A stretch of DNA of 64,000 nucleotides, taken from assembly GCF_001678845.1 (NCBI RefSeq), contig NZ_MAIQ01000002.1, positions 248,001 to 312,000 of the forward strand, in the 5' to 3' direction. Below the pieces are notes generated by a model. The model did no database searches and had not been told where the DNA came from. It was given only the letters and a program-made list of their open reading frames with translations. Of the stretch, positions 1-64,000 are shown piece after piece. How positions within the stretch are numbered: the stretch's first letter is position 1; the number at the start of each line of letters is the position of its first letter. Both the position numbers and the translations under genes were made by a program. This DNA is from Christensenella intestinihominis. Lineage in GTDB: Bacteria; Bacillota; Clostridia; Christensenellales; Christensenellaceae.

Positions 1-1444
1 CTTTCAATAAATCCGAACCCTCTATATCCCGAAGGGAAATGGTCTTTGCACCTTCCGTATAATTTAATGTGATGACGACCTTATCGTCATATAAATAAAT
101 CGCGTTGACGAAGCTGTCTATCAGCCTCTGTCTCTGCTCCCGTTTCGTGATATCGCTGTCCCGGAAACGATAGATGAAAAAGGATATCTGCTCCCTCGTC
201 AATAAAGGATGCCGTATCTTCTCCTGCAGGATACTCGTTTGCAGTTTGCTTTTCGTTTCCTCCAGTTCCCGCAGCCTTTCCTTTGTCGATTCTGTCAAAA
301 GTCCCTGCTGGATCGCGTCCAGCAAATTTCGTATCCCATTTTCCGTTTCCGCAAGCTGCCGTTCCAGCAAAGGAAGCTCCCTGCTCTCCTTGGATTGCAG
401 ATTCAACAGCGCGTCGATCAGCCGTTCCAGTTCGTCGTCATGCATCAATTCCTGCATAATGCGGCTGACTACAAAGTTCTCGATCCAGTCCTTTTGCACA
501 GCTTTTTTATCACAGGTCTTTCTTTGCTTGGTATTCGTGCATTTGTAGTAGCGATAGATCTTCGCCGTATGGCTCGTACCGCTTTCCCCCACCATAAAGG
601 CTCCGCACTTTCCGCAATACAGCTTTGTCGTCAGCAGATAATCGTCCTCCGCCTTGTGTCTTGCCGGAGCCTTCTTGTTCTGCTTCATCCGCTCCTGCGC
701 ACGTTCAAACAATTCTTCTGAAATGATCACAGGCATCCCGCCCGGCGTTACGATATCCCCATAGCGGTATTCGCCAAGATACCGCCTGTTTTTCAGCATG
801 TGGGAAATGATATTCAAAGAAATCGGTCCGCCTCTTGAAGAACGGATCCCCTTAGCGTTCAGCCCGTCCGCGATCTCTTTCATTGTTGCACCTTCCGCAT
901 ATTGGTTGAAAACTTCCTGCACAATGGGGGCAGCAACTGGATCGATCTGAAAATGCCGTTCGCTGTCGACCACATATCCCATCGGTATACTGCACCCGTT
1001 AGATTTGCATTTCAGCGCATTTTCTTTCATGCCGCGCCTGACCTTTTCGGAAAGCTCTGCCGAAAAGAATTCTGCATATCCCTCTAAAACCGATTCCAAC
1101 AGGATACCTGTCGAGTCCTCTGCGATACTCTCCCGTGCTGAAACGACTTTCACGCCGTTTTTCCGCAGGATCATCTTATAATGGGCGGAGTCGTAGCGGT
1201 TGCGCGCGAAGCGGTCGAGCCGCCATACGATCGCCACATCAAACAGCCCCTTTGTGCTGTCCTTTATCATTCGCTGGAAATCCGGCCGGTTATCCGTTTT
1301 AGCCGAAAGTGCCCGGTCAATATATGTTCCAAGAATATTGATATCCTGTTTTTCTGCAAACTCCATACATTCGCGAATCTGTCCTTCAATGGATTCCTCG
1401 CGCTGGTTGTCCGAGGAATACCGCGCATAGATCACTCCGTTCAT
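1..1444 (-). CDS. Large serine recombinase, 3' end beyond window
   Basis: Reads leftward from ATG at 1444 and is still open at base 1, so about 481 residues are visible and the C-terminus is missing. The N-terminus has the resolvase signature YARYSSDNQ with the catalytic serine at residue 10 or 11. It is followed by a DRFARNRYDS helix region, a Recombinase domain and a Cys zinc ribbon (CGKCG...C...C), and then a coiled region, the order seen in large serine integrases of clostridial mobile elements. Its start codon overlaps the stop of the 98-residue gene upstream (ATGA), indicating translational coupling. It probably excises and integrates the element that fills the left 16 kb. Its visible end (EGSDLLK) shares a 17-bp stretch with DNA beside tRNA-Arg at 15916-15932. 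Confidence 0.93.
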   Translation of the reverse strand, partial: MNGVIYARYSSDNQREESIEGQIRECMEFAEKQDINILGTYIDRALSAKTDNRPDFQRMIKDSTKGLFDVAIVWRLDRFARNRYDSAHYKMILRKNGVKVVSARESIAEDSTGILLESVLEGYAEFFSAELSEKVRRGMKENALKCKSNGCSIPMGYVVDSERHFQIDPVAAPIVQEVFNQYAEGATMKEIADGLNAKGIRSSRGGPISLNIISHMLKNRRYLGEYRYGDIVTPGGMPVIISEELFERAQERMKQNKKAPARHKAEDDYLLTTKLYCGKCGAFMVGESGTSHTAKIYRYYKCTNTKQRKTCDKKAVQKDWIENFVVSRIMQELMHDDELERLIDALLNLQSKESRELPLLERQLAETENGIRNLLDAIQQGLLTESTKERLRELEETKSKLQTSILQEKIRHPLLTREQISFFIYRFRDSDITKREQRQRLIDSFVNAIYLYDDKVVITLNYTEGAKTISLRDIEGSDLLK

Positions 1445-1737
1445 TGCTTCGATTCCTCCGGATTCGATTTCGCCAATTCGCCCATATCCTTTACCAGATT
1501 TCGGAAAGTTTCCTCGCCGTCCAAATAAACGTCATTGTAATAAATCGGCTTGCCGAATAAAATTTTTACCGCTCGTTTTATTCGTTCCCACACGGTATTA
1601 TAATTGTGATCATATCTGGAATCCTGAATCGAAATATTATAACCGATGTCTCCTTCTTCCCACACCGTCTTCTCGATCACAAACGTACAGCATTTGCAAT
1701 CGCAGGGCAAAGTGATCCTTTTGCTGATTGAGTTCAT
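1441..1737 (-). CDS. Hypothetical protein, 98 aa, recombinase-linked
   Basis: I do not recognise this family. The protein has a short Cys cluster near residue 12 (CDCKCC), a charged middle and no membrane segment. A good ribosome binding site (GGGAGG) precedes the ATG at 1737. The stop codon overlaps the recombinase ATG by the ATGA arrangement, and the Fic gene ends 53 bp upstream, so the three genes probably form one transcript. The cysteine spacing might bind a metal, but nothing else in the sequence shows it. A role as an accessory of excision or as part of the Fic module is only inferred from position. Confidence 0.7.
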   Translation of the reverse strand: MNSISKRITLPCDCKCCTFVIEKTVWEEGDIGYNISIQDSRYDHNYNTVWERIKRAVKILFGKPIYYNDVYLDGEETFRNLVKDMGELAKSNPEESKQ

Positions 1738-1790
1738 GATTTTCCTCCCGCTTTTGTCCTTTAGAAATCATCTGGCTGTGCAATCGCCTT

Positions 1791-2693
1791 TCAACCCATA
1801 TAGCCAATGCCAATGCGGAAATAATCGAGATACTGTTTGAATGTATCCTGCGCCGCAAGACAGGTATCGGTCAAATATCCCTCTGTATGATGCCATTCGG
1901 CCAATCCCCGATAGTAAAACATTTTTAATTTATCATCGATGATAAAGGGAACGATATTATGCTTCAAACACTCTTTGAACAGGATAAGCCGCCCCACACG
2001 CCCGTTTCCGTCCTGAAACGGATGGATCAATTCAAAGCGTACATGGAAGTTTATTATATCATGCAGCGTCGGCGATTCGATTGCCCTATATTTTTTGAGC
2101 AGGGAATTCATCTCTGTTTCTACATCTTCCGGCAGCGTCGTTGCTTTTCCTCCGACTTCATTCGGCAGCCGTTTATATTTCCCAACTGCAAACCAGCTTT
2201 TCCGCGAGTCGCTCGTTCCATTCTTTAAGGTCTGATGAAGTTCTTTAATCCATCTTTCGCTGAGCATTTTTCCCGCGTCTTCAATCACCATATCGATACA
2301 GCGGAAATGATTTACCGTCTCGATAATATCGTCTACATTCATCCCATCCTCTGCGACGCCAATAGTGTTCGTTTCAAAAATATACCGCGTCTGGTCGTGG
2401 GTGAGTCTGCTGCCTTCCATATGGTTTGAATTATATGTCAGGTCGATCTGTATCTTATGATAGATACCCCCTCTCATACCGGAATCTTTTTCCGCACGCA
2501 AAATATCCAGAAGTACCTGCATCGTTTCTTTTTTCTTGTTGGCGCGTTTGGGTTTCACGGCGTTTTCCGGGATATTCCACGTCTTTCCTTTTCGGAACGC
2601 CCCCGGTATTCTTCCGTTCGCACAATAATTCCGCACGCTTCTCTCAGATATATCCCATTTTTTAGCTGTTTCCGCAACCGATAAGAATTTCAT
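1791..2693 (-). CDS. Fic-family AMPylase with N-terminal helix-turn-helix
   Basis: 300 residues. Residues 1-45 resemble a MerR/excisionase-like DNA-binding helix-turn-helix. The core carries the full Fic motif HPFQDGNGRVGR at 224-235, whose His is the catalytic base for transfer of AMP to a hydroxyl of a target protein. Upstream, S89-N-H-M-E93-G94 fits the (S/T)xxxE(G/N) inhibitory helix of class II Fic proteins, in which the Glu blocks productive ATP binding, so the enzyme probably inhibits itself and needs no separate antitoxin. RBS GAGGT lies 7 bp before the ATG. It heads the cluster with the 98-aa protein and the recombinase. The target and the trigger are unknown. Confidence 0.92.
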   Translation of the reverse strand: MKFLSVAETAKKWDISERSVRNYCANGRIPGAFRKGKTWNIPENAVKPKRANKKKETMQVLLDILRAEKDSGMRGGIYHKIQIDLTYNSNHMEGSRLTHDQTRYIFETNTIGVAEDGMNVDDIIETVNHFRCIDMVIEDAGKMLSERWIKELHQTLKNGTSDSRKSWFAVGKYKRLPNEVGGKATTLPEDVETEMNSLLKKYRAIESPTLHDIINFHVRFELIHPFQDGNGRVGRLILFKECLKHNIVPFIIDDKLKMFYYRGLAEWHHTEGYLTDTCLAAQDTFKQYLDYFRIGIGYMG

Positions 2694-2717
2694 AGCAGTA
2701 CCTCATTCACTGCTTTT

Positions 2718-2723
2718 ATTATA
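2718..2723 (-). promoter_or_regulatory. Candidate -10 box of the Fic-recombinase operon
   Basis: Reads TATAAT on the minus strand about 25 bp before the Fic start. The best -35 at 17-bp spacing is the weak TCAATA, so the assignment rests mainly on the perfect -10. Confidence 0.5.
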
Positions 2724-2967
2724 CCACGGATTCGGCAATATATTGATAATTTTTTTATTTTTTATGTTTTTAGCCGATATTCTTTAAGTTATGAAAATAT
2801 TCAAGTATATTTTTATTTTGCAAATAATATCTGTTACTTTTATGAAAAGATAATATAAAATTCCCGTATAGATTTTATTATACTGCCTATTCTAAAAAGT
2901 TACAAGTGGGTAGTGGATTTAGCATATATATTGTACAAAAAACTATAGAGAGATTAACTATTAAAGC
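2724..2967. other. AT-rich intergenic stretch
   Basis: About 245 bp of strongly AT-rich DNA between the Fic promoter and the IS3 remnant. No gene, tRNA or strong hairpin is visible in it. The missing 5' part of the insertion sequence was probably lost in this interval. Confidence 0.6.
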
Positions 2968-3391
2968 ATGGCTGGTTGTATCTTGTTGTTTTTATTGACA
3001 TCTATTCCCGTAAGGTGACTGGATGGATCATGGACACCATGGTTCGGGATACGTTGGTTTTACCAGTGCTTACCCAAGCAATCTGCCGAAAACATCCGCC
3101 AGAGGGATTGATTATTCATACAGATAGAGGTTGCCAATTTACAGTACGCAGATTTCAGTCTATGTGTATTCGCTGCGGCTTCCGGCAAAGCATGAGCCGA
3201 AAAGGTAACCCTTATGACAATGCTATTATGGAATCTTTCTACCGCATCCTAAAAAGAGGGCTTGTTCAGGATGTCAAGTATGACAATCCCGAACAAGCCC
3301 GCATGGATATCTTCAAATACATTGAACTTTACTACCATACATTCCCATACATTCTGCTTTAGGTTAGCTCAGTCCGGCGTAATTTGAAGCT
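2968..3391 (+). pseudogene. IS3-family transposase (OrfB) remnant
   Basis: The readable part starts at GWLYLVVFIDIYSRKVTGW and runs through HTDRG (second catalytic Asp) and NPYDNAIMESF (catalytic Glu), typical of the IS3/IS150 rve domain. The first catalytic Asp and all of OrfA are absent, and an in-frame stop lies just upstream. Near 3350 one base is missing: the other frame then continues HSALG-stop-LSPA-stop-FEA, the conserved IS3 end (HSALGYLSPxxFE), with TAG at 3365 and TAA at 3380. The copy is therefore truncated, frameshifted and twice interrupted. The sequence GTGTCTGTTTTTTGGG at about 3417-3432 looks like the outer IS end. Confidence 0.88.
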
Positions 3392-3504
3392 ATAAAGATT
3401 TAACCGCTTTTAACTTTGTGTCTGTTTTTTGGGCATGAACAAATTTCCCTTCAAAATATTGTCTGCTTTTTGTGGCGCTTCAAATTTGATGCCCTATCTA
3501 ACTT

Positions 3505-4386
3505 TTATTCTCCAAAAAATTGATCTAATTCCGATGCCAGAAGCTCTGGGCATTCCTCTGCCATCTGGTGGCCATAGTCGAGGACAACACTGGTGACATC
3601 TTCTGCAACCAGTTTCATTTCACGTTCCACTTCTTCGAAAATGAATTCTCTGCCTCCCAGTGCCAACACCGGCATTTTTAGCTTTTCTTTGGCCGCTTCG
3701 AGATTCCACTCCGCATCTTGGAATGTAGCTCTGTAAATTTCGCACATACTCCGGATGCTGTCTGGCTTTGAATAGCATCGGATATATTCATCCATCGCAT
3801 CATCTGGAATATTACAGTCCAGCGCCTCATTCTTTAAGAACTGATCAAAATAGATCCGTTCGCGTCCCGTAATCAGCGCCTCTGGAAATGCCGGCACATT
3901 ATAAAAATTGATGTGCCACAGCCAACGGTTACCTTCCACATTTTCCGGCGTCAGATGAGACCATTCTTCCAGTCCGAAACCGGGCAGGAGCATCTCGATA
4001 TAGGCAAATTTCATTACGCGGTCAGGATACTTTTTTGCGATGCAGTATCCGCACGCCGCGCCCCAATCTTCTCCCGTCAGATAAAACTTATCGATCCCGA
4101 GCTGGTCGGCCAGCGATACGATGTCGTCCGCCATCGTCATCATGTCATACCCGTCTTTCGGACGGTTTGAATCCCCAAGGCCGCGGAGATCCGGGCATAC
4201 GACCGTGTATTTCTCCGTTAGGATAGGTATGAGTTTCCGCCAGTAATAAGAGGTTTTGGGAACGCCGTGAAGCAGGATCAGCGCCGGTCCCTGCCCTGCC
4301 GTGTAATAATGCAGGCGAACTCCGTTGCAGGTCTTGCGGGAATGAGTTACCTTGTTGCCCTGAAAGTCCAAAATATCTTGTTTCAT
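3505..4386 (-). CDS. Alpha/beta hydrolase, epoxide hydrolase/dehalogenase-like
   Basis: 293 residues with the alpha/beta hydrolase fold: oxyanion-hole motif HGVP near residue 40, nucleophile elbow GEDWGA near 105 and a late His in DYGHQMAEE near 272. An Asp nucleophile in GxDWG is typical of epoxide hydrolases and haloacid dehalogenases rather than of serine esterases. The usual His before the Asp (GHDWG) is Glu here. RBS AGGAGA precedes the ATG. It is the last gene of the sugar-importer operon, 39 bp after the permease, so its natural substrate may be an aglycone or modified sugar brought in by the transporter, which is inference. Confidence 0.85.
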   Translation of the reverse strand: MKQDILDFQGNKVTHSRKTCNGVRLHYYTAGQGPALILLHGVPKTSYYWRKLIPILTEKYTVVCPDLRGLGDSNRPKDGYDMMTMADDIVSLADQLGIDKFYLTGEDWGAACGYCIAKKYPDRVMKFAYIEMLLPGFGLEEWSHLTPENVEGNRWLWHINFYNVPAFPEALITGRERIYFDQFLKNEALDCNIPDDAMDEYIRCYSKPDSIRSMCEIYRATFQDAEWNLEAAKEKLKMPVLALGGREFIFEEVEREMKLVAEDVTSVVLDYGHQMAEECPELLASELDQFFGE

Positions 4387-4425
4387 GTTTTCTTCTCCTT
4401 TTTATTTTATTTAAATTAATTGCAG

Positions 4426-5385
4426 TCAAACTTTTTTGCGTTTTTCTCCAAAGGCGATCGCCAAAATGATGATCGCGCCCGTCACCATATATTGCTGTGC
4501 GATATTAAGTCCCATAATCACGATTCCGTTATTAATCACGCCGATCAAAAGCGACGCGACTACCGTTCCTATGATCGAGCCCTTTCCGCCGGACAGCGCG
4601 GCGCCGCCGAGGATCGCCGCGGCGATTGCGTTTAGCTCAATGCCGCCCTCCCCGATCGTGCTGCGTGCCGTTTGCATCAGGCCTGCAGACAGCATACCGG
4701 AAATGGCGGCCACGATCCCAATAACCAGCATGACCATAAATTTAACCTTTTTTGTGGAAATGCCGGAGAACTCCGCCGCCACTCTATTAGCCCCGGTCGC
4801 GAGCACCTCGCGCCCGTAAGACGTTTTCTTGAGCACGACGTGCCCAATCAGCAGCGCTGCCGCCGTCCAGATCACCAGCACCGGCACGGGGCCGATGCTC
4901 GCCTGTCCGAAAATATTGTTGAACGCTGCATCGCCAATGATGACCGGCTTGGTATTGGTAAGCCACATATCCGCCCCACGAACTACCATCTGCATACCGA
5001 CCGTTACGATAAACGACGGAATGCCAAGCCCGGCGACGAGCGCCCCGTTGGCCGCGCCCACAAGCGCTCCTCCCGCGAGACCCGCTAAAATGCCAATGAA
5101 CGCGTTCCCGGTCGCTTGGATCGCAAGGGCCGCAAAGATTGCGCCAAACGCCGCCGTCGCTCCGACCGAGAGGTCGAATTCGCCTGCCGCAATGGTAAAC
5201 GTCATTGCGACCGCGATCAGCGTTGTCATCGTAGTCGTCCTGACTATGCTCAACAGGTTGCTTGGTTTTAGGAAACCAGAATCACCGATTGAAAACAGAA
5301 AGAACAGGAAAACGCCGATGAAAACAAAGTATACGATGTAATTTCTCCATTCAAAGCTTCTTCTGCTAGAGACCTTGGATTGCAT
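4426..5385 (-). CDS. Sugar ABC transporter permease (RbsC-like)
   Basis: 319 residues from the ATG at 5385, chosen because AGGAGG lies about 9 bp upstream; a longer frame to 5487 has no such signal. Eight or more hydrophobic segments and the block TFTIAAGEFDLSVGAT, with the later AILGGAALSGGKGS loop, place it in the BPD_transp_2 family of ribose/galactose/inositol permeases. It sits in the membrane and pairs with the upstream ATPase, with whose 3' end it overlaps by 20 bp. The paired binding protein lies two genes upstream. Confidence 0.94.
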   Translation of the reverse strand: MQSKVSSRRSFEWRNYIVYFVFIGVFLFFLFSIGDSGFLKPSNLLSIVRTTTMTTLIAVAMTFTIAAGEFDLSVGATAAFGAIFAALAIQATGNAFIGILAGLAGGALVGAANGALVAGLGIPSFIVTVGMQMVVRGADMWLTNTKPVIIGDAAFNNIFGQASIGPVPVLVIWTAAALLIGHVVLKKTSYGREVLATGANRVAAEFSGISTKKVKFMVMLVIGIVAAISGMLSAGLMQTARSTIGEGGIELNAIAAAILGGAALSGGKGSIIGTVVASLLIGVINNGIVIMGLNIAQQYMVTGAIIILAIAFGEKRKKV

Positions 5386-6868
5386 GATGAAGCACCTCCT
5401 CCGATTCAATTTCTCGCCCGGACAGTTCTTTATTGACCGTCCGGTTGTACAGGACCAGAATCCGGTCGCATGCCGCCACCAGCTCACTCAATTCCGACGA
5501 GATCATCAGTACCGCAACACCCTCGTCGGCAAGCTGCCTTATGATACGCAGGATTTCGGCTTTGGCCGCGACGTCGACGCCAATGGTCGGCTCGTCGAGA
5601 ATCAAAACCCTGGGGCCGCGCGCAAGCCATTTGCCCAGGACAATTTTCTGCTGGTTGCCGCCGGAAAGCAGCATGGCCATCTGCTTGATGCTATCCGCCT
5701 TGATCGACAGCTTCTCAATATATTCCCGGGAAATATCCGCCCCTTTTTTATCGTCGATCAAAAAACCTTTTCTCATCTGCCGGACGCTTGGAAGCATAAA
5801 ATTGCTTTTGATGCTGTGCTGCAGAATCAGCCCTTCCTGCCTGCGGTCTTCGGGAACGAGTGCGATTCCTTTATTCATCGCGTCTTTTTTGCTTTTGACA
5901 GGCTCTCCCCGCACAACAACTTCTCCCGTCCAATTTCTTCTTATGCCGAAGATGGATTCGACAAGCTCCGTCCTTCCGCTCCCCATCAATCCGGCAAGTC
6001 CCAGTATTTCTCCCGGGTATAGGTCAAACGAGACGTCCGCGAGCTTATTGCCATACGCAAAATCCCTTACGCGCAGCACGGGATCGCCGGACTGTTCAAA
6101 ATTCCTTTCCACACGCTCAAAGGAGGTTTTGGCCGCTGCATCGAGCATCTTATCGATGATTTCTTCCATTGTAGTATCTCTGCTTTCGACCGTTGCAACG
6201 TTGATTCCGTCGCGCAGGATCGTCACCCTGTCGCAAATTTCAAAAACCTCAGCCATCCTGTGTGAAATATATATGATGGAGATCCCCTTTTCCTTGAGCT
6301 GGCGGATCACCTTAAACAGCGCCTTCGTTTCCGTCTTCGACAAAGAAGACGTAGGTTCGTCCATAACCAATATTTTTGCATCCTGAGACAGCGCCTTTGC
6401 GATTTCGACCATCTGCCAATAGCCGACGTCCAGCGACTCGACCGCAACCCGGGGATCGATATTGTCAATTTCCAGCCATTTCAGCAGTTCCTCAGCTTTC
6501 TTCATGTTTTTTCTATCATCGATCAATCCGCCCTTTTTCCACTCGCGCGTAATGTAAATATTTTCCGCGACGCTCATGGCGGGCAGCAGGCTGAACTCCT
6601 GGTAGATCATCGCGATGCCCTTTTTGTGCGCATCCTCCACACTGTGCAGGTCGGCCTCCTGCCCATCGATCCGTATTTGCCCCGCGTCCTTTGTATACAC
6701 GCCGTTCAATATCTTCATCAGCGTAGATTTTCCGGCGCCGTTGCCTCCGAGCAGGGCGTGGACTTCACCCTTTTTCAGGGAAAAATTCATTTTTTTCAGG
6801 ACAGGAACGCCGTTGAATTGTTTTTCGATATTGTGCATTTCCAAAACGTTTTCATTCATCTTTGCCAC
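5366..6868 (-). CDS. Sugar ABC transporter ATP-binding protein (RbsA-like)
   Basis: 500 residues with two fused nucleotide-binding domains, as in RbsA/MglA/XylG. Domain one has Walker A GGNGAGKST and Walker B ILVMDEPT. Its signature loop is degenerate (LDVGYWQ). Domain two has the usual degenerate P-loop (GLMGSGRTEL) and the intact LSGGNQQK signature with ILDEPT. It energises the permease encoded just downstream. The gene follows the binding protein after an 80-bp gap that holds a strong hairpin. Confidence 0.96.
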   Translation of the reverse strand: MAKMNENVLEMHNIEKQFNGVPVLKKMNFSLKKGEVHALLGGNGAGKSTLMKILNGVYTKDAGQIRIDGQEADLHSVEDAHKKGIAMIYQEFSLLPAMSVAENIYITREWKKGGLIDDRKNMKKAEELLKWLEIDNIDPRVAVESLDVGYWQMVEIAKALSQDAKILVMDEPTSSLSKTETKALFKVIRQLKEKGISIIYISHRMAEVFEICDRVTILRDGINVATVESRDTTMEEIIDKMLDAAAKTSFERVERNFEQSGDPVLRVRDFAYGNKLADVSFDLYPGEILGLAGLMGSGRTELVESIFGIRRNWTGEVVVRGEPVKSKKDAMNKGIALVPEDRRQEGLILQHSIKSNFMLPSVRQMRKGFLIDDKKGADISREYIEKLSIKADSIKQMAMLLSGGNQQKIVLGKWLARGPRVLILDEPTIGVDVAAKAEILRIIRQLADEGVAVLMISSELSELVAACDRILVLYNRTVNKELSGREIESEEVLHHAIQGL

Positions 6869-6885
6869 CCTGTAAAATGGGCTGT

Positions 6886-6917
6886 AAGGCGGAACCGGAA
6901 AGGTCCTGTTCCGCCTT
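6886..6917 (-). promoter_or_regulatory. Intercistronic hairpin between binding protein and ATPase
   Basis: AAGGCGGAAC and GTTCCGCCTT form a perfect 10-bp stem with a 12-base loop. There is no U-run after it. Such hairpins after binding-protein genes usually protect the upstream mRNA and raise its level relative to the transporter genes. That role is inferred. Confidence 0.55.
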
Positions 6918-6948
6918 GTCCCATTCGGATTTTTTACATATTTTCAGT

Positions 6949-8256
6949 TTACTGCTTCAGCGCTTCGGCAGCCTCCGCAAACAAGGGTTCGCCGCATACC
7001 GCTTCATAAGTATCCGCAAGATTGTCGCGCGTAACGATGGTCGGTACGACTTCGATAAATACCGGTACGTCCGCGCCGATCAGGGCAAGCACGCCCGCCG
7101 TCGCTTCGGCGACTCCCTGCTGGTAAGGATCCTGCGTGCTGATCCCCTTTACATATCCGCCCTGCGCCAGGTCCAGCACGACCTCGTCGCTCATGAGGTC
7201 CGTACCGATTGCCAGATCCTCCGATGAAAGCCCTGCCGCGCGTGCCGCTGAGATAATGCCGATTGCCGGCTCGTCCCACTCCGTATAGATCGCGTTGATC
7301 TCCGGATGCGCCGTGAGCAGCGCAGCCGCGGACGCTTCCGTATCCAGCGCGTCCTCGAACGGCGCGATGGCCACGATGTTGACGTCCGGATATTTTGCCG
7401 CCATCCTCGTTACAAACCCTTCATACCGGTCATTTGTGGCGGTAAACTGCGGCGCGTAGTATAATATCCCGACATTTTTTTCCGCTTTGCCTTCCAGCGA
7501 CTGCGCAACGATGTCGGCATGCCGCATACCATTCAGAAGATTGTCGCACGTAACCGTAGTAACGTAGTCCGTGCCCGCTTCAAGTCCGTCTACCGCCTGA
7601 TCCATAAACACGATTTTGATTCCGGCGTCCACTGCCTTTTTGCACACATCCGTGAGGGTAGCTTCATTCGTCGGATGGATAAAGAGAATATCCGGTTCCA
7701 TCGCGATCGCCGCTTCAATATTGGAGATCTGCGTCACGTCGTCCGAATTCGCATCCGTCGTTGCAATCACCTCGATCCCATAGGATTCGAGCGTGTCGGT
7801 AATGCCCGCAACCTGCTGGTTCGGCCAGAAGCTGCCCGTCCACCGCATGCACAGCGCCGCCGTCATTCCGTCGAGGGCTTCGATCTGATTTTTCTGATCC
7901 TCTGTCACGGCCGCAGCGAAATCGCTTCCCAGAACCGCTTCCTCTCCATTCGGTCCAAAATTGAGAACCGATCCGTCAAGAGCCGATTCCGCCATTTTAA
8001 GCGTATTTTCACTGGGCTCCTCATACCAGAAGGGCTGCTGCCATCCATACTCCGCCGCCATTGCATTCAGGCGCTCCGTTACGCCGCCCTCGGCGGGCGC
8101 CGCTTCACTTTCTTCGGGGTCCGTCTCTGTCGCTTCCTGCGTTGCCTGCCCCACAGACGTATCCGCGGAGCTTTCAGGAGCCGTCGTTTCGGCGCAGGCT
8201 GTAAAAGCAGCCGCAGCCATCGCAATCACTACAATGATCGCCACTAATTTTTTCAT
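6949..8256 (-). CDS. Sugar ABC transporter substrate-binding lipoprotein
   Basis: 435 residues from the ATG at 8256, which has AAGGAGG just upstream. Residues 1-20 are a lipoprotein signal ending FTAC (Cys 21 lipidated), followed by a Ser/Thr/Glu-rich linker and a type I periplasmic-binding fold (Peripla_BP_4 type). It captures the substrate outside the membrane for the RbsA/RbsC pair. The region around DANSDDVTQISNIEAAI and the later GGYVKGISTQDPYQQG are echoed in the second half of the LacI-type regulator at 10545-12536, suggesting that both proteins recognise related ligands. The ligand itself cannot be read from sequence. Confidence 0.93.
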   Translation of the reverse strand: MKKLVAIIVVIAMAAAAFTACAETTAPESSADTSVGQATQEATETDPEESEAAPAEGGVTERLNAMAAEYGWQQPFWYEEPSENTLKMAESALDGSVLNFGPNGEEAVLGSDFAAAVTEDQKNQIEALDGMTAALCMRWTGSFWPNQQVAGITDTLESYGIEVIATTDANSDDVTQISNIEAAIAMEPDILFIHPTNEATLTDVCKKAVDAGIKIVFMDQAVDGLEAGTDYVTTVTCDNLLNGMRHADIVAQSLEGKAEKNVGILYYAPQFTATNDRYEGFVTRMAAKYPDVNIVAIAPFEDALDTEASAAALLTAHPEINAIYTEWDEPAIGIISAARAAGLSSEDLAIGTDLMSDEVVLDLAQGGYVKGISTQDPYQQGVAEATAGVLALIGADVPVFIEVVPTIVTRDNLADTYEAVCGEPLFAEAAEALKQ

Positions 8257-8309
8257 TTCTTTCCTCCTTGTTTTCTCTTGATATTGGATGTTTCCAAAAC
8301 CTGTTTCGC

Positions 8310-9467
8310 TCAAACTTTTTCCCATGCGCGGCTCGCGCCCGACCTCAGGACGGCGTCGCTGATCCTCTCGATCTGGTAGCCGTCTTCAAAATTAGGCGAG
8401 GCCTGTTTGTTTTCCGCAATCGCCTTGATGAAATCGTAGCACTCGACGATCTTGGTCTCCGTATATCCGATTCCCAGCGCCGGGATCGGCCACAGGCCTT
8501 CGCCGTAAGGGTGGGCCGGGCCGGTGTAAATCGTACGGAAGCCCCGGCGGTCTCCCCCGTCGCTTGCAAAGCAGACCTGCAGTTCATCCCTGCGTTCGTA
8601 ATTGAAATAGATGGAGCCTTCCGTCCCGTGGATCTCAAGCGTAATGAAGTTATTGCGGCCCCACGCATTCCTCGTCGCCTCTATCGTGCCGAACGCGCCG
8701 CTTTTGAAATTAATCATAAAGCAGCACTGGTCGTCCACGTCAACCTTTCCTTTCGGCCCGCTGCCGCCTTTCACATTCCCAAGGCTGTCCGCGGAACCGG
8801 TTTGCAGCGGCCGTTCGTTTATATACGTTGCGACACGCGCGTTTACCTCGTCGAAGTCTCCGATGAGGAACCGCGCCATATCGACCACATGCGTCCCGAT
8901 ATCTCCAAGCGCGCCCGAGCCACAAACCTTTTTCTGGAACCTCCAGGAAAGTGGGGAATCCGGATCGGCCGACCAATCCTGCAAATAGGTCCCGCGGAAA
9001 TCCAGGATCGTCCCGATCGCCCCTTCGTCAATTAATTTTTTTGCAAGCTGTACTGCGGGCGTCCGCCTGTAATTGAACGCAAGCATATTGATTACGCCGG
9101 CTTTCCTAACGGCGTCGCGCATCTTTTCGGCTTCCTCGAGCGTTCTTGAGATCGGCTTTTCGCACAGGATATGCTTCCCGGCTTCTGCCGCCGCCACAGC
9201 GATTTCGTAGTGCGCGTCGTTTGGCGTACAGATATCAACGATATCGATCTCGGGATCGTCCACAATGTCGCGCCAATTCGCCGTCCCCTGCCGGAATCCC
9301 AGCCGTTGCGCCGCGTCCTTCGCGCATTCCTCCGTCAAATCGGCAATGGTCTTTTTGACCGCCATCCCCGGCGCCGGCCAAAAAAACATCGGCATCCCGT
9401 CGTATGCAATGGAATGTGCTTTTGCCATAAATCCCGCGCCGATCAAACCTACCTGATAAGTCTTCAT
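8310..9467 (-). CDS. Gfo/Idh/MocA-family oxidoreductase
   Basis: 385 residues. The N-terminal Rossmann domain has the dinucleotide motif GLIGAGFMAKAH and the hallmark catalytic EKPISRTLEEAE; the C-terminal domain is the matching beta-sheet substrate domain. Family members oxidise or reduce sugars and cyclitols with NAD(P). The gene has a GAAAGGAG ribosome site and lies between the isomerase and the binding-protein genes, so it likely acts on the imported compound. An oxidoreductase of this type next to a TIM-barrel isomerase is also found in 3-keto-glycoside and C-glycoside degradation, a possible but unproven pathway here. Confidence 0.93.
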   Translation of the reverse strand: MKTYQVGLIGAGFMAKAHSIAYDGMPMFFWPAPGMAVKKTIADLTEECAKDAAQRLGFRQGTANWRDIVDDPEIDIVDICTPNDAHYEIAVAAAEAGKHILCEKPISRTLEEAEKMRDAVRKAGVINMLAFNYRRTPAVQLAKKLIDEGAIGTILDFRGTYLQDWSADPDSPLSWRFQKKVCGSGALGDIGTHVVDMARFLIGDFDEVNARVATYINERPLQTGSADSLGNVKGGSGPKGKVDVDDQCCFMINFKSGAFGTIEATRNAWGRNNFITLEIHGTEGSIYFNYERRDELQVCFASDGGDRRGFRTIYTGPAHPYGEGLWPIPALGIGYTETKIVECYDFIKAIAENKQASPNFEDGYQIERISDAVLRSGASRAWEKV

Positions 9468-9493
9468 TTGTTTCTCCTTTCAATTTTTGTTTC

Positions 9494-10309
9494 TTAAAAT
9501 CCCTGTTTCTTCAAATAATGTGACGTGATCCGCGCCCCCTCTGCCGGATCGCCCGTCCAGCCGTCGCATTCAATCGCAATCTCAATCCTGTGCGGCGCTT
9601 TTTTGAGCGTTTCCACAATTGCATCTATATCAAGTATCCCGACTCCGAGAGGGCAGAACATACCGTCGTCCATAATGTCCTTCAGATGGATGTAATCGAT
9701 CCGATCAAGATATTGTTTTACGACCTCACGCGGGTCACCGCCGCCTTTTTTTACATGGGCAAGATCGGGACACAGTTTAATACGTGTATGCGGCATAACC
9801 TTGTCCAGCTGAACCGGGGACTCCACCAGCGACCCCATATGGGGATGGAAGCTCGCCCGCATCCCCAGTGTGTCTGCAAGGTCACAAACCCTGTCAAGCG
9901 CTTCGCCCAGCTTTACGTAATCCGATTCCCTGATTCCGTCAAACCGTATCGCGCCACCCCCAAGGGCTATCTCTGTTGCCCCGAGTTTTTTCGCAAACTG
10001 CGCGGCGCGGCGGACACGGTCCAGTTCTTCCGGCAGTATCTCGTCGTAAATAAAATTACAGGCGATATATACGCCCTTTAGCGCAAGGCCGTACTTTTCC
10101 AGCATTTTTTCCAGAAGCTCGCTGCGTCCCTCGAACTCCAGCAATTCTCCATCAAATATCTCCACCGATTCGAATCCTGCTTCCGCGATATCCGCCAGCG
10201 CCTGTTCGAGTTTGCCGCCGCACCTGTAATATGCGGCGTTTACACAATTTGGTGCGGCCCAGTGCGCCAGAACCGGTCCCCACGCATTTGTCGAGTAAGT
10301 GATTTTCAT
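9494..10309 (-). CDS. Sugar phosphate isomerase/epimerase, TIM barrel
   Basis: 271 residues of the AP-endonuclease-2/xylose-isomerase-like TIM-barrel family (IolE, IolI and ketose epimerases). Recognisable strand ends include FESVEIFDGE, the HPHMG segment with metal-ligand His, LCPDLAHVKKGGGDP and IDYIHLKDI near residue 200, followed by IAIECDGW. It is the first gene of the operon, with RBS GGAGAAAG. Together with the Gfo/Idh enzyme it suggests isomerisation or epimerisation of a sugar or cyclitol intermediate in the cytoplasm. Confidence 0.9.
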   Translation of the reverse strand: MKITYSTNAWGPVLAHWAAPNCVNAAYYRCGGKLEQALADIAEAGFESVEIFDGELLEFEGRSELLEKMLEKYGLALKGVYIACNFIYDEILPEELDRVRRAAQFAKKLGATEIALGGGAIRFDGIRESDYVKLGEALDRVCDLADTLGMRASFHPHMGSLVESPVQLDKVMPHTRIKLCPDLAHVKKGGGDPREVVKQYLDRIDYIHLKDIMDDGMFCPLGVGILDIDAIVETLKKAPHRIEIAIECDGWTGDPAEGARITSHYLKKQGF

Positions 10310-10441
10310 AAGCTTTCTCCTTTTTTATTTTTTTCGATTGCGCTAAAAAAGCGTAAATTAACAGAGCTACGGAAAATCTTGTTTTTCCGTTTCCATAACG
10401 GGTACGTCATTTGTTGTTTTATCTTTGTGTTTTTCCCTTTG

Positions 10442-10479
10442 TTTACGTATACTATAGTGCAGCAAAAAAAATAAAGAAA
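10442..10479 (-). promoter_or_regulatory. Candidate sugar-operon promoter with operator at start site
   Basis: On the minus strand TTTCTT (10479-10474) and TATAGT (10456-10451) are spaced 17 bp. Directly after the -10 comes TTTACGTATA (10442-10451), one base off the palindrome TTTACGTAAA found near the regulator gene. A repressor bound there would cover the start site. The -35 is weak. Confidence 0.5.
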
Positions 10480-10533
10480 GCAATTTTGTCCATTTTAACT
10501 TTTTTTCAGGAAAACACTATTTTTTATGCCTTT

Positions 10534-10543
10534 TTTACGTAAA
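10534..10543. promoter_or_regulatory. TTTACGTAAA operator
   Basis: A perfect 10-bp palindrome immediately after the regulator's stop codon and about 85 bp upstream of the sugar-operon promoter. It is identical to the two copies upstream of the regulator. It probably is an auxiliary operator of the LacI-type repressor. Confidence 0.55.
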
Positions 10544-10544
10544 T

Positions 10545-12536
10545 TCAACGGTTTTTATGCGGTTTCAGAAATTCAGGCGCAGGTTTTCTGATGATTTCGC
10601 GCCAATAACGCGTCAACTCGCGCGGGTATACCACCACCGGCTGCACGCCCACAAATTTATATCCTTTTTTCCCCAGAAGCGCCTGGATCGTAACCATTGC
10701 CGCTGCTTCGCCCTGCTCGTAAGGACGCTGCGCGCTTATGCCCCGCACCATTTCCCCGCGGGCCATATAAGATGCGATTTCCAAATCCAAATCCACCGTG
10801 GAAATGGCGACGTCCGTCCTTCCAAGCGTACGCAGGGCGCGTATCGCCTCCATTGCCGGGCGTTCCCACGACACATAAAGCCCGGAAATCTCCGGGTGTT
10901 CCCGCATCATTTGCATACAGGTATCATATACGTTTTGAATTTGGTAAAAATTTTTGCGCGATACGATCTGCAAATTGGTATAATTTTCCGTCAGAACCTG
11001 CTCGGCTGCATTATCCCGTTGGCGCGTCATGTGGAACGGCAGCCCATGATTTAACAAGCCCAGCTTGACATCCGTTCTTTCCCTGAAATATTCCCCCAAT
11101 ATATTTCCTGCATTTTGTCCGTTTTCCCGCTCGTTCACTGAAACGCAGCTATAATAGTCATTCTTGTCAATCCCCTGAGGTATATTTCCAATAAGAATCA
11201 TTTTTGTCAGGCGGGAGAGCTCCTTGAATTTGCCCGCCGTAATGTTTTCATCTACCGGAACGCCGATAATCGCATCCGGCTTCTGCATACGAAGCGCCTC
11301 AAGCTGCGTTACCTGCAGCTGCGCATTAAAATTTGCGTCCATCACCGCAATGACCTGTACGTTATAGCGCGCAAGCGTATCGCGGATCCCCGTTTCCTGA
11401 AGCCGGGACCATTCTGTATCCGTGCAGTGGAACGCGATGGCAACCTTGAATTGTTCCTTTTTTAAATATTCCTCTTCCGCCGTATCGACCAGTATGTTTT
11501 CAGGCGGAACGGCAATTTCCCCAAACGGCCCCCGATTGATGACGCGCGTGGATTTGCGGACCGTAAAACCGACGGGCATGCGAACCACTGTCTGTGCAGC
11601 AGAATTTCCTTTCAATAATCCCATCATCATCTCCACCGCACGCTTTGCGGTGCTAGCGGTATCCTGCCTGAGAATCGTAAGCGACGGATTAAAAATACTG
11701 CTCCATTCATCATCGCCAAAGCCGACAATGGAAATATCGTCCGGGCACTTCAAGCCGTAATCGTCCGCATTTTTCAGGAGTTTTAGGGTCAAAGTGTTTC
11801 CCGCCGCGATAAATGCAGAAGGGAGCGTATTGAAACGCGCTTTTTCAAAAATGTTTTCCTCTTCCTGGCAGTAAAGATCCACTCTGCAAACCAATCCTTT
11901 GTCGAATGGGACTTTATATTCCTCTAACGCGCGCCTATATCCCGCAAGACGCTCCTGGCAGTGAATCAAGTCGCAGTCTTCGAGCAGGATACCAATCAAT
12001 TTATGCCCGCTGCGAATCAAGTGGCGGGTCCCCCTGAACATCGCTTCTTCGTTTTCAGACAGTATGGCTGGAATTTCGCCGTCTTTCGTCTTGCGCTCCA
12101 CGCACATAAAAGGAATACCGGAACGCTTCACCTTTGTGTATATCCGCGACGCATTTACCGTAGGCGACAAAAAGATGCCGGCAATATTTTTATCCGCAAG
12201 CAGATTCATCAGGATATGCTTTTCATACTCTTCATTATCGTGGGAAACATAGGTCGAAAGGATATATCCCTCTTTTGCAAGAAGCTCTGTCATTGTGTTT
12301 GCAAGCTGTGCATATACGGTACTGTTTGTGGTGGGCAGCACAAATGCCATTCTGGATTGCCTTCCAAATTTGAATTGATTTCTTCGTATTTTATTGATAT
12401 ATCCTGTTTCATAAATGGCCCTTTCTACTTTTTGCGTCAGCTCTGGGCTGACATAACGGGTCTTGTTGATAACATGGGATACCGTGGCAATCGATACTCC
12501 CGTCATTTTTGCAATCTCTTTTATTGTAATATTCAA
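10545..12536 (-). CDS. LacI-family regulator with two tandem sensor domains
   Basis: 663 residues, about twice the usual 330-350. Residues 1-50 form a LacI helix-turn-helix (ITIKEIAKMTGVSIATVSHV). Residues about 60-330 form the normal LacI sensor. Residues about 355-650 form a second periplasmic-binding-type domain that resembles the operon's binding protein at 6949-8256: both contain a VIA-x-x-DAN segment and a GIS-x-Q-x-PY-x-QG segment followed by an ALLG/ALIG helix, in the same order. The second domain lacks a signal peptide and so senses ligand in the cytoplasm. RBS GGGAG lies about 12 bp before the ATG. It reads toward the sugar operon on the same strand and most likely represses both. 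Confidence 0.9.
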   Translation of the reverse strand: MNITIKEIAKMTGVSIATVSHVINKTRYVSPELTQKVERAIYETGYINKIRRNQFKFGRQSRMAFVLPTTNSTVYAQLANTMTELLAKEGYILSTYVSHDNEEYEKHILMNLLADKNIAGIFLSPTVNASRIYTKVKRSGIPFMCVERKTKDGEIPAILSENEEAMFRGTRHLIRSGHKLIGILLEDCDLIHCQERLAGYRRALEEYKVPFDKGLVCRVDLYCQEEENIFEKARFNTLPSAFIAAGNTLTLKLLKNADDYGLKCPDDISIVGFGDDEWSSIFNPSLTILRQDTASTAKRAVEMMMGLLKGNSAAQTVVRMPVGFTVRKSTRVINRGPFGEIAVPPENILVDTAEEEYLKKEQFKVAIAFHCTDTEWSRLQETGIRDTLARYNVQVIAVMDANFNAQLQVTQLEALRMQKPDAIIGVPVDENITAGKFKELSRLTKMILIGNIPQGIDKNDYYSCVSVNERENGQNAGNILGEYFRERTDVKLGLLNHGLPFHMTRQRDNAAEQVLTENYTNLQIVSRKNFYQIQNVYDTCMQMMREHPEISGLYVSWERPAMEAIRALRTLGRTDVAISTVDLDLEIASYMARGEMVRGISAQRPYEQGEAAAMVTIQALLGKKGYKFVGVQPVVVYPRELTRYWREIIRKPAPEFLKPHKNR

Positions 12537-12676
12537 AATCTATCTCCCAATCAATTTTCTTATGGTATTCAGATTGCTTTCTGTTATTCAGACTGCCGCA
12601 ATACAAACTGTTTTTGGTATATATCATAATCTTTTTAGCCTAATAAAATCAATCAGTTGAAAATATTTTGCCATAA

Positions 12677-12705
12677 TTTACGTAAAGCTGCTCAATTTAC
12701 GTAAA
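12677..12705. promoter_or_regulatory. Two TTTACGTAAA operators upstream of the regulator
   Basis: Perfect palindromes at 12677-12686 and 12696-12705 with centres 19 bp apart, about 140 bp upstream of the regulator start. The second extends to AATTTACGTAAATT. The same word recurs at 10534 and, with one change, at 10442, so autoregulation by the LacI-type protein is likely. Confidence 0.6.
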
Positions 12706-12886
12706 TTATATTAAATATATTAAAAATAGAAAAAGTCATATTTATATTTTGGGCAGACTTATTATTGATTCAATTAAACTATGCAAAATCAAAAGTTATT
12801 AAAATATTATATATCTCTATTTATTCCTATATAACAAAACAATACGATCAATTGCGAAAATATATGAAATACTATTTGTTTATATC

Positions 12887-12953
12887 AGCGGCTAATCCGC
12901 TTAGGGTCATAGGGACGATAGTCCCTAACAAGCTGCAAAAGTATATACTTTTG
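12887..12953. repeat. Three consecutive perfect hairpins
   Basis: AGCGG/CCGCT (12887-12901), AGGGAC/GTCCCT with loop GATA (12911-12926) and the 20-bp palindrome GCAAAAGTATATACTTTTGC (12934-12953) follow one another in an otherwise gene-free 480-bp stretch (12537-13018). They lie after the XRE repressor gene and may end its transcript. No clear poly-U tail is present on either strand, so another role for the mobile element is possible. Confidence 0.6.
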
Positions 12954-13018
12954 CGATGCTTGCAAAGGACACGCGCCTCTCTTTTTTGTTGTTTTTTGCA
13001 GCTGAACAAGGCTCAAAG

Positions 13019-13486
13019 CTATTTTTGCTTCTTTTGCAGCTCACGCACAGCCCGTATGTTTCGTTCCGTCCGTATTTTGGGAAAGGTATGCCGCCATTCG
13101 TCATAGTCCTCGCGGGAAATCTTATCCTCCGCAAACGCCTGCCGCTCTTTGCACCATGAACGCACATCCTCATAAAGGGAATTTTCAATCGGGAACTTCA
13201 GCACAATCTCTCCGCTGCGGTCAATCGGCTCCAGTCCATAGGTATCCTCCAAATAAAATAAGGCGTGCATCACCCCGATGTAAGTGTCAAGGTCCGGATC
13301 AGACAGGGCGAACCGGCTCACCCCGAGCGCACCCGCCAAAGCCTCCAACCGCTTGACCGACGGGATACGGTTCCCCAGCTCATAGTTGCGTACCGCGGGC
13401 TCGCTCATCCCTGCCCGCAGCCCCAGCTCCTTCTGGGAAAGCCCCCGTTCCAGTCTGTATTTCCGTATCTTTTCCCCTGTCGTCAT
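13019..13486 (-). CDS. XRE-family transcriptional regulator
   Basis: 155 residues. Residues 5-60 are a Cro/C1-type helix-turn-helix (IRKYRLERGLSQKELGLRAGMSEPAVRNYE, given here only in part). The C-terminal 90 residues are a charged domain I cannot assign. It is transcribed divergently from the relaxase gene, and three CAGTTCA-type repeats lie between the two genes over both promoters, so it probably represses itself and mobilization. RBS AAAAGGAG precedes the ATG. Confidence 0.88.
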   Translation of the reverse strand: MTTGEKIRKYRLERGLSQKELGLRAGMSEPAVRNYELGNRIPSVKRLEALAGALGVSRFALSDPDLDTYIGVMHALFYLEDTYGLEPIDRSGEIVLKFPIENSLYEDVRSWCKERQAFAEDKISREDYDEWRHTFPKIRTERNIRAVRELQKKQK

Positions 13487-13523
13487 TACTTTTTTCTCCT
13501 TTTTGTTGTTACTATCTGTGACC

Positions 13524-13618
13524 AGTATATCATAAACAGTTCACTTCTGAAATATTTTTATTGACAGTTCATATTTGTACTGATAGAATCATATCGTGAG
13601 CAGTTCATATGCGAACTG
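13524..13618. promoter_or_regulatory. Divergent xre/mob promoters with three operator repeats
   Basis: The plus-strand promoter for mob is TTGACA (13561-13566), 17 bp, TAGAAT (13584-13589). The minus-strand promoter for xre has TATACT at 13524-13529 with a weak TTTCAG 17 bp upstream. Repeats of the form CAGTTCA(n5)GxACTG occur at 13565-13582 and 13601-13618, and a less complete copy starts at 13537. One lies inside the mob promoter spacer and another inside the xre promoter spacer, as expected for a repressor shared by both genes. Confidence 0.7.
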
Positions 13619-13672
13619 CTGCTTGCGTCTATCTCGGATATACAGCCCCGCAGGGCCCTCGGAGAGCCCGCA

Positions 13673-13734
13673 TGACAGCTTTCGGAGCGGAGCACGAAAG
13701 TGTCATAGTGGGTCAAATACTTTTCCAAAGTATT
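13673..13734 (+). other. Candidate origin of transfer (oriT)
   Basis: In the leader of the relaxase gene, TGACAGCTTTCG (13673-13684) and CGAAAGTGTCA (13695-13705) form an inverted repeat with one bulged base. It is followed at once by TAGTGGGTC, which recalls the TAGTGTG nick region of MobV plasmids such as pMV158. A second hairpin, AATACTTT/AAAGTATT, follows at 13716-13734. Inverted repeat, then nick-like sequence, then mob gene is the normal oriT layout of this relaxase family. The nick position is inferred. Confidence 0.6.
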
Positions 13735-13779
13735 CTCCCGGCGCTCCCTGCGGCACGCAGCGAAAGGAAGGTGAAGTTC

Positions 13780-15003
13780 ATGCCCAAACCAGACCGTACC
13801 GTCGTGCGCAACAAGCCTTACACGAAAAAAGCAATCGGTATCCGTGAGCGGCACAACGAGCGGAAGAACGAATCGTACAGCAACCCGGACGTCATACCGG
13901 AGCGGAGCGGAAACAATGTATATTTCAAAAAGTGCGAAGGGACCTATGCGCAGGCCTTTGACAGGCTGGTACAGGACAAGGTCGTCAGCACACGTGGACT
14001 CAGGCAGGACGCCAACGTATTCGACGAGATGGTATTCGACGTCAACACCGCGTACTTTGAGCGGCACGGCGGCTATGCGTATGCCGTAAGGTTCTACCGG
14101 AAGGCATACAAGCTCGCCGCAGAGATCGCGGGCGGCGAGCAGTACATTATCTCGGCGGTCATGCACGCGGACGAGCGGAACCGCAGCCTGTCCGCCGAAT
14201 ACGGATATGACGTATATCATTACCACCTGCACGTCGTGTATATCCCTGTAGTGGAAAAGGAGATCCGGTGGACAAAGCGGTGCAGAGACAAAGCCCTTAT
14301 AGGCAAGGTCAAGGAGGTGGTTCATCAGGTCAGCCATTCCAAGAAATGGGGATCGAGGAAAATGACGGACGAACGCGGAAACACGATACGGGACGGGAAG
14401 GGGAAGCCCCGTCTGGTACATCCGTACAGCCTGTTGCAGGACAGATTCTACGAACACATGAGGGACGCGGGATATACGGATTTTGAACGCGGGGTGCGCG
14501 GGAGCACCGCGGAGCACTTATCCGTACTGGATTACAAGTTGCGGCAGGAGCAGGAGAAAGTAAGAGAAATGGAGCGGAAAGCGCGGATGCGGCAGCAGGA
14601 ACTGGACAGGATCGAACAGGTACTGGAGCCCAAACGGGAGGTATATAAGACCTTTTATGAATTGGAACATACCGGAAAGAAGAAGATCTTCGGAAAGGTG
14701 GAACTGACCGGGGAGGAATTTGAGGGGATGCTCACGCTGGCCAAGGAGGGGATCGTGTCTCGCTCTACAATCCCGGAATTGAAGCGGGAGCTGGCGGAGA
14801 AGGAATGGAAGCTGCGGGATCTGCGAGGAGACTTTGACCGGCTATGGGAGAGTACGCGGGATTTCTTTCGGGCGGTGAAGATTGCGCCCAAAAGAGTAAA
14901 GGAATTATTGGAAGACATTTTTGCCAAAGACCGTGCGGAACGGGAGCGGGAGCGGCAGATGCGCAGGGAAAGCCGCAGCCGCAATAACGCCCCGATACGG
15001 TAA
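13780..15003 (+). CDS. MobV-family relaxase (Mob/Pre)
   Basis: 407 residues from the ATG at 13780, preceded by AGGAAGG; a longer frame from 13609 would run through the oriT and is unlikely. Motifs of the MobV/Pre family are present: HNER at 25-28, then YSNPD, and the metal-binding block HADE (129-132) followed by HYHLH (147-151). The C-terminal half is a long charged coiled coil ending in Arg-rich sequence. The protein would nick oriT and pilot single-stranded DNA into a conjugative channel supplied by another element. No type IV secretion genes are in the window, so the element is mobilizable and not self-transmissible. Confidence 0.93.
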   Translation: MPKPDRTVVRNKPYTKKAIGIRERHNERKNESYSNPDVIPERSGNNVYFKKCEGTYAQAFDRLVQDKVVSTRGLRQDANVFDEMVFDVNTAYFERHGGYAYAVRFYRKAYKLAAEIAGGEQYIISAVMHADERNRSLSAEYGYDVYHYHLHVVYIPVVEKEIRWTKRCRDKALIGKVKEVVHQVSHSKKWGSRKMTDERGNTIRDGKGKPRLVHPYSLLQDRFYEHMRDAGYTDFERGVRGSTAEHLSVLDYKLRQEQEKVREMERKARMRQQELDRIEQVLEPKREVYKTFYELEHTGKKKIFGKVELTGEEFEGMLTLAKEGIVSRSTIPELKRELAEKEWKLRDLRGDFDRLWESTRDFFRAVKIAPKRVKELLEDIFAKDRAERERERQMRRESRSRNNAPIR

Positions 15004-15051
15004 GTACCTTGAAAACTGAATAGAGTCTGACAACTGAATACGGAGGGATAC

Positions 15052-15216
15052 ATGGTAAGGAAGGCAAAGGAGGAGAAAATACCACAGTACGAGATCGACA
15101 CACTGGCTCGCTGCCTGCTCCCGGAGATACAAAGATTCTTTGAGAGCGAGGAAGGTCAGAAAGAGTTTCGGGAGTGGAAGCGGAAACAAAAATTAAAGAA
15201 AAAGAAAATCGGGTAA
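15052..15216 (+). CDS. Small protein downstream of relaxase, 54 aa
   Basis: A short ORF with GGAGGG before its ATG, 48 bp after the relaxase stop. The product is charged, with a helical core (IDTLARCLLPEIQRFFES) and a lysine-rich tail. Small ORFs of this appearance are common between mob and recombinase genes in clostridial mobilizable elements, as I recall. I do not know a function; a mobilization or recombination accessory is possible. Confidence 0.72.
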   Translation: MVRKAKEEKIPQYEIDTLARCLLPEIQRFFESEEGQKEFREWKRKQKLKKKKIG

Positions 15217-15281
15217 TATGAATTGGCGGCCGGTATTCATATAGATACCGTCCGCCTTATCATTGGATACTCTGACTTAGG

Positions 15282-15491
15282 TTAAAGTTTCCTTAGCACT
15301 TCGAAATCTCCAAATTGGTCATTATTCATTCCCGATATTATTTGTGTATATGTACTAAACTCGGCTGATAAACTATACAGTTTTACCTCATCGCCATATA
15401 TCAACGCCACTTTTATCATATCAATATCCAGATGGATATCCAATCTGCTTTTGGGTAATGTTGCTACAGCAATCTGGAATTTCTCCATCAT
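15282..15491 (-). CDS. Hypothetical protein, 69 aa
   Basis: I do not recognise the family. The ATG at 15491 has GAGAGG 7 bp upstream; a GTG at 15506 in the same frame is a less likely start. Hydrophobic residues alternate (LDIHLDIDMIKVALIY) as in a small beta protein. It is convergent with the relaxase module and lies downstream of tnpV, and has its own strong promoter. Confidence 0.6.
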   Translation of the reverse strand: MMEKFQIAVATLPKSRLDIHLDIDMIKVALIYGDEVKLYSLSAEFSTYTQIISGMNNDQFGDFEVLRKL

Positions 15492-15510
15492 ATCTAATCC
15501 TCTCACCTAT

Positions 15511-15539
15511 ATTATAAGTATATCATATCGTTCTTGCAA
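15511..15539 (-). promoter_or_regulatory. Promoter of the 69-aa gene
   Basis: On the minus strand TTGCAA (15539-15534), a 17-bp spacer and a perfect TATAAT (15516-15511), about 20 bp before the start codon at 15491. Confidence 0.65.
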
Positions 15540-15557
15540 TCTACGTATTATAGGGGA

Positions 15558-15863
15558 TTATTCTCTGATTATCTCATTAAGGATAACTTCCTCCGCCTGC
15601 GCTTTAATCGCATTCATCGTTCCAACCCACGCCATTTGATCGTGCGCTTTCAATTCTTCGTCGATGCCTTGCTCTTTTGCAATCTGGCAGGTATATTCCC
15701 ATATCCGATCCAGCACTTCCTTATTCAATTCACATAGATAATCTTCCAGACTACCCGAAAAGAGAAGCTCTGTGTATAAATCTTTCCGGTGCTCCTTGAT
15801 GAATACAAGCCGCATCCGTCCGTACCTGCCGATTTTTGATTCATTGATTTTGATTCTGCTCAT
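15558..15863 (-). CDS. TnpV family transposon-encoded protein
   Basis: 101 residues matching the TnpV family by the pattern IGRYGRMR...KEHRKDLYTELL...GSLEDYL near residues 12-46 and LKAHDQMAWVGTMNAIKAQAEEVIL near 72-96. TnpV proteins accompany serine recombinases in Tn4451-like and other clostridial elements; their biochemical role is not settled. Its ATG overlaps the stop of an upstream open frame (ATGA) that appears to be the C-terminal tail of a serine recombinase. Confidence 0.88.
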   Translation of the reverse strand: MSRIKINESKIGRYGRMRLVFIKEHRKDLYTELLFSGSLEDYLCELNKEVLDRIWEYTCQIAKEQGIDEELKAHDQMAWVGTMNAIKAQAEEVILNEIIRE

Positions 15864-15915
15864 TTTTTACGCCTCCGTTTGATTGGTTTTTTATCTTCAG
15901 AAGGCGCTAAGAAAA

Positions 15916-15932
15916 CAATAAATCCGAACCCT
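15916..15932. repeat. 17-bp direct repeat of the left window edge (att-like)
   Basis: CAATAAATCCGAACCCT occurs here and at 5-21 in the same orientation, 15.9 kb apart. Both copies lie in or near recombinase 3' sequence. Chance identity of 17 bp across this distance is unlikely. They may mark the two ends of the mobile element or a repeated word in the recombinase tail. Confidence 0.5.
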
Positions 15933-15958
15933 TCTCCGATTGGGATCAGGTTCGGATT
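15921..15958 (-). terminator. Stem-loop after tRNA-Arg
   Basis: AATCCGAACC and GGTTCGGATT form a perfect 10-bp stem followed on the minus strand by TATTGTTTTC. It could end the tRNA transcript, although it also lies in the presumed recombinase tail. Confidence 0.45.
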
Positions 15959-15967
15959 ATCTTGGTT

Positions 15968-16044
15968 TGGTGTGCCAGAAGGGATTCGAACCCCCGACCT
16001 CTTGATTCGTAGTCAAGCACTCTATCCAGCTGAGCTACTGGCAC
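15968..16044 (-). tRNA. tRNA-Arg (ACG)
   Basis: A complete cloverleaf on the minus strand with acceptor GTGCCAG/CTGGCAC, anticodon stem CTTGA/TCAAG, loop CTACGAA and anticodon ACG. The T arm contains GGTTCGAATCC. Discriminator A and a genomically encoded CCA are present. It borders the mobile element directly at its 3' end, a usual integration site. Confidence 0.97.
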
Positions 16045-16068
16045 AACTATAAAATTTGAAGCCTTATT

Positions 16069-16097
16069 ATTGTATAATAAAGACCTAAAAAAGTCAA
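16069..16097 (-). promoter_or_regulatory. tRNA-Arg promoter
   Basis: On the minus strand TTGACT (16097-16092), 17-bp spacer, TACAAT (16074-16069), ending 25 bp before the tRNA 5' end. Confidence 0.75.
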
Positions 16098-16200
16098 CGC
16101 CCTGATTAAAAAGTTTCGTTGAATTCGCGCTTGTTTTTTAATTTCAACACTTCCTTTATGCATCGTTTGTCATAAATTCTTTGAATTGGCAAATCCGCAC

Positions 16201-16231
16201 TTGACTTGGAGTACACTCCAGGTGTTACTCT
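16201..16231 (+). promoter_or_regulatory. MerR-type promoter with 19-bp spacer and dyad
   Basis: TTGACT (16201-16206) and TACTCT (16226-16231) are separated by 19 bp, longer than optimal. The spacer holds the dyad CTTGGAGT-AC-ACTCCAGG (16205-16222). This matches the box of MerR-family regulators of the AdhR/CueR kind (CTTGGAGTnnACTCCAAG), which twist the DNA to activate. It drives the ECF S-component/DUF1893/reductase group. The regulator gene is not in the window. Confidence 0.75.
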
Positions 16232-16271
16232 TATTTAAGAACAAACAATTATTTTGAGGAGAACCGTTATT

Positions 16272-16829
16272 ATGTTACATGCAATCGCACTTCAAAAGGA
16301 AACAATCAAAACCAAATCCATCGCCATCCTGACGGCTATCGTATTTGCAGTCGCATTGCCGCAGCTTTTCCACGTATTGGGCGCCGTATCCGGCATGGGC
16401 CCATCCCTTGGTCAGGCATTCCTGCCGATGCACCTTCCAATCCTTCTGGTGGGCCTTCTTGCGGGGCCAATTGTCGGCACGGTCGCGGGTGCGCTCAGCC
16501 CGCTTTTAAGCTTTGCGCTGTCCGGCATGCCGGGCGCGGCTATGGTTCCCTTTATGATGATCGAGCTTGCGGGCTATGGGCTTGCAGCCGGATTCCTCGG
16601 TAAAACCCAAATGCCCGTCATCGTAAAATTGTTTCTGGCACAGGTTGCCGGACGGGCAATCCGTGCGGCGGCTGTCCTCGTTGCAGTCTATGGTATGGGT
16701 AATGGAGCCGTGGCGGTAGACTCCATCTGGATGAGCATTGCCACCGGGCTTCCGGGCCTCGTGCTCCAATGGTGCCTGATCCCCCTGATTATTTTCTGGT
16801 TGGAAAACAGGGAGAAACGCCATGCGTGA
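16272..16829 (+). CDS. ECF transporter S component
   Basis: 185 residues from the ATG at 16272, which has GAGGAG upstream; an earlier in-frame TTG lies in that ribosome site. About six hydrophobic segments are visible, with the conserved first-loop pattern MHLPILLVGLLAGPIVG and a small-residue-rich core, as in substrate-binding S components of energy-coupling-factor importers (vitamin or small-molecule uptake). The shared EcfA/A'/T module is not nearby, so it would use one encoded elsewhere. Its stop overlaps the next gene by 8 bp. The ligand is unknown. Confidence 0.85.
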   Translation: MLHAIALQKETIKTKSIAILTAIVFAVALPQLFHVLGAVSGMGPSLGQAFLPMHLPILLVGLLAGPIVGTVAGALSPLLSFALSGMPGAAMVPFMMIELAGYGLAAGFLGKTQMPVIVKLFLAQVAGRAIRAAAVLVAVYGMGNGAVAVDSIWMSIATGLPGLVLQWCLIPLIIFWLENREKRHA

Positions 16830-17256
16830 TATAGACCGGGCGAAAGGGCTGCTGAAAGCGGAGGGCTGCTCCTGCGCTTTTGTGAAGGGCGGCACAACTT
16901 ACACAAGCTGGAAATCCGGCGTTGCTCCCCTGGTGGAATTCCTTTCTTCGGATATGGAGCTGGATGGATTTTCCGCTGCGGATAAAATCATCGGCAAGGC
17001 TGCCGCGCTTTTGTTTGTACTGGCCGGTGTGCGGGAGGTGTACGCATCCGTGATGAGCGAGGCTGCCATACCCGTATTGCAGAAAAGCGGAATCGCCCAC
17101 TCCTGCGGCACGCTTACGCGGACGATTGAAAACCGAGCGGGAACCGGCCCCTGCCCGATGGAGCAGGCTGTCGCAGAAATCGACGACCCCGCCGAGGCGC
17201 TCGTCGCCATCCGGGATACAATGGAGCGTTTGGCACAGCAGGGGGGCAAACGATGA
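16822..17256 (+). CDS. DUF1893 domain protein
   Basis: 144 residues matching DUF1893, a small domain often linked to iron-sulfur or reductase genes. Visible features are the GGTTYTSWKSGVAPL segment near residue 22, GKAAALLFVLAGV near 58 and two later cysteines (HSCGTL and GPCPMEQ), which could bind a metal or cluster. It overlaps the S-component gene by 8 bp and the following reductase fragment by ATGA, so all are one operon. The function is unknown. Confidence 0.85.
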   Translation: MRDIDRAKGLLKAEGCSCAFVKGGTTYTSWKSGVAPLVEFLSSDMELDGFSAADKIIGKAAALLFVLAGVREVYASVMSEAAIPVLQKSGIAHSCGTLTRTIENRAGTGPCPMEQAVAEIDDPAEALVAIRDTMERLAQQGGKR

Positions 17257-17423
17257 ACTACCGCACGCTCGGCGAAACAGGCATCAGGGTAAGCGAAATC
17301 GGCCTCGGCTGCGAAGGGTTCTCCAGCAGGGATGAAGCCTTTACGCGCCGAATGTTCGATCTTGCCATCGACCACGGCGTAAACTGCATGGCCCGTTTGG
17401 GGTTCCAATCCGGGAAAATATGA
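17253..17423 (+). pseudogene. Aldo/keto reductase, 5' fragment
   Basis: The ATG overlaps the DUF1893 stop (ATGA). The 56 codons encode a normal aldo/keto reductase N-terminus (YRTLGETGIRVSEIGLGCEG, ending DHGVNCM), then diverge and stop where the family continues into the catalytic Asp-Tyr region. About 300 residues are missing. It is a deletion remnant and not the start of the next gene, whose own N-terminus is of a different subfamily. Confidence 0.8.
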
Positions 17424-17497
17424 AACAGGCAAAGGAAATTTTTAATGGCACGGGCGCATAAGCGCGCCGTATATTTTTATAGAAAAGGGACGGTTTT

Positions 17498-18613
17498 ATG
17501 AAAAAATTAGGCTTCGGGTTCATGCGGCTGCCGCTGCTTGATTCCAACGATACGGAAACGATTGATCTTGAACTGGTATCGCGTATGGTGGACGTGTTCC
17601 TTGAGCGCGGCTTCACCTACTTCGATACCGCATATGTATATCATAACCTCAAAAGCGAATGCGCGATCCGGGAAGCGCTGGTGAAACGCCATCCCCGCGA
17701 CAGCTTTACGCTGGCAACCAAGCTTCCCATGCGCAGTTTAAAGCAAAAAAAAGACCAGGAACGCATTTTCAGTGAGGAACTTGAAAAATGCGGCGTGGAT
17801 TATTTTGATTACTACCTGCTGCACAATCTCGGGGTTGAAACTTACGGGATTGCCGAAAGAATGGACAGCTTCCCATTCATCTCGCGCAAAAAGCGGGAAG
17901 GCTATATCCGCAACATCGGATTTTCCTTCCACGACAGCGCCCAGCTTCTGGATCAGATTTTGACCGCGCATCCCGAGGTCGATTTTGTCCAGCTGCAAAT
18001 CAATTACCTGGATTGGGACAACGAAAGTATCCAGTCCCGCCTGTGCTATGAGGCTGCAAAAAAGCATGGAAAAAAAGTAATTGTCATGGAGCCGGTGAAG
18101 GGGGGCATGCTGGCGCAGGTTCCCCCCAAAGCGGAACAGCTTCTTTTGGATTGCCACCCCGGCTGGTCGGTGCCTTCGTGGGGAATCCGTTTTGCGGCCA
18201 GCCTTGAGAATGTGATGGTCGTGCTGAGCGGAATGTCTGATATGGCCCAGCTTTTGGACAACACCGGATATATGCGTGATTTCCAGCCGCTTTCACAGGA
18301 TGAGCGGGAGAAGGTCCGGCAGGTGGCGGATATTATCAACGAATCCATTGCCATTCCCTGCACTGCCTGCCAGTATTGTGTGGCAGGATGCCCCAAAAAT
18401 ATCCCCATCCCCAAATATTTTGCATTATATAATACCGAGAAGCAGGCAAAGCCGACGGGCTTTTCCCTGCAGTCTGTCTATTACGGCAACTACTCCCAAA
18501 TTTTTGGCAGGGCGTCCGACTGCATCGCGTGCGGGCAGTGCGAGCATGCCTGCCCGCAGCATATCGACATTATAAACAATCTTAAAAAGGTTGCCGCCAC
18601 ATTTGAAGAATAG
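17498..18613 (+). CDS. Aldo/keto reductase with two [4Fe-4S] motifs
   Basis: 371 residues. Residues 1-280 form the (beta/alpha)8 reductase barrel starting [13 protein letters not shown], with the Asp-Tyr pair in YFDTAYVYH near residue 45. The C-terminal 90 residues hold ferredoxin-type clusters: [12 protein letters not shown] and [12 protein letters not shown]. This is the COG1453 type of clostridial oxidoreductase. It belongs to the MerR-promoter operon and would reduce or oxidise small carbonyl compounds with electrons from ferredoxin or NAD(P)H. Confidence 0.93.
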
Positions 18614-18769
18614 CCCGGCGCAGAAATATGGCCCGCGGCTCCGCGAGGAGCTCCGGGTCATTTTTTGTATTTCCGCAAATTGTAAGGAATTGTTTAGAAA
18701 ATGTTTCGTGCATTTGTGTCCCGGTTTGTCTATAATGGCATTTGAATGTTTTAAAGAGGAGGACCATTT

Positions 18770-19309
18770 ATGCCCGACCAGGTTATGCTGTTTGGCACCG
18801 CCGCTTTTTCGTGCGCGGCCCTCGATTTCATCATACCGTCGTTTTCCCTGATCGGCAATTCCGGTTTTGTCTGGCTGCTGGCTATTTTCCTGCTGCTGCT
18901 TGACAAAAAGACACGCAGGCAGGGACTGATGGTGCTTTTCGCGATCGCCCTTGCATATGTAATCGGGAATGTTATCACCAAAGACCTTGTGATGCGCCCG
19001 CGCCCTTTTGTTCAATACGGCGCATCGGCGCTTCTGGTTCCTCCGCCATCCGGCTATTCCTTTCCGTCGGGGCATGCGTCGTCCTCCTTCGCCGCGCTGA
19101 CGGTCTTCTTCGCCACAGATAAAGGAGCGCGCATTCCCGTTTCGGTCTATGCGCTGCTCATCGCTTTTTCCCGGGTGTATGTGTTTGTCCACTATCCCTC
19201 CGACGTGCTCGCGGGCGCGCTCCTTGGGTGCGGATGCGCCTATGCCACGATGGCGCTGGTGCGGCGTTTTGAAACCCCGCGGCCGCTCTATTCGATGGAC
19301 GTTACCTGA
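18770..19309 (+). CDS. PAP2-family phosphatase
   Basis: 179 residues with the three PAP2 motifs: KDLVMRPRPF, PSGHASS and SRVYVFVHYPSD (catalytic His). Four to five membrane segments surround them. Such enzymes remove phosphate from lipid phosphates or undecaprenyl pyrophosphate on the outer face of the membrane. RBS GAGGAGG precedes the ATG. Its 3' end overlaps the convergent copper-chaperone gene by 22 bp. Confidence 0.93.
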   Translation: MPDQVMLFGTAAFSCAALDFIIPSFSLIGNSGFVWLLAIFLLLLDKKTRRQGLMVLFAIALAYVIGNVITKDLVMRPRPFVQYGASALLVPPPSGYSFPSGHASSSFAALTVFFATDKGARIPVSVYALLIAFSRVYVFVHYPSDVLAGALLGCGCAYATMALVRRFETPRPLYSMDVT

Positions 19310-19494
19310 AATCCGGCGTTCTCCACCACCGCGCGGAGCGTTTCATCGGTTACGCCTTCGCCGGCCTCTATATCGGCGGCGTCCTGCTCCAGGTAAACGG
19401 ACGCGGAAACGTTTTCCATTTCATTTAAAAGGGATTCCACGCGCTGCGCGCAGTGCCCGCAGGTCATGCCCTCGATTTTCATAATTTTATGCAT
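19288..19494 (-). CDS. Heavy-metal-associated (HMA) domain protein
   Basis: 68 residues from the ATG at 19494 (GGAGG upstream). MTCGHC at 10-15 is the two-cysteine site of CopZ-like chaperones, and the rest follows the beta-alpha-beta-beta-alpha-beta HMA pattern. It likely delivers Cu(I) or another soft metal to a P-type ATPase or regulator not in the window. It is divergent from the Fur-family gene and shares its upstream region. Confidence 0.9.
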   Translation of the reverse strand: MHKIMKIEGMTCGHCAQRVESLLNEMENVSASVYLEQDAADIEAGEGVTDETLRAVVENAGFQVTSIE

Positions 19495-19526
19495 ACCGCT
19501 TTCCTCCTTTTGGTTTTTATCTTCTT

Positions 19527-19556
19527 TATATACCAATCTTAAAAAATTTTATGCAA
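19527..19556 (-). promoter_or_regulatory. Promoter of the HMA gene
   Basis: On the minus strand TTGCAT (19556-19551), 18-bp spacer, TATATA (19532-19527). Confidence 0.5.
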
Positions 19557-19573
19557 AAATCTTTAATTTCTTG

Positions 19574-19635
19574 TTGACTTTTTCGGTATGGCGAGTATAA
19601 TCATAATTAAGAATGATAATCATTCTTAATTATGA
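19574..19635 (+). promoter_or_regulatory. fur-family promoter with 35-bp palindrome
   Basis: TTGACT (19574-19579), 16-bp spacer and TATAAT (19596-19601) precede the Fur-family gene. From 19601 to 19635 the sequence is a perfect palindrome with 17-bp arms around one central base. Its core GAATGATAATCATTC matches Fur/Zur-type boxes built from TGATAAT/ATTATCA halves. It covers the start site, so the regulator probably represses itself, and perhaps the HMA gene. Confidence 0.8.
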
Positions 19636-19661
19636 TTAGTTCGGGCAAAGGAAAGGGTTTT

Positions 19662-20054
19662 ATGATCTATTCAAAGCAACGGGAGCTGATCTTAAAAACC
19701 GTATTGGAAAACAGGGTGCATCCCACGGCGGACGCGGTGTTTTCCCTTTTGAAACCCGATCATCCCGGATTAAGCCTTGCGACGGTATACCGGAATTTGA
19801 ACCAGCTTGCGGAGAACGGCCTGCTCATGAAGATTCCCGTTCCGGGCGGCGCGGATCATTTCGACGGTACGCTGGAGCCGCACTATCACATGGTCTGTGA
19901 AAAATGCGGGGCGATGGTAGATATTCCACGGGAATATGTGCCCGCTTTCGACCGTGAGGTCGGGGAAAAAACAGGCTGCCAAATTTCGGGATACGCAATC
20001 CTGTTTTACGGCCTGTGCAAAAACTGTGCTTCATCTGCAACGGCATCCTCCTGA
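19662..20054 (+). CDS. Fur-family metalloregulator
   Basis: 130 residues from the ATG at 19662 (AAAGGAAAGG upstream; an earlier in-frame ATT-type start falls in the palindrome). Winged helix with SLATVYRNLNQLAENGLL near 38-55. Metal sites include HFDGTLEPHYH near 66-76, CEKC at 79-82 and a second CKNC pair near the C-terminus for structural zinc. Family members include Fur, PerR and Zur; sequence alone does not settle which. A strong palindrome over its promoter indicates autoregulation. Confidence 0.92.
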   Translation: MIYSKQRELILKTVLENRVHPTADAVFSLLKPDHPGLSLATVYRNLNQLAENGLLMKIPVPGGADHFDGTLEPHYHMVCEKCGAMVDIPREYVPAFDREVGEKTGCQISGYAILFYGLCKNCASSATASS

Positions 20055-20095
20055 ATTGCCGGGCAGTCAGCAATATAGCTTATTTTGAAAAACGG

Positions 20096-20139
20096 GCGTT
20101 TCCGCAAATGATTGGGGGTCGGAAACGCCTGTTTTTTAT
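20096..20139 (+). terminator. Terminator after the Fur-family gene
   Basis: GGCGTTTCCG and CGGAAACGCC form a perfect stem, followed by TGTTTTTTATT. Confidence 0.85.
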
Positions 20140-20560
20140 TGTTAAGGGCACGCGTGGGGCGGCGGAATATATGGCACCTGCGCTTTTTTGCAGGGGGAAC
20201 CCGACCCGGATCGTGCGGCGGGTTCCCGCGGGGCGGGCGTTTCCACGGCGTATATTTTACAAAGAATTTACCGGGTTTTCCTTCGCTTTTTACGAAGCTT
20301 GTGTAAAATAGGGTCATAGAATCATTTATATCGTTTTTCATTTCCTCTTTTTATACGGGCCTGCTCGCGTTCGCGCAAGCGGGCCCACGTATTTTCCGCG
20401 GGGTGCATAGGGCGCGGAGCGCGTGGGTTGCGTTCACGGCGGCGGAAAGGCATTCGTATCATGGGTGGCGGGCGCAAACGGCCGGGGCGCATAGGGCGCA
20501 GAGCGCGTGGGTTGCGTTCACGGCGGCGGGAAGGTATTCATAATTATGGAAACGTACGTA
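20140..20560. repeat. Gene-free stretch with 51-bp direct repeat
   Basis: About 420 bp without a supportable gene. Two copies of a GC-rich 51-bp unit (beginning GCATAGGGCGC and ending ATTC) occur at 20405-20455 and 20489-20539 with a few mismatches, offset 84 bp. The low-complexity composition resembles the intergenic repeats at 39887-40094. Confidence 0.6.
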
Positions 20561-20562
20561 AA

Positions 20563-20601
20563 CAAAAACGGCTGTTCCGGAATTTCCATCCCGGACAACC
20601 G
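20563..20601 (-). terminator. Terminator of the sortase/kinase operon
   Basis: On the minus strand CGGTTGTCCGG and CCGGAACAGCCG form a stem with one GU pair and one bulge, followed by TTTTTGTTT. Confidence 0.75.
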
Positions 20602-20614
20602 CTTCGGTTTTTCC

Positions 20615-21508
20615 TTATTTTATTGTTTCAAGGAGCGCGTAAACCTCTTCCCGTGTGGCAAGCTCTTCCGAAAACGCGCTTGCGCTGCCCGCGGCAACGC
20701 CCATGCGGAAGGCATATTCAAGGCTTCCAGCCTCCTCATAGCCTGCTAGGAACCCGGCGACCAGGGAATCCCCCGCCCCGGTAGAGCCGCGCACCGTTCC
20801 CTTTGGCGCCGCACAACGGTATATCCTGCCGTCCTGCCCGGCCATAAGCGCTCCGTCGCCCGCCATCGAGACGAGAACGTTTTGCGCGCCCTCCTGCCGG
20901 AGCTTTTCGGCGCAGTCCGCAATTTCTTCTTCCGTCCGCAGTTCCCTGCCGAACAGCTCGCCGAGCTCGTGATGGTTCGGCTTTACGAGGAACGGCCTGA
21001 ATTTCAGCACCGCACGCAAAGCGTCGCCTGTGGTATCTACCACGCACCGCGCGCCGCTTACGTGCGCGAGCACTTTTTCATACGTATTTTCCGGAAGCCC
21101 GGCGGGCAGGCTGCCCGCAAGCACAAGGGTATCTTTTCCGGTGAGGCCGTCCAATTTTCTGAAAAACGGTTCCAGCGTGTCGATCTGCGGCCCCGGCGCG
21201 TTGAGGTCGCTCTCCTGCCCCGCAACCAGCTTGACGTTAATCCGCGACAAGCCGCCGCCGAGCCGCACAAAATCCGTTTGGCAGCCGTGCTCCTGCAGCA
21301 TGCGCTCAATCTCCCGGCCCGTGAAACCTGCGACAAACCCAAGCGCAACGCTCTTGACCCCAAGGTTATGCAGGACCCACGACACGTTGATCCCCTTGCC
21401 CCCGCACAGTATTTTCGCCGCGCGGACGCGGTTTACCTCGCCGACGGAAAGGCCGTCCATATACATGATATAATCGAGCGCCGGATTGAATGTGACAGTG
21501 TAAATCAT
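20615..21508 (-). CDS. 1-phosphofructokinase-like PfkB kinase
   Basis: 297 residues from the ATG at 21508, with GGAGGG upstream. PfkB signatures are present: GGKGINVSWVLHNLG near residue 36 and GSTGAGDSLVAGFLAG near 245, including the catalytic Asp. The N-terminus MIYTVTFNPALDY is typical of FruK and LacC. It would phosphorylate a sugar phosphate such as fructose-1-phosphate or tagatose-6-phosphate. No PTS genes are adjacent. Its start overlaps the sortase stop (ATGA), an odd partnership. Confidence 0.92.
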   Translation of the reverse strand: MIYTVTFNPALDYIMYMDGLSVGEVNRVRAAKILCGGKGINVSWVLHNLGVKSVALGFVAGFTGREIERMLQEHGCQTDFVRLGGGLSRINVKLVAGQESDLNAPGPQIDTLEPFFRKLDGLTGKDTLVLAGSLPAGLPENTYEKVLAHVSGARCVVDTTGDALRAVLKFRPFLVKPNHHELGELFGRELRTEEEIADCAEKLRQEGAQNVLVSMAGDGALMAGQDGRIYRCAAPKGTVRGSTGAGDSLVAGFLAGYEEAGSLEYAFRMGVAAGSASAFSEELATREEVYALLETIK

Positions 21509-22320
21509 ACGCCCTCCTGGGATTTCTCCCGCACAGCCTGCACGATATAACGGTTCTCGTCCTGTCCGCGCACGCACGTTGACAGCGTGATGATCCGGTC
21601 CTGCGCGGAGAGCTCCAGGTTAAAGGACGACGCGGAGCGGTTTTTCATTTTCGTCAGGTAGCTTTCAAACGCCGCGGCGTCTGCAAAGCTTATGGTATAG
21701 GCCTCGTCCATATCGCCTACGACGCTTGCCTCAAAAATATCGTATACCTGCACCACGCCGCCGGGCAGGTATAAATAAACATACTTGTTCTCCTTAAGGA
21801 AGCTTTCATCCTCGAACTTATGCAAATCCGCAAACATGGAGCCGTCGTTCATACGATGACCGTAAATCACGGTGTTGGGATCGGTGAAATCTTCTTTGTT
21901 GCGGTAATCGAGGAAAATGGCCCCCGCGCGGTTCTGCTCCTTTTCCGCACTGTGGGAGATATAATAATCGTTATCTTCGCCGAGCACCACCGGATAGTCG
22001 ATCGCCGTGTTGGGCACATATATCCATCCGACGATGTCTTCGTTCACCGCGCGCAGCGCGTCGAAATCAATTTTGCGGTCTCGCGGATTCGCCGCCGGGG
22101 AAGGCTCCGCCGTACCCTCCGCGACCTCTTTCAGGCCCCGGTAGGTCTGTTCGTTCGCGATATCCTCGCTCTTGATACCGATGATGTTTACGAGCGCAAC
22201 GACGAGCACCACGGCCGCAACCGCGATGATAATCCACGTAGCTACTTTCGAACCGCCTTTTTGCGGCGCTTTTCCCCCGCCGGGTTCTTCCCCGACCTTC
22301 CTCTTTCCGTTTTCTTCCAT
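21505..22320 (-). CDS. Class B sortase
   Basis: 271 residues with one N-terminal membrane segment (about 28-48) and a C-terminal sortase domain. The catalytic His is H155 (YGHRM), the Cys is C249 (TLSTC) and the Arg is R257. Class B sortases attach heme-uptake proteins or pilins to peptidoglycan or pilus subunits at the outer membrane face. No obvious LPXTG or NPQTN substrate is encoded in the window. It follows the coiled-coil gene by 7 bp. Confidence 0.93.
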   Translation of the reverse strand: MEENGKRKVGEEPGGGKAPQKGGSKVATWIIIAVAAVVLVVALVNIIGIKSEDIANEQTYRGLKEVAEGTAEPSPAANPRDRKIDFDALRAVNEDIVGWIYVPNTAIDYPVVLGEDNDYYISHSAEKEQNRAGAIFLDYRNKEDFTDPNTVIYGHRMNDGSMFADLHKFEDESFLKENKYVYLYLPGGVVQVYDIFEASVVGDMDEAYTISFADAAAFESYLTKMKNRSASSFNLELSAQDRIITLSTCVRGQDENRYIVQAVREKSQEGV

Positions 22321-22327
22321 AAGATAA

Positions 22328-22747
22328 TTACCCGTTTTTCTTTTCCATATCCTTCAGCAGGTTCCTGTTATACGTGCTGAATTCGCCTTCATATTCCTTA
22401 AGGCTGCGGAAATATTTCCCGCGTTCACGCCGCGCTTCGTCTTCATCCATTTTCTCGGTCTTTTCTTTCAGATGCAGGTAGCTGCGCTGGATAAAAAGAT
22501 TGAGGTCGTTCTGGAAATTCGACTCGATGCGGTTTAAGTTCTGCGAAGGCAGGGTTCCCTTGAACACCCCGTATTTTTCGTAATCCGTAAGCTCGCGCAA
22601 TTTTTGCTCCAGCCCATGGTAATTCTCAAAAAACACCCTCGCCGTAACGGCCTCGTTTGCAATCCGCGAGCACTCGTTCGCTTCCTTTAAAAGGCGTTTG
22701 ACCGTATTTGTTTGTTCCTCTGTGATTTTTTTCCGGAATAATCCCAT
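22328..22747 (-). CDS. Hypothetical coiled-coil protein, 139 aa
   Basis: The ATG at 22747 has AGGGGAG upstream; the longer in-frame start would fall in the preceding gene. The product is soluble, highly charged and mostly helical (TEEQTNTVKRLLKEANECSR...), without known motifs. It lies between the lipoprotein and the sortase in the same operon and may take part in envelope assembly, which is inference. Confidence 0.8.
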   Translation of the reverse strand: MGLFRKKITEEQTNTVKRLLKEANECSRIANEAVTARVFFENYHGLEQKLRELTDYEKYGVFKGTLPSQNLNRIESNFQNDLNLFIQRSYLHLKEKTEKMDEDEARRERGKYFRSLKEYEGEFSTYNRNLLKDMEKKNG

Positions 22748-22760
22748 GTGTGCTCCCCTT

Positions 22761-23498
22761 TCATACCGACGCGGACCAGCGCGGGAGCGTGTCTCCCGTT
22801 TTATCATACGTAAGGCCTACCGTATAGGTTCCGCCGCGTTCTAAAAACAGCCACGCGGTGAGGACGTTGCCGCCGACCCGGTTCCATGAATACCGGAACG
22901 CCGCCACCCGGCCGTGGGCCAGCGCGTCCGCAATGTCGCCGTCGTCAAATTCGCCCACGGAATACAGGCCCCCGGCCGTTCCGGTTTCGCTGACCGCCCA
23001 TTCGTGGGAAGCCGCCCGGCCGTATTTCCCGAGCAACGTTTCGTACAGCTTTTTATATTCCTTCAGCACCTGCGCGGGAGTGATGGCGCTTGTGTCCTCC
23101 GTGTAGCTGTAGATGACCGCGTCGTTGACGCCCCCAAGGTTAAAGCCGAGCATAACCGTCCCGTCTTTTCCCATAAAGGGAGTATCTTTCACATAAAACC
23201 CGTCGTCCGAAAGCAGGTAGCTGCCTTCCACGTCATTGATTCGCAGGGCGGGCTGCGGGCCGAGAAGCCCTTCCGTATCGATCATCTCGTCAAAAAAGGA
23301 CAGGTTCTCTTCGTCCGTTTCCTGCGCCGCGCCCTCTGGAACCATCGTATTCCCCGGGGGCAGGCCGGGGGAATCCGCATACGCGGACGCGGGCTCGCGT
23401 TCCCCGAGCACCGTAAATACCGCATCCCGTACCATCCCGCACGAAACACACAGGAAAAACAATGTGGTTATCAGGATGGCGGTTACGGTTTTTTTCAT
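22761..23498 (-). CDS. Hypothetical lipoprotein, 245 aa
   Basis: The signal peptide MKKTVTAILITTLFFLCVSCG carries a lipobox with Cys 20. The mature part starts with a Pro/Ser/Glu-rich stretch, then a folded domain with an extended beta pattern (EGSYLLSDDGFYVKDTPFMG). I do not recognise the domain. RBS GGGAG. It follows the decarboxylase by 11 bp and precedes the coiled-coil and sortase genes, suggesting an envelope role. Confidence 0.82.
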   Translation of the reverse strand: MKKTVTAILITTLFFLCVSCGMVRDAVFTVLGEREPASAYADSPGLPPGNTMVPEGAAQETDEENLSFFDEMIDTEGLLGPQPALRINDVEGSYLLSDDGFYVKDTPFMGKDGTVMLGFNLGGVNDAVIYSYTEDTSAITPAQVLKEYKKLYETLLGKYGRAASHEWAVSETGTAGGLYSVGEFDDGDIADALAHGRVAAFRYSWNRVGGNVLTAWLFLERGGTYTVGLTYDKTGDTLPRWSASV

Positions 23499-23509
23499 AG
23501 TTCTCCCAG

Positions 23510-24766
23510 TTACCCGAACAGATTCAGGAAGTCGAGCGTTGCAAAGTAATCTTCCGGCGTTTCCGCGCGGCGGATGAGTTCGAAGCTGCCGTCTTCCTTC
23601 AGCAGGATTTCCGCGCTCCGCAGCTTTCCGTTATAGTTATAACCCATGGAGAAGCCGTGCGCGCCCGTATCGTGAAGCACAAGCAAATCCCCTTTATCGA
23701 TCTTCGGCAGCATGCGGTCGACCGCAAATTTATCGTTGTTTTCGCACAGCCCGCCCGTCACATCGTATTTATGGTCGCAGGGCGCGTCTTCCTTGCCCAT
23801 GACCGTGATGTGGTGGTAGGCCCCGTACATGGCCGGACGCATGAGGTTGGCCGCGCACGCGTCGACCCCGATGTAATCTTTATAGGTATGTTTTTCATGC
23901 ACCGCGCGCGTCACAAGGCAGCCGTACGGCCCCAGCATGAAGCGCCCGAGCTCCGTAAACACGGCGATATCGCCCATGCCCGCGGGCACAAGCACCTCCT
24001 GGAACGCTTCCCGGACGCCCCCGCCCACCTTGAGGATGTCGACAGGCTCGCCCTCCGGCGTATAGGGAATGCCCACGCCGCCCGAAAGGTTGACAAAACG
24101 GATGTCCGCGCCCGTCTCGTCCCGGAGCGCTGCCGCAAGCCCGAACAGTATCCGCGCGAGCTCGGGATAATATTCCCCTGTTTGGGTGTTGCTCGCAAGG
24201 AACGCATGGATGCCGAAGCGCTTCGCGCCCAGCTTCTTAAGCTTTTTGTAAGCCTGCACCATCTGGTCGTACGTCATGCCGTACTTGGCCTCGCCCGGAT
24301 TATCCATAATGCCGTTGGCGGTGCGGAAGGTGCCGCCCGGGTTATACCGGCAGCAAATGGTTTCCGGGATGCCCGCCACCTCGTTTAAAAAATCCACATG
24401 CGTGAGGTCGTCGAGGTTGATGACCGCGCCGAGCTTCCTGGCCAGCCTGAAATCCTCCGGCGGGGTGTCGTTGGAGGAAAACATGATGTCCGGGCCTTGG
24501 AAACCGCACGCATCCGAAAGCATAAGCTCCGTATAGGAGGAGCAATCCACCCCGCATCCTTCCTCTTTCAATATTTTCATGAGGACGGGATTGGGCGTCG
24601 CTTTTACCGCGAAATATTCGCGGAAGCCCTTGTTCCACGAGAACGCCTCGTTCATGCGCCGGGCGTTTTCCCGGATGCCCTTTTCATCATACAGGTGAAA
24701 GGGCGTGGGATATTTGGCCGCAATTTCCTCCAGTTTTTCCTTTGTGACAAACGGTCTCTTTTCCAT
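23510..24766 (-). CDS. Diaminopimelate decarboxylase-like PLP enzyme
   Basis: 418 residues of the group IV (alanine-racemase-fold) decarboxylases. The PLP lysine lies in FAVKATPNP near residue 53, and the GVDCSSYTELML, NLSGGVGIPYTPEG and HDTGAHGFSMGYNYNGK blocks match LysA. Catalytic Cys-type position CENND occurs near 352. It removes CO2 from meso-diaminopimelate to give lysine or acts on a related amino acid. No other lysine genes are adjacent. Confidence 0.88.
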   Translation of the reverse strand: MEKRPFVTKEKLEEIAAKYPTPFHLYDEKGIRENARRMNEAFSWNKGFREYFAVKATPNPVLMKILKEEGCGVDCSSYTELMLSDACGFQGPDIMFSSNDTPPEDFRLARKLGAVINLDDLTHVDFLNEVAGIPETICCRYNPGGTFRTANGIMDNPGEAKYGMTYDQMVQAYKKLKKLGAKRFGIHAFLASNTQTGEYYPELARILFGLAAALRDETGADIRFVNLSGGVGIPYTPEGEPVDILKVGGGVREAFQEVLVPAGMGDIAVFTELGRFMLGPYGCLVTRAVHEKHTYKDYIGVDACAANLMRPAMYGAYHHITVMGKEDAPCDHKYDVTGGLCENNDKFAVDRMLPKIDKGDLLVLHDTGAHGFSMGYNYNGKLRSAEILLKEDGSFELIRRAETPEDYFATLDFLNLFG

Positions 24767-24789
24767 GCTGATTTCCTCTTGTTTAAACT

Positions 24790-25563
24790 TTATTGCAACT
24801 CGCCCGGGTCCGGCTCGATATACACCGCTACCAGCTCCGGCGGGTTGTTGATCCTGATTTTCGGGTAGCCGCTGGCCCCGAGGCCGCGGCTGATAATCAT
24901 TGTGGTCGCGCCGTCCGTGAATTCGCCCTGCACATATTTCGGCATAAAGCCCTGCCCGTTCATGGCGATCGTCCCGATTTTCGGGAAGCGAATCTGCCCG
25001 GCGTGGGTGTGCCCAGAGAGCACGAGGTCGATGTTTTTGTGGAGATAGAGCGGATAATATTCCGGCCGGTGCGCGAGGAATATGTTAAAGCCCCGGCGCT
25101 CCCGCTCGAACACGCCGACCGATTCCCGCACGTCCACATGGTCGAACGAAACGTCGTCCATGCCTGAGAGGTTGACCTCGCTTTTGCCCACGGTGACACG
25201 GGCCATATCGCCCGCGTGCAGCACCATAATGCCGTGCTCTTCCATGATATGCTCGACACGCCCGCCGAAATTGCGCTCGTGGTTGCCCGTCACGAAATAG
25301 GTGGGGGCAATTTCCGCGAGGCCGCGGGCAAACCGCCGCGTATAGACCGCGTCGACCTCTTTTTGGTTTTCGTGCGCCACCATATCGCCCGTGACGGCGA
25401 TGATGTCCGGCTCGACCTGCGCCACCTTGTCAAACAACTGGCCGTTATCCTGCCCGAATTCCTTTTCGTGGAGGTCCGAAAGGTGGGCCACCACGACTCC
25501 GTTTTCCACTTTATTGCTTAAAATCCCATAGGGGACCGTTACTACCGTATTATTATTGAACAT
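24790..25563 (-). CDS. Metallophosphoesterase
   Basis: 257 residues with the complete metal-ligand series: LSDLHEKEFG, GDMVAHENQ, VTGNHERNFGG, and GHTHAGQIRFP. It belongs to the YkuE/UDP-pyrophosphate hydrolase-like branch but lacks the N-terminal membrane segment often seen there. It is the first gene of a six-gene minus-strand operon. The substrate is not evident. Confidence 0.92.
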   Translation of the reverse strand: MFNNNTVVTVPYGILSNKVENGVVVAHLSDLHEKEFGQDNGQLFDKVAQVEPDIIAVTGDMVAHENQKEVDAVYTRRFARGLAEIAPTYFVTGNHERNFGGRVEHIMEEHGIMVLHAGDMARVTVGKSEVNLSGMDDVSFDHVDVRESVGVFERERRGFNIFLAHRPEYYPLYLHKNIDLVLSGHTHAGQIRFPKIGTIAMNGQGFMPKYVQGEFTDGATTMIISRGLGASGYPKIRINNPPELVAVYIEPDPGELQ

Positions 25564-25590
25564 TGTTACTCCTTTTGCCTTTAGAGTTCA

Positions 25591-25619
25591 ATTATAGTAT
25601 AAAAAAGGCGCAGATTCAA
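25591..25619 (-). promoter_or_regulatory. Promoter of the six-gene operon
   Basis: On the minus strand TTGAAT (25619-25614), 17-bp spacer, TATAAT (25596-25591), 28 bp before the metallophosphoesterase start. Confidence 0.7.
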
Positions 25620-25708
25620 CAGAATACCGCTGAATCGCGTCGTTTGAGACGTTAATATTTTGTGAATTCCGTTCCGCGCCCGCGGCGGGAAGGGCGTGCC
25701 GCGCGGCG

Positions 25709-26110
25709 TTACTTGCAGAACCGGAGGATTTTATCCAAAACCGAGCGAATGCCGCCCGACCGTTCCGCAGAGAGCTGGTCTTTCAGGAAGGTTTCCTGCA
25801 GGAAGCGAAACCGGTGGTTTGCTATTTCACCCGGCCGTCGGTTTTCCAGCAGCAGGCCGATCATTGCCAGGATTCCCCTGACAATCAGCGAATCGCTGTA
25901 CGCGCGCATATGCAGCCTTCCGTTTTCTTTGCTGAGTTCCATCCAGACGCCGCTTTGGCAGCCCTCCACCTGATTGGCTTCGTTCCGCTCTCCTTCCGCT
26001 AGGATATCCAGCCCGCAGGAAAGGTTCAGCAAATATTCATATTGCAGCATTTCGTCGCCGAGGTCGGCAAAATCGTCGATCAGCTGCGTTTCCTGTTCCT
26101 TTATTGTCAT
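25709..26110 (-). CDS. sufE: SufE-family sulfur acceptor
   Basis: 133 residues from the ATG at 26110, which overlaps the SufS stop (ATGA). The persulfide-accepting Cys is C51 in the conserved EGCQS(x)VW. SufE takes the sulfane sulfur from SufS and passes it to a scaffold or other target. No SufB, SufC, SufD or SufU is nearby, so the sulfur may be meant for something other than general Fe-S assembly. Confidence 0.93.
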   Translation of the reverse strand: MTIKEQETQLIDDFADLGDEMLQYEYLLNLSCGLDILAEGERNEANQVEGCQSGVWMELSKENGRLHMRAYSDSLIVRGILAMIGLLLENRRPGEIANHRFRFLQETFLKDQLSAERSGGIRSVLDKILRFCK

Positions 26111-27336
26111 AACCCGCCACCATAGCTCTTCAGCATCCGTATGCTTTTTTCGAGCGCCCTGCAAAGAATATCGATTTCTTCTTCCGTATTGTAAAAGGCG
26201 ACCGACGCCCGTACGGCATGCTGCGCGCCGAGCTCCCGCAGGGCGACCTGGGCGCAATGCGTGCCGCTGCGCACCGCCACTCCCTGCTTATCCAGAAGGG
26301 CGGCGATGTCGTAGGAATGGACGCCCTTCACTACGAAAGAGACGATTCCCTCGCGTTTTTCCGGGCTGCCGAGGATGCGCACGCCGTCCACCGCTCCAAG
26401 CCGTTCCCACAGCTGCGCCGTGAGGGCTCGCTCTATCCGCGCGATTTCGTCCGCGCCGGTTTCCTTCAGGTAATCCACGGCCGCCCCCAAGGCGGAAGCG
26501 CCGATAAAATTCGGCGTCCCCGCTTCCAGCCTGTAGGGCAGTTCTTCCATAGTGGTATTATGGGGCGTTACCGTTTTAACCATTCCCCCGCCAAAGGCAG
26601 TCGGCGACAGCGTTTCCATCCGGGCGCGTTTTCCGTATAATACGCCGATCCCGCTGCACCCGCACATCTTATGCGCGGAGAAGCAATAAAAATCGCATCC
26701 GGATTCGCGTATGTCCCCCGGCCTGTGGCGCACGGCCTGCGCGCCGTCCACCACCACCACGGCGCCCTTTTCATGCGCTTTCCGGGTAATTTCAGCGATG
26801 GGCAGCACGCTTCCCGTCAGGTTGGAAACAGAAGCCACCGCCACTACCTTTGTGGTTTCGCCCAGCACCGCTTCAAAGGCCCGCATATCAAACTCCCCAT
26901 CCGGGCAGGGAACGACACGGAAGGCGCAGCCCCGGCGCGCCGCAAGCTGCTGCCACGGGACAAAGTTGGAATGGTGCTCCAGGCTGGACACAACGATCTC
27001 GTCGCCCTCCGTTAAACCGGGTTCCAGCCCGCGCGCAACCATATTGACGCTATCCGTCGTGCCGCCGGTAAACACAATTTCCCCCGCGCCGTGCGCACCC
27101 AAATAGCCGCAGACCTTTTCCCGCGCCTGCTCCAGCAGGCGGGTGGATTCTTCGCTCAGGCAATAGGCGCCGCGGTGGACGTTGGCGTTGCTTTTCCGCA
27201 TATGCCCGCACATCGCATCCATCACCCGGCCGGGGAGCTGCGTCGTGGCGGCATTGTCGAGGTACACCAGCTGTCTTCCATAAACCCTGCGCTGCAGCAG
27301 CGGAAAATCGCGCCGCAGCTCTTCCTGTGTTTTCAT
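26107..27336 (-). CDS. sufS: Cysteine desulfurase, SufS type
   Basis: 409 residues of the class V aminotransferase fold. PLP Lys lies in FSAHKMCG near residue 223, after VVVDGAQAVRHRPGD. The catalytic Cys is in RSGTHCAQ near 362, the short-loop form that depends on a SufE or SufU partner. It converts cysteine to alanine and a protein persulfide. The gene is coupled by ATGA overlaps to the carrier-like gene before it and to sufE after it, in an operon led by a sugar-isomerase-like enzyme. Confidence 0.94.
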   Translation of the reverse strand: MKTQEELRRDFPLLQRRVYGRQLVYLDNAATTQLPGRVMDAMCGHMRKSNANVHRGAYCLSEESTRLLEQAREKVCGYLGAHGAGEIVFTGGTTDSVNMVARGLEPGLTEGDEIVVSSLEHHSNFVPWQQLAARRGCAFRVVPCPDGEFDMRAFEAVLGETTKVVAVASVSNLTGSVLPIAEITRKAHEKGAVVVVDGAQAVRHRPGDIRESGCDFYCFSAHKMCGCSGIGVLYGKRARMETLSPTAFGGGMVKTVTPHNTTMEELPYRLEAGTPNFIGASALGAAVDYLKETGADEIARIERALTAQLWERLGAVDGVRILGSPEKREGIVSFVVKGVHSYDIAALLDKQGVAVRSGTHCAQVALRELGAQHAVRASVAFYNTEEEIDILCRALEKSIRMLKSYGGGL

Positions 27337-27749
27337 GGCTTTTGCTCCTGCAGTTTATCGAACACCAGCCGCGCCAAATCGCGGAGGCTGCCGATGTCCG
27401 TCGTTTTCTCCGGATCGAATGTAATTCCCAGCTGTCTTTGTATGTCCAGGAACAGCAGCACCTTTTTGATGGCCACAGAAGATGCGCTGGTGCATTTCTG
27501 CGCCCGCTGCAAGTCTTTCAGCAGGGCGGGGTCTATCTTCGCAGTCCGGGCAATGCTGAGTTTTACCAGCCCGGTAAAATCCTCCGGCAGCCGTTCTTCC
27601 CCATCCAGCAAAAATTTGTACAGGATATATGGCCGCAGGTACCGGTATACGGTTTCCTCCGTTACCTCGCCCGCCGCGTTTATTTTGGCAATTTCCCTGT
27701 CCGCGTTCTCTTTGGAGGACAGCAGCCTTTGTTTCAGGTTTTCATCCAT
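27333..27749 (-). CDS. Hypothetical protein, carrier-like C-terminal half
   Basis: 138 residues. The first half is helical without a known motif. The second half (about 85-135, TSASSVAIKKVLLFLDIQ... and ITFDPEKTTDIGSLRDLARLVFD) follows the helix pattern and spacing of acyl carrier proteins, with Ser 88, 90 or 91 where a phosphopantetheine serine would be, but without the usual DSL. The stop overlaps the sufS start (ATGA), so the two are made together. The carrier reading is inference. Confidence 0.7.
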   Translation of the reverse strand: MDENLKQRLLSSKENADREIAKINAAGEVTEETVYRYLRPYILYKFLLDGEERLPEDFTGLVKLSIARTAKIDPALLKDLQRAQKCTSASSVAIKKVLLFLDIQRQLGITFDPEKTTDIGSLRDLARLVFDKLQEQKP

Positions 27750-27772
27750 TTTTTATCTCCCGCCCGGCAATG

Positions 27773-29323
27773 TTATGCCAATACCGGTTCGATGCCCATC
27801 ATTTTGCAGAATGTGGTCAGGACCTCCACATGGTCGCCGTACACCAGCGGGATATGGTTGCCCACATAGAGCTGGCCTTCGCGGAACAATTCGATGTCCT
27901 TTACGCTGAAAAGCACAGAGGTGGCACAGTTGCATTCTTCAAAGCCCCCGCCGCTGACGACCTTGCCCTTTGCAATGAACATTTTTTTCAGGTCGGGCGA
28001 GAATTTGGCAATGGTGATGTCCGTGCCGATATCCGCCTTGAAGTCGTAGCGCATAACCGCGCCAAAGCCCTGGTCTACCGCAAAGTGGTTCAGCGCATAT
28101 TCGCCTATTTCATTGTTAAAGCCGTTCATTTTCCTGTTGGGGACGGAATGCTCGGAGATGCAGATATTGCGCTGGTCTTCGATCAGGTCGAGGTCTTCCT
28201 TGGTTGTCCACGGCAGGCCGCCGAACATGTCGACGTCAAAATCCACCTTGCCGTTTTGGTCCGAGTTCAGCGCCACCACGTTGCCCAGATAGGCCGCGCC
28301 GCGCGCCGCCGTAATTAGTATCATCATGCTGACAACCGCGTTGATGTCGTATTCGCACGCCGAGGGAATGCCCTTCTCGTTCAGCAGGGAATGCGTCATG
28401 CAGAAGGTGAACTGTTCCTCATTCAGCCGACGCGTGGAGCAGGTGTCCGGGCAGGGGACGGTGAAAGCGTTGCAGTCGTAAAGGTCAAGGTTTTTAAATA
28501 CCGTCTGGTAGGCCGTCAGTGATTTTACAACAAAATCACGCGATACGTCCACATACTTTGCGTCCTTCAGGAGCTCGTCCGCCAGTTTTTCGATCGCGGC
28601 CTTATCCTCGTCCGTGAGGTCGGGCGTTTTGCGGCCCGGCGTCGTGGGATTCCCGCCCGGCAGCGCGGGGCTCATCTGGTCCACGAATTCGTGGAAATTC
28701 TTATAACGGAATTTCACACCCAGCTTTTGCGTCACATGGTCGAGGCACAGGAAGGAATCTATGCTGCTGTAGGAGACGGTGGAATTCATCCTCGTCACCA
28801 GCAGCACGTTCATTTTGCGCAGCACCTTGCGGATGAGCTGCGCCTGCATGATAACGCGCAATTTATCCCAGCTGAGGGCGCAGTAGGATTCCAGGCCCCT
28901 TGCGCGCGTCGCCGCGCTGATGGCGGCTACCTCGCAGCAGATGGTGGGAAGGACGGCGAACGGTTTATTATACCGCTGCGCAAATTCTATCACGATGTCG
29001 TTGCGGCCCATAAAGGTATGGAAGATATAGAAATCCACGTCGTCCATATCGGCCGCCATTTTTTCAAACATTTCCTCTTTGCTGAACCAGCTGTCCGTGC
29101 GTTCCACATAGATCGGCTCCATTAGGTTGGTTTCGGGGATTACGTTTTCTTCCAGTTCCGCCTGGAAATCCTTGAACATTTGCTGCAAAACAAGCGCGTC
29201 ATAACCCACCTGCAGTCCTTCGCCGCCGCCGAAGCGGCAGGGCCCTTCATAATACTCCTCGTGCACCAGCCCGACCATAACGGGCCTGACGTTCAATTTT
29301 ACATCAATTCCTCTGGCAATCAT
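27773..29323 (-). CDS. L-fucose isomerase-like enzyme
   Basis: 516 residues from the ATG at 29323, which has GGAG upstream; an in-frame ATG at 29359 lies farther from it. The protein matches the L-fucose/D-arabinose isomerase superfamily (COG2407 type) by its three-domain length and by segments such as TFMGRNDIVIEFAQRYNKP, ACEYDINAVVSM with acidic metal ligands, and the C-terminal GNHIPLVYGDH. A cysteine-rich CPDTCSTRRL stretch precedes the acidic pair. It leads the operon with the carrier-like, SufS and SufE genes, with a 23-bp gap before the next gene. The substrate is unknown. Confidence 0.85.
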   Translation of the reverse strand: MIARGIDVKLNVRPVMVGLVHEEYYEGPCRFGGGEGLQVGYDALVLQQMFKDFQAELEENVIPETNLMEPIYVERTDSWFSKEEMFEKMAADMDDVDFYIFHTFMGRNDIVIEFAQRYNKPFAVLPTICCEVAAISAATRARGLESYCALSWDKLRVIMQAQLIRKVLRKMNVLLVTRMNSTVSYSSIDSFLCLDHVTQKLGVKFRYKNFHEFVDQMSPALPGGNPTTPGRKTPDLTDEDKAAIEKLADELLKDAKYVDVSRDFVVKSLTAYQTVFKNLDLYDCNAFTVPCPDTCSTRRLNEEQFTFCMTHSLLNEKGIPSACEYDINAVVSMMILITAARGAAYLGNVVALNSDQNGKVDFDVDMFGGLPWTTKEDLDLIEDQRNICISEHSVPNRKMNGFNNEIGEYALNHFAVDQGFGAVMRYDFKADIGTDITIAKFSPDLKKMFIAKGKVVSGGGFEECNCATSVLFSVKDIELFREGQLYVGNHIPLVYGDHVEVLTTFCKMMGIEPVLA

Positions 29324-29366
29324 TTTTTCTCTCCTTTTTTTGGAATTTTGGAATAGCAAATATGAA

Positions 29367-29396
29367 ATTATATTTGGGATGCTTTCATTCTAGCAA
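29367..29396 (-). promoter_or_regulatory. Promoter of the isomerase-suf operon
   Basis: On the minus strand TTGCTA (29396-29391), 18-bp spacer, TATAAT (29372-29367). It lies between the divergent AraC gene and the operon, so AraC control is likely. Confidence 0.6.
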
Positions 29397-29467
29397 TTAA
29401 AATATGTTAAAAAATGGCAGATTTATACAAGCTACATGACAAAAACAAACATTTCTTACTTTTTTTA

Positions 29468-29496
29468 TTTGAATTTGCAACCGGGTGCGCTATACT
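29468..29496 (+). promoter_or_regulatory. Promoter of the AraC-type gene
   Basis: TTTGAA (29468-29473), 17 bp, TATACT (29491-29496). Its place downstream of an earlier in-frame start (29414) supports the start at 29522. Confidence 0.5.
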
Positions 29497-29521
29497 GAAA
29501 AAAAAGCGGGTTTTTCCAGAT

Positions 29522-30511
29522 ATGAAAATTAAACTCAGCGAAGTTGAATTGCTTTGCAAGGAACATTATGAACGCAACCACAAGCTGGATGCGGCATTTT
29601 ACAGCAAATATACCGACCCCTTGGCTTTCCCGGAAGATTACCTTGTCGTTTTTCTGAACAGCATTCCCAAATACCAGGAGGATATGCTGATCCCGCGGGG
29701 GCAGGACGTATGGATTACGCACAGCCCGCGCTATATGCCCGTGCACAACCATACGCATGATTTTATCGAGTTTATTTACCTCTACAGCGGCAACTGCACC
29801 CACTATGTGGACGAAGCGCCTTACTCTCTTATGGAGGGCGATTTATTCATACTTGCGCCGGACACCTACCACCGCACATGCATTACCAGCGACGACTGTA
29901 TCGTATTCCACATCATGATCCGCTGCTCTACCTTTGACACAGTGTTTTTATCGCTTTTGAACCACAACGACCTTCTCTCCTCGTTTTTCGTGGAAACCAT
30001 TTACAACAACAGGCACGACACCTACCTGCGGTTCGTTACCGCGGGCGATAAACGGCTGAAAAAAATCGTGGACAGCATTTACAGGGAATCGCGCAAAAAC
30101 GACAGTTATACCGCAAAAGCGCTCAACATCATGTTCCAGTGGCTTTGCCTGCATATCATAAAGCACCATCTTCCCAACCTGGAAATTATGGATGCAAAAA
30201 AAGACCAGTCCGTATTGATCGACATGATGGACTACATCTCCCGCCACTACAAAACGGTGACGCTGGATGAGCTGAGCCGCAGATTCAATTACAGCGGCGG
30301 GCACATCCAGCGGCTGATAAAGCAATATACCGGCAACACATTGTATAAGGTATTTATCCGCCAAAAGCTGAGCCATGCCTGCGAGATGCTGAAAACCACC
30401 GATATGCCCATCCAGGAAATTGCTTTTTTTGTGGGCTTCAACGATGTGCGCAGCTTCCAGCGCGCATTTAAAAACCACTTCGGGAAAACGCCTTCGGAGT
30501 TCCGCAGGTGA
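29522..30511 (+). CDS. AraC-family transcriptional regulator
   Basis: 329 residues from the ATG at 29522. The N-terminal half is a cupin-type sensor (PVHNHTHDFIEFIYLYSGNCTHYVD with metal-like histidines). The last 100 residues are the two helix-turn-helix AraC domain ending IAFFVGFNDVRSFQRAFKNHFGKTPSEFRR, here cited in part. It is divergent from the isomerase-carrier-SufS-SufE operon and is its likely activator. The Shine-Dalgarno before the start is weak. Confidence 0.92.
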   Translation: MKIKLSEVELLCKEHYERNHKLDAAFYSKYTDPLAFPEDYLVVFLNSIPKYQEDMLIPRGQDVWITHSPRYMPVHNHTHDFIEFIYLYSGNCTHYVDEAPYSLMEGDLFILAPDTYHRTCITSDDCIVFHIMIRCSTFDTVFLSLLNHNDLLSSFFVETIYNNRHDTYLRFVTAGDKRLKKIVDSIYRESRKNDSYTAKALNIMFQWLCLHIIKHHLPNLEIMDAKKDQSVLIDMMDYISRHYKTVTLDELSRRFNYSGGHIQRLIKQYTGNTLYKVFIRQKLSHACEMLKTTDMPIQEIAFFVGFNDVRSFQRAFKNHFGKTPSEFRR

Positions 30512-30599
30512 ATCCTGCGCGGCGGCGTTTAACGGTTTGCCGCGTTTCCATTCGGATTATAGATAGGTAATTAAGAGACCTTGGAAGGGATGATGGTTT

Positions 30600-31172
30600 A
30601 TGTATTCCGGTTTTGATCTTTCTGCAAAGCAGATTTTCTGGGGCAATATTTTGCTTGTCGTGTGCTGCGCGTTTTACCTTGCGTGGTGGCTGCTTGCTTT
30701 CAGGCCCGCGGGGGCCGTGAAGGGGATGAGGTCGGGCTGGCTGCTGGTCCCGGCCTTTATCGCGGGGATTTTGACTGTGGTTTTTTCGATCCGCGGCATC
30801 AGCACGGCCGCGGTAAGCGGCGCCCTTATGCCCGGAAAATGGATTTTATGGGGCGGGCTCGCCGCATATTTCATTCTTTTTGCAATTACGTTCCTGCTTT
30901 TAAAGCGCCCGGTGACGGTGGAGCTTTTCCTGATTGTCGGCTGGACCGTGCTGGCGCTTTCGGTTGTGAACGCGCTTTACGGGTCGGGGATTTTCCCTTT
31001 GGGGACGGCAATCGCTTTTATCGCCGTGACTATGGCGGCGGCAGCGGCTTCGCTTATTTGTTACGTCGTTTATTACAACCTCGGCGGCAGCGCAAGCTAT
31101 ATCGTCGGCACGGTTCCGCTCCTTCTGATGGCGGCGGTATCGGCCGCCGTTTCGATCCGCATGGCGGTTTAA
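30600..31172 (+). CDS. Hypothetical membrane protein, 190 aa
   Basis: About six hydrophobic segments fill the sequence, with short charged loops (FRPAGAVKGMRSG). I recognise no family. RBS GGAAGGGATG lies before the ATG. A strong terminator follows. It is probably transcribed alone. Confidence 0.8.
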   Translation: MYSGFDLSAKQIFWGNILLVVCCAFYLAWWLLAFRPAGAVKGMRSGWLLVPAFIAGILTVVFSIRGISTAAVSGALMPGKWILWGGLAAYFILFAITFLLLKRPVTVELFLIVGWTVLALSVVNALYGSGIFPLGTAIAFIAVTMAAAAASLICYVVYYNLGGSASYIVGTVPLLLMAAVSAAVSIRMAV

Positions 31173-31179
31173 CAAAAAA

Positions 31180-31215
31180 CGGGCTTCCCGCCGGAGGGCG
31201 GGAAGCCTGTTTGGG
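31180..31215. terminator. Terminator between membrane protein and TIGR04076 gene
   Basis: GGCTTCCCGCC, loop GGAG, GGCGGGAAGCC, then TGTTT; a run of A on the other side lets it serve the convergent gene too. Confidence 0.8.
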
Positions 31216-31228
31216 GATGCTTTGGATT

Positions 31229-31570
31229 TTACACCGGCTCGTAATCGATTTCCGATTCCCTGCCGGTGGCTTCAATTTTGAAAATTACGGGGCGGAGCCC
31301 GTCGTTACAGCTGCAAATGGCGACGCCCGGCTGCCTGATCCAGTCCCCATAATAGAAAAGCCCGCTGCCCGCGCCGTGGGAAAGCGCGAACACATACTGG
31401 TATATGGCTTTCCACGCCTCGTCGCAAAAGCCCTCGGGCTTTGCGTAGTCCGCATAAAACACCTGCCCCTCGCGGAGCATGGGACAGGGCGTAAGCCCTT
31501 CCGCGCCGTATTCGCGCGCGAGCTCTTCATCGAATGTTTTTTTGAGAACCGTGATTTTGCATCGATTCAT
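31229..31570 (-). CDS. TIGR04076 family protein
   Basis: 113 residues matching the TIGR04076 pattern: CKITVLKKT at the start, CPMLREGQVF near 29, PEGFCDEAW near 45 and CNDGLRPVIFKIEATG near 88. Four or five conserved cysteines suggest metal or cluster binding. The function of the family is unknown. It is a single small gene between terminators and the methyltransferase. Confidence 0.85.
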   Translation of the reverse strand: MNRCKITVLKKTFDEELAREYGAEGLTPCPMLREGQVFYADYAKPEGFCDEAWKAIYQYVFALSHGAGSGLFYYGDWIRQPGVAICSCNDGLRPVIFKIEATGRESEIDYEPV

Positions 31571-31617
31571 AAGAAAACCTGCACTTCCTGCACACTTGCC
31601 GCGGGCGTCCCGCGGAT

Positions 31618-32424
31618 TCAGGCGTTATTTCCATTTTCCGTTTCCCGGTAGGCGTTCAGGTATTCCATGCAATATTCGTCCCGTCCCAGCAGCATTTCCG
31701 CGGCCCTGAGGTGGAGCTTCATCGTGGGATTCGTGATATCCATGATGGCCGCGTCCACGCCCCGCGCCATCGCGCAGGCAAGGAACGTCTGGTTGATGAG
31801 GCCGCGCCGGGGCAGGCCAAAGGACACGTTGGAAAGGCCTACGAGCAGGTGTACGTCCGGGAATTCCCCGCGCAGGGCCTGGGCGGCGTCGAGCGCTTTT
31901 ACGGGCGCGTCCCAGCCGGTTGCGGCGGCTTCCACGACGATATCAATATAGATATCCTTGTCTTCGGAGCCGTTTTCACGCAGTATCCCGATCAGCCTGC
32001 GCGCGTTTTCCACGCGCCGTTCCGCCGTTTTGGGAATGCCGTCCCCGTCGATCGGCATGCCGACGATGGCCGTTTTAAATTCCCGCACGAGCGGAAGCAC
32101 GCCGGAAAGGCGGTCTTCCTCGAGCGTTACGGAATTGATGGCCGCATTCTTAAGCTCTACATGCTCAAACAGGTAACGCAATGCTTCGGGGCTTGTCGAA
32201 TCCGCCATGAGGGCGCATTCCGGCGCGGCTTTGAGCGCGGCCGTTGCCGCCCAGACCAGCATTTCACTTTCATTTTCACACATTCCGGTGTTAAGGTCGA
32301 GGTACTGCGCGCCCGCCGCGCCCTGGCGCTGCGCGAGGCCGGCGACAAAGTCTTCGTTTTTCCCGTTCAGCCCCTCGAGGGTGGAAGGAATTGAACTGTT
32401 GAGTTTTTCTCCGATTACAATCAT
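31618..32424 (-). CDS. Methyltetrahydrofolate methyltransferase (pterin-binding)
   Basis: 268 residues from the ATG at 32424, which overlaps the upstream stop (ATGA). It is a pterin-binding TIM barrel like AcsE/MtrH and the MetH folate domain: IVIGEKLNSS at the start, LDLNTG and IVEAAATGWDAP with GLSNVSFGLP. It would move methyl between methyl-tetrahydrofolate and a corrinoid protein. Its partner is the bifunctional MetH-N/MTHFR protein just upstream, fitting methionine synthesis or a Wood-Ljungdahl-type methyl branch. No corrinoid protein is present nearby. Confidence 0.9.
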   Translation of the reverse strand: MIVIGEKLNSSIPSTLEGLNGKNEDFVAGLAQRQGAAGAQYLDLNTGMCENESEMLVWAATAALKAAPECALMADSTSPEALRYLFEHVELKNAAINSVTLEEDRLSGVLPLVREFKTAIVGMPIDGDGIPKTAERRVENARRLIGILRENGSEDKDIYIDIVVEAAATGWDAPVKALDAAQALRGEFPDVHLLVGLSNVSFGLPRRGLINQTFLACAMARGVDAAIMDITNPTMKLHLRAAEMLLGRDEYCMEYLNAYRETENGNNA

Positions 32425-34163
32425 GCTTTCAGCTCCTTTATAATACGGCACACGATATCCGCGCGCCGGAGCGGCGTGATGACATAATAGCCGTCCGCCG
32501 TACCTTTTACCATTTCCACGGAGGAAAGCGCCGTTTCCACCGCGATATCCGCCGCCTGTTCCCGGTCCGTGTTTTTGAACCGCTCGCACAGGGCCGCCGG
32601 GATTTCGATGCCCGCGAGCTCGTTATTGATAAAGCAGGCGTTTTTATAGCTGACCACGGGCATGATTCCCGCCCACAGGTCGGACGCGAGTTCCTTTTTT
32701 GCCCGCACGAGGTTTTCCGCCGCGCGCCCGTCGTACACAGGCTGCGTAAGGAAACAGGTGATGCCCGCTTTTTCCTTTTTATGCGCTTTTTTAAGCTCCG
32801 CATCAAAATTGGCCGCGTTTACGTTGAGCGCGCCCATGATGCGGAAGGGCTTGCCCGCAAACACCGTGCGGTTGAGGTCGCGGATAAAATCCGCATACAG
32901 CACGGAATTGAACTGGAAAACGCTTTTGATTTCACCCCGGCGGTTGTTGGGGATGGGATCGCCCGTTACCACGAGCACATTGCGCACCCCTTGCAGGGAA
33001 AGCCCGAGGAGCAGCGCCTTGGAGGCGTTGAGGTTCCTGTCGCGGCAGGTGAGGTGCGGCAGCGTTTCGATCCCGTACTGGCTTTTGAGCATGGCGGCAA
33101 GCATACTGCTGTCCGCACGGGCGCGCCCGATGGGGCAGTCCGCCACCGTGATATAATCCGCCCCCGCGGCCTTAAGCTTCTGCGCCGCGTCGACAAAAAA
33201 CGTGCCGTCCGCGTCGAGCGGGGAATCGAGCTCCACCGCCACGGGCTTGCCGTGGAAAACCCGCGGGGCTTCTTCCCGCCCGGGAGCGTGGATTTCTATT
33301 TTTTCGTTCGGCTTCCCGGGGGCTTGGGACGGCTTTGAAAGCGCCTCCTTTGCCGCGCGGATATGCACGGGAGTGGTGCCGCAGCAGCCGCCGAGGATGC
33401 GCACGCCCGCCAGATAGCTTTTTTTGAGCTGGCCCGCGAAATAATCCGGCGTGCTTTTGAACACGGTGCGTCCGGCTTCCATCGTAGGATAGCCCGCGTT
33501 CGGCATAATGGAGACCGTCTTCCCGTAAAAATCCGTCGTTTTGGCAATATGGGCCATGTGCATGGGGCCGCATGTGCAGTTGAAGCCGTACGCGTCGATT
33601 TCGCCCACGTCTTTCATCATGTTGATCGCGCCCTGCGCGGAAATACCGCTTTGGGTATATCCGTCCGGCGCAACCGTGCATTCGCAGATTACATAGGCAT
33701 CCGGGCAGCGTTCCTTTACATACCGGGCCGCGCGGATGAGCACGGACGGTTCGGCAAAGGTTTCAAAGAGAAAGCATTTCACGCCGTTTCCAAGGAAACG
33801 GTTGATGATCTCCTGCCGCTCAAGGTCGCACCGCTTTTGGTCGTCGTAGAGGATAGGGCCCATGCTCGCGAAAATAAGCGTATCTTCATCCGCCGCTTCC
33901 CTTGCGCACGCGCAGCCCGCGTCGACCACGCGCAACACCGTTTCAAGGTCTTCGCCGATCGAGAACGTATTCGCGCTGAACGTATTCGTTTTGATGGCGC
34001 GCGCCCCCGCCGCGATATATTCCCGGTGGACGCTGGTGACGCGTTCCGGGTGCTTCAGGTTGGTCACCTCGCAGCGGTTGACGCTTCCCTCGTATTTTTC
34101 CGCAAGGTAGGTGCCCATTGCGCCGTCAAACAGCAGGTACTCATTATTTTGAAACAGGTCCAT
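32421..34163 (-). CDS. Bifunctional homocysteine S-methyltransferase/methylene-THF reductase
   Basis: 580 residues. Residues 1-285 form a homocysteine methyltransferase barrel with the zinc cysteines at GGCCGTTP near 262 and one near 197. Residues about 305-580 form the FAD-dependent MTHFR barrel (VAVELDSPLDADG at its start; THLTCRDRN-like PHLTCRDRN; VVTGDPIP). It makes 5-methyl-tetrahydrofolate and transfers methyl to homocysteine. RBS AAGGAG. It is coupled to the methyltransferase gene downstream by an ATGA overlap. Confidence 0.94.
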   Translation of the reverse strand: MDLFQNNEYLLFDGAMGTYLAEKYEGSVNRCEVTNLKHPERVTSVHREYIAAGARAIKTNTFSANTFSIGEDLETVLRVVDAGCACAREAADEDTLIFASMGPILYDDQKRCDLERQEIINRFLGNGVKCFLFETFAEPSVLIRAARYVKERCPDAYVICECTVAPDGYTQSGISAQGAINMMKDVGEIDAYGFNCTCGPMHMAHIAKTTDFYGKTVSIMPNAGYPTMEAGRTVFKSTPDYFAGQLKKSYLAGVRILGGCCGTTPVHIRAAKEALSKPSQAPGKPNEKIEIHAPGREEAPRVFHGKPVAVELDSPLDADGTFFVDAAQKLKAAGADYITVADCPIGRARADSSMLAAMLKSQYGIETLPHLTCRDRNLNASKALLLGLSLQGVRNVLVVTGDPIPNNRRGEIKSVFQFNSVLYADFIRDLNRTVFAGKPFRIMGALNVNAANFDAELKKAHKKEKAGITCFLTQPVYDGRAAENLVRAKKELASDLWAGIMPVVSYKNACFINNELAGIEIPAALCERFKNTDREQAADIAVETALSSVEMVKGTADGYYVITPLRRADIVCRIIKELKA

Positions 34164-34327
34164 TGTTCACTCCTTCTTACATCTACGCCATTATATCATA
34201 ATTTCAGGACAATAAATTGATAAAATTCATTCCTATTTCACAAATTTTGGGTTAAACTATATGGTAGTTGTGAATATCCACTGCAAAATCACATCAAAAT
34301 ACCTGATTCAAGGGGAAACGTAAAACC

Positions 34328-36232
34328 ATGCCGAAACCGGACGTTAAATATTTGGAGCTTTTATCACAGAAATATCCCACGGTGCAGGCGGCGTGCACGG
34401 AGATTATCAACCTGAACGCCATCCTGAACCTGCCCAAGGGCACGGAGCATTTTGTGAGCGATATCCACGGGGAGGACGAGGCGTTCTGCCACATCCTTAA
34501 CAACGCGTCGGGCGTGATCCGCGAGAAGGTGGACATGCTGTTTGAAAAAACGCTGTCCTCGCGGGAGCGGACCGAGCTGTGCACGCTGATTTACTATCCC
34601 GACCGCAAGCTGGAGGAGCTGCGCCGGGAAATTGACGACGAATGGTACCAGATCACGCTGTACCGAATGATCGAGGTGTGCCGCCTGTGCGCGTCCAAAT
34701 ACACGCGCTCCAAGGTGAGGAAGGCCCTGCCGCGGGATTTTGAATACATTATCGACGAGCTTTTGCACACGTCCGCGGACGACAAGGACAAACAGGGCTA
34801 TTACGAGCACATCATTTCCACAATTACCGACATCGGGCGGGCGGATGCGTTTATTATTGCGCTTGCGTCCGTTATCAAGCGGCTGGTGGTGGACCATCTG
34901 CACATCGTGGGCGACGTATTTGACCGCGGGCCGCACGCGGATGTGATCCTCGACAAGCTGATGGCGCACCACGCGGTGGATATCCAGTGGGGCAACCACG
35001 ACATTTTATGGATGGGCGCCGCCGCCGGGAGCGGCGCGTGCATTGCATGCGTGCTCAACATCAGCACGAAATATTCCAACATCGACTTTGTGGAAACGGC
35101 GTACGGCATCAACCTGCGGCCGCTCGCCCTGTTTGCGCAGGAAACCTATACGGACGACACCGACCTCCTCGACCATATGCACAAAGCCATTGCCATCATC
35201 CAGTTCAAGCTGGAAGGGCAGGTGGTTATGCGGCACCCGGAATATGGCATGGAGGACCGGATGCTTCTCGGCAGGATCGATTTTTCGGATATGACCGTGA
35301 CGGTGGACGGCACAAGGTATGCTTTGAACGACCACGACTTCCCCACCATAAACCCGGAGCATCCTTACGACCTGACGCCCGGCGAGGCGGAGGTAATGGC
35401 GCAGCTGATTTATTCGTTTACGCAGAGCGAGAAGCTCCAGCGGCACGTGAAGTTTTTGTTTTCGCGGGGCAGCCTTTACCTTACGTTCAACGGAAACCTG
35501 CTGTTCCACGGATGCATCCCCATGACGGAGGACGGTTCGTTTTACGAATTTGATACGGGCGGGAAAAAGCTTTCCGGCAAGGCGCTGATGGATTATGCGG
35601 ACGCGCTTGCCCGGCAGGGATATTATGCCAAGGACGGCACGGCGGCGCGGCAGGACGGCAGGGATTTCCTGTGGTATTTGTGGTGCGGAAGGCGCTCGCC
35701 GTTGTTCGGGCGGTCGAAAATCGCCACGTTTGAGCGCATGTTTATTGACGACAAGGCCGCGTGGAAGGAAGAAAAGGACCCTTATTACCGGTTTATCGAG
35801 GACCCGGAGATGTGCGGGAAAATCCTCGCGGAATTCGGGCTTACGGGGCAATATTCGCACATAGTGAACGGGCACGTGCCCGTACGGGCGCGCGAGGGCG
35901 AGCTGCCTGTGCGCGGCGGCGGGAAAGCCATCGTGATCGACGGGGGATTTTGCCGGGCGTACCAGGAGCAGACGGGGATTGCGGGATACACGATGTTCTA
36001 CAATTCCTACGGCATCCGCCTTGTGTCACACGAGCCGTTTTCCGGGCTTTCAGACGCGGTGAAAAGCAACCGGGACATCCTTTCCACCTATGTGGTGTTC
36101 GACACGGCGCAGGCGCGCATTACGGTGGGCGAAACAGACGTGGGGCGCGCGCTTCAGCGGGATATCGACGACCTGAACGCGCTTCTTACCGCATACCGCG
36201 AGGGCGTGGTAAAGGAAAAATCGCAGAAATAG
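34328..36232 (+). CDS. fbp: Class III fructose-1,6-bisphosphatase
   Basis: 634 residues, the usual length of the Firmicutes FBPase (FBPase_2). The metallophosphatase core shows FVSDIHGEDEAF near 48, HIVGDVFDRGPH near 195 and QWGNHDILWMG near 220, and NGHVPVRAREGELPVRGGGK near 515. It removes the 1-phosphate from fructose-1,6-bisphosphate in gluconeogenesis. Upstream bases 34164-34327 hold no riboswitch that I can see. It is single-gene and ends in a terminator. Confidence 0.97.
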   Translation: MPKPDVKYLELLSQKYPTVQAACTEIINLNAILNLPKGTEHFVSDIHGEDEAFCHILNNASGVIREKVDMLFEKTLSSRERTELCTLIYYPDRKLEELRREIDDEWYQITLYRMIEVCRLCASKYTRSKVRKALPRDFEYIIDELLHTSADDKDKQGYYEHIISTITDIGRADAFIIALASVIKRLVVDHLHIVGDVFDRGPHADVILDKLMAHHAVDIQWGNHDILWMGAAAGSGACIACVLNISTKYSNIDFVETAYGINLRPLALFAQETYTDDTDLLDHMHKAIAIIQFKLEGQVVMRHPEYGMEDRMLLGRIDFSDMTVTVDGTRYALNDHDFPTINPEHPYDLTPGEAEVMAQLIYSFTQSEKLQRHVKFLFSRGSLYLTFNGNLLFHGCIPMTEDGSFYEFDTGGKKLSGKALMDYADALARQGYYAKDGTAARQDGRDFLWYLWCGRRSPLFGRSKIATFERMFIDDKAAWKEEKDPYYRFIEDPEMCGKILAEFGLTGQYSHIVNGHVPVRAREGELPVRGGGKAIVIDGGFCRAYQEQTGIAGYTMFYNSYGIRLVSHEPFSGLSDAVKSNRDILSTYVVFDTAQARITVGETDVGRALQRDIDDLNALLTAYREGVVKEKSQK

Positions 36233-36239
36233 TTATCCG

Positions 36240-36262
36240 GGGCAGGCTTCCTGCCCTTTTTT
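36240..36262 (+). terminator. Terminator after fbp
   Basis: GGGCAGG, loop CTT, CCTGCCC, then six T. Confidence 0.9.
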
Positions 36263-36344
36263 GTGCATAAAAGACCGGCGCGTTGTGCCGGGGCGAAGCG
36301 CGCCCGCATATTATGAAAGTTTCATTAACATACGGCGCATTCGG

Positions 36345-36373
36345 TTGACACCTCTTTTTTTGCCTTGTATGAT
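36345..36373 (+). promoter_or_regulatory. Promoter of ydcF-like gene
   Basis: TTGACA (36345-36350), 17-bp spacer, TATGAT (36368-36373), 23 bp before the ATG at 36396. Confidence 0.8.
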
Positions 36374-36395
36374 AACAGAAAAACGAGGCGGGCCT

Positions 36396-37187
36396 ATGAA
36401 GAAAAAAAAATCATTGAAATTGCTGCGCATCGTGCTGCTGGCGCTCGGGCTGCTGCTCGTGGCCTATTCCGGCGTACTTTTGAGCGTAAATAACTTCAAC
36501 CTCGGCAACATACTGCCCGGGCTCCTCGGGCTGCCCCTTTTGATTTACGGGATTTTTGCGCCATTTTTTAACCAATGGTTTTCCCACGGCGCAGGCAGGG
36601 TTGTCAAATGGATTTTCATTATCGGCTACCTGTTCCTGATCGGCGTTTTCACGGTGTTTGGCATTAGGATGGGTATGGCGGCAAACACCGCGCCGCCTGA
36701 AAACGCGGACGCGGTACTGGTGCTGGGCGCGGCGCTTAAGGGAAAGGAGCCTTCGGACACGCTCGCGCGGCGGCTTGACACGGCGATGGAATATGCACAG
36801 CGGAACCCGGAGGCCGTGATTGTCGTAAGCGGCGGGCAGGGGCCGCAGGAGGAGATTCCCGAGGCGCAGGCCATGCGCGATTATCTCGTGGCCCGGGGGA
36901 TTGACGAAGGCCGCATCCTTATGGAAGACCAATCCACCAGCACGCACCAGAATTTTGCCAACTCGAAAAAAATACTCGACGGACGGTTCGGCGAAGGAAA
37001 TTATTCGACCGTATTCGTCACCAACGATTACCATATCCTGCGCGGCTACCTGAACGCGGAGGCCGTGGGCATGACGGACGTGCACGGCCTTGCGTGGCGG
37101 ACGCTGCTTTACACCGCGCCGCCCTCTTATATGCGCGAATCGCTCGCGCTGCTGGCGACGTATGTGTTCGGGGCGGACGTGACATAG
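36396..37187 (+). CDS. YdcF/SanA (DUF218) family membrane protein
   Basis: 263 residues from the ATG at 36396 (GAGGCGG upstream and promoter fitting). Three membrane segments occupy residues 8-95. The DUF218 domain follows, with ADAVLVLGAAL near 106, IVVSGGQGPQEEIPEAQAM near 140, TSTHQNF near 172 and VTNDYHILR near 200. Proteins of this family act at the envelope, for example in peptidoglycan precursor handling or vancomycin tolerance in SanA. It is flanked by a promoter and a terminator. Confidence 0.92.
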   Translation: MKKKKSLKLLRIVLLALGLLLVAYSGVLLSVNNFNLGNILPGLLGLPLLIYGIFAPFFNQWFSHGAGRVVKWIFIIGYLFLIGVFTVFGIRMGMAANTAPPENADAVLVLGAALKGKEPSDTLARRLDTAMEYAQRNPEAVIVVSGGQGPQEEIPEAQAMRDYLVARGIDEGRILMEDQSTSTHQNFANSKKILDGRFGEGNYSTVFVTNDYHILRGYLNAEAVGMTDVHGLAWRTLLYTAPPSYMRESLALLATYVFGADVT

Positions 37188-37205
37188 GGGCGTGCAGGCA
37201 TAAGG

Positions 37206-37231
37206 GGATGGATTTTCCATCCTCTTTTTTT
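37206..37231 (+). terminator. Terminator after ydcF-like gene
   Basis: GGATGG, loop ATTTT, CCATCC, then TCTTTTTTT. Confidence 0.85.
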
Positions 37232-37322
37232 ATGGGGCGGCGGTATTTTTCGTGGAAATACGGCTGCGTCCGATTGACAATGTATATGTTTTCCAGTACC
37301 ATTAGAGACAAGAGATATGGAT

Positions 37323-37393
37323 GGAGTTTCGAGGGAACGGGCCTCAAACTCCTCTTTTACGAAGTGGTATTAGCTATGGCTAATACCGGGAGG
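37323..37393 (+). promoter_or_regulatory. Structured leader of the feo operon
   Basis: Two hairpins occur before feoA. The first, GGAGTTT-C-GAGG with CCTC-AAACTCC, covers 37323-37352. The second, GTATTAGC-TATG-GCTAATAC, covers 37367-37386, one base before the ribosome site GGGAGG (37388-37393). Their placement suggests control of translation or mRNA stability. It does not show the conserved boxes I would expect of the czcD-type metal riboswitch. A TTGACA lies upstream at about 37274, with no good -10. Confidence 0.5.
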
Positions 37394-37403
37394 TCGATTC
37401 AAT

Positions 37404-37685
37404 ATGAATACGCTTGATGAATTAAAGCCCGGCGAATCCGGCGTGATACGCACGGTAGGGGGGCAGGGCGCGCTCCGGCGGCGCTTGCTTGAGATGGGGC
37501 TTACGCCCGGGACGCAGGTGATGGTGCAGAAAATGGCGCCGTCCGGCGACCCGATTGAAATACACATCCGCGGATACCAGCTTACGCTCAGGAAGGACGA
37601 CGCGGCCGAAATCGAAATACTGACCGGCAACGCGGCGGGGGAATGCGCGCGCAGCCATCACCGCAGGGGAGGCCGCACCGCATGA
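37404..37685 (+). CDS. feoA: FeoA ferrous iron transport protein
   Basis: 93 residues with the SH3-like FeoA fold: LDELKPGESGVIRTVGG, LRRRLLEMGLTPGTQV and GDPIEIHIRGYQLTLRKDDA. A short Arg/His-rich tail follows. FeoA assists FeoB in taking up Fe(II). The stop codon overlaps the feoB start by ATGA, so the two are translationally coupled. Confidence 0.96.
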   Translation: MNTLDELKPGESGVIRTVGGQGALRRRLLEMGLTPGTQVMVQKMAPSGDPIEIHIRGYQLTLRKDDAAEIEILTGNAAGECARSHHRRGGRTA

Positions 37686-39679
37686 GCATACTGATTGCGC
37701 TTGCCGGGAACCAAAACTGCGGCAAAACCACATTATTCAACCAGCTTACGGGTTCCAGCCAGCATGTGGGAAATTTCCCCGGCGTTACGGTGGAACACAA
37801 GGAAGGCCGGATCAAGGGCGAGAAGGATATGTCTGTCGTGGATTTGCCCGGTATCTATTCCCTTTCCCCCTATACGCCCGAAGAGATCGTTTCGCGCGAT
37901 TTTATTATCAAACAAAACCCGGACGCAATCCTCAACATTGTGGACGCAACCAACCTCCAGCGCAACCTTTACCTGACGCTGCAATTAATCGAGCTTGGCC
38001 ATCCGATGGTGATTGCCCTCAACATGATGGATGAGGTGCGCGCAAGCGGCATCTCGATTGACATCAAAAAATTGAGCGAAGAGCTCGGCGTGCCCGTCGT
38101 GCCGATTTCCGCCGCCAAAAACCAGGGCGTGGAAGAACTGGTGGAGGAGCTGCGGCGCGTGATAAAGGCCCGCCAGCTGCCCGAACGCACGGACTTTTGC
38201 GAGGGCGAGGTGCACAAGGCGCTCCATGCCGCCAAGCACCTGATCGAGGATCACGCGGCGGCGGCAGGGTATCCCGCGCGGTTTGCGGCATCCAAGCTGA
38301 TCGAGGGCGACGCGCCCCTTGAAGAGGTGCTTGAGCTCGACGAATCGGACAAGGATATTCTGCAGCACATCATCGACCAGATGGAAGAAGGCACGGGAAC
38401 CGACCGCGAGGCGGCCCTCGCCGATATGCGCTACCAGTTTATCGAACAGCTGTACGACGACTGCGTTTCCGAAAAAAGCGGCACCCGCGAAATGCAGCGT
38501 TCCATAAAGATTGACAGGATACTGACCCATAAAATTTGGGCCATTCCTATTTTTATCGGCATTATGGCATTTATTTTTTACCTGACGTTCGGGCCCATCG
38601 GCGGCTTTTTATCCGGCGCATTCGAGGAAGGGATTGCCTTTGTGACGGACACGGTTGACGCGGCGCTTACGAATGCGGGCGTTTCCCTGTGGATGCACTC
38701 TTTCCTGATCGACGGCGTATTTACCGGCGTGGGCACGGTGCTTTCGTTCCTGCCCGTGATTGTGATCCTGTTTTTCTTCCTCTCAATCCTCGAGGATTCA
38801 GGATATATGGCGCGCGTGGCGTTCGTGATGGACAGCTCGCTGCGTAAAATCGGGCTTTCGGGACGGTCGTTTGTGCCGATGCTGATTGGGTTCGGATGCA
38901 GCGTCCCGGCGATTATGTCGGCGCGAACGCTGGCGAGCGAACGGGACAGGAAGCTTACCATCCTGATTACGCCGTTTATGTCGTGCGGCGCAAAGGTTCC
39001 CATTTACGCGCTGTTTACCGCGGCGTTTTTCACGCAAAACCAGGCGCTTGTGATGATCTCGCTTTACCTGCTGGGAATCGTGGTCGCCATTTTAACCGGG
39101 TTATTATTCAAAAAGACTCTTTTCAAGGGCAACCCCGTGCCGTTTGTGCTCGAGCTGCCCGCGTACCGCCTGCCCTCCCCCAAAAGCGTGCTGCTGCACA
39201 TGTGGGAAAAGGCCAAGGATTTCCTGGTGCGCGCGTTCACCATTATTTTCCTTGCAAGCATTGTCATCTGGTTCCTGCAATCGTTCGATTTCCAGTTTAA
39301 CTTTGTGACGGACAACAGCCAGAGCATTCTCGCGGGGATCGGCCGGGCCGTCGCCCCGGTATTCACGCCGCTCGGCTTCGGCAACTGGCAGGCCTCTACC
39401 GCGCTTATTACCGGTTTAACCGCTAAGGAAACGGTTATAAGTACATTGTCGGTACTGACCGGAGGCGAACAGATGCTGACAACGCTTTTCACGCCGCTTT
39501 CCGCATATTCGTTCCTGGCGTTCGTTTTGCTGTATATGCCATGCATCGCCGCAGTCGCAACGACAAAACGCGAGCTTGGCGGGAAGAACGCGGTGCTTAC
39601 GATCATTTACCAGACCCTTGCGGCCTGGGTGGTGGCGTTCATCATTTTCCAGGTGGGCTCGCTCATTTTAGGCGGGTGA
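37682..39679 (+). CDS. feoB: FeoB ferrous iron transporter
   Basis: 665 residues from the ATG at 37682. The N-terminal GTPase has G1 GNQNCGKTT, G2 Thr in GVTVEHKEG, G3 DLPGIYSL and G4 NMMD. A helical GDI-like spacer and about nine membrane segments follow with the Nramp-type gate motifs (GFGCSVPAIMSARTL and GLTAKETVISTL). It imports Fe(II) across the membrane using GTP. It lies between feoA and the FeoB-associated Cys-rich gene. Confidence 0.97.
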   Translation: MSILIALAGNQNCGKTTLFNQLTGSSQHVGNFPGVTVEHKEGRIKGEKDMSVVDLPGIYSLSPYTPEEIVSRDFIIKQNPDAILNIVDATNLQRNLYLTLQLIELGHPMVIALNMMDEVRASGISIDIKKLSEELGVPVVPISAAKNQGVEELVEELRRVIKARQLPERTDFCEGEVHKALHAAKHLIEDHAAAAGYPARFAASKLIEGDAPLEEVLELDESDKDILQHIIDQMEEGTGTDREAALADMRYQFIEQLYDDCVSEKSGTREMQRSIKIDRILTHKIWAIPIFIGIMAFIFYLTFGPIGGFLSGAFEEGIAFVTDTVDAALTNAGVSLWMHSFLIDGVFTGVGTVLSFLPVIVILFFFLSILEDSGYMARVAFVMDSSLRKIGLSGRSFVPMLIGFGCSVPAIMSARTLASERDRKLTILITPFMSCGAKVPIYALFTAAFFTQNQALVMISLYLLGIVVAILTGLLFKKTLFKGNPVPFVLELPAYRLPSPKSVLLHMWEKAKDFLVRAFTIIFLASIVIWFLQSFDFQFNFVTDNSQSILAGIGRAVAPVFTPLGFGNWQASTALITGLTAKETVISTLSVLTGGEQMLTTLFTPLSAYSFLAFVLLYMPCIAAVATTKRELGGKNAVLTIIYQTLAAWVVAFIIFQVGSLILGG

Positions 39680-39685
39680 TGGAAT

Positions 39686-39850
39686 ATGGCCGATATTATT
39701 TTGATTGTTGTAATCCTTGCCGCGGTGGCGGCGGCAATCACATATATCGTGAAAAAGCGGAAAAAGGGCGAATGCGTAGGCTGCAGCGAATGCAACCGCA
39801 GCCGAAGCGGCTGTGCGGGATGCCCCTATTCGGACAAGAAAAAATCCTAA
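39686..39850 (+). CDS. FeoB-associated Cys-rich membrane protein
   Basis: 54 residues starting 6 bp after the feoB stop. A single membrane segment (ILIVVILAAVAAAITYIV) precedes a soluble tail with CVGCSECNRSRSGCAGCPY: five cysteines, as in the FeoB-associated Cys-rich family. It likely helps Fe(II) delivery or assembly of the Feo complex. The gene is too short for most ORF callers. Confidence 0.88.
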   Translation: MADIILIVVILAAVAAAITYIVKKRKKGECVGCSECNRSRSGCAGCPYSDKKKS

Positions 39851-39886
39851 GCGCGGCACGGGCATTGGCGCGGGAGTACGTGTCTG

Positions 39887-40094
39887 GAAAAGCGCAGCCC
39901 CGGCCCACAGGACGGGTCAAGCATAAAAGCGTGCAAAGCGACGAGCGAGCATATGTATATGCGAAGCGAAGTCGACTGGGGCCCCCGCCAAAGCCCAATG
40001 AAATGGGTTTGGTGGTGAGAGGCACAACCACGCGAAAAGCGCGGCCCCGCACGCAGGGCGGGGCAAGCACAAAGCGTGTGTTGCGACGAATGAG
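39887..40094. repeat. Degenerate direct repeats downstream of feo
   Basis: A GC-rich unit of about 62 bp, beginning GAAAAGCGC(A/G)GCCCCG and ending GCGACGA(g/a)(c/t)GAG, occurs at 39887-39949 and 40034-40094. Between them lie the palindrome GCATATGTATATGC (39949-39962) and a CCAAAGCCCA/TGGGTTTGG hairpin. No gene is convincing in 39851-40128. Similar intergenic GC-rich repeats are at 20405-20539. Confidence 0.65.
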
Positions 40095-40128
40095 CCTCCA
40101 AAAAAATGATTTCCAGGAGGCTTTTTTT
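40094..40128 (+). terminator. Terminator whose 3' arm is the next gene's ribosome site
   Basis: GCCTCC (40094-40099) pairs with GGAGGC (40116-40121), followed by seven T directly before the ATG at 40129. The same AGGAGG serves as the Shine-Dalgarno of the DUF5996 gene. Read-through mRNA from feo would form the terminator or hide the ribosome site. Confidence 0.75.
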
Positions 40129-41037
40129 ATGGCAAAAATAATCAATTACAACGAATGGCCCGAGACGGCTTATACGCTGCACATGATCGCGCAGATGATG
40201 GGCAAGGTGAAGCTGGTGCGGATGCCCGCGCAGCCCGAATGGGGGCACGTGGTGCTGCACCTTACCCCGCAGGGCCTGACGACCGGGCTGATTCCCCACG
40301 GGGACCGCAGCTTTTCGATTGCGCTGAACCTCGACACGTCTACCGTGTTCGCCCAGACCGTTTCGGGCGACACCGCCGGTTTTTCTCTGCGAAACAATAC
40401 TTCGGTCAGCGAATACTACAATGATTTCAAGAAAATGCTGGGCACGCTGATGTGCGACACCGTTATCAACGAGGTGCCGCAGGAAATGGGCTCAAAAATT
40501 CCTTTTTACGATGATATCGACAAAAGGGATTACGACGGCTGCGCGGCAAAGGATTTTTTCCGGATGTATGTGTATGCGCACAATGCGCTGCTTGATTTTA
40601 CGTCTCCTTTCCGCGGCAAAAAGGTGCTCCCCTCGTTTTTCTGGGGAACGTTTGACGTTTCGGCAATCCTGTTTTCCGGCAAGCCGAGCCCTTATCCGGG
40701 CAGCGGCGTGATCGAGGTGAACGGATTTGACGAACAGTTCATGGAATTCGGTTTTTGGGCCGGGGATGAAAGCCTTTCCGATCCTTCGTTTTTCATTATG
40801 CCCTACCCGTTCATCAAGGACGATATGTCCGCGCAGGGCGTAAAGCCGGAGGGGGCAATTTGGAGCCCGCAGAAAATGGAGTATTTCTTCCCGCTGAAGG
40901 AAGCGCTTTCCGCGCCTGACACGGAGGCCGCGATCCGGGAATTTTTCCAGAACGCGTTCGACAAGGTGACAAAGCATGAAAACTGGGAATGCATAGACTG
41001 GTTTACCGAACCGCTGACCATTCCCGCGCGGAGATAA
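40129..41037 (+). CDS. DUF5996 family protein
   Basis: 302 residues starting ATG at 40129. Sequence matches the DUF5996 pattern: a start YNEWPETAYTLHMIAQMMGKVKL near residue 5-27, HVVLHLTPQGLTTG near 44, and an internal DFTSPFRGKKVLPSFFWGTFD near 150. The function is unknown. A longer in-frame reading from 39541 would run through feoB and the repeats and is rejected. The ribosome site lies in the 3' arm of a terminator-like hairpin. Confidence 0.85.
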   Translation: MAKIINYNEWPETAYTLHMIAQMMGKVKLVRMPAQPEWGHVVLHLTPQGLTTGLIPHGDRSFSIALNLDTSTVFAQTVSGDTAGFSLRNNTSVSEYYNDFKKMLGTLMCDTVINEVPQEMGSKIPFYDDIDKRDYDGCAAKDFFRMYVYAHNALLDFTSPFRGKKVLPSFFWGTFDVSAILFSGKPSPYPGSGVIEVNGFDEQFMEFGFWAGDESLSDPSFFIMPYPFIKDDMSAQGVKPEGAIWSPQKMEYFFPLKEALSAPDTEAAIREFFQNAFDKVTKHENWECIDWFTEPLTIPARR

Positions 41038-41194
41038 GGCCGGTATATTTTGCAAAATCGCAGCGGCCATGGGCGCCATATCGGACGCCCATGGTGATAT
41101 GGAAACGGGCCTGTCCGGGAGCGTACAAGCCTATCATGCGTCCCCTGCGGTCCCGGATTGGCGAATCGGCGAAAAGAGCGTTTCAAACACATTT

Positions 41195-41920
41195 ATGAAA
41201 AAGAAAAAGATAAAAATTATCATACCCGCGGTCGTGGCCGTCATTGTCGGCGTACTGTTTATTTATTTGCTGGCCGGAAACCATGCCGCGACAGATGAGG
41301 CGCGCGCGGCGCTTTCCCCTACGGAGAGCGTGACGGTGGAGGACACCGGGAGCGAGATTATTTTCACCCCCGCGGAAAACCCGGAGGGTACGGGTTTCGT
41401 CTTTTACCCGGGCGGCAAGGTGGACGCGGAGGCTTACGCATATTTGGCGCGCGGGCTTGCAGAGCGCGGAATTTTGAGCGTGATCGTAAAGATGCCGTTT
41501 GATCTCGCTGTTTTTAACAGCAACGGCGCAAAGAGCGTACTGGAGGCGCATCCGGAAATCCGCAGCTGGTATATCGGCGGGCATTCGCTCGGCGGCGTGA
41601 TGGCCTCCGGGTATGCCGCAAAGGACGAGCGTATTCTGGGCGTGGCCTTCCTCGCCTCGTACCCGAATTCCGACCTCTCGGGGAGCGGACTGCGCGCGCT
41701 TTCCCTCACCGCGGCAAACGACGGCGTGCTGAACCGCGAAAAATATGAAGAGGCGCTTCCCCTTTTTCCGGCGGACACCGTTTTTTACGACATTGAAGGC
41801 GGGAACCGCGCGGGCTTCGGCAGTTATGGCGCGCAGGACGGCGACGGTGCGGCAAGCATATCTTCCGCGGCGCAGCAGGATATTGCCGTCGGGCAGATTA
41901 TGGAATGGATCAGAGGATAA
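41195..41920 (+). CDS. Alpha/beta hydrolase, membrane-anchored
   Basis: 241 residues from the ATG at 41195. An N-terminal membrane segment (about 6-26) anchors the protein outside. The hydrolase core shows FVFYPGGKVDAEAYAYLARGLAE, the nucleophile elbow GGHSLGG near 130, and a late catalytic region. It matches the alpha/beta hydrolase fold-5 family (PF12695 type). The ribosome site before the chosen start is weak. The substrate is unknown. Confidence 0.85.
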   Translation: MKKKKIKIIIPAVVAVIVGVLFIYLLAGNHAATDEARAALSPTESVTVEDTGSEIIFTPAENPEGTGFVFYPGGKVDAEAYAYLARGLAERGILSVIVKMPFDLAVFNSNGAKSVLEAHPEIRSWYIGGHSLGGVMASGYAAKDERILGVAFLASYPNSDLSGSGLRALSLTAANDGVLNREKYEEALPLFPADTVFYDIEGGNRAGFGSYGAQDGDGAASISSAAQQDIAVGQIMEWIRG

Positions 41921-42010
41921 CGAATATATCTGTGAGGTATAAAATACTGCTTTATAGCACATAACCTTTTCAGCCCCGGACTGTTATAATCATATTCGGG
42001 GTGCAATTTG

Positions 42011-42187
42011 ATGAAAAAAGTAAAGTCATGCGGTAAATGCCGGTATTTTATCCAACATTATATCAGGCGCAAGGATGGTAAATTTCAGGAGGTATACTGC
42101 GGACATTGTTCGTATCCGCGGATACGAACACGGAATTGCGACATGGATGCCTGCGAATTTTGGGAGAAGCCCCTGCGGAAAACATGA
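42011..42187 (+). CDS. Small Cys-rich protein, 58 aa
   Basis: An ORF below the usual size limit. The product has six cysteines arranged as CGKC, CGHC and C(4)C (CDMDAC), with several aromatic and basic residues, which looks like two small zinc-ribbon knuckles. TATAAT at 41985-41990 lies 20 bp upstream and a terminator follows, so it is a complete single-gene unit. I know no name for it. Confidence 0.6.
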   Translation: MKKVKSCGKCRYFIQHYIRRKDGKFQEVYCGHCSYPRIRTRNCDMDACEFWEKPLRKT

Positions 42188-42196
42188 ATAATGAGA

Positions 42197-42236
42197 AAAC
42201 GACGGCTGCCGGATGGCAGCCGCCGTTTTTTGTTTT
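42197..42236. terminator. Bidirectional terminator
   Basis: ACGACGGCTGCC, loop GGAT, GGCAGCCGCCGT, with T runs after and A runs before. It separates the small Cys-rich gene from the convergent M56 gene. Confidence 0.85.
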
Positions 42237-42252
42237 AACTATCTTCCCCGAA

Positions 42253-44643
42253 TCATCCGTAAAGGATGGCGCCATCAATGGCGCTGACGTTCATGAGATA
42301 GGATTCCGTTTCTTCGATTGTGCCGTCTTCATTTTCGCGTTCCTCTTTTTGGCAGAAGCTCCACGCGGGAACAAGGATTCCATCGCCCGGATTTTCCCTG
42401 TCGGACACGCTTACATAGCCGAGCTCCACGCGGCTGACCTCCATGTTATCGTAATATCCCGATTCCAGTTCTTCGTCCGTGACATCCGCATAGCGGCTCA
42501 GCATTTCATTTACAAATATTCCGGCTATTTGATCGAAAGGCAGCAGTTCCGCGTCTTCTTCCAGCGTTTCCCCAACCTTTGTTTTGGAGCCCCAGGTAAA
42601 CGCCAGCGGCCCGTCATCCCGCAGCAGCAGGATAATGTAATCCCCACGGCAGGGAGGAAGCGTCTCGCCATCCGCATTATGTGTTTTCAGTCCCTGGTAT
42701 CCGCCATAGGATGCACCCGGTTCCATGCCGGCAATCTCCTTTTGCGCGAGCACCTGGTAAACCTCTGTTGTCTCGCTTCCGTCCGCGGCGGGCACCACTT
42801 GATCAGAAATTCCTGCGACCGTTACCGCGTTCACTTTCATATCATTGATTTCCAAATCTTCGAGCACTTCCAGCGCCTTTTCTTCGGCCTGTTCCGGCGT
42901 CATTTTCTGGTCTTTGGCCTGCCGGGTTCCCGGCATGACGCCGGGCGGGTTGACCGCGCCCATGCTTCCGGCATCCGTGCAAAGATACAGATGATTATCA
43001 TCGGTAGAATCTGTAAAATTTGAGACGGAATAAAACGCATACGTCCCGCCGCCCATATCCGCGACCGCAGACAGTCCCAATACTTCCCTGCCGTCGGGCG
43101 TCGTTTCCCTTTGGAGCCCCGGGCCAATCGGCTGTGTAAACCGTTCTTCCGGCGCATTCGGAAGTTGTTTCCGGTAGAAGCTGATTTCACTGCCCAGGTA
43201 ATCAATTTGGGCTTCATTCGTTTCGGCAGCCCGTTCCGTTTCCAGATCGGCGATCATCTCTTCAAGCTCGCCGCTCGGCGCGCCTAAATCCCGGTAAAGC
43301 TGCGCATCCCCGAGAAAATATTCCCTGACCCGGTCGACTTCTTCCTGTGTGAAGACCGACGCCTCCATCCGTTTTACCGGAAACGCGGTTACCTCGGGCG
43401 TGACGACCCCGGCATCCACATGCACTGGGAATTTCAGTCCTTCGATATCCGTCTGATACCGCTTTGGCGCGTCAATCTCTTTCAGCGGAGCAGGGACGGG
43501 AGTGCTTTCGGGCGCCGGTTCCGAAACCCGGAAGGATTCGGGAGTTGTGTCTGCCACCGCGGAAGGCGCGGACGTTTCACGGTTTACCGGCCGGCAGGCC
43601 GTTGTGAAGCAGCACACCGCAAGCGCGCACACAAGCACCACTGCCGCGAGGCGAACCCCTCCCCGGCTTTTCTTCGGCTGGAACATTCCGCGCACCCGGT
43701 GTTCCACAATTTTTTTTGTATTTCCCGCCGACATTCCAAGCATGACCTGCGCATTTTCACGCCGCGCCGCCATGCTGATGACCGTGCGGGCGTATTCCGC
43801 CCTTGCCTGCCGTTTCATGCTGTTTACGACACCGGCGTCGCACGCCGTTTCCATATCGACGGACATCCGGCGAAAGGCCATCCACACAAACGGATTGAAC
43901 CAATAGACCGCGCGCAGCGCCTGCATCAGGATGCAGACCAGGTGGTCGCCGCGCTTCATATGCATCAGCTCGTGGCACAGCGCATAATACAGCTGGCGGT
44001 GCGTCATGCCATGCGCCATATTCCGCGGCATCAGTATTTTGGGCCGAAAGGAAACGGTGAGCGCCGGAGAACGCAAATTGTTTGAAAGAAGCACCGGGAC
44101 CCGCCGCTTCACGCCCACGCGCTTTTTACAGAGCGCGAGCACCGCGTCGACGCGCTCGTCCGTACTGTTTGACAAAAGCAAATCTTTCTTGATTTTTACC
44201 GCCGTAACGGCGCTTCGCACGGCAAAAAACGCCGCGCCCGCAAGCCACGCGAAAAGCAGGATTTCCCGCCATGCAGGCACGGACGGGCTTGGTCTCCCGT
44301 CTGCCGTTCCGCCCATTTTTACCACCGCGCCCGGGTCAGCCGCCACACCCTGCGGGCGGGTTCCCGCCGGGACAGACTGCCCTCCGGCCGCCTGCCCTGT
44401 ACTTTCCCGTGCATCCGGTTCCGCCGCGGCCTGCCGCGCCTGTTCCTGCGGCAGTGTGATAAAATGGAAGCCGCTGTCTATGGTGACGGGAATGCACAGC
44501 CGCACAACCAGGAGAAACCACAGCGCAAACCCGAGGAACGGCGACAGCCTGTTCCGGAAAATCCATTTAAACAGCATAATCGCCCCGTATAAAACCCCGG
44601 AATACACCAGCATTTCGACTAAAAATTCAGGTAGGTTCGTCAT
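42253..44643 (-). CDS. M56-family metallopeptidase sensor (BlaR1/MecR1-like)
   Basis: 796 residues from the ATG at 44643. The N-terminal third carries four membrane segments and the cytoplasmic zinc peptidase motif CHELMHMKRGD near residue 220, as in BlaR1/MecR1. A further membrane segment lies near 355. The remaining 430 residues outside are not a penicillin-binding domain but an unfamiliar sensor with repeated Glu-rich helices. By analogy it detects a signal outside and cleaves the BlaI-type repressor encoded upstream, with which it overlaps by 17 bp. Confidence 0.88.
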   Translation of the reverse strand: MTNLPEFLVEMLVYSGVLYGAIMLFKWIFRNRLSPFLGFALWFLLVVRLCIPVTIDSGFHFITLPQEQARQAAAEPDARESTGQAAGGQSVPAGTRPQGVAADPGAVVKMGGTADGRPSPSVPAWREILLFAWLAGAAFFAVRSAVTAVKIKKDLLLSNSTDERVDAVLALCKKRVGVKRRVPVLLSNNLRSPALTVSFRPKILMPRNMAHGMTHRQLYYALCHELMHMKRGDHLVCILMQALRAVYWFNPFVWMAFRRMSVDMETACDAGVVNSMKRQARAEYARTVISMAARRENAQVMLGMSAGNTKKIVEHRVRGMFQPKKSRGGVRLAAVVLVCALAVCCFTTACRPVNRETSAPSAVADTTPESFRVSEPAPESTPVPAPLKEIDAPKRYQTDIEGLKFPVHVDAGVVTPEVTAFPVKRMEASVFTQEEVDRVREYFLGDAQLYRDLGAPSGELEEMIADLETERAAETNEAQIDYLGSEISFYRKQLPNAPEERFTQPIGPGLQRETTPDGREVLGLSAVADMGGGTYAFYSVSNFTDSTDDNHLYLCTDAGSMGAVNPPGVMPGTRQAKDQKMTPEQAEEKALEVLEDLEINDMKVNAVTVAGISDQVVPAADGSETTEVYQVLAQKEIAGMEPGASYGGYQGLKTHNADGETLPPCRGDYIILLLRDDGPLAFTWGSKTKVGETLEEDAELLPFDQIAGIFVNEMLSRYADVTDEELESGYYDNMEVSRVELGYVSVSDRENPGDGILVPAWSFCQKEERENEDGTIEETESYLMNVSAIDGAILYG

Positions 44644-45034
44644 TTTGAGTCCCTCTCTTCTTAGAAAGGCGTTCCACCAAAGCGTCCAGTTCCTTCCGGT
44701 CTTTTTCGTCAAGGTCAATATCTTCGATCATACAGAGCAGAAGCTGCTTCCGGCCTTCATTGCCGAGGCGCTCCCGGAGGCTTTTACTTTCGGCACGGAT
44801 ACAGTCTTCCATTTTTACTTTCGGATAATAAAAACGGTTCCGGCCCCGCTGCCGGTAGCCTGCAAAGCCTTTTTCACACAAGCGGTTGAGGTGCGTTGCA
44901 TAGGTGGAGTAACCCCATTTCACAGAACCCCGCAGAGCCTCGATTACCTCTGAAAGCATTTGGGGTTCATGCCCCCACAATGCGGACATAACCGTCCATT
45001 CCGAGCCTGTAAGCGTTTTATTTTCTTTTTTCAT
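44627..45034 (-). CDS. BlaI/MecI-family repressor
   Basis: 135 residues with the BlaI winged helix: LTGSEWTVMSALWGHEPQMLSEVIEAL, then WGYSTYATHLNRLCEKGF as recognition helix and the basic wing RNRFYYPKV. The C-terminal helices mediate dimerisation. It binds TACA/TGTA operators; one such operator overlaps its own -10. It is co-transcribed with the M56 sensor, its presumed protease. Confidence 0.93.
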   Translation of the reverse strand: MKKENKTLTGSEWTVMSALWGHEPQMLSEVIEALRGSVKWGYSTYATHLNRLCEKGFAGYRQRGRNRFYYPKVKMEDCIRAESKSLRERLGNEGRKQLLLCMIEDIDLDEKDRKELDALVERLSKKRGTQNDEPT

Positions 45035-45063
45035 ATCGGATGCTCTCCCCGGTGTTTTATAAT

Positions 45064-45096
45064 TACAATTGTAGTTAATAAAACCATACTTGTCAA
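45064..45096 (-). promoter_or_regulatory. blaI-like promoter with operator
   Basis: On the minus strand TTGACA (45096-45091), 17 bp, TACAAT (45073-45068). The palindrome TACAATTGTA (45064-45073) overlaps the -10 and fits a BlaI operator. Confidence 0.75.
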
Positions 45097-45207
45097 TATG
45101 GTCTTTAAAATTTTTTATTTGGATTATTCAAGGGACAGACGATTTTTTACCAGCAAGAGATTCATTCCCTTTGGGGAACGCATGAAAACGGGACAAAGCC
45201 GCATGCC

Positions 45208-45900
45208 CTACCGGTTATGGCCGACTCCCAGTTTTTCAAAATCCAGTATTTTAAAGCTGTTCTTCCAGTAATCAATCGCGCCCGCCTGTTTCATCCGCGA
45301 AAGCTCGCGCGACATGGCGCTGCGGTCTACGCCGAGGTAATCGGCGAGCTCGGCGCGCGTAAAAGCGATTGGGAACGGGTTCGTTTCCTGCCTGCCGTAT
45401 TCGGAGAGTAGGAACGCTCCGAGCTTGTCTTTTGTGGTACGTCGGCTCATGAATTCGATTTTTCGGTTAAGTTCAATATTTTTGCGGGCAAGCATCCGCG
45501 TAAGGCGGCGAACCAGCCTGCCGTGGAATTTGCAGGCGTTGCCGCACACGGTAAGCAGCTTTTCCACGTTTAAAAAGAGCACTGTGCCGTCCATTCCCGC
45601 GCGCACGGCCACCGGACTTTTATAGACGCCGGCGCACGCAAAGGCCTCGCCGAATACGCCGCCCGGCCCGACTGCCGCAATGATACTGCGCGTGCCGAAC
45701 CAGTCTTCGCGGATCACCTGCGCCTGTCCTTCGAGCACAATCCCAAAGCTTTTGGTATCCGCGCCCAGGTTCCAGATCATATTGTTTTTGGAAAAATGGC
45801 GGACCGTATATCCCATACAGGAGAGCATGGAACGGAGTTCCCCTTCGTCTGCGCCTTTAAACAGCTCATTTTTTTGTAAAACTTCAAAATATTGTTCCAT
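45208..45900 (-). CDS. Crp/Fnr-family transcriptional regulator
   Basis: 230 residues from the ATG at 45900. Residues about 10-130 form a cyclic-nucleotide-binding-type beta roll (GPGGVFGEAFACAG). Residues about 150-220 form the Crp winged helix, with FTRAELADYLGVDRSAMSRELSRM as the recognition region. No N-terminal Fe-S cysteine cluster is evident, though two cysteines (TVCGNAC) lie near 110. The palindrome TGTTGCAAATGCAACA lies 14 bp before its start, and a twin at 50291 precedes a ferredoxin-type gene. Confidence 0.92.
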   Translation of the reverse strand: MEQYFEVLQKNELFKGADEGELRSMLSCMGYTVRHFSKNNMIWNLGADTKSFGIVLEGQAQVIREDWFGTRSIIAAVGPGGVFGEAFACAGVYKSPVAVRAGMDGTVLFLNVEKLLTVCGNACKFHGRLVRRLTRMLARKNIELNRKIEFMSRRTTKDKLGAFLLSEYGRQETNPFPIAFTRAELADYLGVDRSAMSRELSRMKQAGAIDYWKNSFKILDFEKLGVGHNR

Positions 45901-45913
45901 CGCGCTTCCCTTT

Positions 45914-45929
45914 TGTTGCAAATGCAACA
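45914..45929. promoter_or_regulatory. Crp-type operator TGTTGCAAATGCAACA
   Basis: Arms TGTTGCA/TGCAACA around two bases. It lies just downstream of the regulator's own promoter on the minus strand (TTGTGC 45970-45965, 17 bp, TACAAT 45947-45942), which fits autorepression. It lies between the divergent regulator and oxidase genes. Confidence 0.7.
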
Positions 45930-46009
45930 TGCTTTTTTATGATTGTACCCCATCCGCATCCGGCGCACAATATGTTATACTGGTTAAAAACAAAAGGCGG
46001 TAAAAAAAC

Positions 46010-46489
46010 ATGCGTGAAATGAGACGGAAGGAACGCGCGACGACGGAGGAGGAAGCGCGCGGGGTGCTGGGCGCCTGCGAATATGCGGTGCTTTCCATGA
46101 CGGGGCCGGACGGGAAGCCATATGCGGTGCCTGTTTCGCCCGCCGTTTCGGGAAACACGGTGTATTTCCACTGCGCTCCCGCGGGCTACAAGCTTGAATG
46201 CATCGGGCACGAGCCGGAGGTGTGCCTTGTCTGCGCGGAGGACGTTGTTCCCCTGCCCGAGCAATTTTCCACCACCTATAAGAGCGCGGTTGCCTTTGGA
46301 CGGGCGGAGGTTGTGACGGACGAGGCGGAAAAAATTCACGCCCTGCGGCTGATATGCGAGAAATACGCGGCGAGCAACATGGGCGGCTTTGACGAGGCGG
46401 TCCGCAAATCCCTTTCCCAAACGGGGATTGTAAAAATCGAGCTGCGGGAAATCAGCGGGAAGCAGAAAAAGCATCCAAAGAAAAAGTGA
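46010..46489 (+). CDS. Pyridoxamine 5'-phosphate oxidase-like flavoprotein (NimA type)
   Basis: 159 residues with the split-barrel FMN fold: MRRKERATTEEEARGVLGACEYAVLSMTGPDGKPYAVPVSP at the start (given here in part), VYFHCAPAGYKLECI near 46 and SAVAFGRAEVV near 88. Proteins of this type include nitroimidazole reductases (Nim) of anaerobes. TATACT at 45976-45981 may be its -10. It is divergent from the Crp-type regulator and could share its operator. Confidence 0.88.
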   Translation: MREMRRKERATTEEEARGVLGACEYAVLSMTGPDGKPYAVPVSPAVSGNTVYFHCAPAGYKLECIGHEPEVCLVCAEDVVPLPEQFSTTYKSAVAFGRAEVVTDEAEKIHALRLICEKYAASNMGGFDEAVRKSLSQTGIVKIELREISGKQKKHPKKK

Positions 46490-46677
46490 AGGAACGCCCT
46501 GTAAATCACCGGGCGGCTTATGACAGTACTGCGGGAAAACTCCATGCCGTGGGCGGCCTTAGGGCGTTGGCGGCGACGCACCCGCAGCGGACCCTCCTGA
46601 TTGCCGGAATTTATGGGTGTTGAAATTTAGCGGTTGGAATGTTAAGCTTTAAATAAATAAAATAAGGGATAGGGATT

Positions 46678-47436
46678 ATGAAAAAAATACTGTTATTCTT
46701 TCGTATGCATAAATTTGTTATACCAATCGTTTGTGCGGCAGTTGCCGTTGCTGTTATCGTCCCCGTGGCATTGGGCAGCACTCCCGCGCCGCAGAAACCG
46801 TTAATTGTCAGCGAAGCGGGGACAAGCGCTGCCCCGGCACCGTCCGCTTCCGCCTCGCCAAGCCCGTCAATAAGCGCAAAGCCTACCGCAAGCCCAAGCG
46901 CAATTCCTTCCGCTGCGGCATCGCCTGTTCCTTCGCTTACCGTGGAAGGCACAATAAAGTCCAGAAAATCCCCGACAGAAAAGACGGCTTCGCCTGATTC
47001 ATCACCTGATGATTCGGGCGGCGAGGTGATCGCTCCGGCCCCTGATTCTACGGCCGTACCCACACCACAACCTACGCCTGATCCTACGGCTGCCGCCTCT
47101 GATCCTACGACTGCACCTGCATCTACGCCCATTCCTACAGCCGCGCCCACGCCGGAACCTACGGCCGACAGGCGTGCCGAATATGAAGCGAGGCTCTCGA
47201 TGATTGAATCCGAGTACAGTACCCGCTTATCTCCGATTGAGGAGGGCCTGCGGCAGGCATATATTCACAAAATGCAGGCAATCAAAAATGCCGGGGTGAA
47301 TCCGGTAGAGTCAGTCTTGAATGGTATCCAATCCAGGTATGAAAATGAACGGCGGCCTTATATAGAGCAGCAAAATGAACTCGATGCATGGCGTGAAAGC
47401 GCAATTGCCGCGCTTAATGCAGAGTTCGGATACTGA
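46678..47436 (+). CDS. Secreted Pro/Ser/Thr-rich protein
   Basis: 252 residues. An N-terminal membrane segment (about 12-32) is followed by about 130 residues of low-complexity Ala/Pro/Ser/Thr (PTPQPTPDPTAAASDPTTAP), as in cell-wall spacers. The last 85 residues form a charged helical domain (RRAEYEARLSMIESEYSTRL...). No sorting motif is visible. I cannot assign a function. Confidence 0.75.
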   Translation: MKKILLFFRMHKFVIPIVCAAVAVAVIVPVALGSTPAPQKPLIVSEAGTSAAPAPSASASPSPSISAKPTASPSAIPSAAASPVPSLTVEGTIKSRKSPTEKTASPDSSPDDSGGEVIAPAPDSTAVPTPQPTPDPTAAASDPTTAPASTPIPTAAPTPEPTADRRAEYEARLSMIESEYSTRLSPIEEGLRQAYIHKMQAIKNAGVNPVESVLNGIQSRYENERRPYIEQQNELDAWRESAIAALNAEFGY

Positions 47437-47529
47437 TTTTCCGGGAAAAAAGCCAGTTGTCCGGCATCGGGAGCGTTCATGCGGAGTGCTCCGTCACCCT
47501 TGCGGGGAATCTTAAAAAAATGAAAAGCG

Positions 47530-47557
47530 CGCCCTGTCTTTGGACAGGGCGTTTTCT
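47530..47557 (+). terminator. Terminator after the Pro-rich secreted protein
   Basis: CGCCCTGTC, loop TTTG, GACAGGGCG, then TTTTC. Confidence 0.85.
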
Positions 47558-47843
47558 TTACACTTTGTTAAAATCCGCTTCACACCGGGTTCATGAAAGC
47601 GGCTTATGCTGAAACCATACAAATTCTGCCCCGGCTACCAAAGCCTTACCGGCCGGGGCAGTCAAAGAATGAAGCCTCGCGCTTTTATATAGATTCCCCA
47701 CCTTTTTCCGGCTCCCGCGAGGGGGCCTTTTTTGGTGGAAGGAGCCGTCCTGATAGAGCTCCGGAAATAATTTTAACTTATTTTACTGCAATTCAATACC
47801 TTACCTTATCGGAATATGATATAATTGTAGCAGTAAATGGCCT
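47558..47843. other. Gene-free stretch with two hairpins
   Basis: Contains TGCCCCGGC and GCCGGGGCA as a perfect inverted repeat at about 47626-47660, and GGCTCCC-GCGA-GGGGGCC followed by T6 near 47711-47735, a second terminator-like hairpin. TATAAT at 47820-47825 is a -10 candidate for the next gene. No coding region is convincing. Confidence 0.6.
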
Positions 47844-49151
47844 GTGGGGGTTCAAGGGGCCGTTTTCATTTCTGATTTTAAAGGATGGGTAAAGGTTATA
47901 AAAAAATTTTTGATTGTATTGTTATGTGCTTTATTATGTTGTTCCTTAGCTGGCTGCGGGCAGCCGTCTTCCGGGCAAGCTACGCCGCCCGAGGTGCCGG
48001 AGGCAAGCGCGGAACCAACTTCCACACCTACACCGGCTCCAACGGCCCAGACGCTCGACAAAGAAGTTAAATTAGGCCAGCTTACATATTCAGTTCCATC
48101 CTCCTGGCGGGAAGTCCAGGCTGATAATACTTCAATGACATTCTATTATCCTTACGAGGAGAATGCTGACGGCTATATTGCCGTCGCAACCCAGTCCATG
48201 GATGGGCAAATGACGGAATCTGAAGAAAACCTATTGAATGCCTTTGTGGAAGGAATTCAGGAAAGCGAAAATGTTTCCAATTTTTCTTCGGAAAAAATGA
48301 CGGTCGCCGGAATCAACGCAATAAAATCTGATTTTGAGATGTCTCTCGACCAGGGAGTTTATAGCGTCGTTTCTTATTCGTTCATCGAAGATTCCAAATG
48401 TTACTTATTTTCCGCATACACTTCGCCGGAAGGACTGGACGAGCCTTCGGTCACTTTTTCCGGGATAATTGACAGCATATCAATTATTGTTCCGGAAGAT
48501 GATTTCTTAAAAGACAAAGAAACGCGCAACCAGCTTTTCTCAATGGCAAACAGTTACAATTTTAGCGGTATAACGGATTTGGCCAATTCTTACATCGAGA
48601 CCAATTCTCCCGCCGAAACAGATACCGTATACCAATTTATCACACTGGCAGAACAGGCGAATGCAGCCCTTGAAGGATGCTCTGTTGAGAGTGATGAATT
48701 TGACGACACAGTAGTAGCCTATGGGAACGGCGTAGAAAAAATTACGGGCGATACGAACATTGTTCCTTATCTGGAAGGCTATAGCCTGAAAGTTAAACTT
48801 GGCTTTTATGCATCCGATTGGATTTTCTTTGAGGATGTAAAAATCAAGGTTGGCGAAGATGATTATGTATCATTCTATTTCGATTACTTTAACGTCGATC
48901 GTGAGGTTGATAATGGTATATCGGAAATAGCTACCACAAGGCTGGAGGAAGATGATTTAGCAAAAATTGTTAATGCCGAAGCGCCTGTTATGAGGTTTTT
49001 GGGTAAAGATGAAAAGACGCGCGATCATGAGCTCACGCAGGAAGAGATGGCTGCATGTTCGGCAATACTGAATCTCAGTACTGCACGAAAGAATATAACC
49101 GACACCATCAATGCCTGGATGGATGAGAACGGTATCAGCAAAATCAGTTGA
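47844..49151 (+). CDS. Lipoprotein, 435 aa or shorter, unusual start
   Basis: The clear lipoprotein signal KKFLIVLLCALLCCSLAGC begins at about 47898, but no ATG, GTG or TTG with a ribosome site stands just before it. The frame extends to a GTG at 47844. An ATA codon (47897) directly before the signal follows AAAGG, so initiation at ATA, at GTG or at an internal TTG are the choices. The mature part has a Thr/Pro linker and a domain starting LGQLTYSVPSSWREV, typical of exported clostridial lipoproteins of unknown function. A terminator follows. Confidence 0.78.
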   Translation: MGVQGAVFISDFKGWVKVIKKFLIVLLCALLCCSLAGCGQPSSGQATPPEVPEASAEPTSTPTPAPTAQTLDKEVKLGQLTYSVPSSWREVQADNTSMTFYYPYEENADGYIAVATQSMDGQMTESEENLLNAFVEGIQESENVSNFSSEKMTVAGINAIKSDFEMSLDQGVYSVVSYSFIEDSKCYLFSAYTSPEGLDEPSVTFSGIIDSISIIVPEDDFLKDKETRNQLFSMANSYNFSGITDLANSYIETNSPAETDTVYQFITLAEQANAALEGCSVESDEFDDTVVAYGNGVEKITGDTNIVPYLEGYSLKVKLGFYASDWIFFEDVKIKVGEDDYVSFYFDYFNVDREVDNGISEIATTRLEEDDLAKIVNAEAPVMRFLGKDEKTRDHELTQEEMAACSAILNLSTARKNITDTINAWMDENGISKIS

Positions 49152-49202
49152 GTATTAACAATCAGGAAAAAAGAACGAAAATCTGAACAGTACTGAATGA
49201 GA

Positions 49203-49262
49203 AAAGGTCCCGGCAGGAACGCCATGGTTTTATGTGGCGGGCAATCCTTGCGGGGCCTTTTT
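49203..49262 (+). terminator. Terminator after the lipoprotein
   Basis: GGTCCCGGCAGG and CCTTGCGGGGCC pair imperfectly across a long loop, followed by six T. Confidence 0.55.
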
Positions 49263-49386
49263 TGGTGGAGAAATTTATTTATACCGAAATCTTTACACAA
49301 ACTAAATATGCAAATGCTTTTCCTGTTTATAGTAAAGGAGTATGATGGTATTGGAAAATTTCCACCGGAAAGGAAGATGAGCGTCA

Positions 49387-50286
49387 ATGGAATTGCGTTC
49401 CCGCAAAATAAAAGGTTATGTGACGGACGGCGTATTGTTTTTGATCGGAAGCCTTCTGTATGCCGCTTCCGTCAACATTTTCACCGCGCCCAACAACATT
49501 GCGCCCGGCGGGCTTACGGGCGTTGCAACGATGCTGAATTTTGGGTTTGGCCTGCCCATCGGCACGATGATTTTGGTGATGAACATCCCTCTTTTTATCC
49601 TCGGATTTTTTGTATTTGGATTCCGGTTTGTCATCAAGACCGTGGTCGCAACCGTGCTTTCTTCCGTGGTGATCGACGCAACGGCAGGAATAATGCCGCA
49701 GTATACGGGCGAGCCCCTGATTACCGTGGCGTTCGGCGGCGTGCTTTCCGGCCTCGGGCTGGGGCTGATTTTGATGCGCGGCGGCACCTCGGGCGGAACG
49801 GAGCTGGCCGCCAACCTTCTCGCGAAACGTTTTCCGCATATTTCGATCGGCAAGCTGATTATGGTGCTGGACGTGATTGTGGTGCTTATTTCCGCGTGGG
49901 TTTACCGGGAATTTGAAAGCCCGCTGTATGCCATCCTCGTCATCTTCATTACCTCGCGCGTGATTGACGCGGTGCTTTACGGCACCAGCCTCGGCACGGG
50001 CAAAATGATGTTTATCGTTTCGCCCAGGAGCAAGGAGATCGCGCATGCCATCCTCACAAAAATGGAACGCGGCGTTACCGGGCTGAAAGCGCGCGGCGGA
50101 TACAGCGGCACGGAGGGAGAGGTGCTGCTGTGCGCGGTACGGCGGCAGGAGGTATACAGGATTTACGGGCTGATCCACGAAATTGACCCGGATGCGTTTA
50201 TCATTGTGGGAGACGCGGGCGAAATTACGGGCGAGGGTTTCCGGGAGATCAGCATTCCTGCGCAGCGAAAAAAGGCGCGGAAATAA
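49387..50286 (+). CDS. YitT family membrane protein (DUF2179)
   Basis: 299 residues. Six hydrophobic segments with the YitT repeats (ASVNIFTAPNNIAPGGLTGVAT and LMRGGTSGGTELAANLLAK) are followed by a soluble DUF2179 domain at about 220-285 (ERGVTGLKARGGYSGTEGEVLLCAV). Proteins of this family are inner-membrane transport candidates of unknown substrate. RBS AAAGGAAG. A Crp-type operator lies just after its stop. Confidence 0.93.
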   Translation: MELRSRKIKGYVTDGVLFLIGSLLYAASVNIFTAPNNIAPGGLTGVATMLNFGFGLPIGTMILVMNIPLFILGFFVFGFRFVIKTVVATVLSSVVIDATAGIMPQYTGEPLITVAFGGVLSGLGLGLILMRGGTSGGTELAANLLAKRFPHISIGKLIMVLDVIVVLISAWVYREFESPLYAILVIFITSRVIDAVLYGTSLGTGKMMFIVSPRSKEIAHAILTKMERGVTGLKARGGYSGTEGEVLLCAVRRQEVYRIYGLIHEIDPDAFIIVGDAGEITGEGFREISIPAQRKKARK

Positions 50287-50290
50287 TTCG

Positions 50291-50331
50291 GTTGCAATTG
50301 CAACATCTTTTCCTGCCGGATTTGGTATGAT
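50291..50331 (+). promoter_or_regulatory. Crp-type operator and promoter of the ferredoxin-like gene
   Basis: GTTGCAATTGCAAC at 50291-50304 is a perfect palindrome and shares its arms with the operator at 45914. TATGAT (50326-50331) lies downstream such that the operator is centred close to -41 from the expected start, the usual activator position, and no good -35 exists. Confidence 0.7.
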
Positions 50332-50363
50332 AGAAGCAAGAAAACAAAAAGGCGGTAAGGAAT

Positions 50364-51071
50364 ATGAAACGGAAAATTATTACGATAGATGAAGAAAAGT
50401 GCAACGGCTGCGGGCTTTGCGCACAGGCGTGCCACGAGGGGGCGATCGGCATGGAGGGTGGCAAGGCAAAGCTGCTGCGCGACGATTATTGCGACGGGCT
50501 CGGCGACTGTTTGCCCGTTTGCCCGACGGATGCGATTTCCTTTGAGGAACGCGAGGCGGCGGCATATGACGCAAAGGCCGTAAAAAAGAATATGGAAACG
50601 TGGGAAGCGCTTCCGTGCGGCTGCCCGGGGACGCAATCCCGGACCATCGACCGTCCGGCCGCGGAACAGGCCGCCCCTGCGGCCCCGCAAGCCTGCGCAA
50701 TGGAATCACAGCTTTCCCAATGGCCCGTACAGCTCCGGCTGGTTCCGGTGAACGCGCCGTATTTCAAGGATGCGCATCTTCTGATCGCGGCGGACTGCAC
50801 GGCGTTTGCCTGCGGCAATTTCCACAACGATTTTATCCGCGGCAAAATAACGCTGATCGGCTGTCCCAAGCTTGACGAGGCAGATTATGCGGAAAAGCTG
50901 ACGGAAATCCTGAAAAACAACGATATCAAAAGCGTATCGGTTGTGCGTATGTCCGTGCCGTGCTGCGGCGGAATTGCACAGGCGGCAATGGAAGCGCTTA
51001 AAAACTGCGGGAAAATGATCCCGTGGAGCGTTACGGTCATCGATACGGACGGAAGCGTTATCGATCAGTGA
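50364..51071 (+). CDS. Ferredoxin-type 4Fe-4S protein
   Basis: 235 residues. The N-terminal 60 residues carry two 4Fe-4S motifs: CNGCGLCAQACH and a divergent second CDGLGDCLPVCP. After a Pro/Ala-rich linker, a C-terminal domain has further cysteines (DCTAFACGNF, GCPKLDE, PCCGG), as in the iron-sulfur proteins associated with hybrid-cluster and sulfite-type reductases. It likely carries electrons or senses redox state. The Crp-type operator in front indicates activation by the regulator at 45208. Confidence 0.88.
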   Translation: MKRKIITIDEEKCNGCGLCAQACHEGAIGMEGGKAKLLRDDYCDGLGDCLPVCPTDAISFEEREAAAYDAKAVKKNMETWEALPCGCPGTQSRTIDRPAAEQAAPAAPQACAMESQLSQWPVQLRLVPVNAPYFKDAHLLIAADCTAFACGNFHNDFIRGKITLIGCPKLDEADYAEKLTEILKNNDIKSVSVVRMSVPCCGGIAQAAMEALKNCGKMIPWSVTVIDTDGSVIDQ

Positions 51072-51086
51072 CAGCGCGAACCAAAA

Positions 51087-51121
51087 GGCTTTTCCCCGGA
51101 CCGGGGCGAAGCCTTTTTTTG
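51087..51121 (+). terminator. Terminator after ferredoxin-like gene
   Basis: AAAGGCTTTTCCCCGG and the complementary CCGGGGCGAAGCCTTT form a long stem with one internal mismatch, followed by T. Confidence 0.8.
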
Positions 51122-51281
51122 TATGCCGCCTTTTCATATTTTGTTTCGCACGGCAAAAAAATGTTTATGAATTAAAAAGCCGGGGTAGGCGTATTTTGCC
51201 GCGTCCGGCGGGTATTATTTTTTGATCGTATACATTGAGCATGGCGCCCGCGCGCATGCTCCGAAAGAGGAGGAATTATTT

Positions 51282-51920
51282 ATGCCTGACGAAAGTTTTA
51301 ACAGCAACCAGAATTCAAACAACGAACCACCGAAATCGAGGATGAGCCTGAACAACATAGCAAAACAGGCGACGGGCGGAAATAAGATTGCGGGAGTTGT
51401 GATCGCGGTTTGCATGGTCGTGATCGGCATCCTGATTTTTGCGGCCCCCTACATCATGGGCATTGGAATCGGTTATTTCGTAACCGCCGGATTTATTGTC
51501 TATGGCGTCTTTGAGGTCATCGCCTATCTGCGCACCCCCGCCGATTACAGGAACGGGTGGACGCTCGCAAACGGCGTGATCTTTACGCTGATCGGCATCC
51601 TGATCCTCGTGGAAGCGCTGGGAAGCCACATCGGCAAGCTGAACATGCTGTCCACGTTCTCCTTTATCATCGGGTTCTTCGCACTGTTCGGGGGCATTAC
51701 GCAGCTTTCTTCATACGGCGCGTTTAAAAAGGCGGGAGAGCCGGGTTCGGGCTGGATTCTCGCAAGCGGCATCATCAACCTGGCGCTTGGTATCCTGATT
51801 ATCTGCGCGCCGATCACAGGGTTCTTTACCCTCGAATGGATTTTCGCATTCTACCTGATTATCGGCGGCGTGGCATTGTTTGCGGAAGCCTTATCCGGGA
51901 AGCTGGCCTGCAAAAAGTAA
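51282..51920 (+). CDS. DUF308 (HdeD-like) membrane protein
   Basis: 212 residues from the ATG at 51282, which has GAGGAGG upstream. After a hydrophilic Asn/Ser-rich N-terminus of 30 residues come six membrane segments arranged as DUF308 repeats (GIGIGYFVTAGFIVYGVFEV; GILILVEALG; IIGFFALFGGITQL). The HdeD family is linked to acid stress in other bacteria. No partner genes are adjacent. Confidence 0.88.
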   Translation: MPDESFNSNQNSNNEPPKSRMSLNNIAKQATGGNKIAGVVIAVCMVVIGILIFAAPYIMGIGIGYFVTAGFIVYGVFEVIAYLRTPADYRNGWTLANGVIFTLIGILILVEALGSHIGKLNMLSTFSFIIGFFALFGGITQLSSYGAFKKAGEPGSGWILASGIINLALGILIICAPITGFFTLEWIFAFYLIIGGVALFAEALSGKLACKK

Positions 51921-51961
51921 CGCGATATTACGCCGTTACAGCATAGCGGAAATTTGTATAT

Positions 51962-51999
51962 AAAAAAACGCCTTTCCCTTCTGGAAAAGGCGTTTTTTA
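51962..51999. terminator. Bidirectional terminator
   Basis: AACGCCTTTCC, loop CTTCT, GGAAAAGGCGTT, with T and A runs on both sides. It separates the convergent DUF308 and antiporter genes. Confidence 0.85.
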
Positions 52000-53325
52000 T
52001 TACGGCTCCTTCTTTTTCTTCCGCTCCCCGATTCCAAACAATATCCATATAAGGGCGCTTACGCCCATCAGGATGGGATAAAACAGGAAGGGGATGACGT
52101 CTACGGGGGTGAGCGCAAGGCCTGCCGCCGCCGCGCCCGCGGAGGCATACAAAAGCTGTGCGCCGTAGGGCAGGATTCCCTGCCACACGGAGGTGAAGAT
52201 ATCGAGCAGGGCCGCAGTCCGCCGGGGCGTGACCCCGAACTCGTCCGAGATATCCTTTGCAATCGGCCCCGCGATGACGATTGCCACCGTGTTATTGGCG
52301 GTGGAGATATCGACCGCCGAGCTTAGGGCCGCGATGCCAAGCTGCGCGCCCTTTTTGGTTTTTACCACCCTGTGGATCGAGGCCAGCAGGAAATCGATTC
52401 CCCCGTTGGCCTTTACAAGGCCGATGATTCCCGCAACAAGGATCGAGATGACGGTGATGTCGTACATTCCCATGAGGCCGCCCGCGCCGTCCGGGCCGCC
52501 CGCAATCACACTGAACATCTGCTGCGGAAGGATCATTCCGGAAAACAGGCCGACCGCAAGCGACAGCGCCAGCCCGAGCACCAGCACAATGATGACGTTA
52601 AGGCCGCACAGCGCGCTCACGAGCACCACAAGGTAGGGCAGGATTTTCCAAAAATCATATTCGTAATTTCCCGTAATTTCGGTGGGCGTATTGATGGTAA
52701 GGACAATAAAAATAACAAAGGTGGCGATTGCCGCCGGAAGCACGATTTTAAAATTCTCGCGGAATTTGTCCTTCATATTGCAGCCCTGCGTGCGGGTGGC
52801 CGCAATGGTGGTATCGGAAATCATGGAGAGGTTATCGCCAAACATTGCGCCGGACACCACCGCCCCTACGCACAGCGCGCCGAGCAGCCCCGTTTTCTGG
52901 CTGATCCCCACCGCGATGGGGACAAGCGCGGCAATGGTGCCCACGGAGGTTCCCATGGAAAGGGATATAAAGCTGGCGATCACAAAGAGCCCCGCCACCG
53001 CCACGCCGGGCGGCATAATTGAAAGGGCGAAATTTACCACGCTGTCTACGCCGCCCGCCGCCTGCGCCGTCCCGGAGAACGCCCCCGCGAGGATAAACAC
53101 CAGGCACATAATCATCACATTCTGGTCGCCCATTCCCGTGGCTACGGTATTCATTTTTTCCGCAAAGCTCCGCTTGCGGTTTTGGAAAAACGCAACGATC
53201 AGCGCAATTAAAAAGCCGACGACCGCCGGAACCACATAAAAATCCCCGAAAATGATTCCGCAGCCGATAAACAGCGCCAGGAACACACCGATTGGGACCA
53301 GCGCGCTTGCTTTTCCTTCCCTCAT
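52000..53325 (-). CDS. Na+/H+ antiporter, NhaC family
   Basis: 441 residues from the ATG at 53325, with GGGGGTAGG upstream; a longer frame to 53421 has no ribosome site. About twelve membrane segments with NhaC landmarks: GTAAAIV-type SMGTSVGTIAALVPIA near 145, GDNLSMISDTTIAATRTQG near 185 and STANNTVAIVIAGPIAK near 360. It exchanges Na+ (or organic acids in some members) for protons at the membrane. It is a single-gene unit. Confidence 0.92.
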   Translation of the reverse strand: MREGKASALVPIGVFLALFIGCGIIFGDFYVVPAVVGFLIALIVAFFQNRKRSFAEKMNTVATGMGDQNVMIMCLVFILAGAFSGTAQAAGGVDSVVNFALSIMPPGVAVAGLFVIASFISLSMGTSVGTIAALVPIAVGISQKTGLLGALCVGAVVSGAMFGDNLSMISDTTIAATRTQGCNMKDKFRENFKIVLPAAIATFVIFIVLTINTPTEITGNYEYDFWKILPYLVVLVSALCGLNVIIVLVLGLALSLAVGLFSGMILPQQMFSVIAGGPDGAGGLMGMYDITVISILVAGIIGLVKANGGIDFLLASIHRVVKTKKGAQLGIAALSSAVDISTANNTVAIVIAGPIAKDISDEFGVTPRRTAALLDIFTSVWQGILPYGAQLLYASAGAAAAGLALTPVDVIPFLFYPILMGVSALIWILFGIGERKKKKEP

Positions 53326-53497
53326 TGGCCTACCCCCTAAATCTCCCGAAAAATTCAGCCTTACGGCGCGCCCGGCAGGGCCCCGCAATACAGACTGATA
53401 GTTTATATTATCACAAAACACCCCATGGGTTCCACTGCCTGTTTCCGGGCATCCGGAAACGGGCCTTCCCCCCGGTGCCGCGCCTTTCCGGCGGCGG

Positions 53498-53528
53498 AAA
53501 AAACCGCCCCCGGAGGACCGGGGACGGC
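53498..53528 (-). terminator. Terminator of the diguanylate cyclase gene
   Basis: On the minus strand GCCGTCCCCGG, loop TCCT, CCGGGGGCGGT, then TTTTT. Confidence 0.8.
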
Positions 53529-53546
53529 CTTAATTTACCGCTTGTT

Positions 53547-54740
53547 TCAGCGTTCGCCGTTTCCGCCGCTTTTTTTCATCCTTTTCACCCGGTACATTTC
53601 TTCATCCGCGCGCCTGACGACGTCGTCGACGCCCTTATCCTCCCCCGGGCGGAACACCGCGCTGCCAACCGACAGGCCGACCCTGGTGCCGTTTTGGTCG
53701 TGGAAATCCCCGGCGGCTTCGTTTATTTCATCCACCAGCTTTAAAAGCCCTTCCGGGGTGGCTTCCCGCATAACGGCGGCGAATTCGTCCCCGCCGACCC
53801 GGTAAAGGACATTCGGCGAATGGATAAATTCCTGCACGAGGCTGCCGCCCGCACGGATATATTCGTCGCCGGCAGGATGCCCCAGCAAATCGTTGACCTG
53901 TTTTAAATTATCCAAATCGATCACGAGGACTCCGATTCCTGCTTTATCGGGAAGCGCCTCAAGGTTATTGAGCATAACATTGAACGAATTCCGGTTGTTG
54001 AGCCCCGTCAGCAGGTCCGTATTGGCCAGGTCCCGGTAGGCGGGATTGGAAATCCTTTTAAAGAGGAACGCCGCGACGATTCCCGCCGCCACACAGCAAA
54101 TGGCAATAATGGCGGGCGTGGCCATGCTCAGCCAGCGGAAGGTCCGGTATTGGTGTTCCGCATCGAACTCAATCCCCACCACGCCGATTACCTCCCCTTC
54201 GCCGATTCCGGTATGGATGGGAAAATAGGAGATGAAAATATTCCCCCACGAGGTATCCTTGATCTGCTCGGGAAGCACTACCTCGTTGCGGTAGGCGCGC
54301 TCGATATCCGGAATAATTTCCGGTTCAATCGGATCGCCCACGTTGCGGAAATCCTCGTTTTCCGCGGGAAGGCCGTCCACCAGGTAAATATATTCGCCCG
54401 TATCCGTCCGCTTGGCAGTGTACAGGTAGCGGACGCTTGCGGCGGACTTGGTATCCTCGAGCATTTCTTTCATTGCGTGGTATTCCCCGCCCTTCATGTC
54501 GCCGGGAACGTTGAGCTGTGAGAAGCTCTCTTCATCTAAATTTTGTTCGAGGTAGCGGTAGATTCCCCGCGCGCGCTCTTGCAGGCTGTCTATCATATCC
54601 TGGTAGGAAAGCGTATAGTTGATTAAAAATATCAGGACGCAGGAAAGCACGACCATAATCGCGGTCAGCAAAAACGCCTGCAGGTCGACCCGGCTCATCC
54701 TTTTTTGTTTTTTTCCGGCTTTTTTACTGGTATCATTCAT
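53547..54740 (-). CDS. Diguanylate cyclase, membrane sensor
   Basis: 397 residues from the ATG at 54740; an in-frame ATG at 54758 is possible. Two membrane segments (about 14-37 and 205-225) flank an extracytoplasmic sensor of about 160 residues with PAS/CACHE-like pattern (VRYLYTAKRTDTGEYIYLVDG). The C-terminal GGDEF domain carries the intact active site RVGGDEFAAVM near 315, preceded by TDLLTGLNNRNSF. An RxxD inhibitory site is not evident. It makes cyclic di-GMP in response to an external signal. Confidence 0.93.
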   Translation of the reverse strand: MNDTSKKAGKKQKRMSRVDLQAFLLTAIMVVLSCVLIFLINYTLSYQDMIDSLQERARGIYRYLEQNLDEESFSQLNVPGDMKGGEYHAMKEMLEDTKSAASVRYLYTAKRTDTGEYIYLVDGLPAENEDFRNVGDPIEPEIIPDIERAYRNEVVLPEQIKDTSWGNIFISYFPIHTGIGEGEVIGVVGIEFDAEHQYRTFRWLSMATPAIIAICCVAAGIVAAFLFKRISNPAYRDLANTDLLTGLNNRNSFNVMLNNLEALPDKAGIGVLVIDLDNLKQVNDLLGHPAGDEYIRAGGSLVQEFIHSPNVLYRVGGDEFAAVMREATPEGLLKLVDEINEAAGDFHDQNGTRVGLSVGSAVFRPGEDKGVDDVVRRADEEMYRVKRMKKSGGNGER

Positions 54741-54908
54741 GTGTTTTCCGCAATCCATACTGGATTATAGTTGTATTTTTATACCATTGTAACGCTTTCG
54801 TAGGCCAGATTCAACCTTGGGCTTCCTGCCGCGTATTTTTTAACGGGCCGCCGCAAAAAAAGACCGTACCAGGAAGATTCCTGATACAGCCTTTCAATTC
54901 ACCCGGCT

Positions 54909-55640
54909 TCACGCCCTGGCTGTAATTTCCGCCGCCGCCATAAAAATCTGCTTTTCCGGGACAGGCTGCTTCCCGAAAGAAAACTTTACGTCCTTCCCCT
55001 GGTGGGAAAGCGCGAGCATAAGGCAGCAAAGGGCAATGCCCGTATCGATCTGGTTTAATTTATCGAGCATCAGGGATTTTTTCCGGCTGATTACCACATG
55101 CTCCGCACTGCCGCTGAAAAACCACGGCTGCTTGTTCATTGCGGACGGCGCGAGGCGCACCGCCTCGAGCACATGGTAAAGGTCCGTTACATTTGAAATT
55201 TCATTGAGGCTCTTGCGATTGAACTGTTCCGTGCCTTCGCGGTGCATGGGCTGTGCGGGCGTGCCAAAGCACAGCGTCGCCAGCCATTCCATTCCCGCCG
55301 GGGGCGCGACCTTCCCCTTATCCGGCTTTGTCATTCCCAGCCAGCACGCGCCGATATTGTCCGCGGACAGGTAGAGGTCGACCTGCTCCATCATGAAGCC
55401 GGCGTTCATGCGCCAGCCGTCCTTTTTTTCGGAATACAGGCATACGGCGTGGGGCGCGTTTGTTTTGATGTCGCCGGGCAGCAGCAGCTTGAATTCGGTT
55501 TTGATTCCCGGGACCAGCGGCTTTACGCCCTGCATAAATTCGTGCAGCTCCGCGATGGCCTGGTCGGTGAGCGGCGCGCTGTCGTATTTGCGGACCGAGC
55601 GCCGGTGGAAAATAGCATCGTATAAAACTTCGTAGTCCAT
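54909..55640 (-). CDS. Nitroreductase-family protein
   Basis: 243 residues from the ATG at 55640, whose distance from AAGGGG is better than that of the ATG two codons earlier. FMN-binding motifs RRSVRKYDSAPL near 13 and LEAVRLAPSAMNKQPW near 160 indicate two fused half-domains, as in the TM1586-type nitroreductases. It would reduce nitro or quinone compounds with NAD(P)H. It follows the kinase gene by about 12 bp and is co-transcribed. Confidence 0.88.
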   Translation of the reverse strand: MDYEVLYDAIFHRRSVRKYDSAPLTDQAIAELHEFMQGVKPLVPGIKTEFKLLLPGDIKTNAPHAVCLYSEKKDGWRMNAGFMMEQVDLYLSADNIGACWLGMTKPDKGKVAPPAGMEWLATLCFGTPAQPMHREGTEQFNRKSLNEISNVTDLYHVLEAVRLAPSAMNKQPWFFSGSAEHVVISRKKSLMLDKLNQIDTGIALCCLMLALSHQGKDVKFSFGKQPVPEKQIFMAAAEITARA

Positions 55641-55652
55641 AATCATTCCCCT

Positions 55653-56540
55653 TTACTTTACATCCAAGAGTGTGCGCGGGACATTTCCCTTGATGATATC
55701 GGAAAGCTTGTGCCTCGCATGCGCGATGATGACCGTCGTTCCGTTTTTGAGCGGTTCCTTTGCGAACTGGAGCTTTGCTTTGGCGCCGTTCGCCCCTCGC
55801 CGCGACGCTCCGCTGCAATTTTCCATCATCGCGTCGATTTTTTGTTCCACTTCCTCGTAGCTTGTGCCCGTGACTTCCTCAATCAGCGTCGCCGGGTCTT
55901 TCGGGTCTGCGTAAATTCCCTCCACGCTGGTGAGCAGCACAAGGATGCGCGCGTTGACAAGCTGCGCGATGACAGCGGCCGTTTCGTCGTTATCCACGCA
56001 CTCCACCACGTTTTCCGTTTTGCGTTTCAGGTCGCGGAGCTCGAGGCGCATATTTTCCGTATCGGAAACCGCGTCGTTATAATTGACGATTGGAATGGCG
56101 TTCTGGTTGGCCGCCGAAAAAAGCAGGTTGCGGATGTGGTTCACCTTGCGTTCGTCGTTGAAGTGGCTGTGTTCCACCAGCACCTGCCGCACCGAGTATT
56201 TCGGGTTTACAAACTGGCGGTACATTTCCATCAGGATCGGCTGGCCCTGGGCGGAATAAGCCGTTTTGATGGCGGCGAGGTTGCCTTTGAGCTCGCGCCC
56301 GCCGTTGCGCTTCATGTAATCGATGCGCCCGATTTCCGCCGCGCCCGACGAAACGAGGATATAACCCGGCTTCAGGCTGGCCGCCAGCCGTGAAAAGATA
56401 TTATAATCGATGTCGTTGTCTTCCCTGCGGATGAGAGCCATGGAACCGATTTTTACAACCACATCAAAGTTAATCAGCTCCGTATCGTCCGGATTTACCG
56501 GGAAATTGGAAAAACTCCCCCGCAGCTTCTGTTCTGCCAT
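55653..56540 (-). CDS. Amino acid kinase, glutamate-5-kinase-like
   Basis: 295 residues of the carbamate/aspartate/glutamate kinase fold. VVVKIGSMAL near 26, ILVSSGAAEIG near 62, IPIVNYNDAVSD near 148 and the GGxxTK-like RRGANGAKAKLQ near 245 match ProB-type kinases. It lacks the C-terminal PUA domain of most ProB proteins. The ProA partner is not adjacent, so proline synthesis is not certain. RBS GGACAGGAAAT precedes the ATG. Confidence 0.87.
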   Translation of the reverse strand: MAEQKLRGSFSNFPVNPDDTELINFDVVVKIGSMALIRREDNDIDYNIFSRLAASLKPGYILVSSGAAEIGRIDYMKRNGGRELKGNLAAIKTAYSAQGQPILMEMYRQFVNPKYSVRQVLVEHSHFNDERKVNHIRNLLFSAANQNAIPIVNYNDAVSDTENMRLELRDLKRKTENVVECVDNDETAAVIAQLVNARILVLLTSVEGIYADPKDPATLIEEVTGTSYEEVEQKIDAMMENCSGASRRGANGAKAKLQFAKEPLKNGTTVIIAHARHKLSDIIKGNVPRTLLDVK

Positions 56541-56679
56541 ATTTCCTGTCCTTTACAATAAAAATCAAATCAAATTAAATATACATCATTTTTGTGCCAA
56601 GTACAATAGCGGGCTTGCACGGGCCGCGGCCTGTGCAGTACAATAGGGAACGAACACTTTACACCGGAGGAGGGCACGG

Positions 56680-57558
56680 ATGGTTACAATAACGAATGTC
56701 GGCGGCGCGCCCGGGGGCGAGGCGTTTTTACTGGAAACGGAAGGAAAGACCGCGCTGGTCGATTCGGGCTTTGCTTACAGCGCCCCGCGCATGATTGCCA
56801 ATATAAAGGATGTTTTGCGGGGGAGGCCGCTCGATTACGTGCTGCTCACCCATTCGCATTACGACCATGCCTCGGGCAGCGCGTATGTACGGGCCGCATG
56901 GCCGGACGTAACGGTTGCGGGCAGCGCGTACGCGAAAAAAATTTTAGAGAAGCCGTCCGCACGGGCGGTGATGCGTGAGATGAACGATAACGCGGCACGG
57001 ATTGCGGGCGCGGACGGGTACGAGGACCGCACGGACCGGCTGCACATCGACCTTGCCATGGCCGAAGGGGACGAAATTGATTTGGGGCCTGCGAAGCTGA
57101 GGGTAATCGAGGCACCCGGGCACACGAAATGCTGTATCGCTTTTTGGTGCGGGGAAGAAAAGCTGCTGCTCTCGTGCGAGACGCTGGGCGTGGACGCGGG
57201 CGGCGGCGTGGTCATGCCATGCTATATGGTGGGCTATGCGCTTGCGATGGAATCCGTCGGGAAGCTTGCCGCGCTCGGCGCGGAAAAAATCCTGACGCCG
57301 CACCGCGGCCTGCTCGAGGGGGAGGCATGCGCGGCGTTTATTGAAAACGCCGTCTATTGGAACACGGAATTCATGCGCCGGGCAGAGGAAGGTATGCGCG
57401 CCGGGAAGGGCGAAGCGGAGCTTGCGCGGGAGTTCAAGGAGCTGTTTTACACTCCTTATATGGCGGAGGTCCAGCCCGAAAAGGCGTTCGACCTCAATTT
57501 GAGTTATACGATTCCCATGCTGGTGCGGGAGATAGATCAGGGAATAGGGAATAAGTAA
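56680..57558 (+). CDS. MBL-fold metallohydrolase
   Basis: 292 residues with the metallo-beta-lactamase motif THSHYDHASG near 64-73, further His at EAPGHTKCC near 145, Asp/Cys position in LLSCETLGVDAGG near 170 and the final His in LTPHRGLLEG near 210. It binds two zinc or iron ions and hydrolyses an ester or thioester. RBS GGAGGAGGG lies before the ATG. It is transcribed alone, divergent from the kinase operon. Confidence 0.92.
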   Translation: MVTITNVGGAPGGEAFLLETEGKTALVDSGFAYSAPRMIANIKDVLRGRPLDYVLLTHSHYDHASGSAYVRAAWPDVTVAGSAYAKKILEKPSARAVMREMNDNAARIAGADGYEDRTDRLHIDLAMAEGDEIDLGPAKLRVIEAPGHTKCCIAFWCGEEKLLLSCETLGVDAGGGVVMPCYMVGYALAMESVGKLAALGAEKILTPHRGLLEGEACAAFIENAVYWNTEFMRRAEEGMRAGKGEAELAREFKELFYTPYMAEVQPEKAFDLNLSYTIPMLVREIDQGIGNK

Positions 57559-57735
57559 TAGGTAAGAATGATTGTGCCCGCTTCGCGGGCGGAGCGTATC
57601 ACATGACGCATAACGACGTGCAGTGCGTTTCAACGATTCACGGGGCGGCGGATGCGCCCGATTGACGGACAAAAATATTTAAGATACCAGACGGCAGCAA
57701 GGCACAGCATATTTCAACCTGTGGGGATAAAGCGA

Positions 57736-57779
57736 AAAAAAGGCTTGCCCGGGGATAAAATCCCGGGGCAAGCCTTTTT
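57736..57779. terminator. Long bidirectional terminator
   Basis: AGGCTTGCCC-GGGGA and TCCC-GGGGCAAGCCT form a stem of about 15 bp around TAAAA, with A6 before and T5 after. It serves the OsmC gene and possibly the MBL gene. Bases 57559-57735 contain no supportable gene. Confidence 0.85.
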
Positions 57780-57809
57780 CAGCCATATCATTATTTGATG
57801 CGCGCGCCG

Positions 57810-58250
57810 TTATTCCACAACAACGCCCGAACGCACCAGCTTCACGCCGTTTTGCAGGCAATCGCCCACCGGACAGCGGCTTTCGATAAAGTCCGCGAAT
57901 TTCTCCGCTTCCTCCTGCGATGCATCCGTTTTCATATGCATTTTAAAACGGATTTCCTGGAAGCCGTTGCGCACAGACGCTTTCCCCTGGAAGCCGTCCG
58001 GGTCCAGGTCCCCTTCCAATTCCACGAAAAAATCGTCGAGCTTTATGCCCTGCGAACGCGCGAACGCCGCCGCGCAGATGGCCTGGCATGCGCCGAGCGC
58101 GCACAGCACGTCCTCCACCGGGTTGAGGCTTGCGTCCGTGCCGCCGAGGTCTTTGGGTTCATCCATCAGGACCTTGAAGCCGCGCGACTCCGTTTCCACC
58201 TGCAAGCCGTCCGGCAGCTTCTTTGCCGTCGCTTTAAACGTTGTCAACAT
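57810..58250 (-). CDS. OsmC-family protein
   Basis: 146 residues of the OsmC/Ohr fold. The first reactive Cys lies in ALGACQAICAAAFARSQG near 55 and the second in SRCPVGDCLQNG near 127, the pair that reduces organic hydroperoxides. Strand pattern TESRGFKVLMDEPKDLGG at the start is typical. It acts in the cytoplasm against peroxides. It is a single-gene unit ahead of the transketolase gene. Confidence 0.92.
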   Translation of the reverse strand: MLTTFKATAKKLPDGLQVETESRGFKVLMDEPKDLGGTDASLNPVEDVLCALGACQAICAAAFARSQGIKLDDFFVELEGDLDPDGFQGKASVRNGFQEIRFKMHMKTDASQEEAEKFADFIESRCPVGDCLQNGVKLVRSGVVVE

Positions 58251-58357
58251 TGTAAATCCCCTTCTTTCTTTATGGTTACGAGAGAGCCGGAAAAAGTTCT
58301 CCTTACCCTATTGATAATACATAAAAAAAATCCGAAACGGGATTTTCCCGGGATACG

Positions 58358-58394
58358 AAAAAGGAAACCCGGAGCCGCCGCCCCGGGTTTCTTT
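58358..58394 (-). terminator. Terminator after transketolase
   Basis: On the minus strand GAAACCCGG, ten-base loop, CCGGGTTTC, then CTTTTT. Confidence 0.8.
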
Positions 58395-58411
58395 GCCAAG
58401 CATTGTTTCGG

Positions 58412-60394
58412 TTATTTTCCGAGAACTTCCTTCGCCTTATCCACAACCGCTTTCGTTGTGAAGCCGAACTTCTCGAACAGCACGCCCGCCGGTGCGGAAG
58501 CGCCGAAATGGTCTATGGTTACATAGCCGCCGTCGAGGCCGACATATTTCGCCCAGCCGAACGACGTGCCCGCTTCCACGGCAACCCTTGCGCGAACCGC
58601 GTTCGGGAGCACGCTTTCCTTGTATGCCGCGTCCTGCTCTTCAAACAGGTCCATGCACGGCATGGAGACCACGCGCGCGGAAACACCGTCTTTTTTGAGT
58701 TCTTCGGCCGCGTTCATGCAAAGTTCTACTTCGCTGCCGGAGCCGATCAGGATGACATCCGGCTTCGCGCCGCCGTCCACGAGGATATAACCGCCGCGGA
58801 GCGCGCCTTCGCCCGTTTCTTTCATGAGCGGGAGGTTCTGGCGGGAAAGGGCGATTGCATTCGGGGCGTTTTTGGTCATTGCCGCCTTATAGGCCGCCGC
58901 CGTTTCGTGCCCGTCCGCGGGACGCCACATATATACGCCCGGAGTCGCCCGCAGCGCCGCGAGATGCTCGATCGGCTCGTGGGTCGCGCCGTCTTCGCCC
59001 ACACCGATGGAATCGTGCGACAGCACATAGGTGACCGGGAGCTTCATGAGGGCGGACATACGGATCGCGCTCTTCATATAGTCGCTGAACACAAGGAAGG
59101 TTGCGCAGTAGGGGCGGATGCCGCCGTGCAGCAGCATGCCGTTGCACATTGCCGCCATCGCGAATTCGCGGATGCCGAAGTGTACGTTCGTGCCCTTGCG
59201 GTCTTCGGGCGAGAACCAGCCGCGTTCCTTCATGATCGACTTATTCGCCGGGCCGAGGTCCGCACTGCCGCCCATGAGGTTCGGGACCTTGGCGGCGAGC
59301 CTGTTCAAGATCACGTTGGAGGTGTCCCTCGTTGCCATCGGCTTATCTTCAAAATTCCAGTATGCGTCGTCGAACACAGTTTCCGGGACAGGAGCATTGT
59401 ATGCCTTATACTGCTTCGCAAGCTCCGGATATTCTTTTTCGTATTTCGCAAACAGGTCGTTCCACTGCGCTTCCTCTGCGGAATACACTTCCTGGAGCTC
59501 TGCGATATGCTTCTTCACCTCTTCCGGGACAACGAATGCTTCTTCGTATTCCCAGCCGAGGTTCTTTTTCATCGCGTCGATGTTTTCCTGGCCGAGCGGC
59601 GAGCCGTGGCTCGATTCGCTTCCCTGCTTTGCCGGGCAGCCGTACGCGATTTTCGTTTTAACAATGATGAGCGACGGTTTTTCCTTTTCCGCCTTTGCCG
59701 CTTCGATGGCTTCGCCGATGGATTTCAGGTCTTCATTGCCGTCTTCCACCTCGAGCACCTGCCAGCCGTATGCCTTATAACGCTTTTTCACGTCTTCGTC
59801 GAATGCGGTGTCGATCCCGCCTTCGATGGTGATGTCGTTCTTATCGTACAGCACGATAAGCTTTCCAAGCTTCTGCGTGCCCGCAAAGGAGCTTGCCTCG
59901 CCGGAAACGCCTTCCTGCAAGCAGCCGTCGCCCGTGAGCGCGTAGGTGTAGTGGTCTACCACATTATAGCCCGGCTGGTTGAATTCCGCCGCGAGGTGCG
60001 CTTCCGCCATTGCGAAGCCGACCGCCATCGCGATGCCCTGCCCGAGGGGGCCGGAGGTCGCTTCGACGCCGTCCGTAAGGCCGTATTCCGGGTGACCGGG
60101 GGTTACGGATTCCCACTGGCGGAAATTCTTGATATCTTCCATCGATACCTGGTAACCGAACATATGCAGCAGGGAATAAAGCAGCATGGACGCATGCCCC
60201 GCGCTCAGGATGAACCGGTCGCGGTTTTCCCACTTCGGATTTTTCGGGTTATGCTTCAGGTATTTCGACCACAGCGTGTACGCCATGGGCGCGGAACCGA
60301 GCGGCAGGCCCGGATGGCCGCTGTTTGCCTTCTGGATCGCTTCCGCCGAAAGTACGCGAATGGTATTTACGGCGAGTTTATCAATTTTACTCAT
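58412..60394 (-). CDS. tkt: Transketolase
   Basis: 660 residues from the ATG at 60394, which has GGAGGATT upstream; an earlier in-frame ATG would add a stretch unlike the family. Transketolase landmarks are [24 protein letters not shown] at the start (in part), [18 protein letters not shown] for ThDP and Mg binding near 154, [16 protein letters not shown] near 470 and the catalytic [10 protein letters not shown] near 460. It moves two-carbon units in the pentose phosphate pathway. Alone in its transcription unit. Confidence 0.96.
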
Positions 60395-60549
60395 ACTGGT
60401 TGAATCCTCCTGTGAAATTTTTACATTGAAAGTCAAGCTTCAAAAACACTTTTATTATATCGGATTCGCGGACCTATTTCAACAGGAAAAGCCACTCTAT
60501 TCTTTCTTTGAATGTTATAAATTAACATTTTTTGTGCGTTTTTGTTCCA

Positions 60550-60600
60550 AAGTGTAAGTTTTATTCGGGATTTTACACTTCACGGGAAAAAATATACAAT
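60550..60600 (+). promoter_or_regulatory. Sigma-gene promoter with inverted repeat
   Basis: TTTACA (60572-60577), 17 bp, TACAAT (60595-60600). An inverted repeat AAGTGTAA...TTACACTT (60550-60557 and 60573-60580) overlaps the -35, so an operator or a self-recognised site is possible. Confidence 0.6.
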
Positions 60601-60671
60601 AAAGGGAACCTTTTCTTTCATTTCCGCATCTTATTTGTGTCATGACAAATAACCCATGGAGGATTTCCGTT

Positions 60672-61172
60672 TTGGATGTTTTATCACATGAACAATTTTC
60701 GGAATTGGTGATGCAATATAAAGACAACCTTTTCCGCACGGCAAGATGTATTTTAAAAAACAGCCACGACGCGGAAGATGCGGTCTGTGAAGCGATTTAC
60801 CGGGCATTTCGCAGCCTTCGCACGCTGAAAGACACCGGGGCGTTCCGGCCGTGGATTTACAGGATTACCATCAACGAGGCTTACCAAATCGTGCGCAGGC
60901 GCTGGAACGCGGCGAGCATAGACGATATCGGCGAGATAGGGGACGCCGGCGCGGAGGAACCCGGGGAGCCTTCGCAGCTTTCCGCTTATGTAAACAGCCT
61001 CCCCGACCATATGCGCATTCCTGTCTATCTCTTTTATTATGAAGATATGCGGATTATGGACATCGCCCGCATCCTCGGCCTTCCGGCAGGAACCGTGAAA
61101 TCCCGCCTTGCGCGGGCACGGGAGCAGCTCCGGGAAATTATACTCAAGGAGGAGGTACAGCATGGATTTTGA
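60672..61172 (+). CDS. ECF-type RNA polymerase sigma factor
   Basis: 166 residues from the TTG at 60672, chosen because GGAGG lies 9 bp upstream; the in-frame ATG at 60642 has no ribosome site and would make 176 residues. Region 2 is visible as YKDNLFRTARCILKNSHDAEDAVCEAIYRAFRSL, here cited in part, and region 4 as IARILGLPAGTVKSRLARAREQL. The protein would direct polymerase to a small regulon. Its end overlaps the anti-sigma-like gene by 11 bp. Confidence 0.92.
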   Translation: MDVLSHEQFSELVMQYKDNLFRTARCILKNSHDAEDAVCEAIYRAFRSLRTLKDTGAFRPWIYRITINEAYQIVRRRWNAASIDDIGEIGDAGAEEPGEPSQLSAYVNSLPDHMRIPVYLFYYEDMRIMDIARILGLPAGTVKSRLARAREQLREIILKEEVQHGF

Positions 61173-62808
61173 TCGTTATATCCGGCAAATTGCAAAAAAG
61201 GAGCCAATCCGCACGCCGGACGGGTTCGGCCAGAAAATAGAAAATTTATTACAGTCGTTTGCGCCGCGGACGCAAAGGCGGCGTGTCCGGCGGCGCAGGC
61301 TTCCGCTTGCGGCGGCGGTGCTGATTGCCGCGACGCTTATATGCGGTACGGCGTTTGCCGTTAATTATATCCTGAAAATGCAGGGCAGTGAAATTTCCTA
61401 TTTTGAGGGCGCGCCCGAGCAGGACTATTCTTCGCAGCAGGGCTATTTGGAAGAAAACAGCGACAAGGTTGGCATGGATATCCCGCCGCTTAAAGAACAG
61501 CTTGGCGCGGTGCTTTCCGACACGACCGGGAACACGGAGGGCGTTACCCTTACCATCGATAATATTGCGATGGACACGAATTACCTGAGCGTATTTTATA
61601 CCATCCACACGGAACAGACGATCCGCGACACTGTCAGGAAGACCATAGGCGAGGGACTCACGGACGAGGAATTTTCCGAGATGTACGACACCGCAGACCC
61701 GGCGGACTGGCTCGGCGGGATGTTCGCCTGGCCGCTGGCGGACGGAAAGCCCCTCGATGTGCTCTCGTCCGGCGGACGCGGCGGGAAGAATTACATCCGG
61801 GACGAGCACACATTTGTGGGAATGAACACCTTCGCGCTGGCGGACAACATCCCCGAGACCTTCACCCTGACGCTGGAAATGGAAAACCTGCTCGGGGCGC
61901 AGGGAAAATGGGGCGCGGATTTCCAGATTGACCTTTCGGAAGCGAACGCCAAAGCAAAAATTTCCTATCCCAAAACGGAAATCGAAGTCCGGGAGGATTT
62001 TCCACAGGAATTTGAAGAGGAATATGGCTTTGCGGATTACACGCACAAGGTTGTGGTGGAACGCGTATCCCTCACGGAAAACGGCGGGATGGTGGTGCTC
62101 GGCGAGGAAATCCCCGCGGCCTTCAAACGAATCGGCGCACAACAGCCTTCCCCGGATAGGTCCGCAACAGACGGGGACGCGCAGCCCGCACAGGCAATGG
62201 AGGACCCCGGCATGAGTATTATGCCGTTTGTGAATTTTATGGTCTACGACCAGGACGGCAACGCCCTTGGCCGGGCGACAGGCTCCGGCGGCGTAATAGG
62301 CCATACCGGATATGTCCGCAACATACTCGAGTTTGCGGCCGATATGGATACAACAACGTCCGTGACCCTCGTCCCCTACCGGGAGGACTGGAAAAACAGG
62401 AAGGAGGTACGCGTTTCGTTCGACGAGCTGGGGAAGAAAATCGAAATTTTCCCCGGCGCGACCGTGACGCTGACGGACGTGGCCTTTGACGATGCGGAAT
62501 GGGATTTCGGCGAGGCGGCCGGGTCAGACTGCGTGACGATCAAATATATTGAAAAGGGTGTGACAATTGCCCATCCGGCGAAAAACCGCTTTTTGGGACC
62601 GGACGGGCAGGAGGTGGAGCTCGAATCCACGGTGACGGAAGAGAACCCTTACGTCGATTTTGCGACGGGCACGGTGACCGACCCCATTTACGTGACCTTC
62701 CCGGACGGCGCGGGCGGGGACGTGCGCAGCTTCACAGGCATGATTTTTGAATATGTCGTGCCGATCCTGGATGAAGCGAACGCGGCGACGATCCCGTTTG
62801 CCCGGTGA
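61162..62808 (+). CDS. DUF4179 protein, probable anti-sigma factor
   Basis: 548 residues from the ATG at 61162 (GGAGGAGG upstream). An N-terminal cytoplasmic part of about 45 residues with a basic stretch is followed by one membrane segment (about 46-66) and a large external domain of the DUF4179 type with repeated TLTxDNI-like strands (VTLTIDNIAMDTNYLSVFYTI). The arrangement after an ECF sigma gene suggests that it holds the sigma factor until an external signal is sensed. Confidence 0.9.
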   Translation: MDFDRYIRQIAKKEPIRTPDGFGQKIENLLQSFAPRTQRRRVRRRRLPLAAAVLIAATLICGTAFAVNYILKMQGSEISYFEGAPEQDYSSQQGYLEENSDKVGMDIPPLKEQLGAVLSDTTGNTEGVTLTIDNIAMDTNYLSVFYTIHTEQTIRDTVRKTIGEGLTDEEFSEMYDTADPADWLGGMFAWPLADGKPLDVLSSGGRGGKNYIRDEHTFVGMNTFALADNIPETFTLTLEMENLLGAQGKWGADFQIDLSEANAKAKISYPKTEIEVREDFPQEFEEEYGFADYTHKVVVERVSLTENGGMVVLGEEIPAAFKRIGAQQPSPDRSATDGDAQPAQAMEDPGMSIMPFVNFMVYDQDGNALGRATGSGGVIGHTGYVRNILEFAADMDTTTSVTLVPYREDWKNRKEVRVSFDELGKKIEIFPGATVTLTDVAFDDAEWDFGEAAGSDCVTIKYIEKGVTIAHPAKNRFLGPDGQEVELESTVTEENPYVDFATGTVTDPIYVTFPDGAGGDVRSFTGMIFEYVVPILDEANAATIPFAR

Positions 62809-62845
62809 GGCGGGCGGATATATTCTGGATATGATTTGCAGACAA

Positions 62846-62877
62846 AAAATCCCATGCGGAAACCGCATGGGATTTTA
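62846..62877. terminator. Bidirectional terminator
   Basis: AAAATCCCATGCGG, loop AAA, CCGCATGGGATTTT: a perfect 14-bp stem with T and A runs on its outer sides. Confidence 0.92.
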
Positions 62878-62878
62878 A

Positions 62879-63085
62879 TTACTTGATCTCGCCGTGCTTT
62901 TCTTCAAATTCGGCGATATGCTTTTTGATGAGTTGGATAATTTCCATATTCGCGGAACGGCCCTCATAATCCGCAACATAGTGGAGCTGGTCGAGCAAAT
63001 CCCGGGGCAAACGTAATGTATAAGTGGATATTCCCGCTTTTGTGGATTTTATATGAATTGGCAAAAGCTGTTGTTTTGAACCCAT
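62879..63085 (-). CDS. Ribbon-helix-helix protein
   Basis: 68 residues. The N-terminal half TYTLRLPRDLLDQLHYVADYEGRSANMEIIQLIKKHI fits a ribbon-helix-helix DNA-binding dimer (CopG/Arc type), here cited in part. It is probably a small repressor, either free or the antitoxin of a lost toxin. The ribosome site is weak. No toxin gene is adjacent. Confidence 0.82.
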   Translation of the reverse strand: MGSKQQLLPIHIKSTKAGISTYTLRLPRDLLDQLHYVADYEGRSANMEIIQLIKKHIAEFEEKHGEIK

Positions 63086-63225
63086 ACCTTACTTGATTCT
63101 CCCGGTTTGAATAAAAATTGCATTCACTATGTCTTCATTATAGCTGTATTTATGATTCATCTGGTAAAAACGAATGCAAATATCATTTATTATGAATTCA
63201 CTTTTTTTATAAATGGGGGCATTTT

Positions 63226-63429
63226 ATGAAAATATTGATATTTACGGAGGACGATATCGAAATCATCCAATACCAAAGCGTGGGCCCGCCCCTTACGCTG
63301 CGGGAAGCGGTACGGTGCGCCGACCGCGGGGTTGTGATCTGCACACGCAAAAACCACATCATCCACGAGGCACGGCAGGTATGCGCGGAGGAGGACAAGC
63401 CGTTTAACGTGCTGATTATCCAGCGATAA
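63226..63429 (+). CDS. Hypothetical protein, 67 aa
   Basis: GGGGGC lies 5-10 bp before the ATG. The sequence MKILIFTEDDIEIIQYQSVG has a beta-rich start and no membrane segment; two cysteines lie in the middle (ADRGVVICTRKN). A hairpin with GCCGCAC/GTGCGGC follows near 63449. I cannot name it. The overlapping minus-strand frame (63190-63453) is less likely because it lacks a ribosome site. Confidence 0.6.
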   Translation: MKILIFTEDDIEIIQYQSVGPPLTLREAVRCADRGVVICTRKNHIIHEARQVCAEEDKPFNVLIIQR

Positions 63430-63485
63430 TTTTATACAAAAAAAGAGCCGCACCGTGTGCGGCCCTTCGGTATTTATCCGTGATA

Positions 63486-63743
63486 CTATCTTGCCTGCTT
63501 CAGCTTCTCGATATCGGCAAGGGTCTCTTTTAGGGTATGCTTGACGACTTCCATCTCGCGCTCGAGCGTTACAATCCTGCTGGTCGTCCGCTCGTCGATC
63601 TTGCTCTCGATCAAATCGAATTTCAGGTTCATTTCCATGCGCAGGGCATCGATTTTTTGGTCCGTCTGTTCAAATTTGACATCCATCTTTTCATTCATGC
63701 CCATGATTGCTTCCATGATATCGTCCAGATTCGTTCCCGCCAT
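63486..63743 (-). CDS. Coiled-coil protein, 85 aa
   Basis: A single long amphipathic helix with regular heptads (MNEKMDVKFEQTDQKIDALR and LEREMEVVKHTLKETLADIEKL). GGGAAGG lies before the ATG. It resembles small coiled-coil proteins of unknown function, such as phage-related or cytoskeletal accessories. No partner is adjacent. Confidence 0.7.
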   Translation of the reverse strand: MAGTNLDDIMEAIMGMNEKMDVKFEQTDQKIDALRMEMNLKFDLIESKIDERTTSRIVTLEREMEVVKHTLKETLADIEKLKQAR

Positions 63744-63854
63744 AGCAAGTCCCTTCCCTTTCCTTTTGGGTCATTATAACATGGCTGCGTCCTGTTTTCC
63801 ATTCCAAAACCAGGAAAAATCCTGACTTTTAAGAATGATAGGCCGGGGCCTCGT

Positions 63855-64000
63855 TTATGCCTTTTTCACGCCGAGGGTAACCTTTTCCCCGTTGATGTTC
63901 CATTCCTTTTCGTAGCCTTCCGTTGTGCCGTACTGCACGCCGCAGGCAAGGACTTCGCTGAGAATCTGGTCTTCATTGTTTTCCATGATGGCGGTGATTT
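63855..64000 (-). CDS. C-terminal part of an unidentified protein
   Basis: The frame is open from the right window edge to the TAA at 63857-63855 and shows 48 residues: ITAIMENNEDQILSEVLACG, then VQYGTTEGYEKEWNINGEK and a lysine-rich end. Good codon usage supports coding. I do not recognise the family; most of the protein lies outside the window. Confidence 0.6.
   Translation of the reverse strand, partial: ITAIMENNEDQILSEVLACGVQYGTTEGYEKEWNINGEKVTLGVKKA

Follow-up and report, generated by a model that had tools for sequence, protein, structure and literature searches.

Mobilizable elements of the Tn4451/Tn4453 type carry a TnpV protein, and suicidal integrases of the SSV1 type target tRNA genes. 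Passages of PMC5704250 describe the Tn4451/Tn4453-type elements of clostridia as having in common a serine recombinase and a MobV-type relaxase, and passages of PMC8371274 describe archaeal SSV1-type integrases whose gene contains the attachment site and is itself altered by integration; self-disrupting integrases are described, in such excerpts, as archaeal only. Sections of PMC4383910 and PMC9262239 state that no use of tRNA genes is known for serine integrases. In mycobacteriophages with integration-dependent immunity, according to a section of PMC9262239, attP lies inside a gene and integration at a tRNA removes the C-terminal tail of its product.

The element examined here contains a MobV-type relaxase (PF01076) and a TnpV-type protein (PF14198), but it differs from Tn4451/Tn4453 in that tRNA 3' ends are targeted, attP lies inside the recombinase gene, and the cargo is catabolic. 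Its recombinase is only remotely like TnpX, judged by the sole comparison made, the 120-residue chain of PDB 2mhc (21.9 bits, E 6e-4). As in the SSV1-type suicidal integrases, the attachment site is found within the element's own gene; however, those are archaeal tyrosine enzymes whose gene is split, whereas the bacterial enzyme here has serine recombinase domains and would exchange only its C-terminal tail. In the section cited, the mycobacteriophage gene that contains attP encodes the repressor, and integration is by a tyrosine-type enzyme, whereas here attP lies in the gene for the recombinase itself. The faecal phages Roseburia phage Shimadzu and Dulem virus 37 encode recombinases 39-46% identical to the one here, with, by eye, a 3'-end palindrome crossed by the recombinase frame, but these are phages, and their arm sequences differ from those of the element.

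The element occupies 15,978 bp at the 3' end of tRNA-Arg(ACG) (15968..16044, minus strand; ARAGORN) in the window, the whole 64,000-nucleotide stretch of DNA from the gut bacterium Christensenella intestinihominis that was analysed. It runs from about -4, outside the window, to 15973 (1..15973 within it), as delimited by core repeats and by the related genomes G003 and G001 discussed below. The core TTTGGTGT is present as a direct repeat at both ends, on the left at -12..-5, outside the window, and on the right as the attR core at 15966..15973, which overlaps the last six bases of the tRNA. The original prediction of an element of about 16 kb was right in size, and the second att copy that it proposed to look for on the left was found; its left boundary at base 1 is only the edge of the window, and its right end lies at the tRNA as predicted, although not exactly at the last base, given that the core covers six bases of the gene. 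The left attP arm AATCCGAACC (10..19), recognized by its sequence and its conservation, lies within the 3' end of the recombinase gene. A hairpin of AATCCGAACC and GGTTCGGATT (15921..15958, minus strand) directly follows the tRNA, with a T-rich stretch next by eye, and its stem at 15949-15958 is the right attP arm. The element thus has its own integrase with direct-repeat att ends and its own relaxase (MobV, PF01076), and no conjugation pore gene was found among the 15 of its proteins that were scanned, as in integrative and mobilizable elements. Taken as a whole, the locus is very probably an integrative mobilizable element with exchangeable catabolic cargo and a serine recombinase that has attP in its own gene. 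The unit, its ends and targets, the exchange of cargo, and the frame through attP can be read directly from the DNA; mobilization is suggested by the MobV gene and by the distribution of the element in G000, G003, and G001.

At the left end, the minus strand encodes a large serine recombinase (2..1444; L008; Pfam PF00239, PF07508, and PF13408, Resolvase, Recombinase, and Zn_ribbon, respectively), a 98-aa protein with no family found that overlaps the recombinase start (1441..1737), and a Fic/DOC protein with an N-terminal HTH (1791..2693; PF02661 and PF12728). The recombinase ORF continues leftward beyond the window edge, through attL, and into host sequence, reaching 648 aa in the integrated form. 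Compared with the SCC cassette recombinases (CcrA/B/C), it scored 170.7 bits for CcrB, below the NCBIfam cutoff of 900. At the right end are an XRE-type regulator (13019..13486, minus strand; PF01381), a MobV-type relaxase (13780..15003, plus strand, longest frame opening at 13609; PF01076, Mob_Pre; PDB 4lvi, E 2.7e-7) that scored 46.8 bits for NF041497, under its cutoff of 100, a conserved 54-aa protein (15052..15216, plus strand), a 74-aa ORF with no family found (15282..15506, minus strand), and TnpV (15558..15863, minus strand; PF14198). The 54-aa protein matched no Pfam family, and 11 of the 12 other complete elements encode a homologue; this conservation prompts the guess, and no more than that, that it may be a directionality factor. 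The genes listed in the original prediction (recombinase, 98-aa protein, Fic, XRE, MobV, the small 74-aa ORF, TnpV, and tRNA-Arg(ACG)) were all recovered, as was a six-gene sugar importer/catabolism operon with its own regulator, which is of the LacI type. The prediction was silent on a serine recombinase at a tRNA gene and on a frame crossing the attachment site.

The cargo segment spans 2755..12872 (backbone homology to G001, which has other cargo in its place, stops at 2754 and restarts at 12873), and just inside its left edge is an IS-type integrase core (rve) fragment (2976..3362, plus strand; PF00665). The operon, on the minus strand, encodes an alpha/beta hydrolase (3505..4386; NCBIfam matches, among those listed all below cutoffs), a sugar ABC permease (4426..5391; below equivalog cutoffs), a sugar ABC ATPase (5366..6868; best matches below equivalog cutoffs), the sugar-binding protein of the importer (6949..8325; below equivalog cutoffs), a levoglucosan-dehydrogenase-type Gfo/Idh/MocA enzyme (8310..9467), and an IolE-like TIM barrel isomerase/dehydratase (9494..10309; TIGR04379 below cutoff; PDB 3cny, E 6.3e-10). 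The 663-aa LacI-type regulator (10545..12536, minus strand; NCBIfam profile matches) has an extra sugar-binding-like region. The dehydrogenase exceeds the levoglucosan dehydrogenase cutoff (NF052479, 722.1 bits against 650) and matches PDB 6a3f with 618.6 bits (E 3.1e-185), and the barrel is a candidate for the next step, which points to sugar use of the levoglucosan type. The published levoglucosan pathway uses more enzymes. Action on another glycoside or anhydrosugar is a possibility of some weight, although the less favoured one, in view of the dehydrogenase scores: of the enzymes of that pathway, the dehydrogenase and a single IolE-like barrel were recognized, with no separate reductase, and the transporter subunits exceeded no equivalog cutoff among the matches listed.

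To examine the attachment site within the recombinase gene, 21 oriented loci (20 fetched and that of the window) were used. Both ends were visible in 13, and 12 were scored; eight had no right end in the stretch examined (L109, L113, L116, L117, L119, L121, L122, and L124), and L115 has a right end and an unparsed left core. Across the joined attP, the recombinase frame was open in all 12, for 22-50 codons past the core, whereas the other two frames were open to 20 codons past the core in 3 and 0 of the 12, and 24% of mononucleotide shuffles were open. The spacing between arms 2 and 3 was 1 mod 3 in each of the 11 measurable elements. The attP pattern retrieved 26 viral contigs; in 24 of them attP lies within a recombinase ORF, with 21 distinct 3' ends, and to judge from these sequences the 24 are intact natural versions of the arrangement. 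The arm was carried by 29 of 33 recombinase loci (L056 and L079 being identical in sequence there) and was absent from L087, L095, L100, and L102; among six phage-collection loci, L185 and L186 have the arm, L181 and L184 have other palindromes by eye, and neither was noticed by eye in L182 and L183. Because attP lies within the recombinase 3' end and the frame crosses it, integration would swap the recombinase tail for host sequence.

Alternatively, the recombinase might truly end at the GSDL arm, with the open frame and conserved tail resulting only from constraints that the attP arms and hairpin place on the DNA. Tail residues coincide partly with the DNA arms: arm-like sequence encodes the conserved peptides NPN and FGF/FGC, and the natural copies use one or the other of two frames to read the second arm. 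Arm-like TTCGGnT follows arm 2 in 14 of the 24 natural copies, so selection was also measured without the arm-like codons; we consider this explanation unlikely but worth weighing. In 10 related natural copies of the 24, pN/pS was 0.35 for the codons after arm 2 and 0.17 for an 11-codon motif, or 0.20 without its arm-like codons (pS 0.82), the motif values being biased low because it was chosen for conservation. Broader sets gave 0.55 for 19 natural copies and, for the joined circles, 0.61 in the loop and 0.86 after FGF, with pS near saturation. AlphaFold pLDDT was under 50 for the att-encoded stretch (residues 471-508) of the intact-tail relative L129, so that this model, which Foldseek matched to the large-serine-integrase fold, is of little help on the tail. 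Constraint on DNA alone is opposed by the open frame in every scored element, the invariant spacing, and the low pN/pS of motif codons outside the arm-like part.

Related genomes bear on the history of the element. In the sister genome G003, all 16 kb are colinear but sit at tRNA-Arg(CCG), among other neighbours, with 98.7-99.95% identity versus 78% in the host flank; being nearly identical at another tRNA, the element must have moved recently. The empty tRNA-Arg site in a relative that the original prediction called for was found in G005, whose tRNA-Arg(ACG) locus aligns over 238 bp through the joined G000 flanks. For tRNA-Arg(CCG), the joined G003 flanks align on the tRNA side at the loci of G004, G001, and G000 but extend no more than ~12 bases past the junction, so no extended empty site was found among these three. 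The operon occurs in G002 at 87-92% DNA identity without recombinase or mob genes, which agrees in part with what the prediction had named as counting against a single element; it lies at another locus, however, as expected if an older operon was captured as cargo. It is improbable that this copy of the element is an immobile relic with its recombinase tail lost and no known helper: the integrated recombinase does have 167 residues beyond its homologous part, mostly host-derived, but the core genes are open frames and recent movement is implied as above. Two smaller elements around a resident chromosomal operon, for which the operon of G002 and the more diverged one of G004, both lacking the mobile ends, might speak, are ruled out with near certainty, and the single element predicted supported, by the colinearity in G003 (a single-contig assembly, taken as correct there) and by G001, whose tRNA-Arg(ACG) has these two ends still together, enclosing different catabolic genes.

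In the mechanism proposed for this mobilizable element, the large serine recombinase would recombine attP with the ACCA end of tRNA genes, and the MobV relaxase would start transfer via the conjugation pore of a helper, with the Fic protein, regulators, and exchangeable catabolic operon (putatively levoglucosan-type here) carried between the ends. Insertion leaves the tRNA intact, moves its apparent native terminator to the far side, and brings in a new hairpin that has the right attP arm as one of its stems. In the circle, the recombinase gene would encode the full protein with its conserved tail, the stop overlapping the TnpV start (ATGA in the joined circle), and integration would exchange the last 35 codons for host sequence. 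The tail may serve the circular state, that is, integration, in which case integration alters the enzyme; we put this forward tentatively, as somewhat less than an even prospect. Copies that are now integrated must at some time have excised while carrying a foreign tail, unless they were helped in trans; excision thus has no obvious need of the tail. Slightly more speculative is the general form, in which widespread bacterial tRNA-targeting serine recombinases with attP in their own gene would drive integration as the full-length enzyme made only in the circle, the rewritten form staying integrated or only excising. The repeats also suggested a switch between alternative hairpins (a terminator when integrated, an antiterminator when circular), but this was not retained as a general mechanism, as the upstream pairing was predicted by folding for just two joined circles (L008 and L106) of the 10.

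The attR signature was found in 43 of 391 genomes of the class, and the reversed pattern did not occur among the matches listed. Of 30 loci examined, 23 adjoin the 3' end of a tRNA or tmRNA and 7 adjoin no called tRNA; on this distribution, tRNA/tmRNA 3' ends are evidently the targets of the recombinase family. With this signature, the ends of elements at tRNA genes can be located to the base in many Clostridia, and catabolic operons appear to move between Christensenella as cargo that can be exchanged. Serine integrases are in wide use for inserting DNA into genomes, and a family acting on the ACCA end of many tRNAs, with a gene edited by its own reaction, would offer a testable natural case of built-in directionality. 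If true, the rewriting of the recombinase C terminus would mean that the DNA itself contains the control of directionality.

BLASTn searches were carried out using the first 19 kb of the window and the 8 kb to its left as the query against 16 stretches of five other Christensenella genomes (G001–G005). All genes named in the original prediction of one mobilizable element of about 16 kb in tRNA-Arg(ACG) were recovered in the window by ORF calls, a tRNA call, and domain searches. The second attachment site expected left of base 1 was found in the sequence there, with the core TTTGGTGT at window −12 to −5 and again at 15966–15973, where it overlaps the final six bases of the tRNA, giving an element of 15,978 bp. 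Sequence resembling, by eye, the displaced native terminator of the tRNA lies left of the element. G003 matches window −13 to 16045, where identity ends (98.66% over 11,753 bp and 99.95% over 4,308 bp, the two pieces joining at the boundary of two separately taken stretches). The chromosome right of the window tRNA is 78% identical in G003, at a place separate from its element; ARAGORN called tRNA-Arg(CCG) at the element and tRNA-Arg(ACG) at the orthologous flank, so the same unit occupies two different tRNA genes. At tRNA-Arg(ACG) of G001, both ends are alike (window −134 to 2754, 98.8%; 12873 to 16099, 95.2%), enclosing ∼17.4 kb of different DNA. A related empty site was also found: the host flanks of the window's genome (G000), joined at the core, align across the junction with tRNA-Arg(ACG) of G005 (238 bp, 83.6%), which by this alignment is an empty site.

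The alternative raised originally, two elements around a resident operon, draws some support from G002, which carries the sugar operon (87–92% DNA identity, broken by ∼5 kb) and in which tBLASTn with eight backbone proteins against the 40 kb around it gave XRE-like matches only; however, that operon is at another locus. The intact unit in G003 and the shared ends with other cargo in G001 instead decide the matter in favor of a single element. G004 has a more diverged version of the operon, which we infer to have predated the element in the genus and then been captured. The dehydrogenase of the window operon exceeds the cutoff of the NCBIfam levoglucosan dehydrogenase model (722.1 versus 650 bits) and scores 618.6 bits against PDB 6a3f, the other genes encoding an importer, an IolE-like barrel, an alpha/beta hydrolase, and a LacI-type regulator; levoglucosan is the likely substrate. 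The regulator (10545–12536, 663 aa) has an extra region resembling a sugar-binding protein. The G001 cargo encodes components of a sugar ABC transporter together with a glycyl radical enzyme over its subfamily cutoff (TIGR01774, 754 versus 678.2) with its activating enzyme (TIGR02494, 334 versus 174.35), DhaL and RpiB domains over cutoffs, and a DeoR-type regulator under cutoffs.

Two repeats left of the element (19630–19960 of locus L007, window about −380 and −134) begin with GCCAGAAGGGAT, which is like the tRNA-Arg 3′ end, before passing into an insert rich in GCGCGCG. G001 has similar copies to the left of its own element, and such repeats may be scars of previous insertions into the same tRNA. 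A frame before tRNA-Arg(ACG) of G003 (L041, 11200–10750) resembles by eye a tyrosine integrase C terminus, so this tRNA may also be the target of another element type.

Recombinase matches at E 1e-110 or better occur in 69 of 396 genomes of the order. Among 33 loci inspected (30 from this search and 3 from a search of genome contigs), 29 have TTCGGAT close to the end of homology, always in the same reading frame and, judged by eye, usually just ahead of a core of the ACCA type. Both ends could be seen in 13 of the stretches around 20 related recombinases and the window element. ARAGORN called the targets of 9 of the other 12 (Val, five Leu, Trp, Arg(CCT), and Glu, the tRNA lying at the recombinase end for Arg(CCT) and Glu); no target was called at the element end in L112 or L120, and the L108 target resembles a tmRNA 3′ end by eye. 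A relaxase is encoded by 11 of the 13, of the Mob_Pre type in 9 and of the MobA/VirD2 type in 2, with none among the ORFs scanned in L108 and L114, and L107 and L110 carry type I restriction-modification genes. The 54-aa protein (15052–15216) has homologues in 11 of the 12 other complete elements, alongside either relaxase type and also in L108, and is a candidate recombination directionality factor. G000 has further elements with related recombinases in tRNA-Leu (C1:173954–181236) and tRNA-Val (C24; L105, 2753–12067), and one (C7:51–5244) with a recombinase frame interrupted by one TGA and an end resembling, by eye, a tRNA-Arg(CCG) site.

The recombinase frame has no stop inside the element and passes through the core into host DNA, with 167 (G000), 16 (G003), and 66 (G001) residues beyond the homologous part. 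When attP was rebuilt by joining both ends in silico, 10-bp inverted arms were seen in the window element, and the frame stayed open for 22–50 codons past the core in 10 of 10 joined elements and in 2 of 2 more; a run of at least 20 open codons was reached by 3 of 12 in the +1 control frame, by none of 12 in the +2 frame, and by 24% of shuffled sequences. This tail contains the motifs NPN (NYPN in L123) and FGF. The second arm and the third are 22, 25, or 31 bases apart, a spacing of 1 mod 3 in all 11 elements where it was measurable, and in the joined window element the recombinase stop codon and the start of TnpV overlap in the sequence ATGA. Selection measured on the joined elements is weak (pN/pS 0.61 and 0.86).

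Natural intact copies were sought by scanning IMG/VR for the arm pair as a single attP. Of 26 contigs, 24 (21 distinct 3′ ends) have attP within the ORF of a recombinase relative (31–45% identical), the frame running 15–38 codons beyond the second arm; L143 and L148 had no recombinase match. Codons past the second arm gave a ratio of 0.35 in ten related copies (pN 0.28, pS 0.81) and 0.55 in 19 copies. Arm-like TTCGGnT recurs past the second arm in 14 of 24, so part of the conservation may reflect DNA constraint. With arm-like codons excluded, an 11-codon motif in the ten copies gave pN/pS 0.20 (pS 0.82), a ratio biased low because the motif was picked as conserved; high synonymous change alongside a retained peptide argues for selection at the protein level. 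Palindromes whose arms have another sequence are visible by eye in the serine integrase 3′ ends of Dulem virus 37 (L184) and Roseburia phage Shimadzu (L181), where the reading frame runs through them; these may be attP sites that overlap their own integrase gene in the same way.

Within the class, 43 of 391 genomes carry ATCCGAAC-n-GTTCGGATT-n-TGG, the signature of attR, and the reversed control pattern was present in none of the matches listed. Of 30 signature loci (3 from Christensenella), 23 adjoin an ARAGORN-called tRNA or tmRNA 3′ end (gap 0 in 19, gap 5 in 4; Leu, Ala, Arg, Glu, Lys, Asn, Met, and tmRNA) and 7 do not. An IME review (PMC5704250) describes serine-recombinase IMEs as inserting within genes, and its tRNA rows consulted here are tyrosine; the main text of Durrant 2022 (PMC10083194) lacks the word tRNA, and no description of this recombinase family was found in the open-licence literature searched.

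A hairpin directly after the tRNA was predicted in 10 of 10 cases (75 nt, −19 to −35 kcal/mol), one stem being the attP arm, and it probably substitutes for the displaced terminator. Structure prediction was uninformative on mechanism. The tail belongs to the recombinase gene solely in the circular state, so protein selection on it, if real, would operate in the circle, pointing to integration, and earlier excisions must have relied on a foreign-tailed enzyme or on help in trans. Together, these points suggest a putative built-in change of direction.
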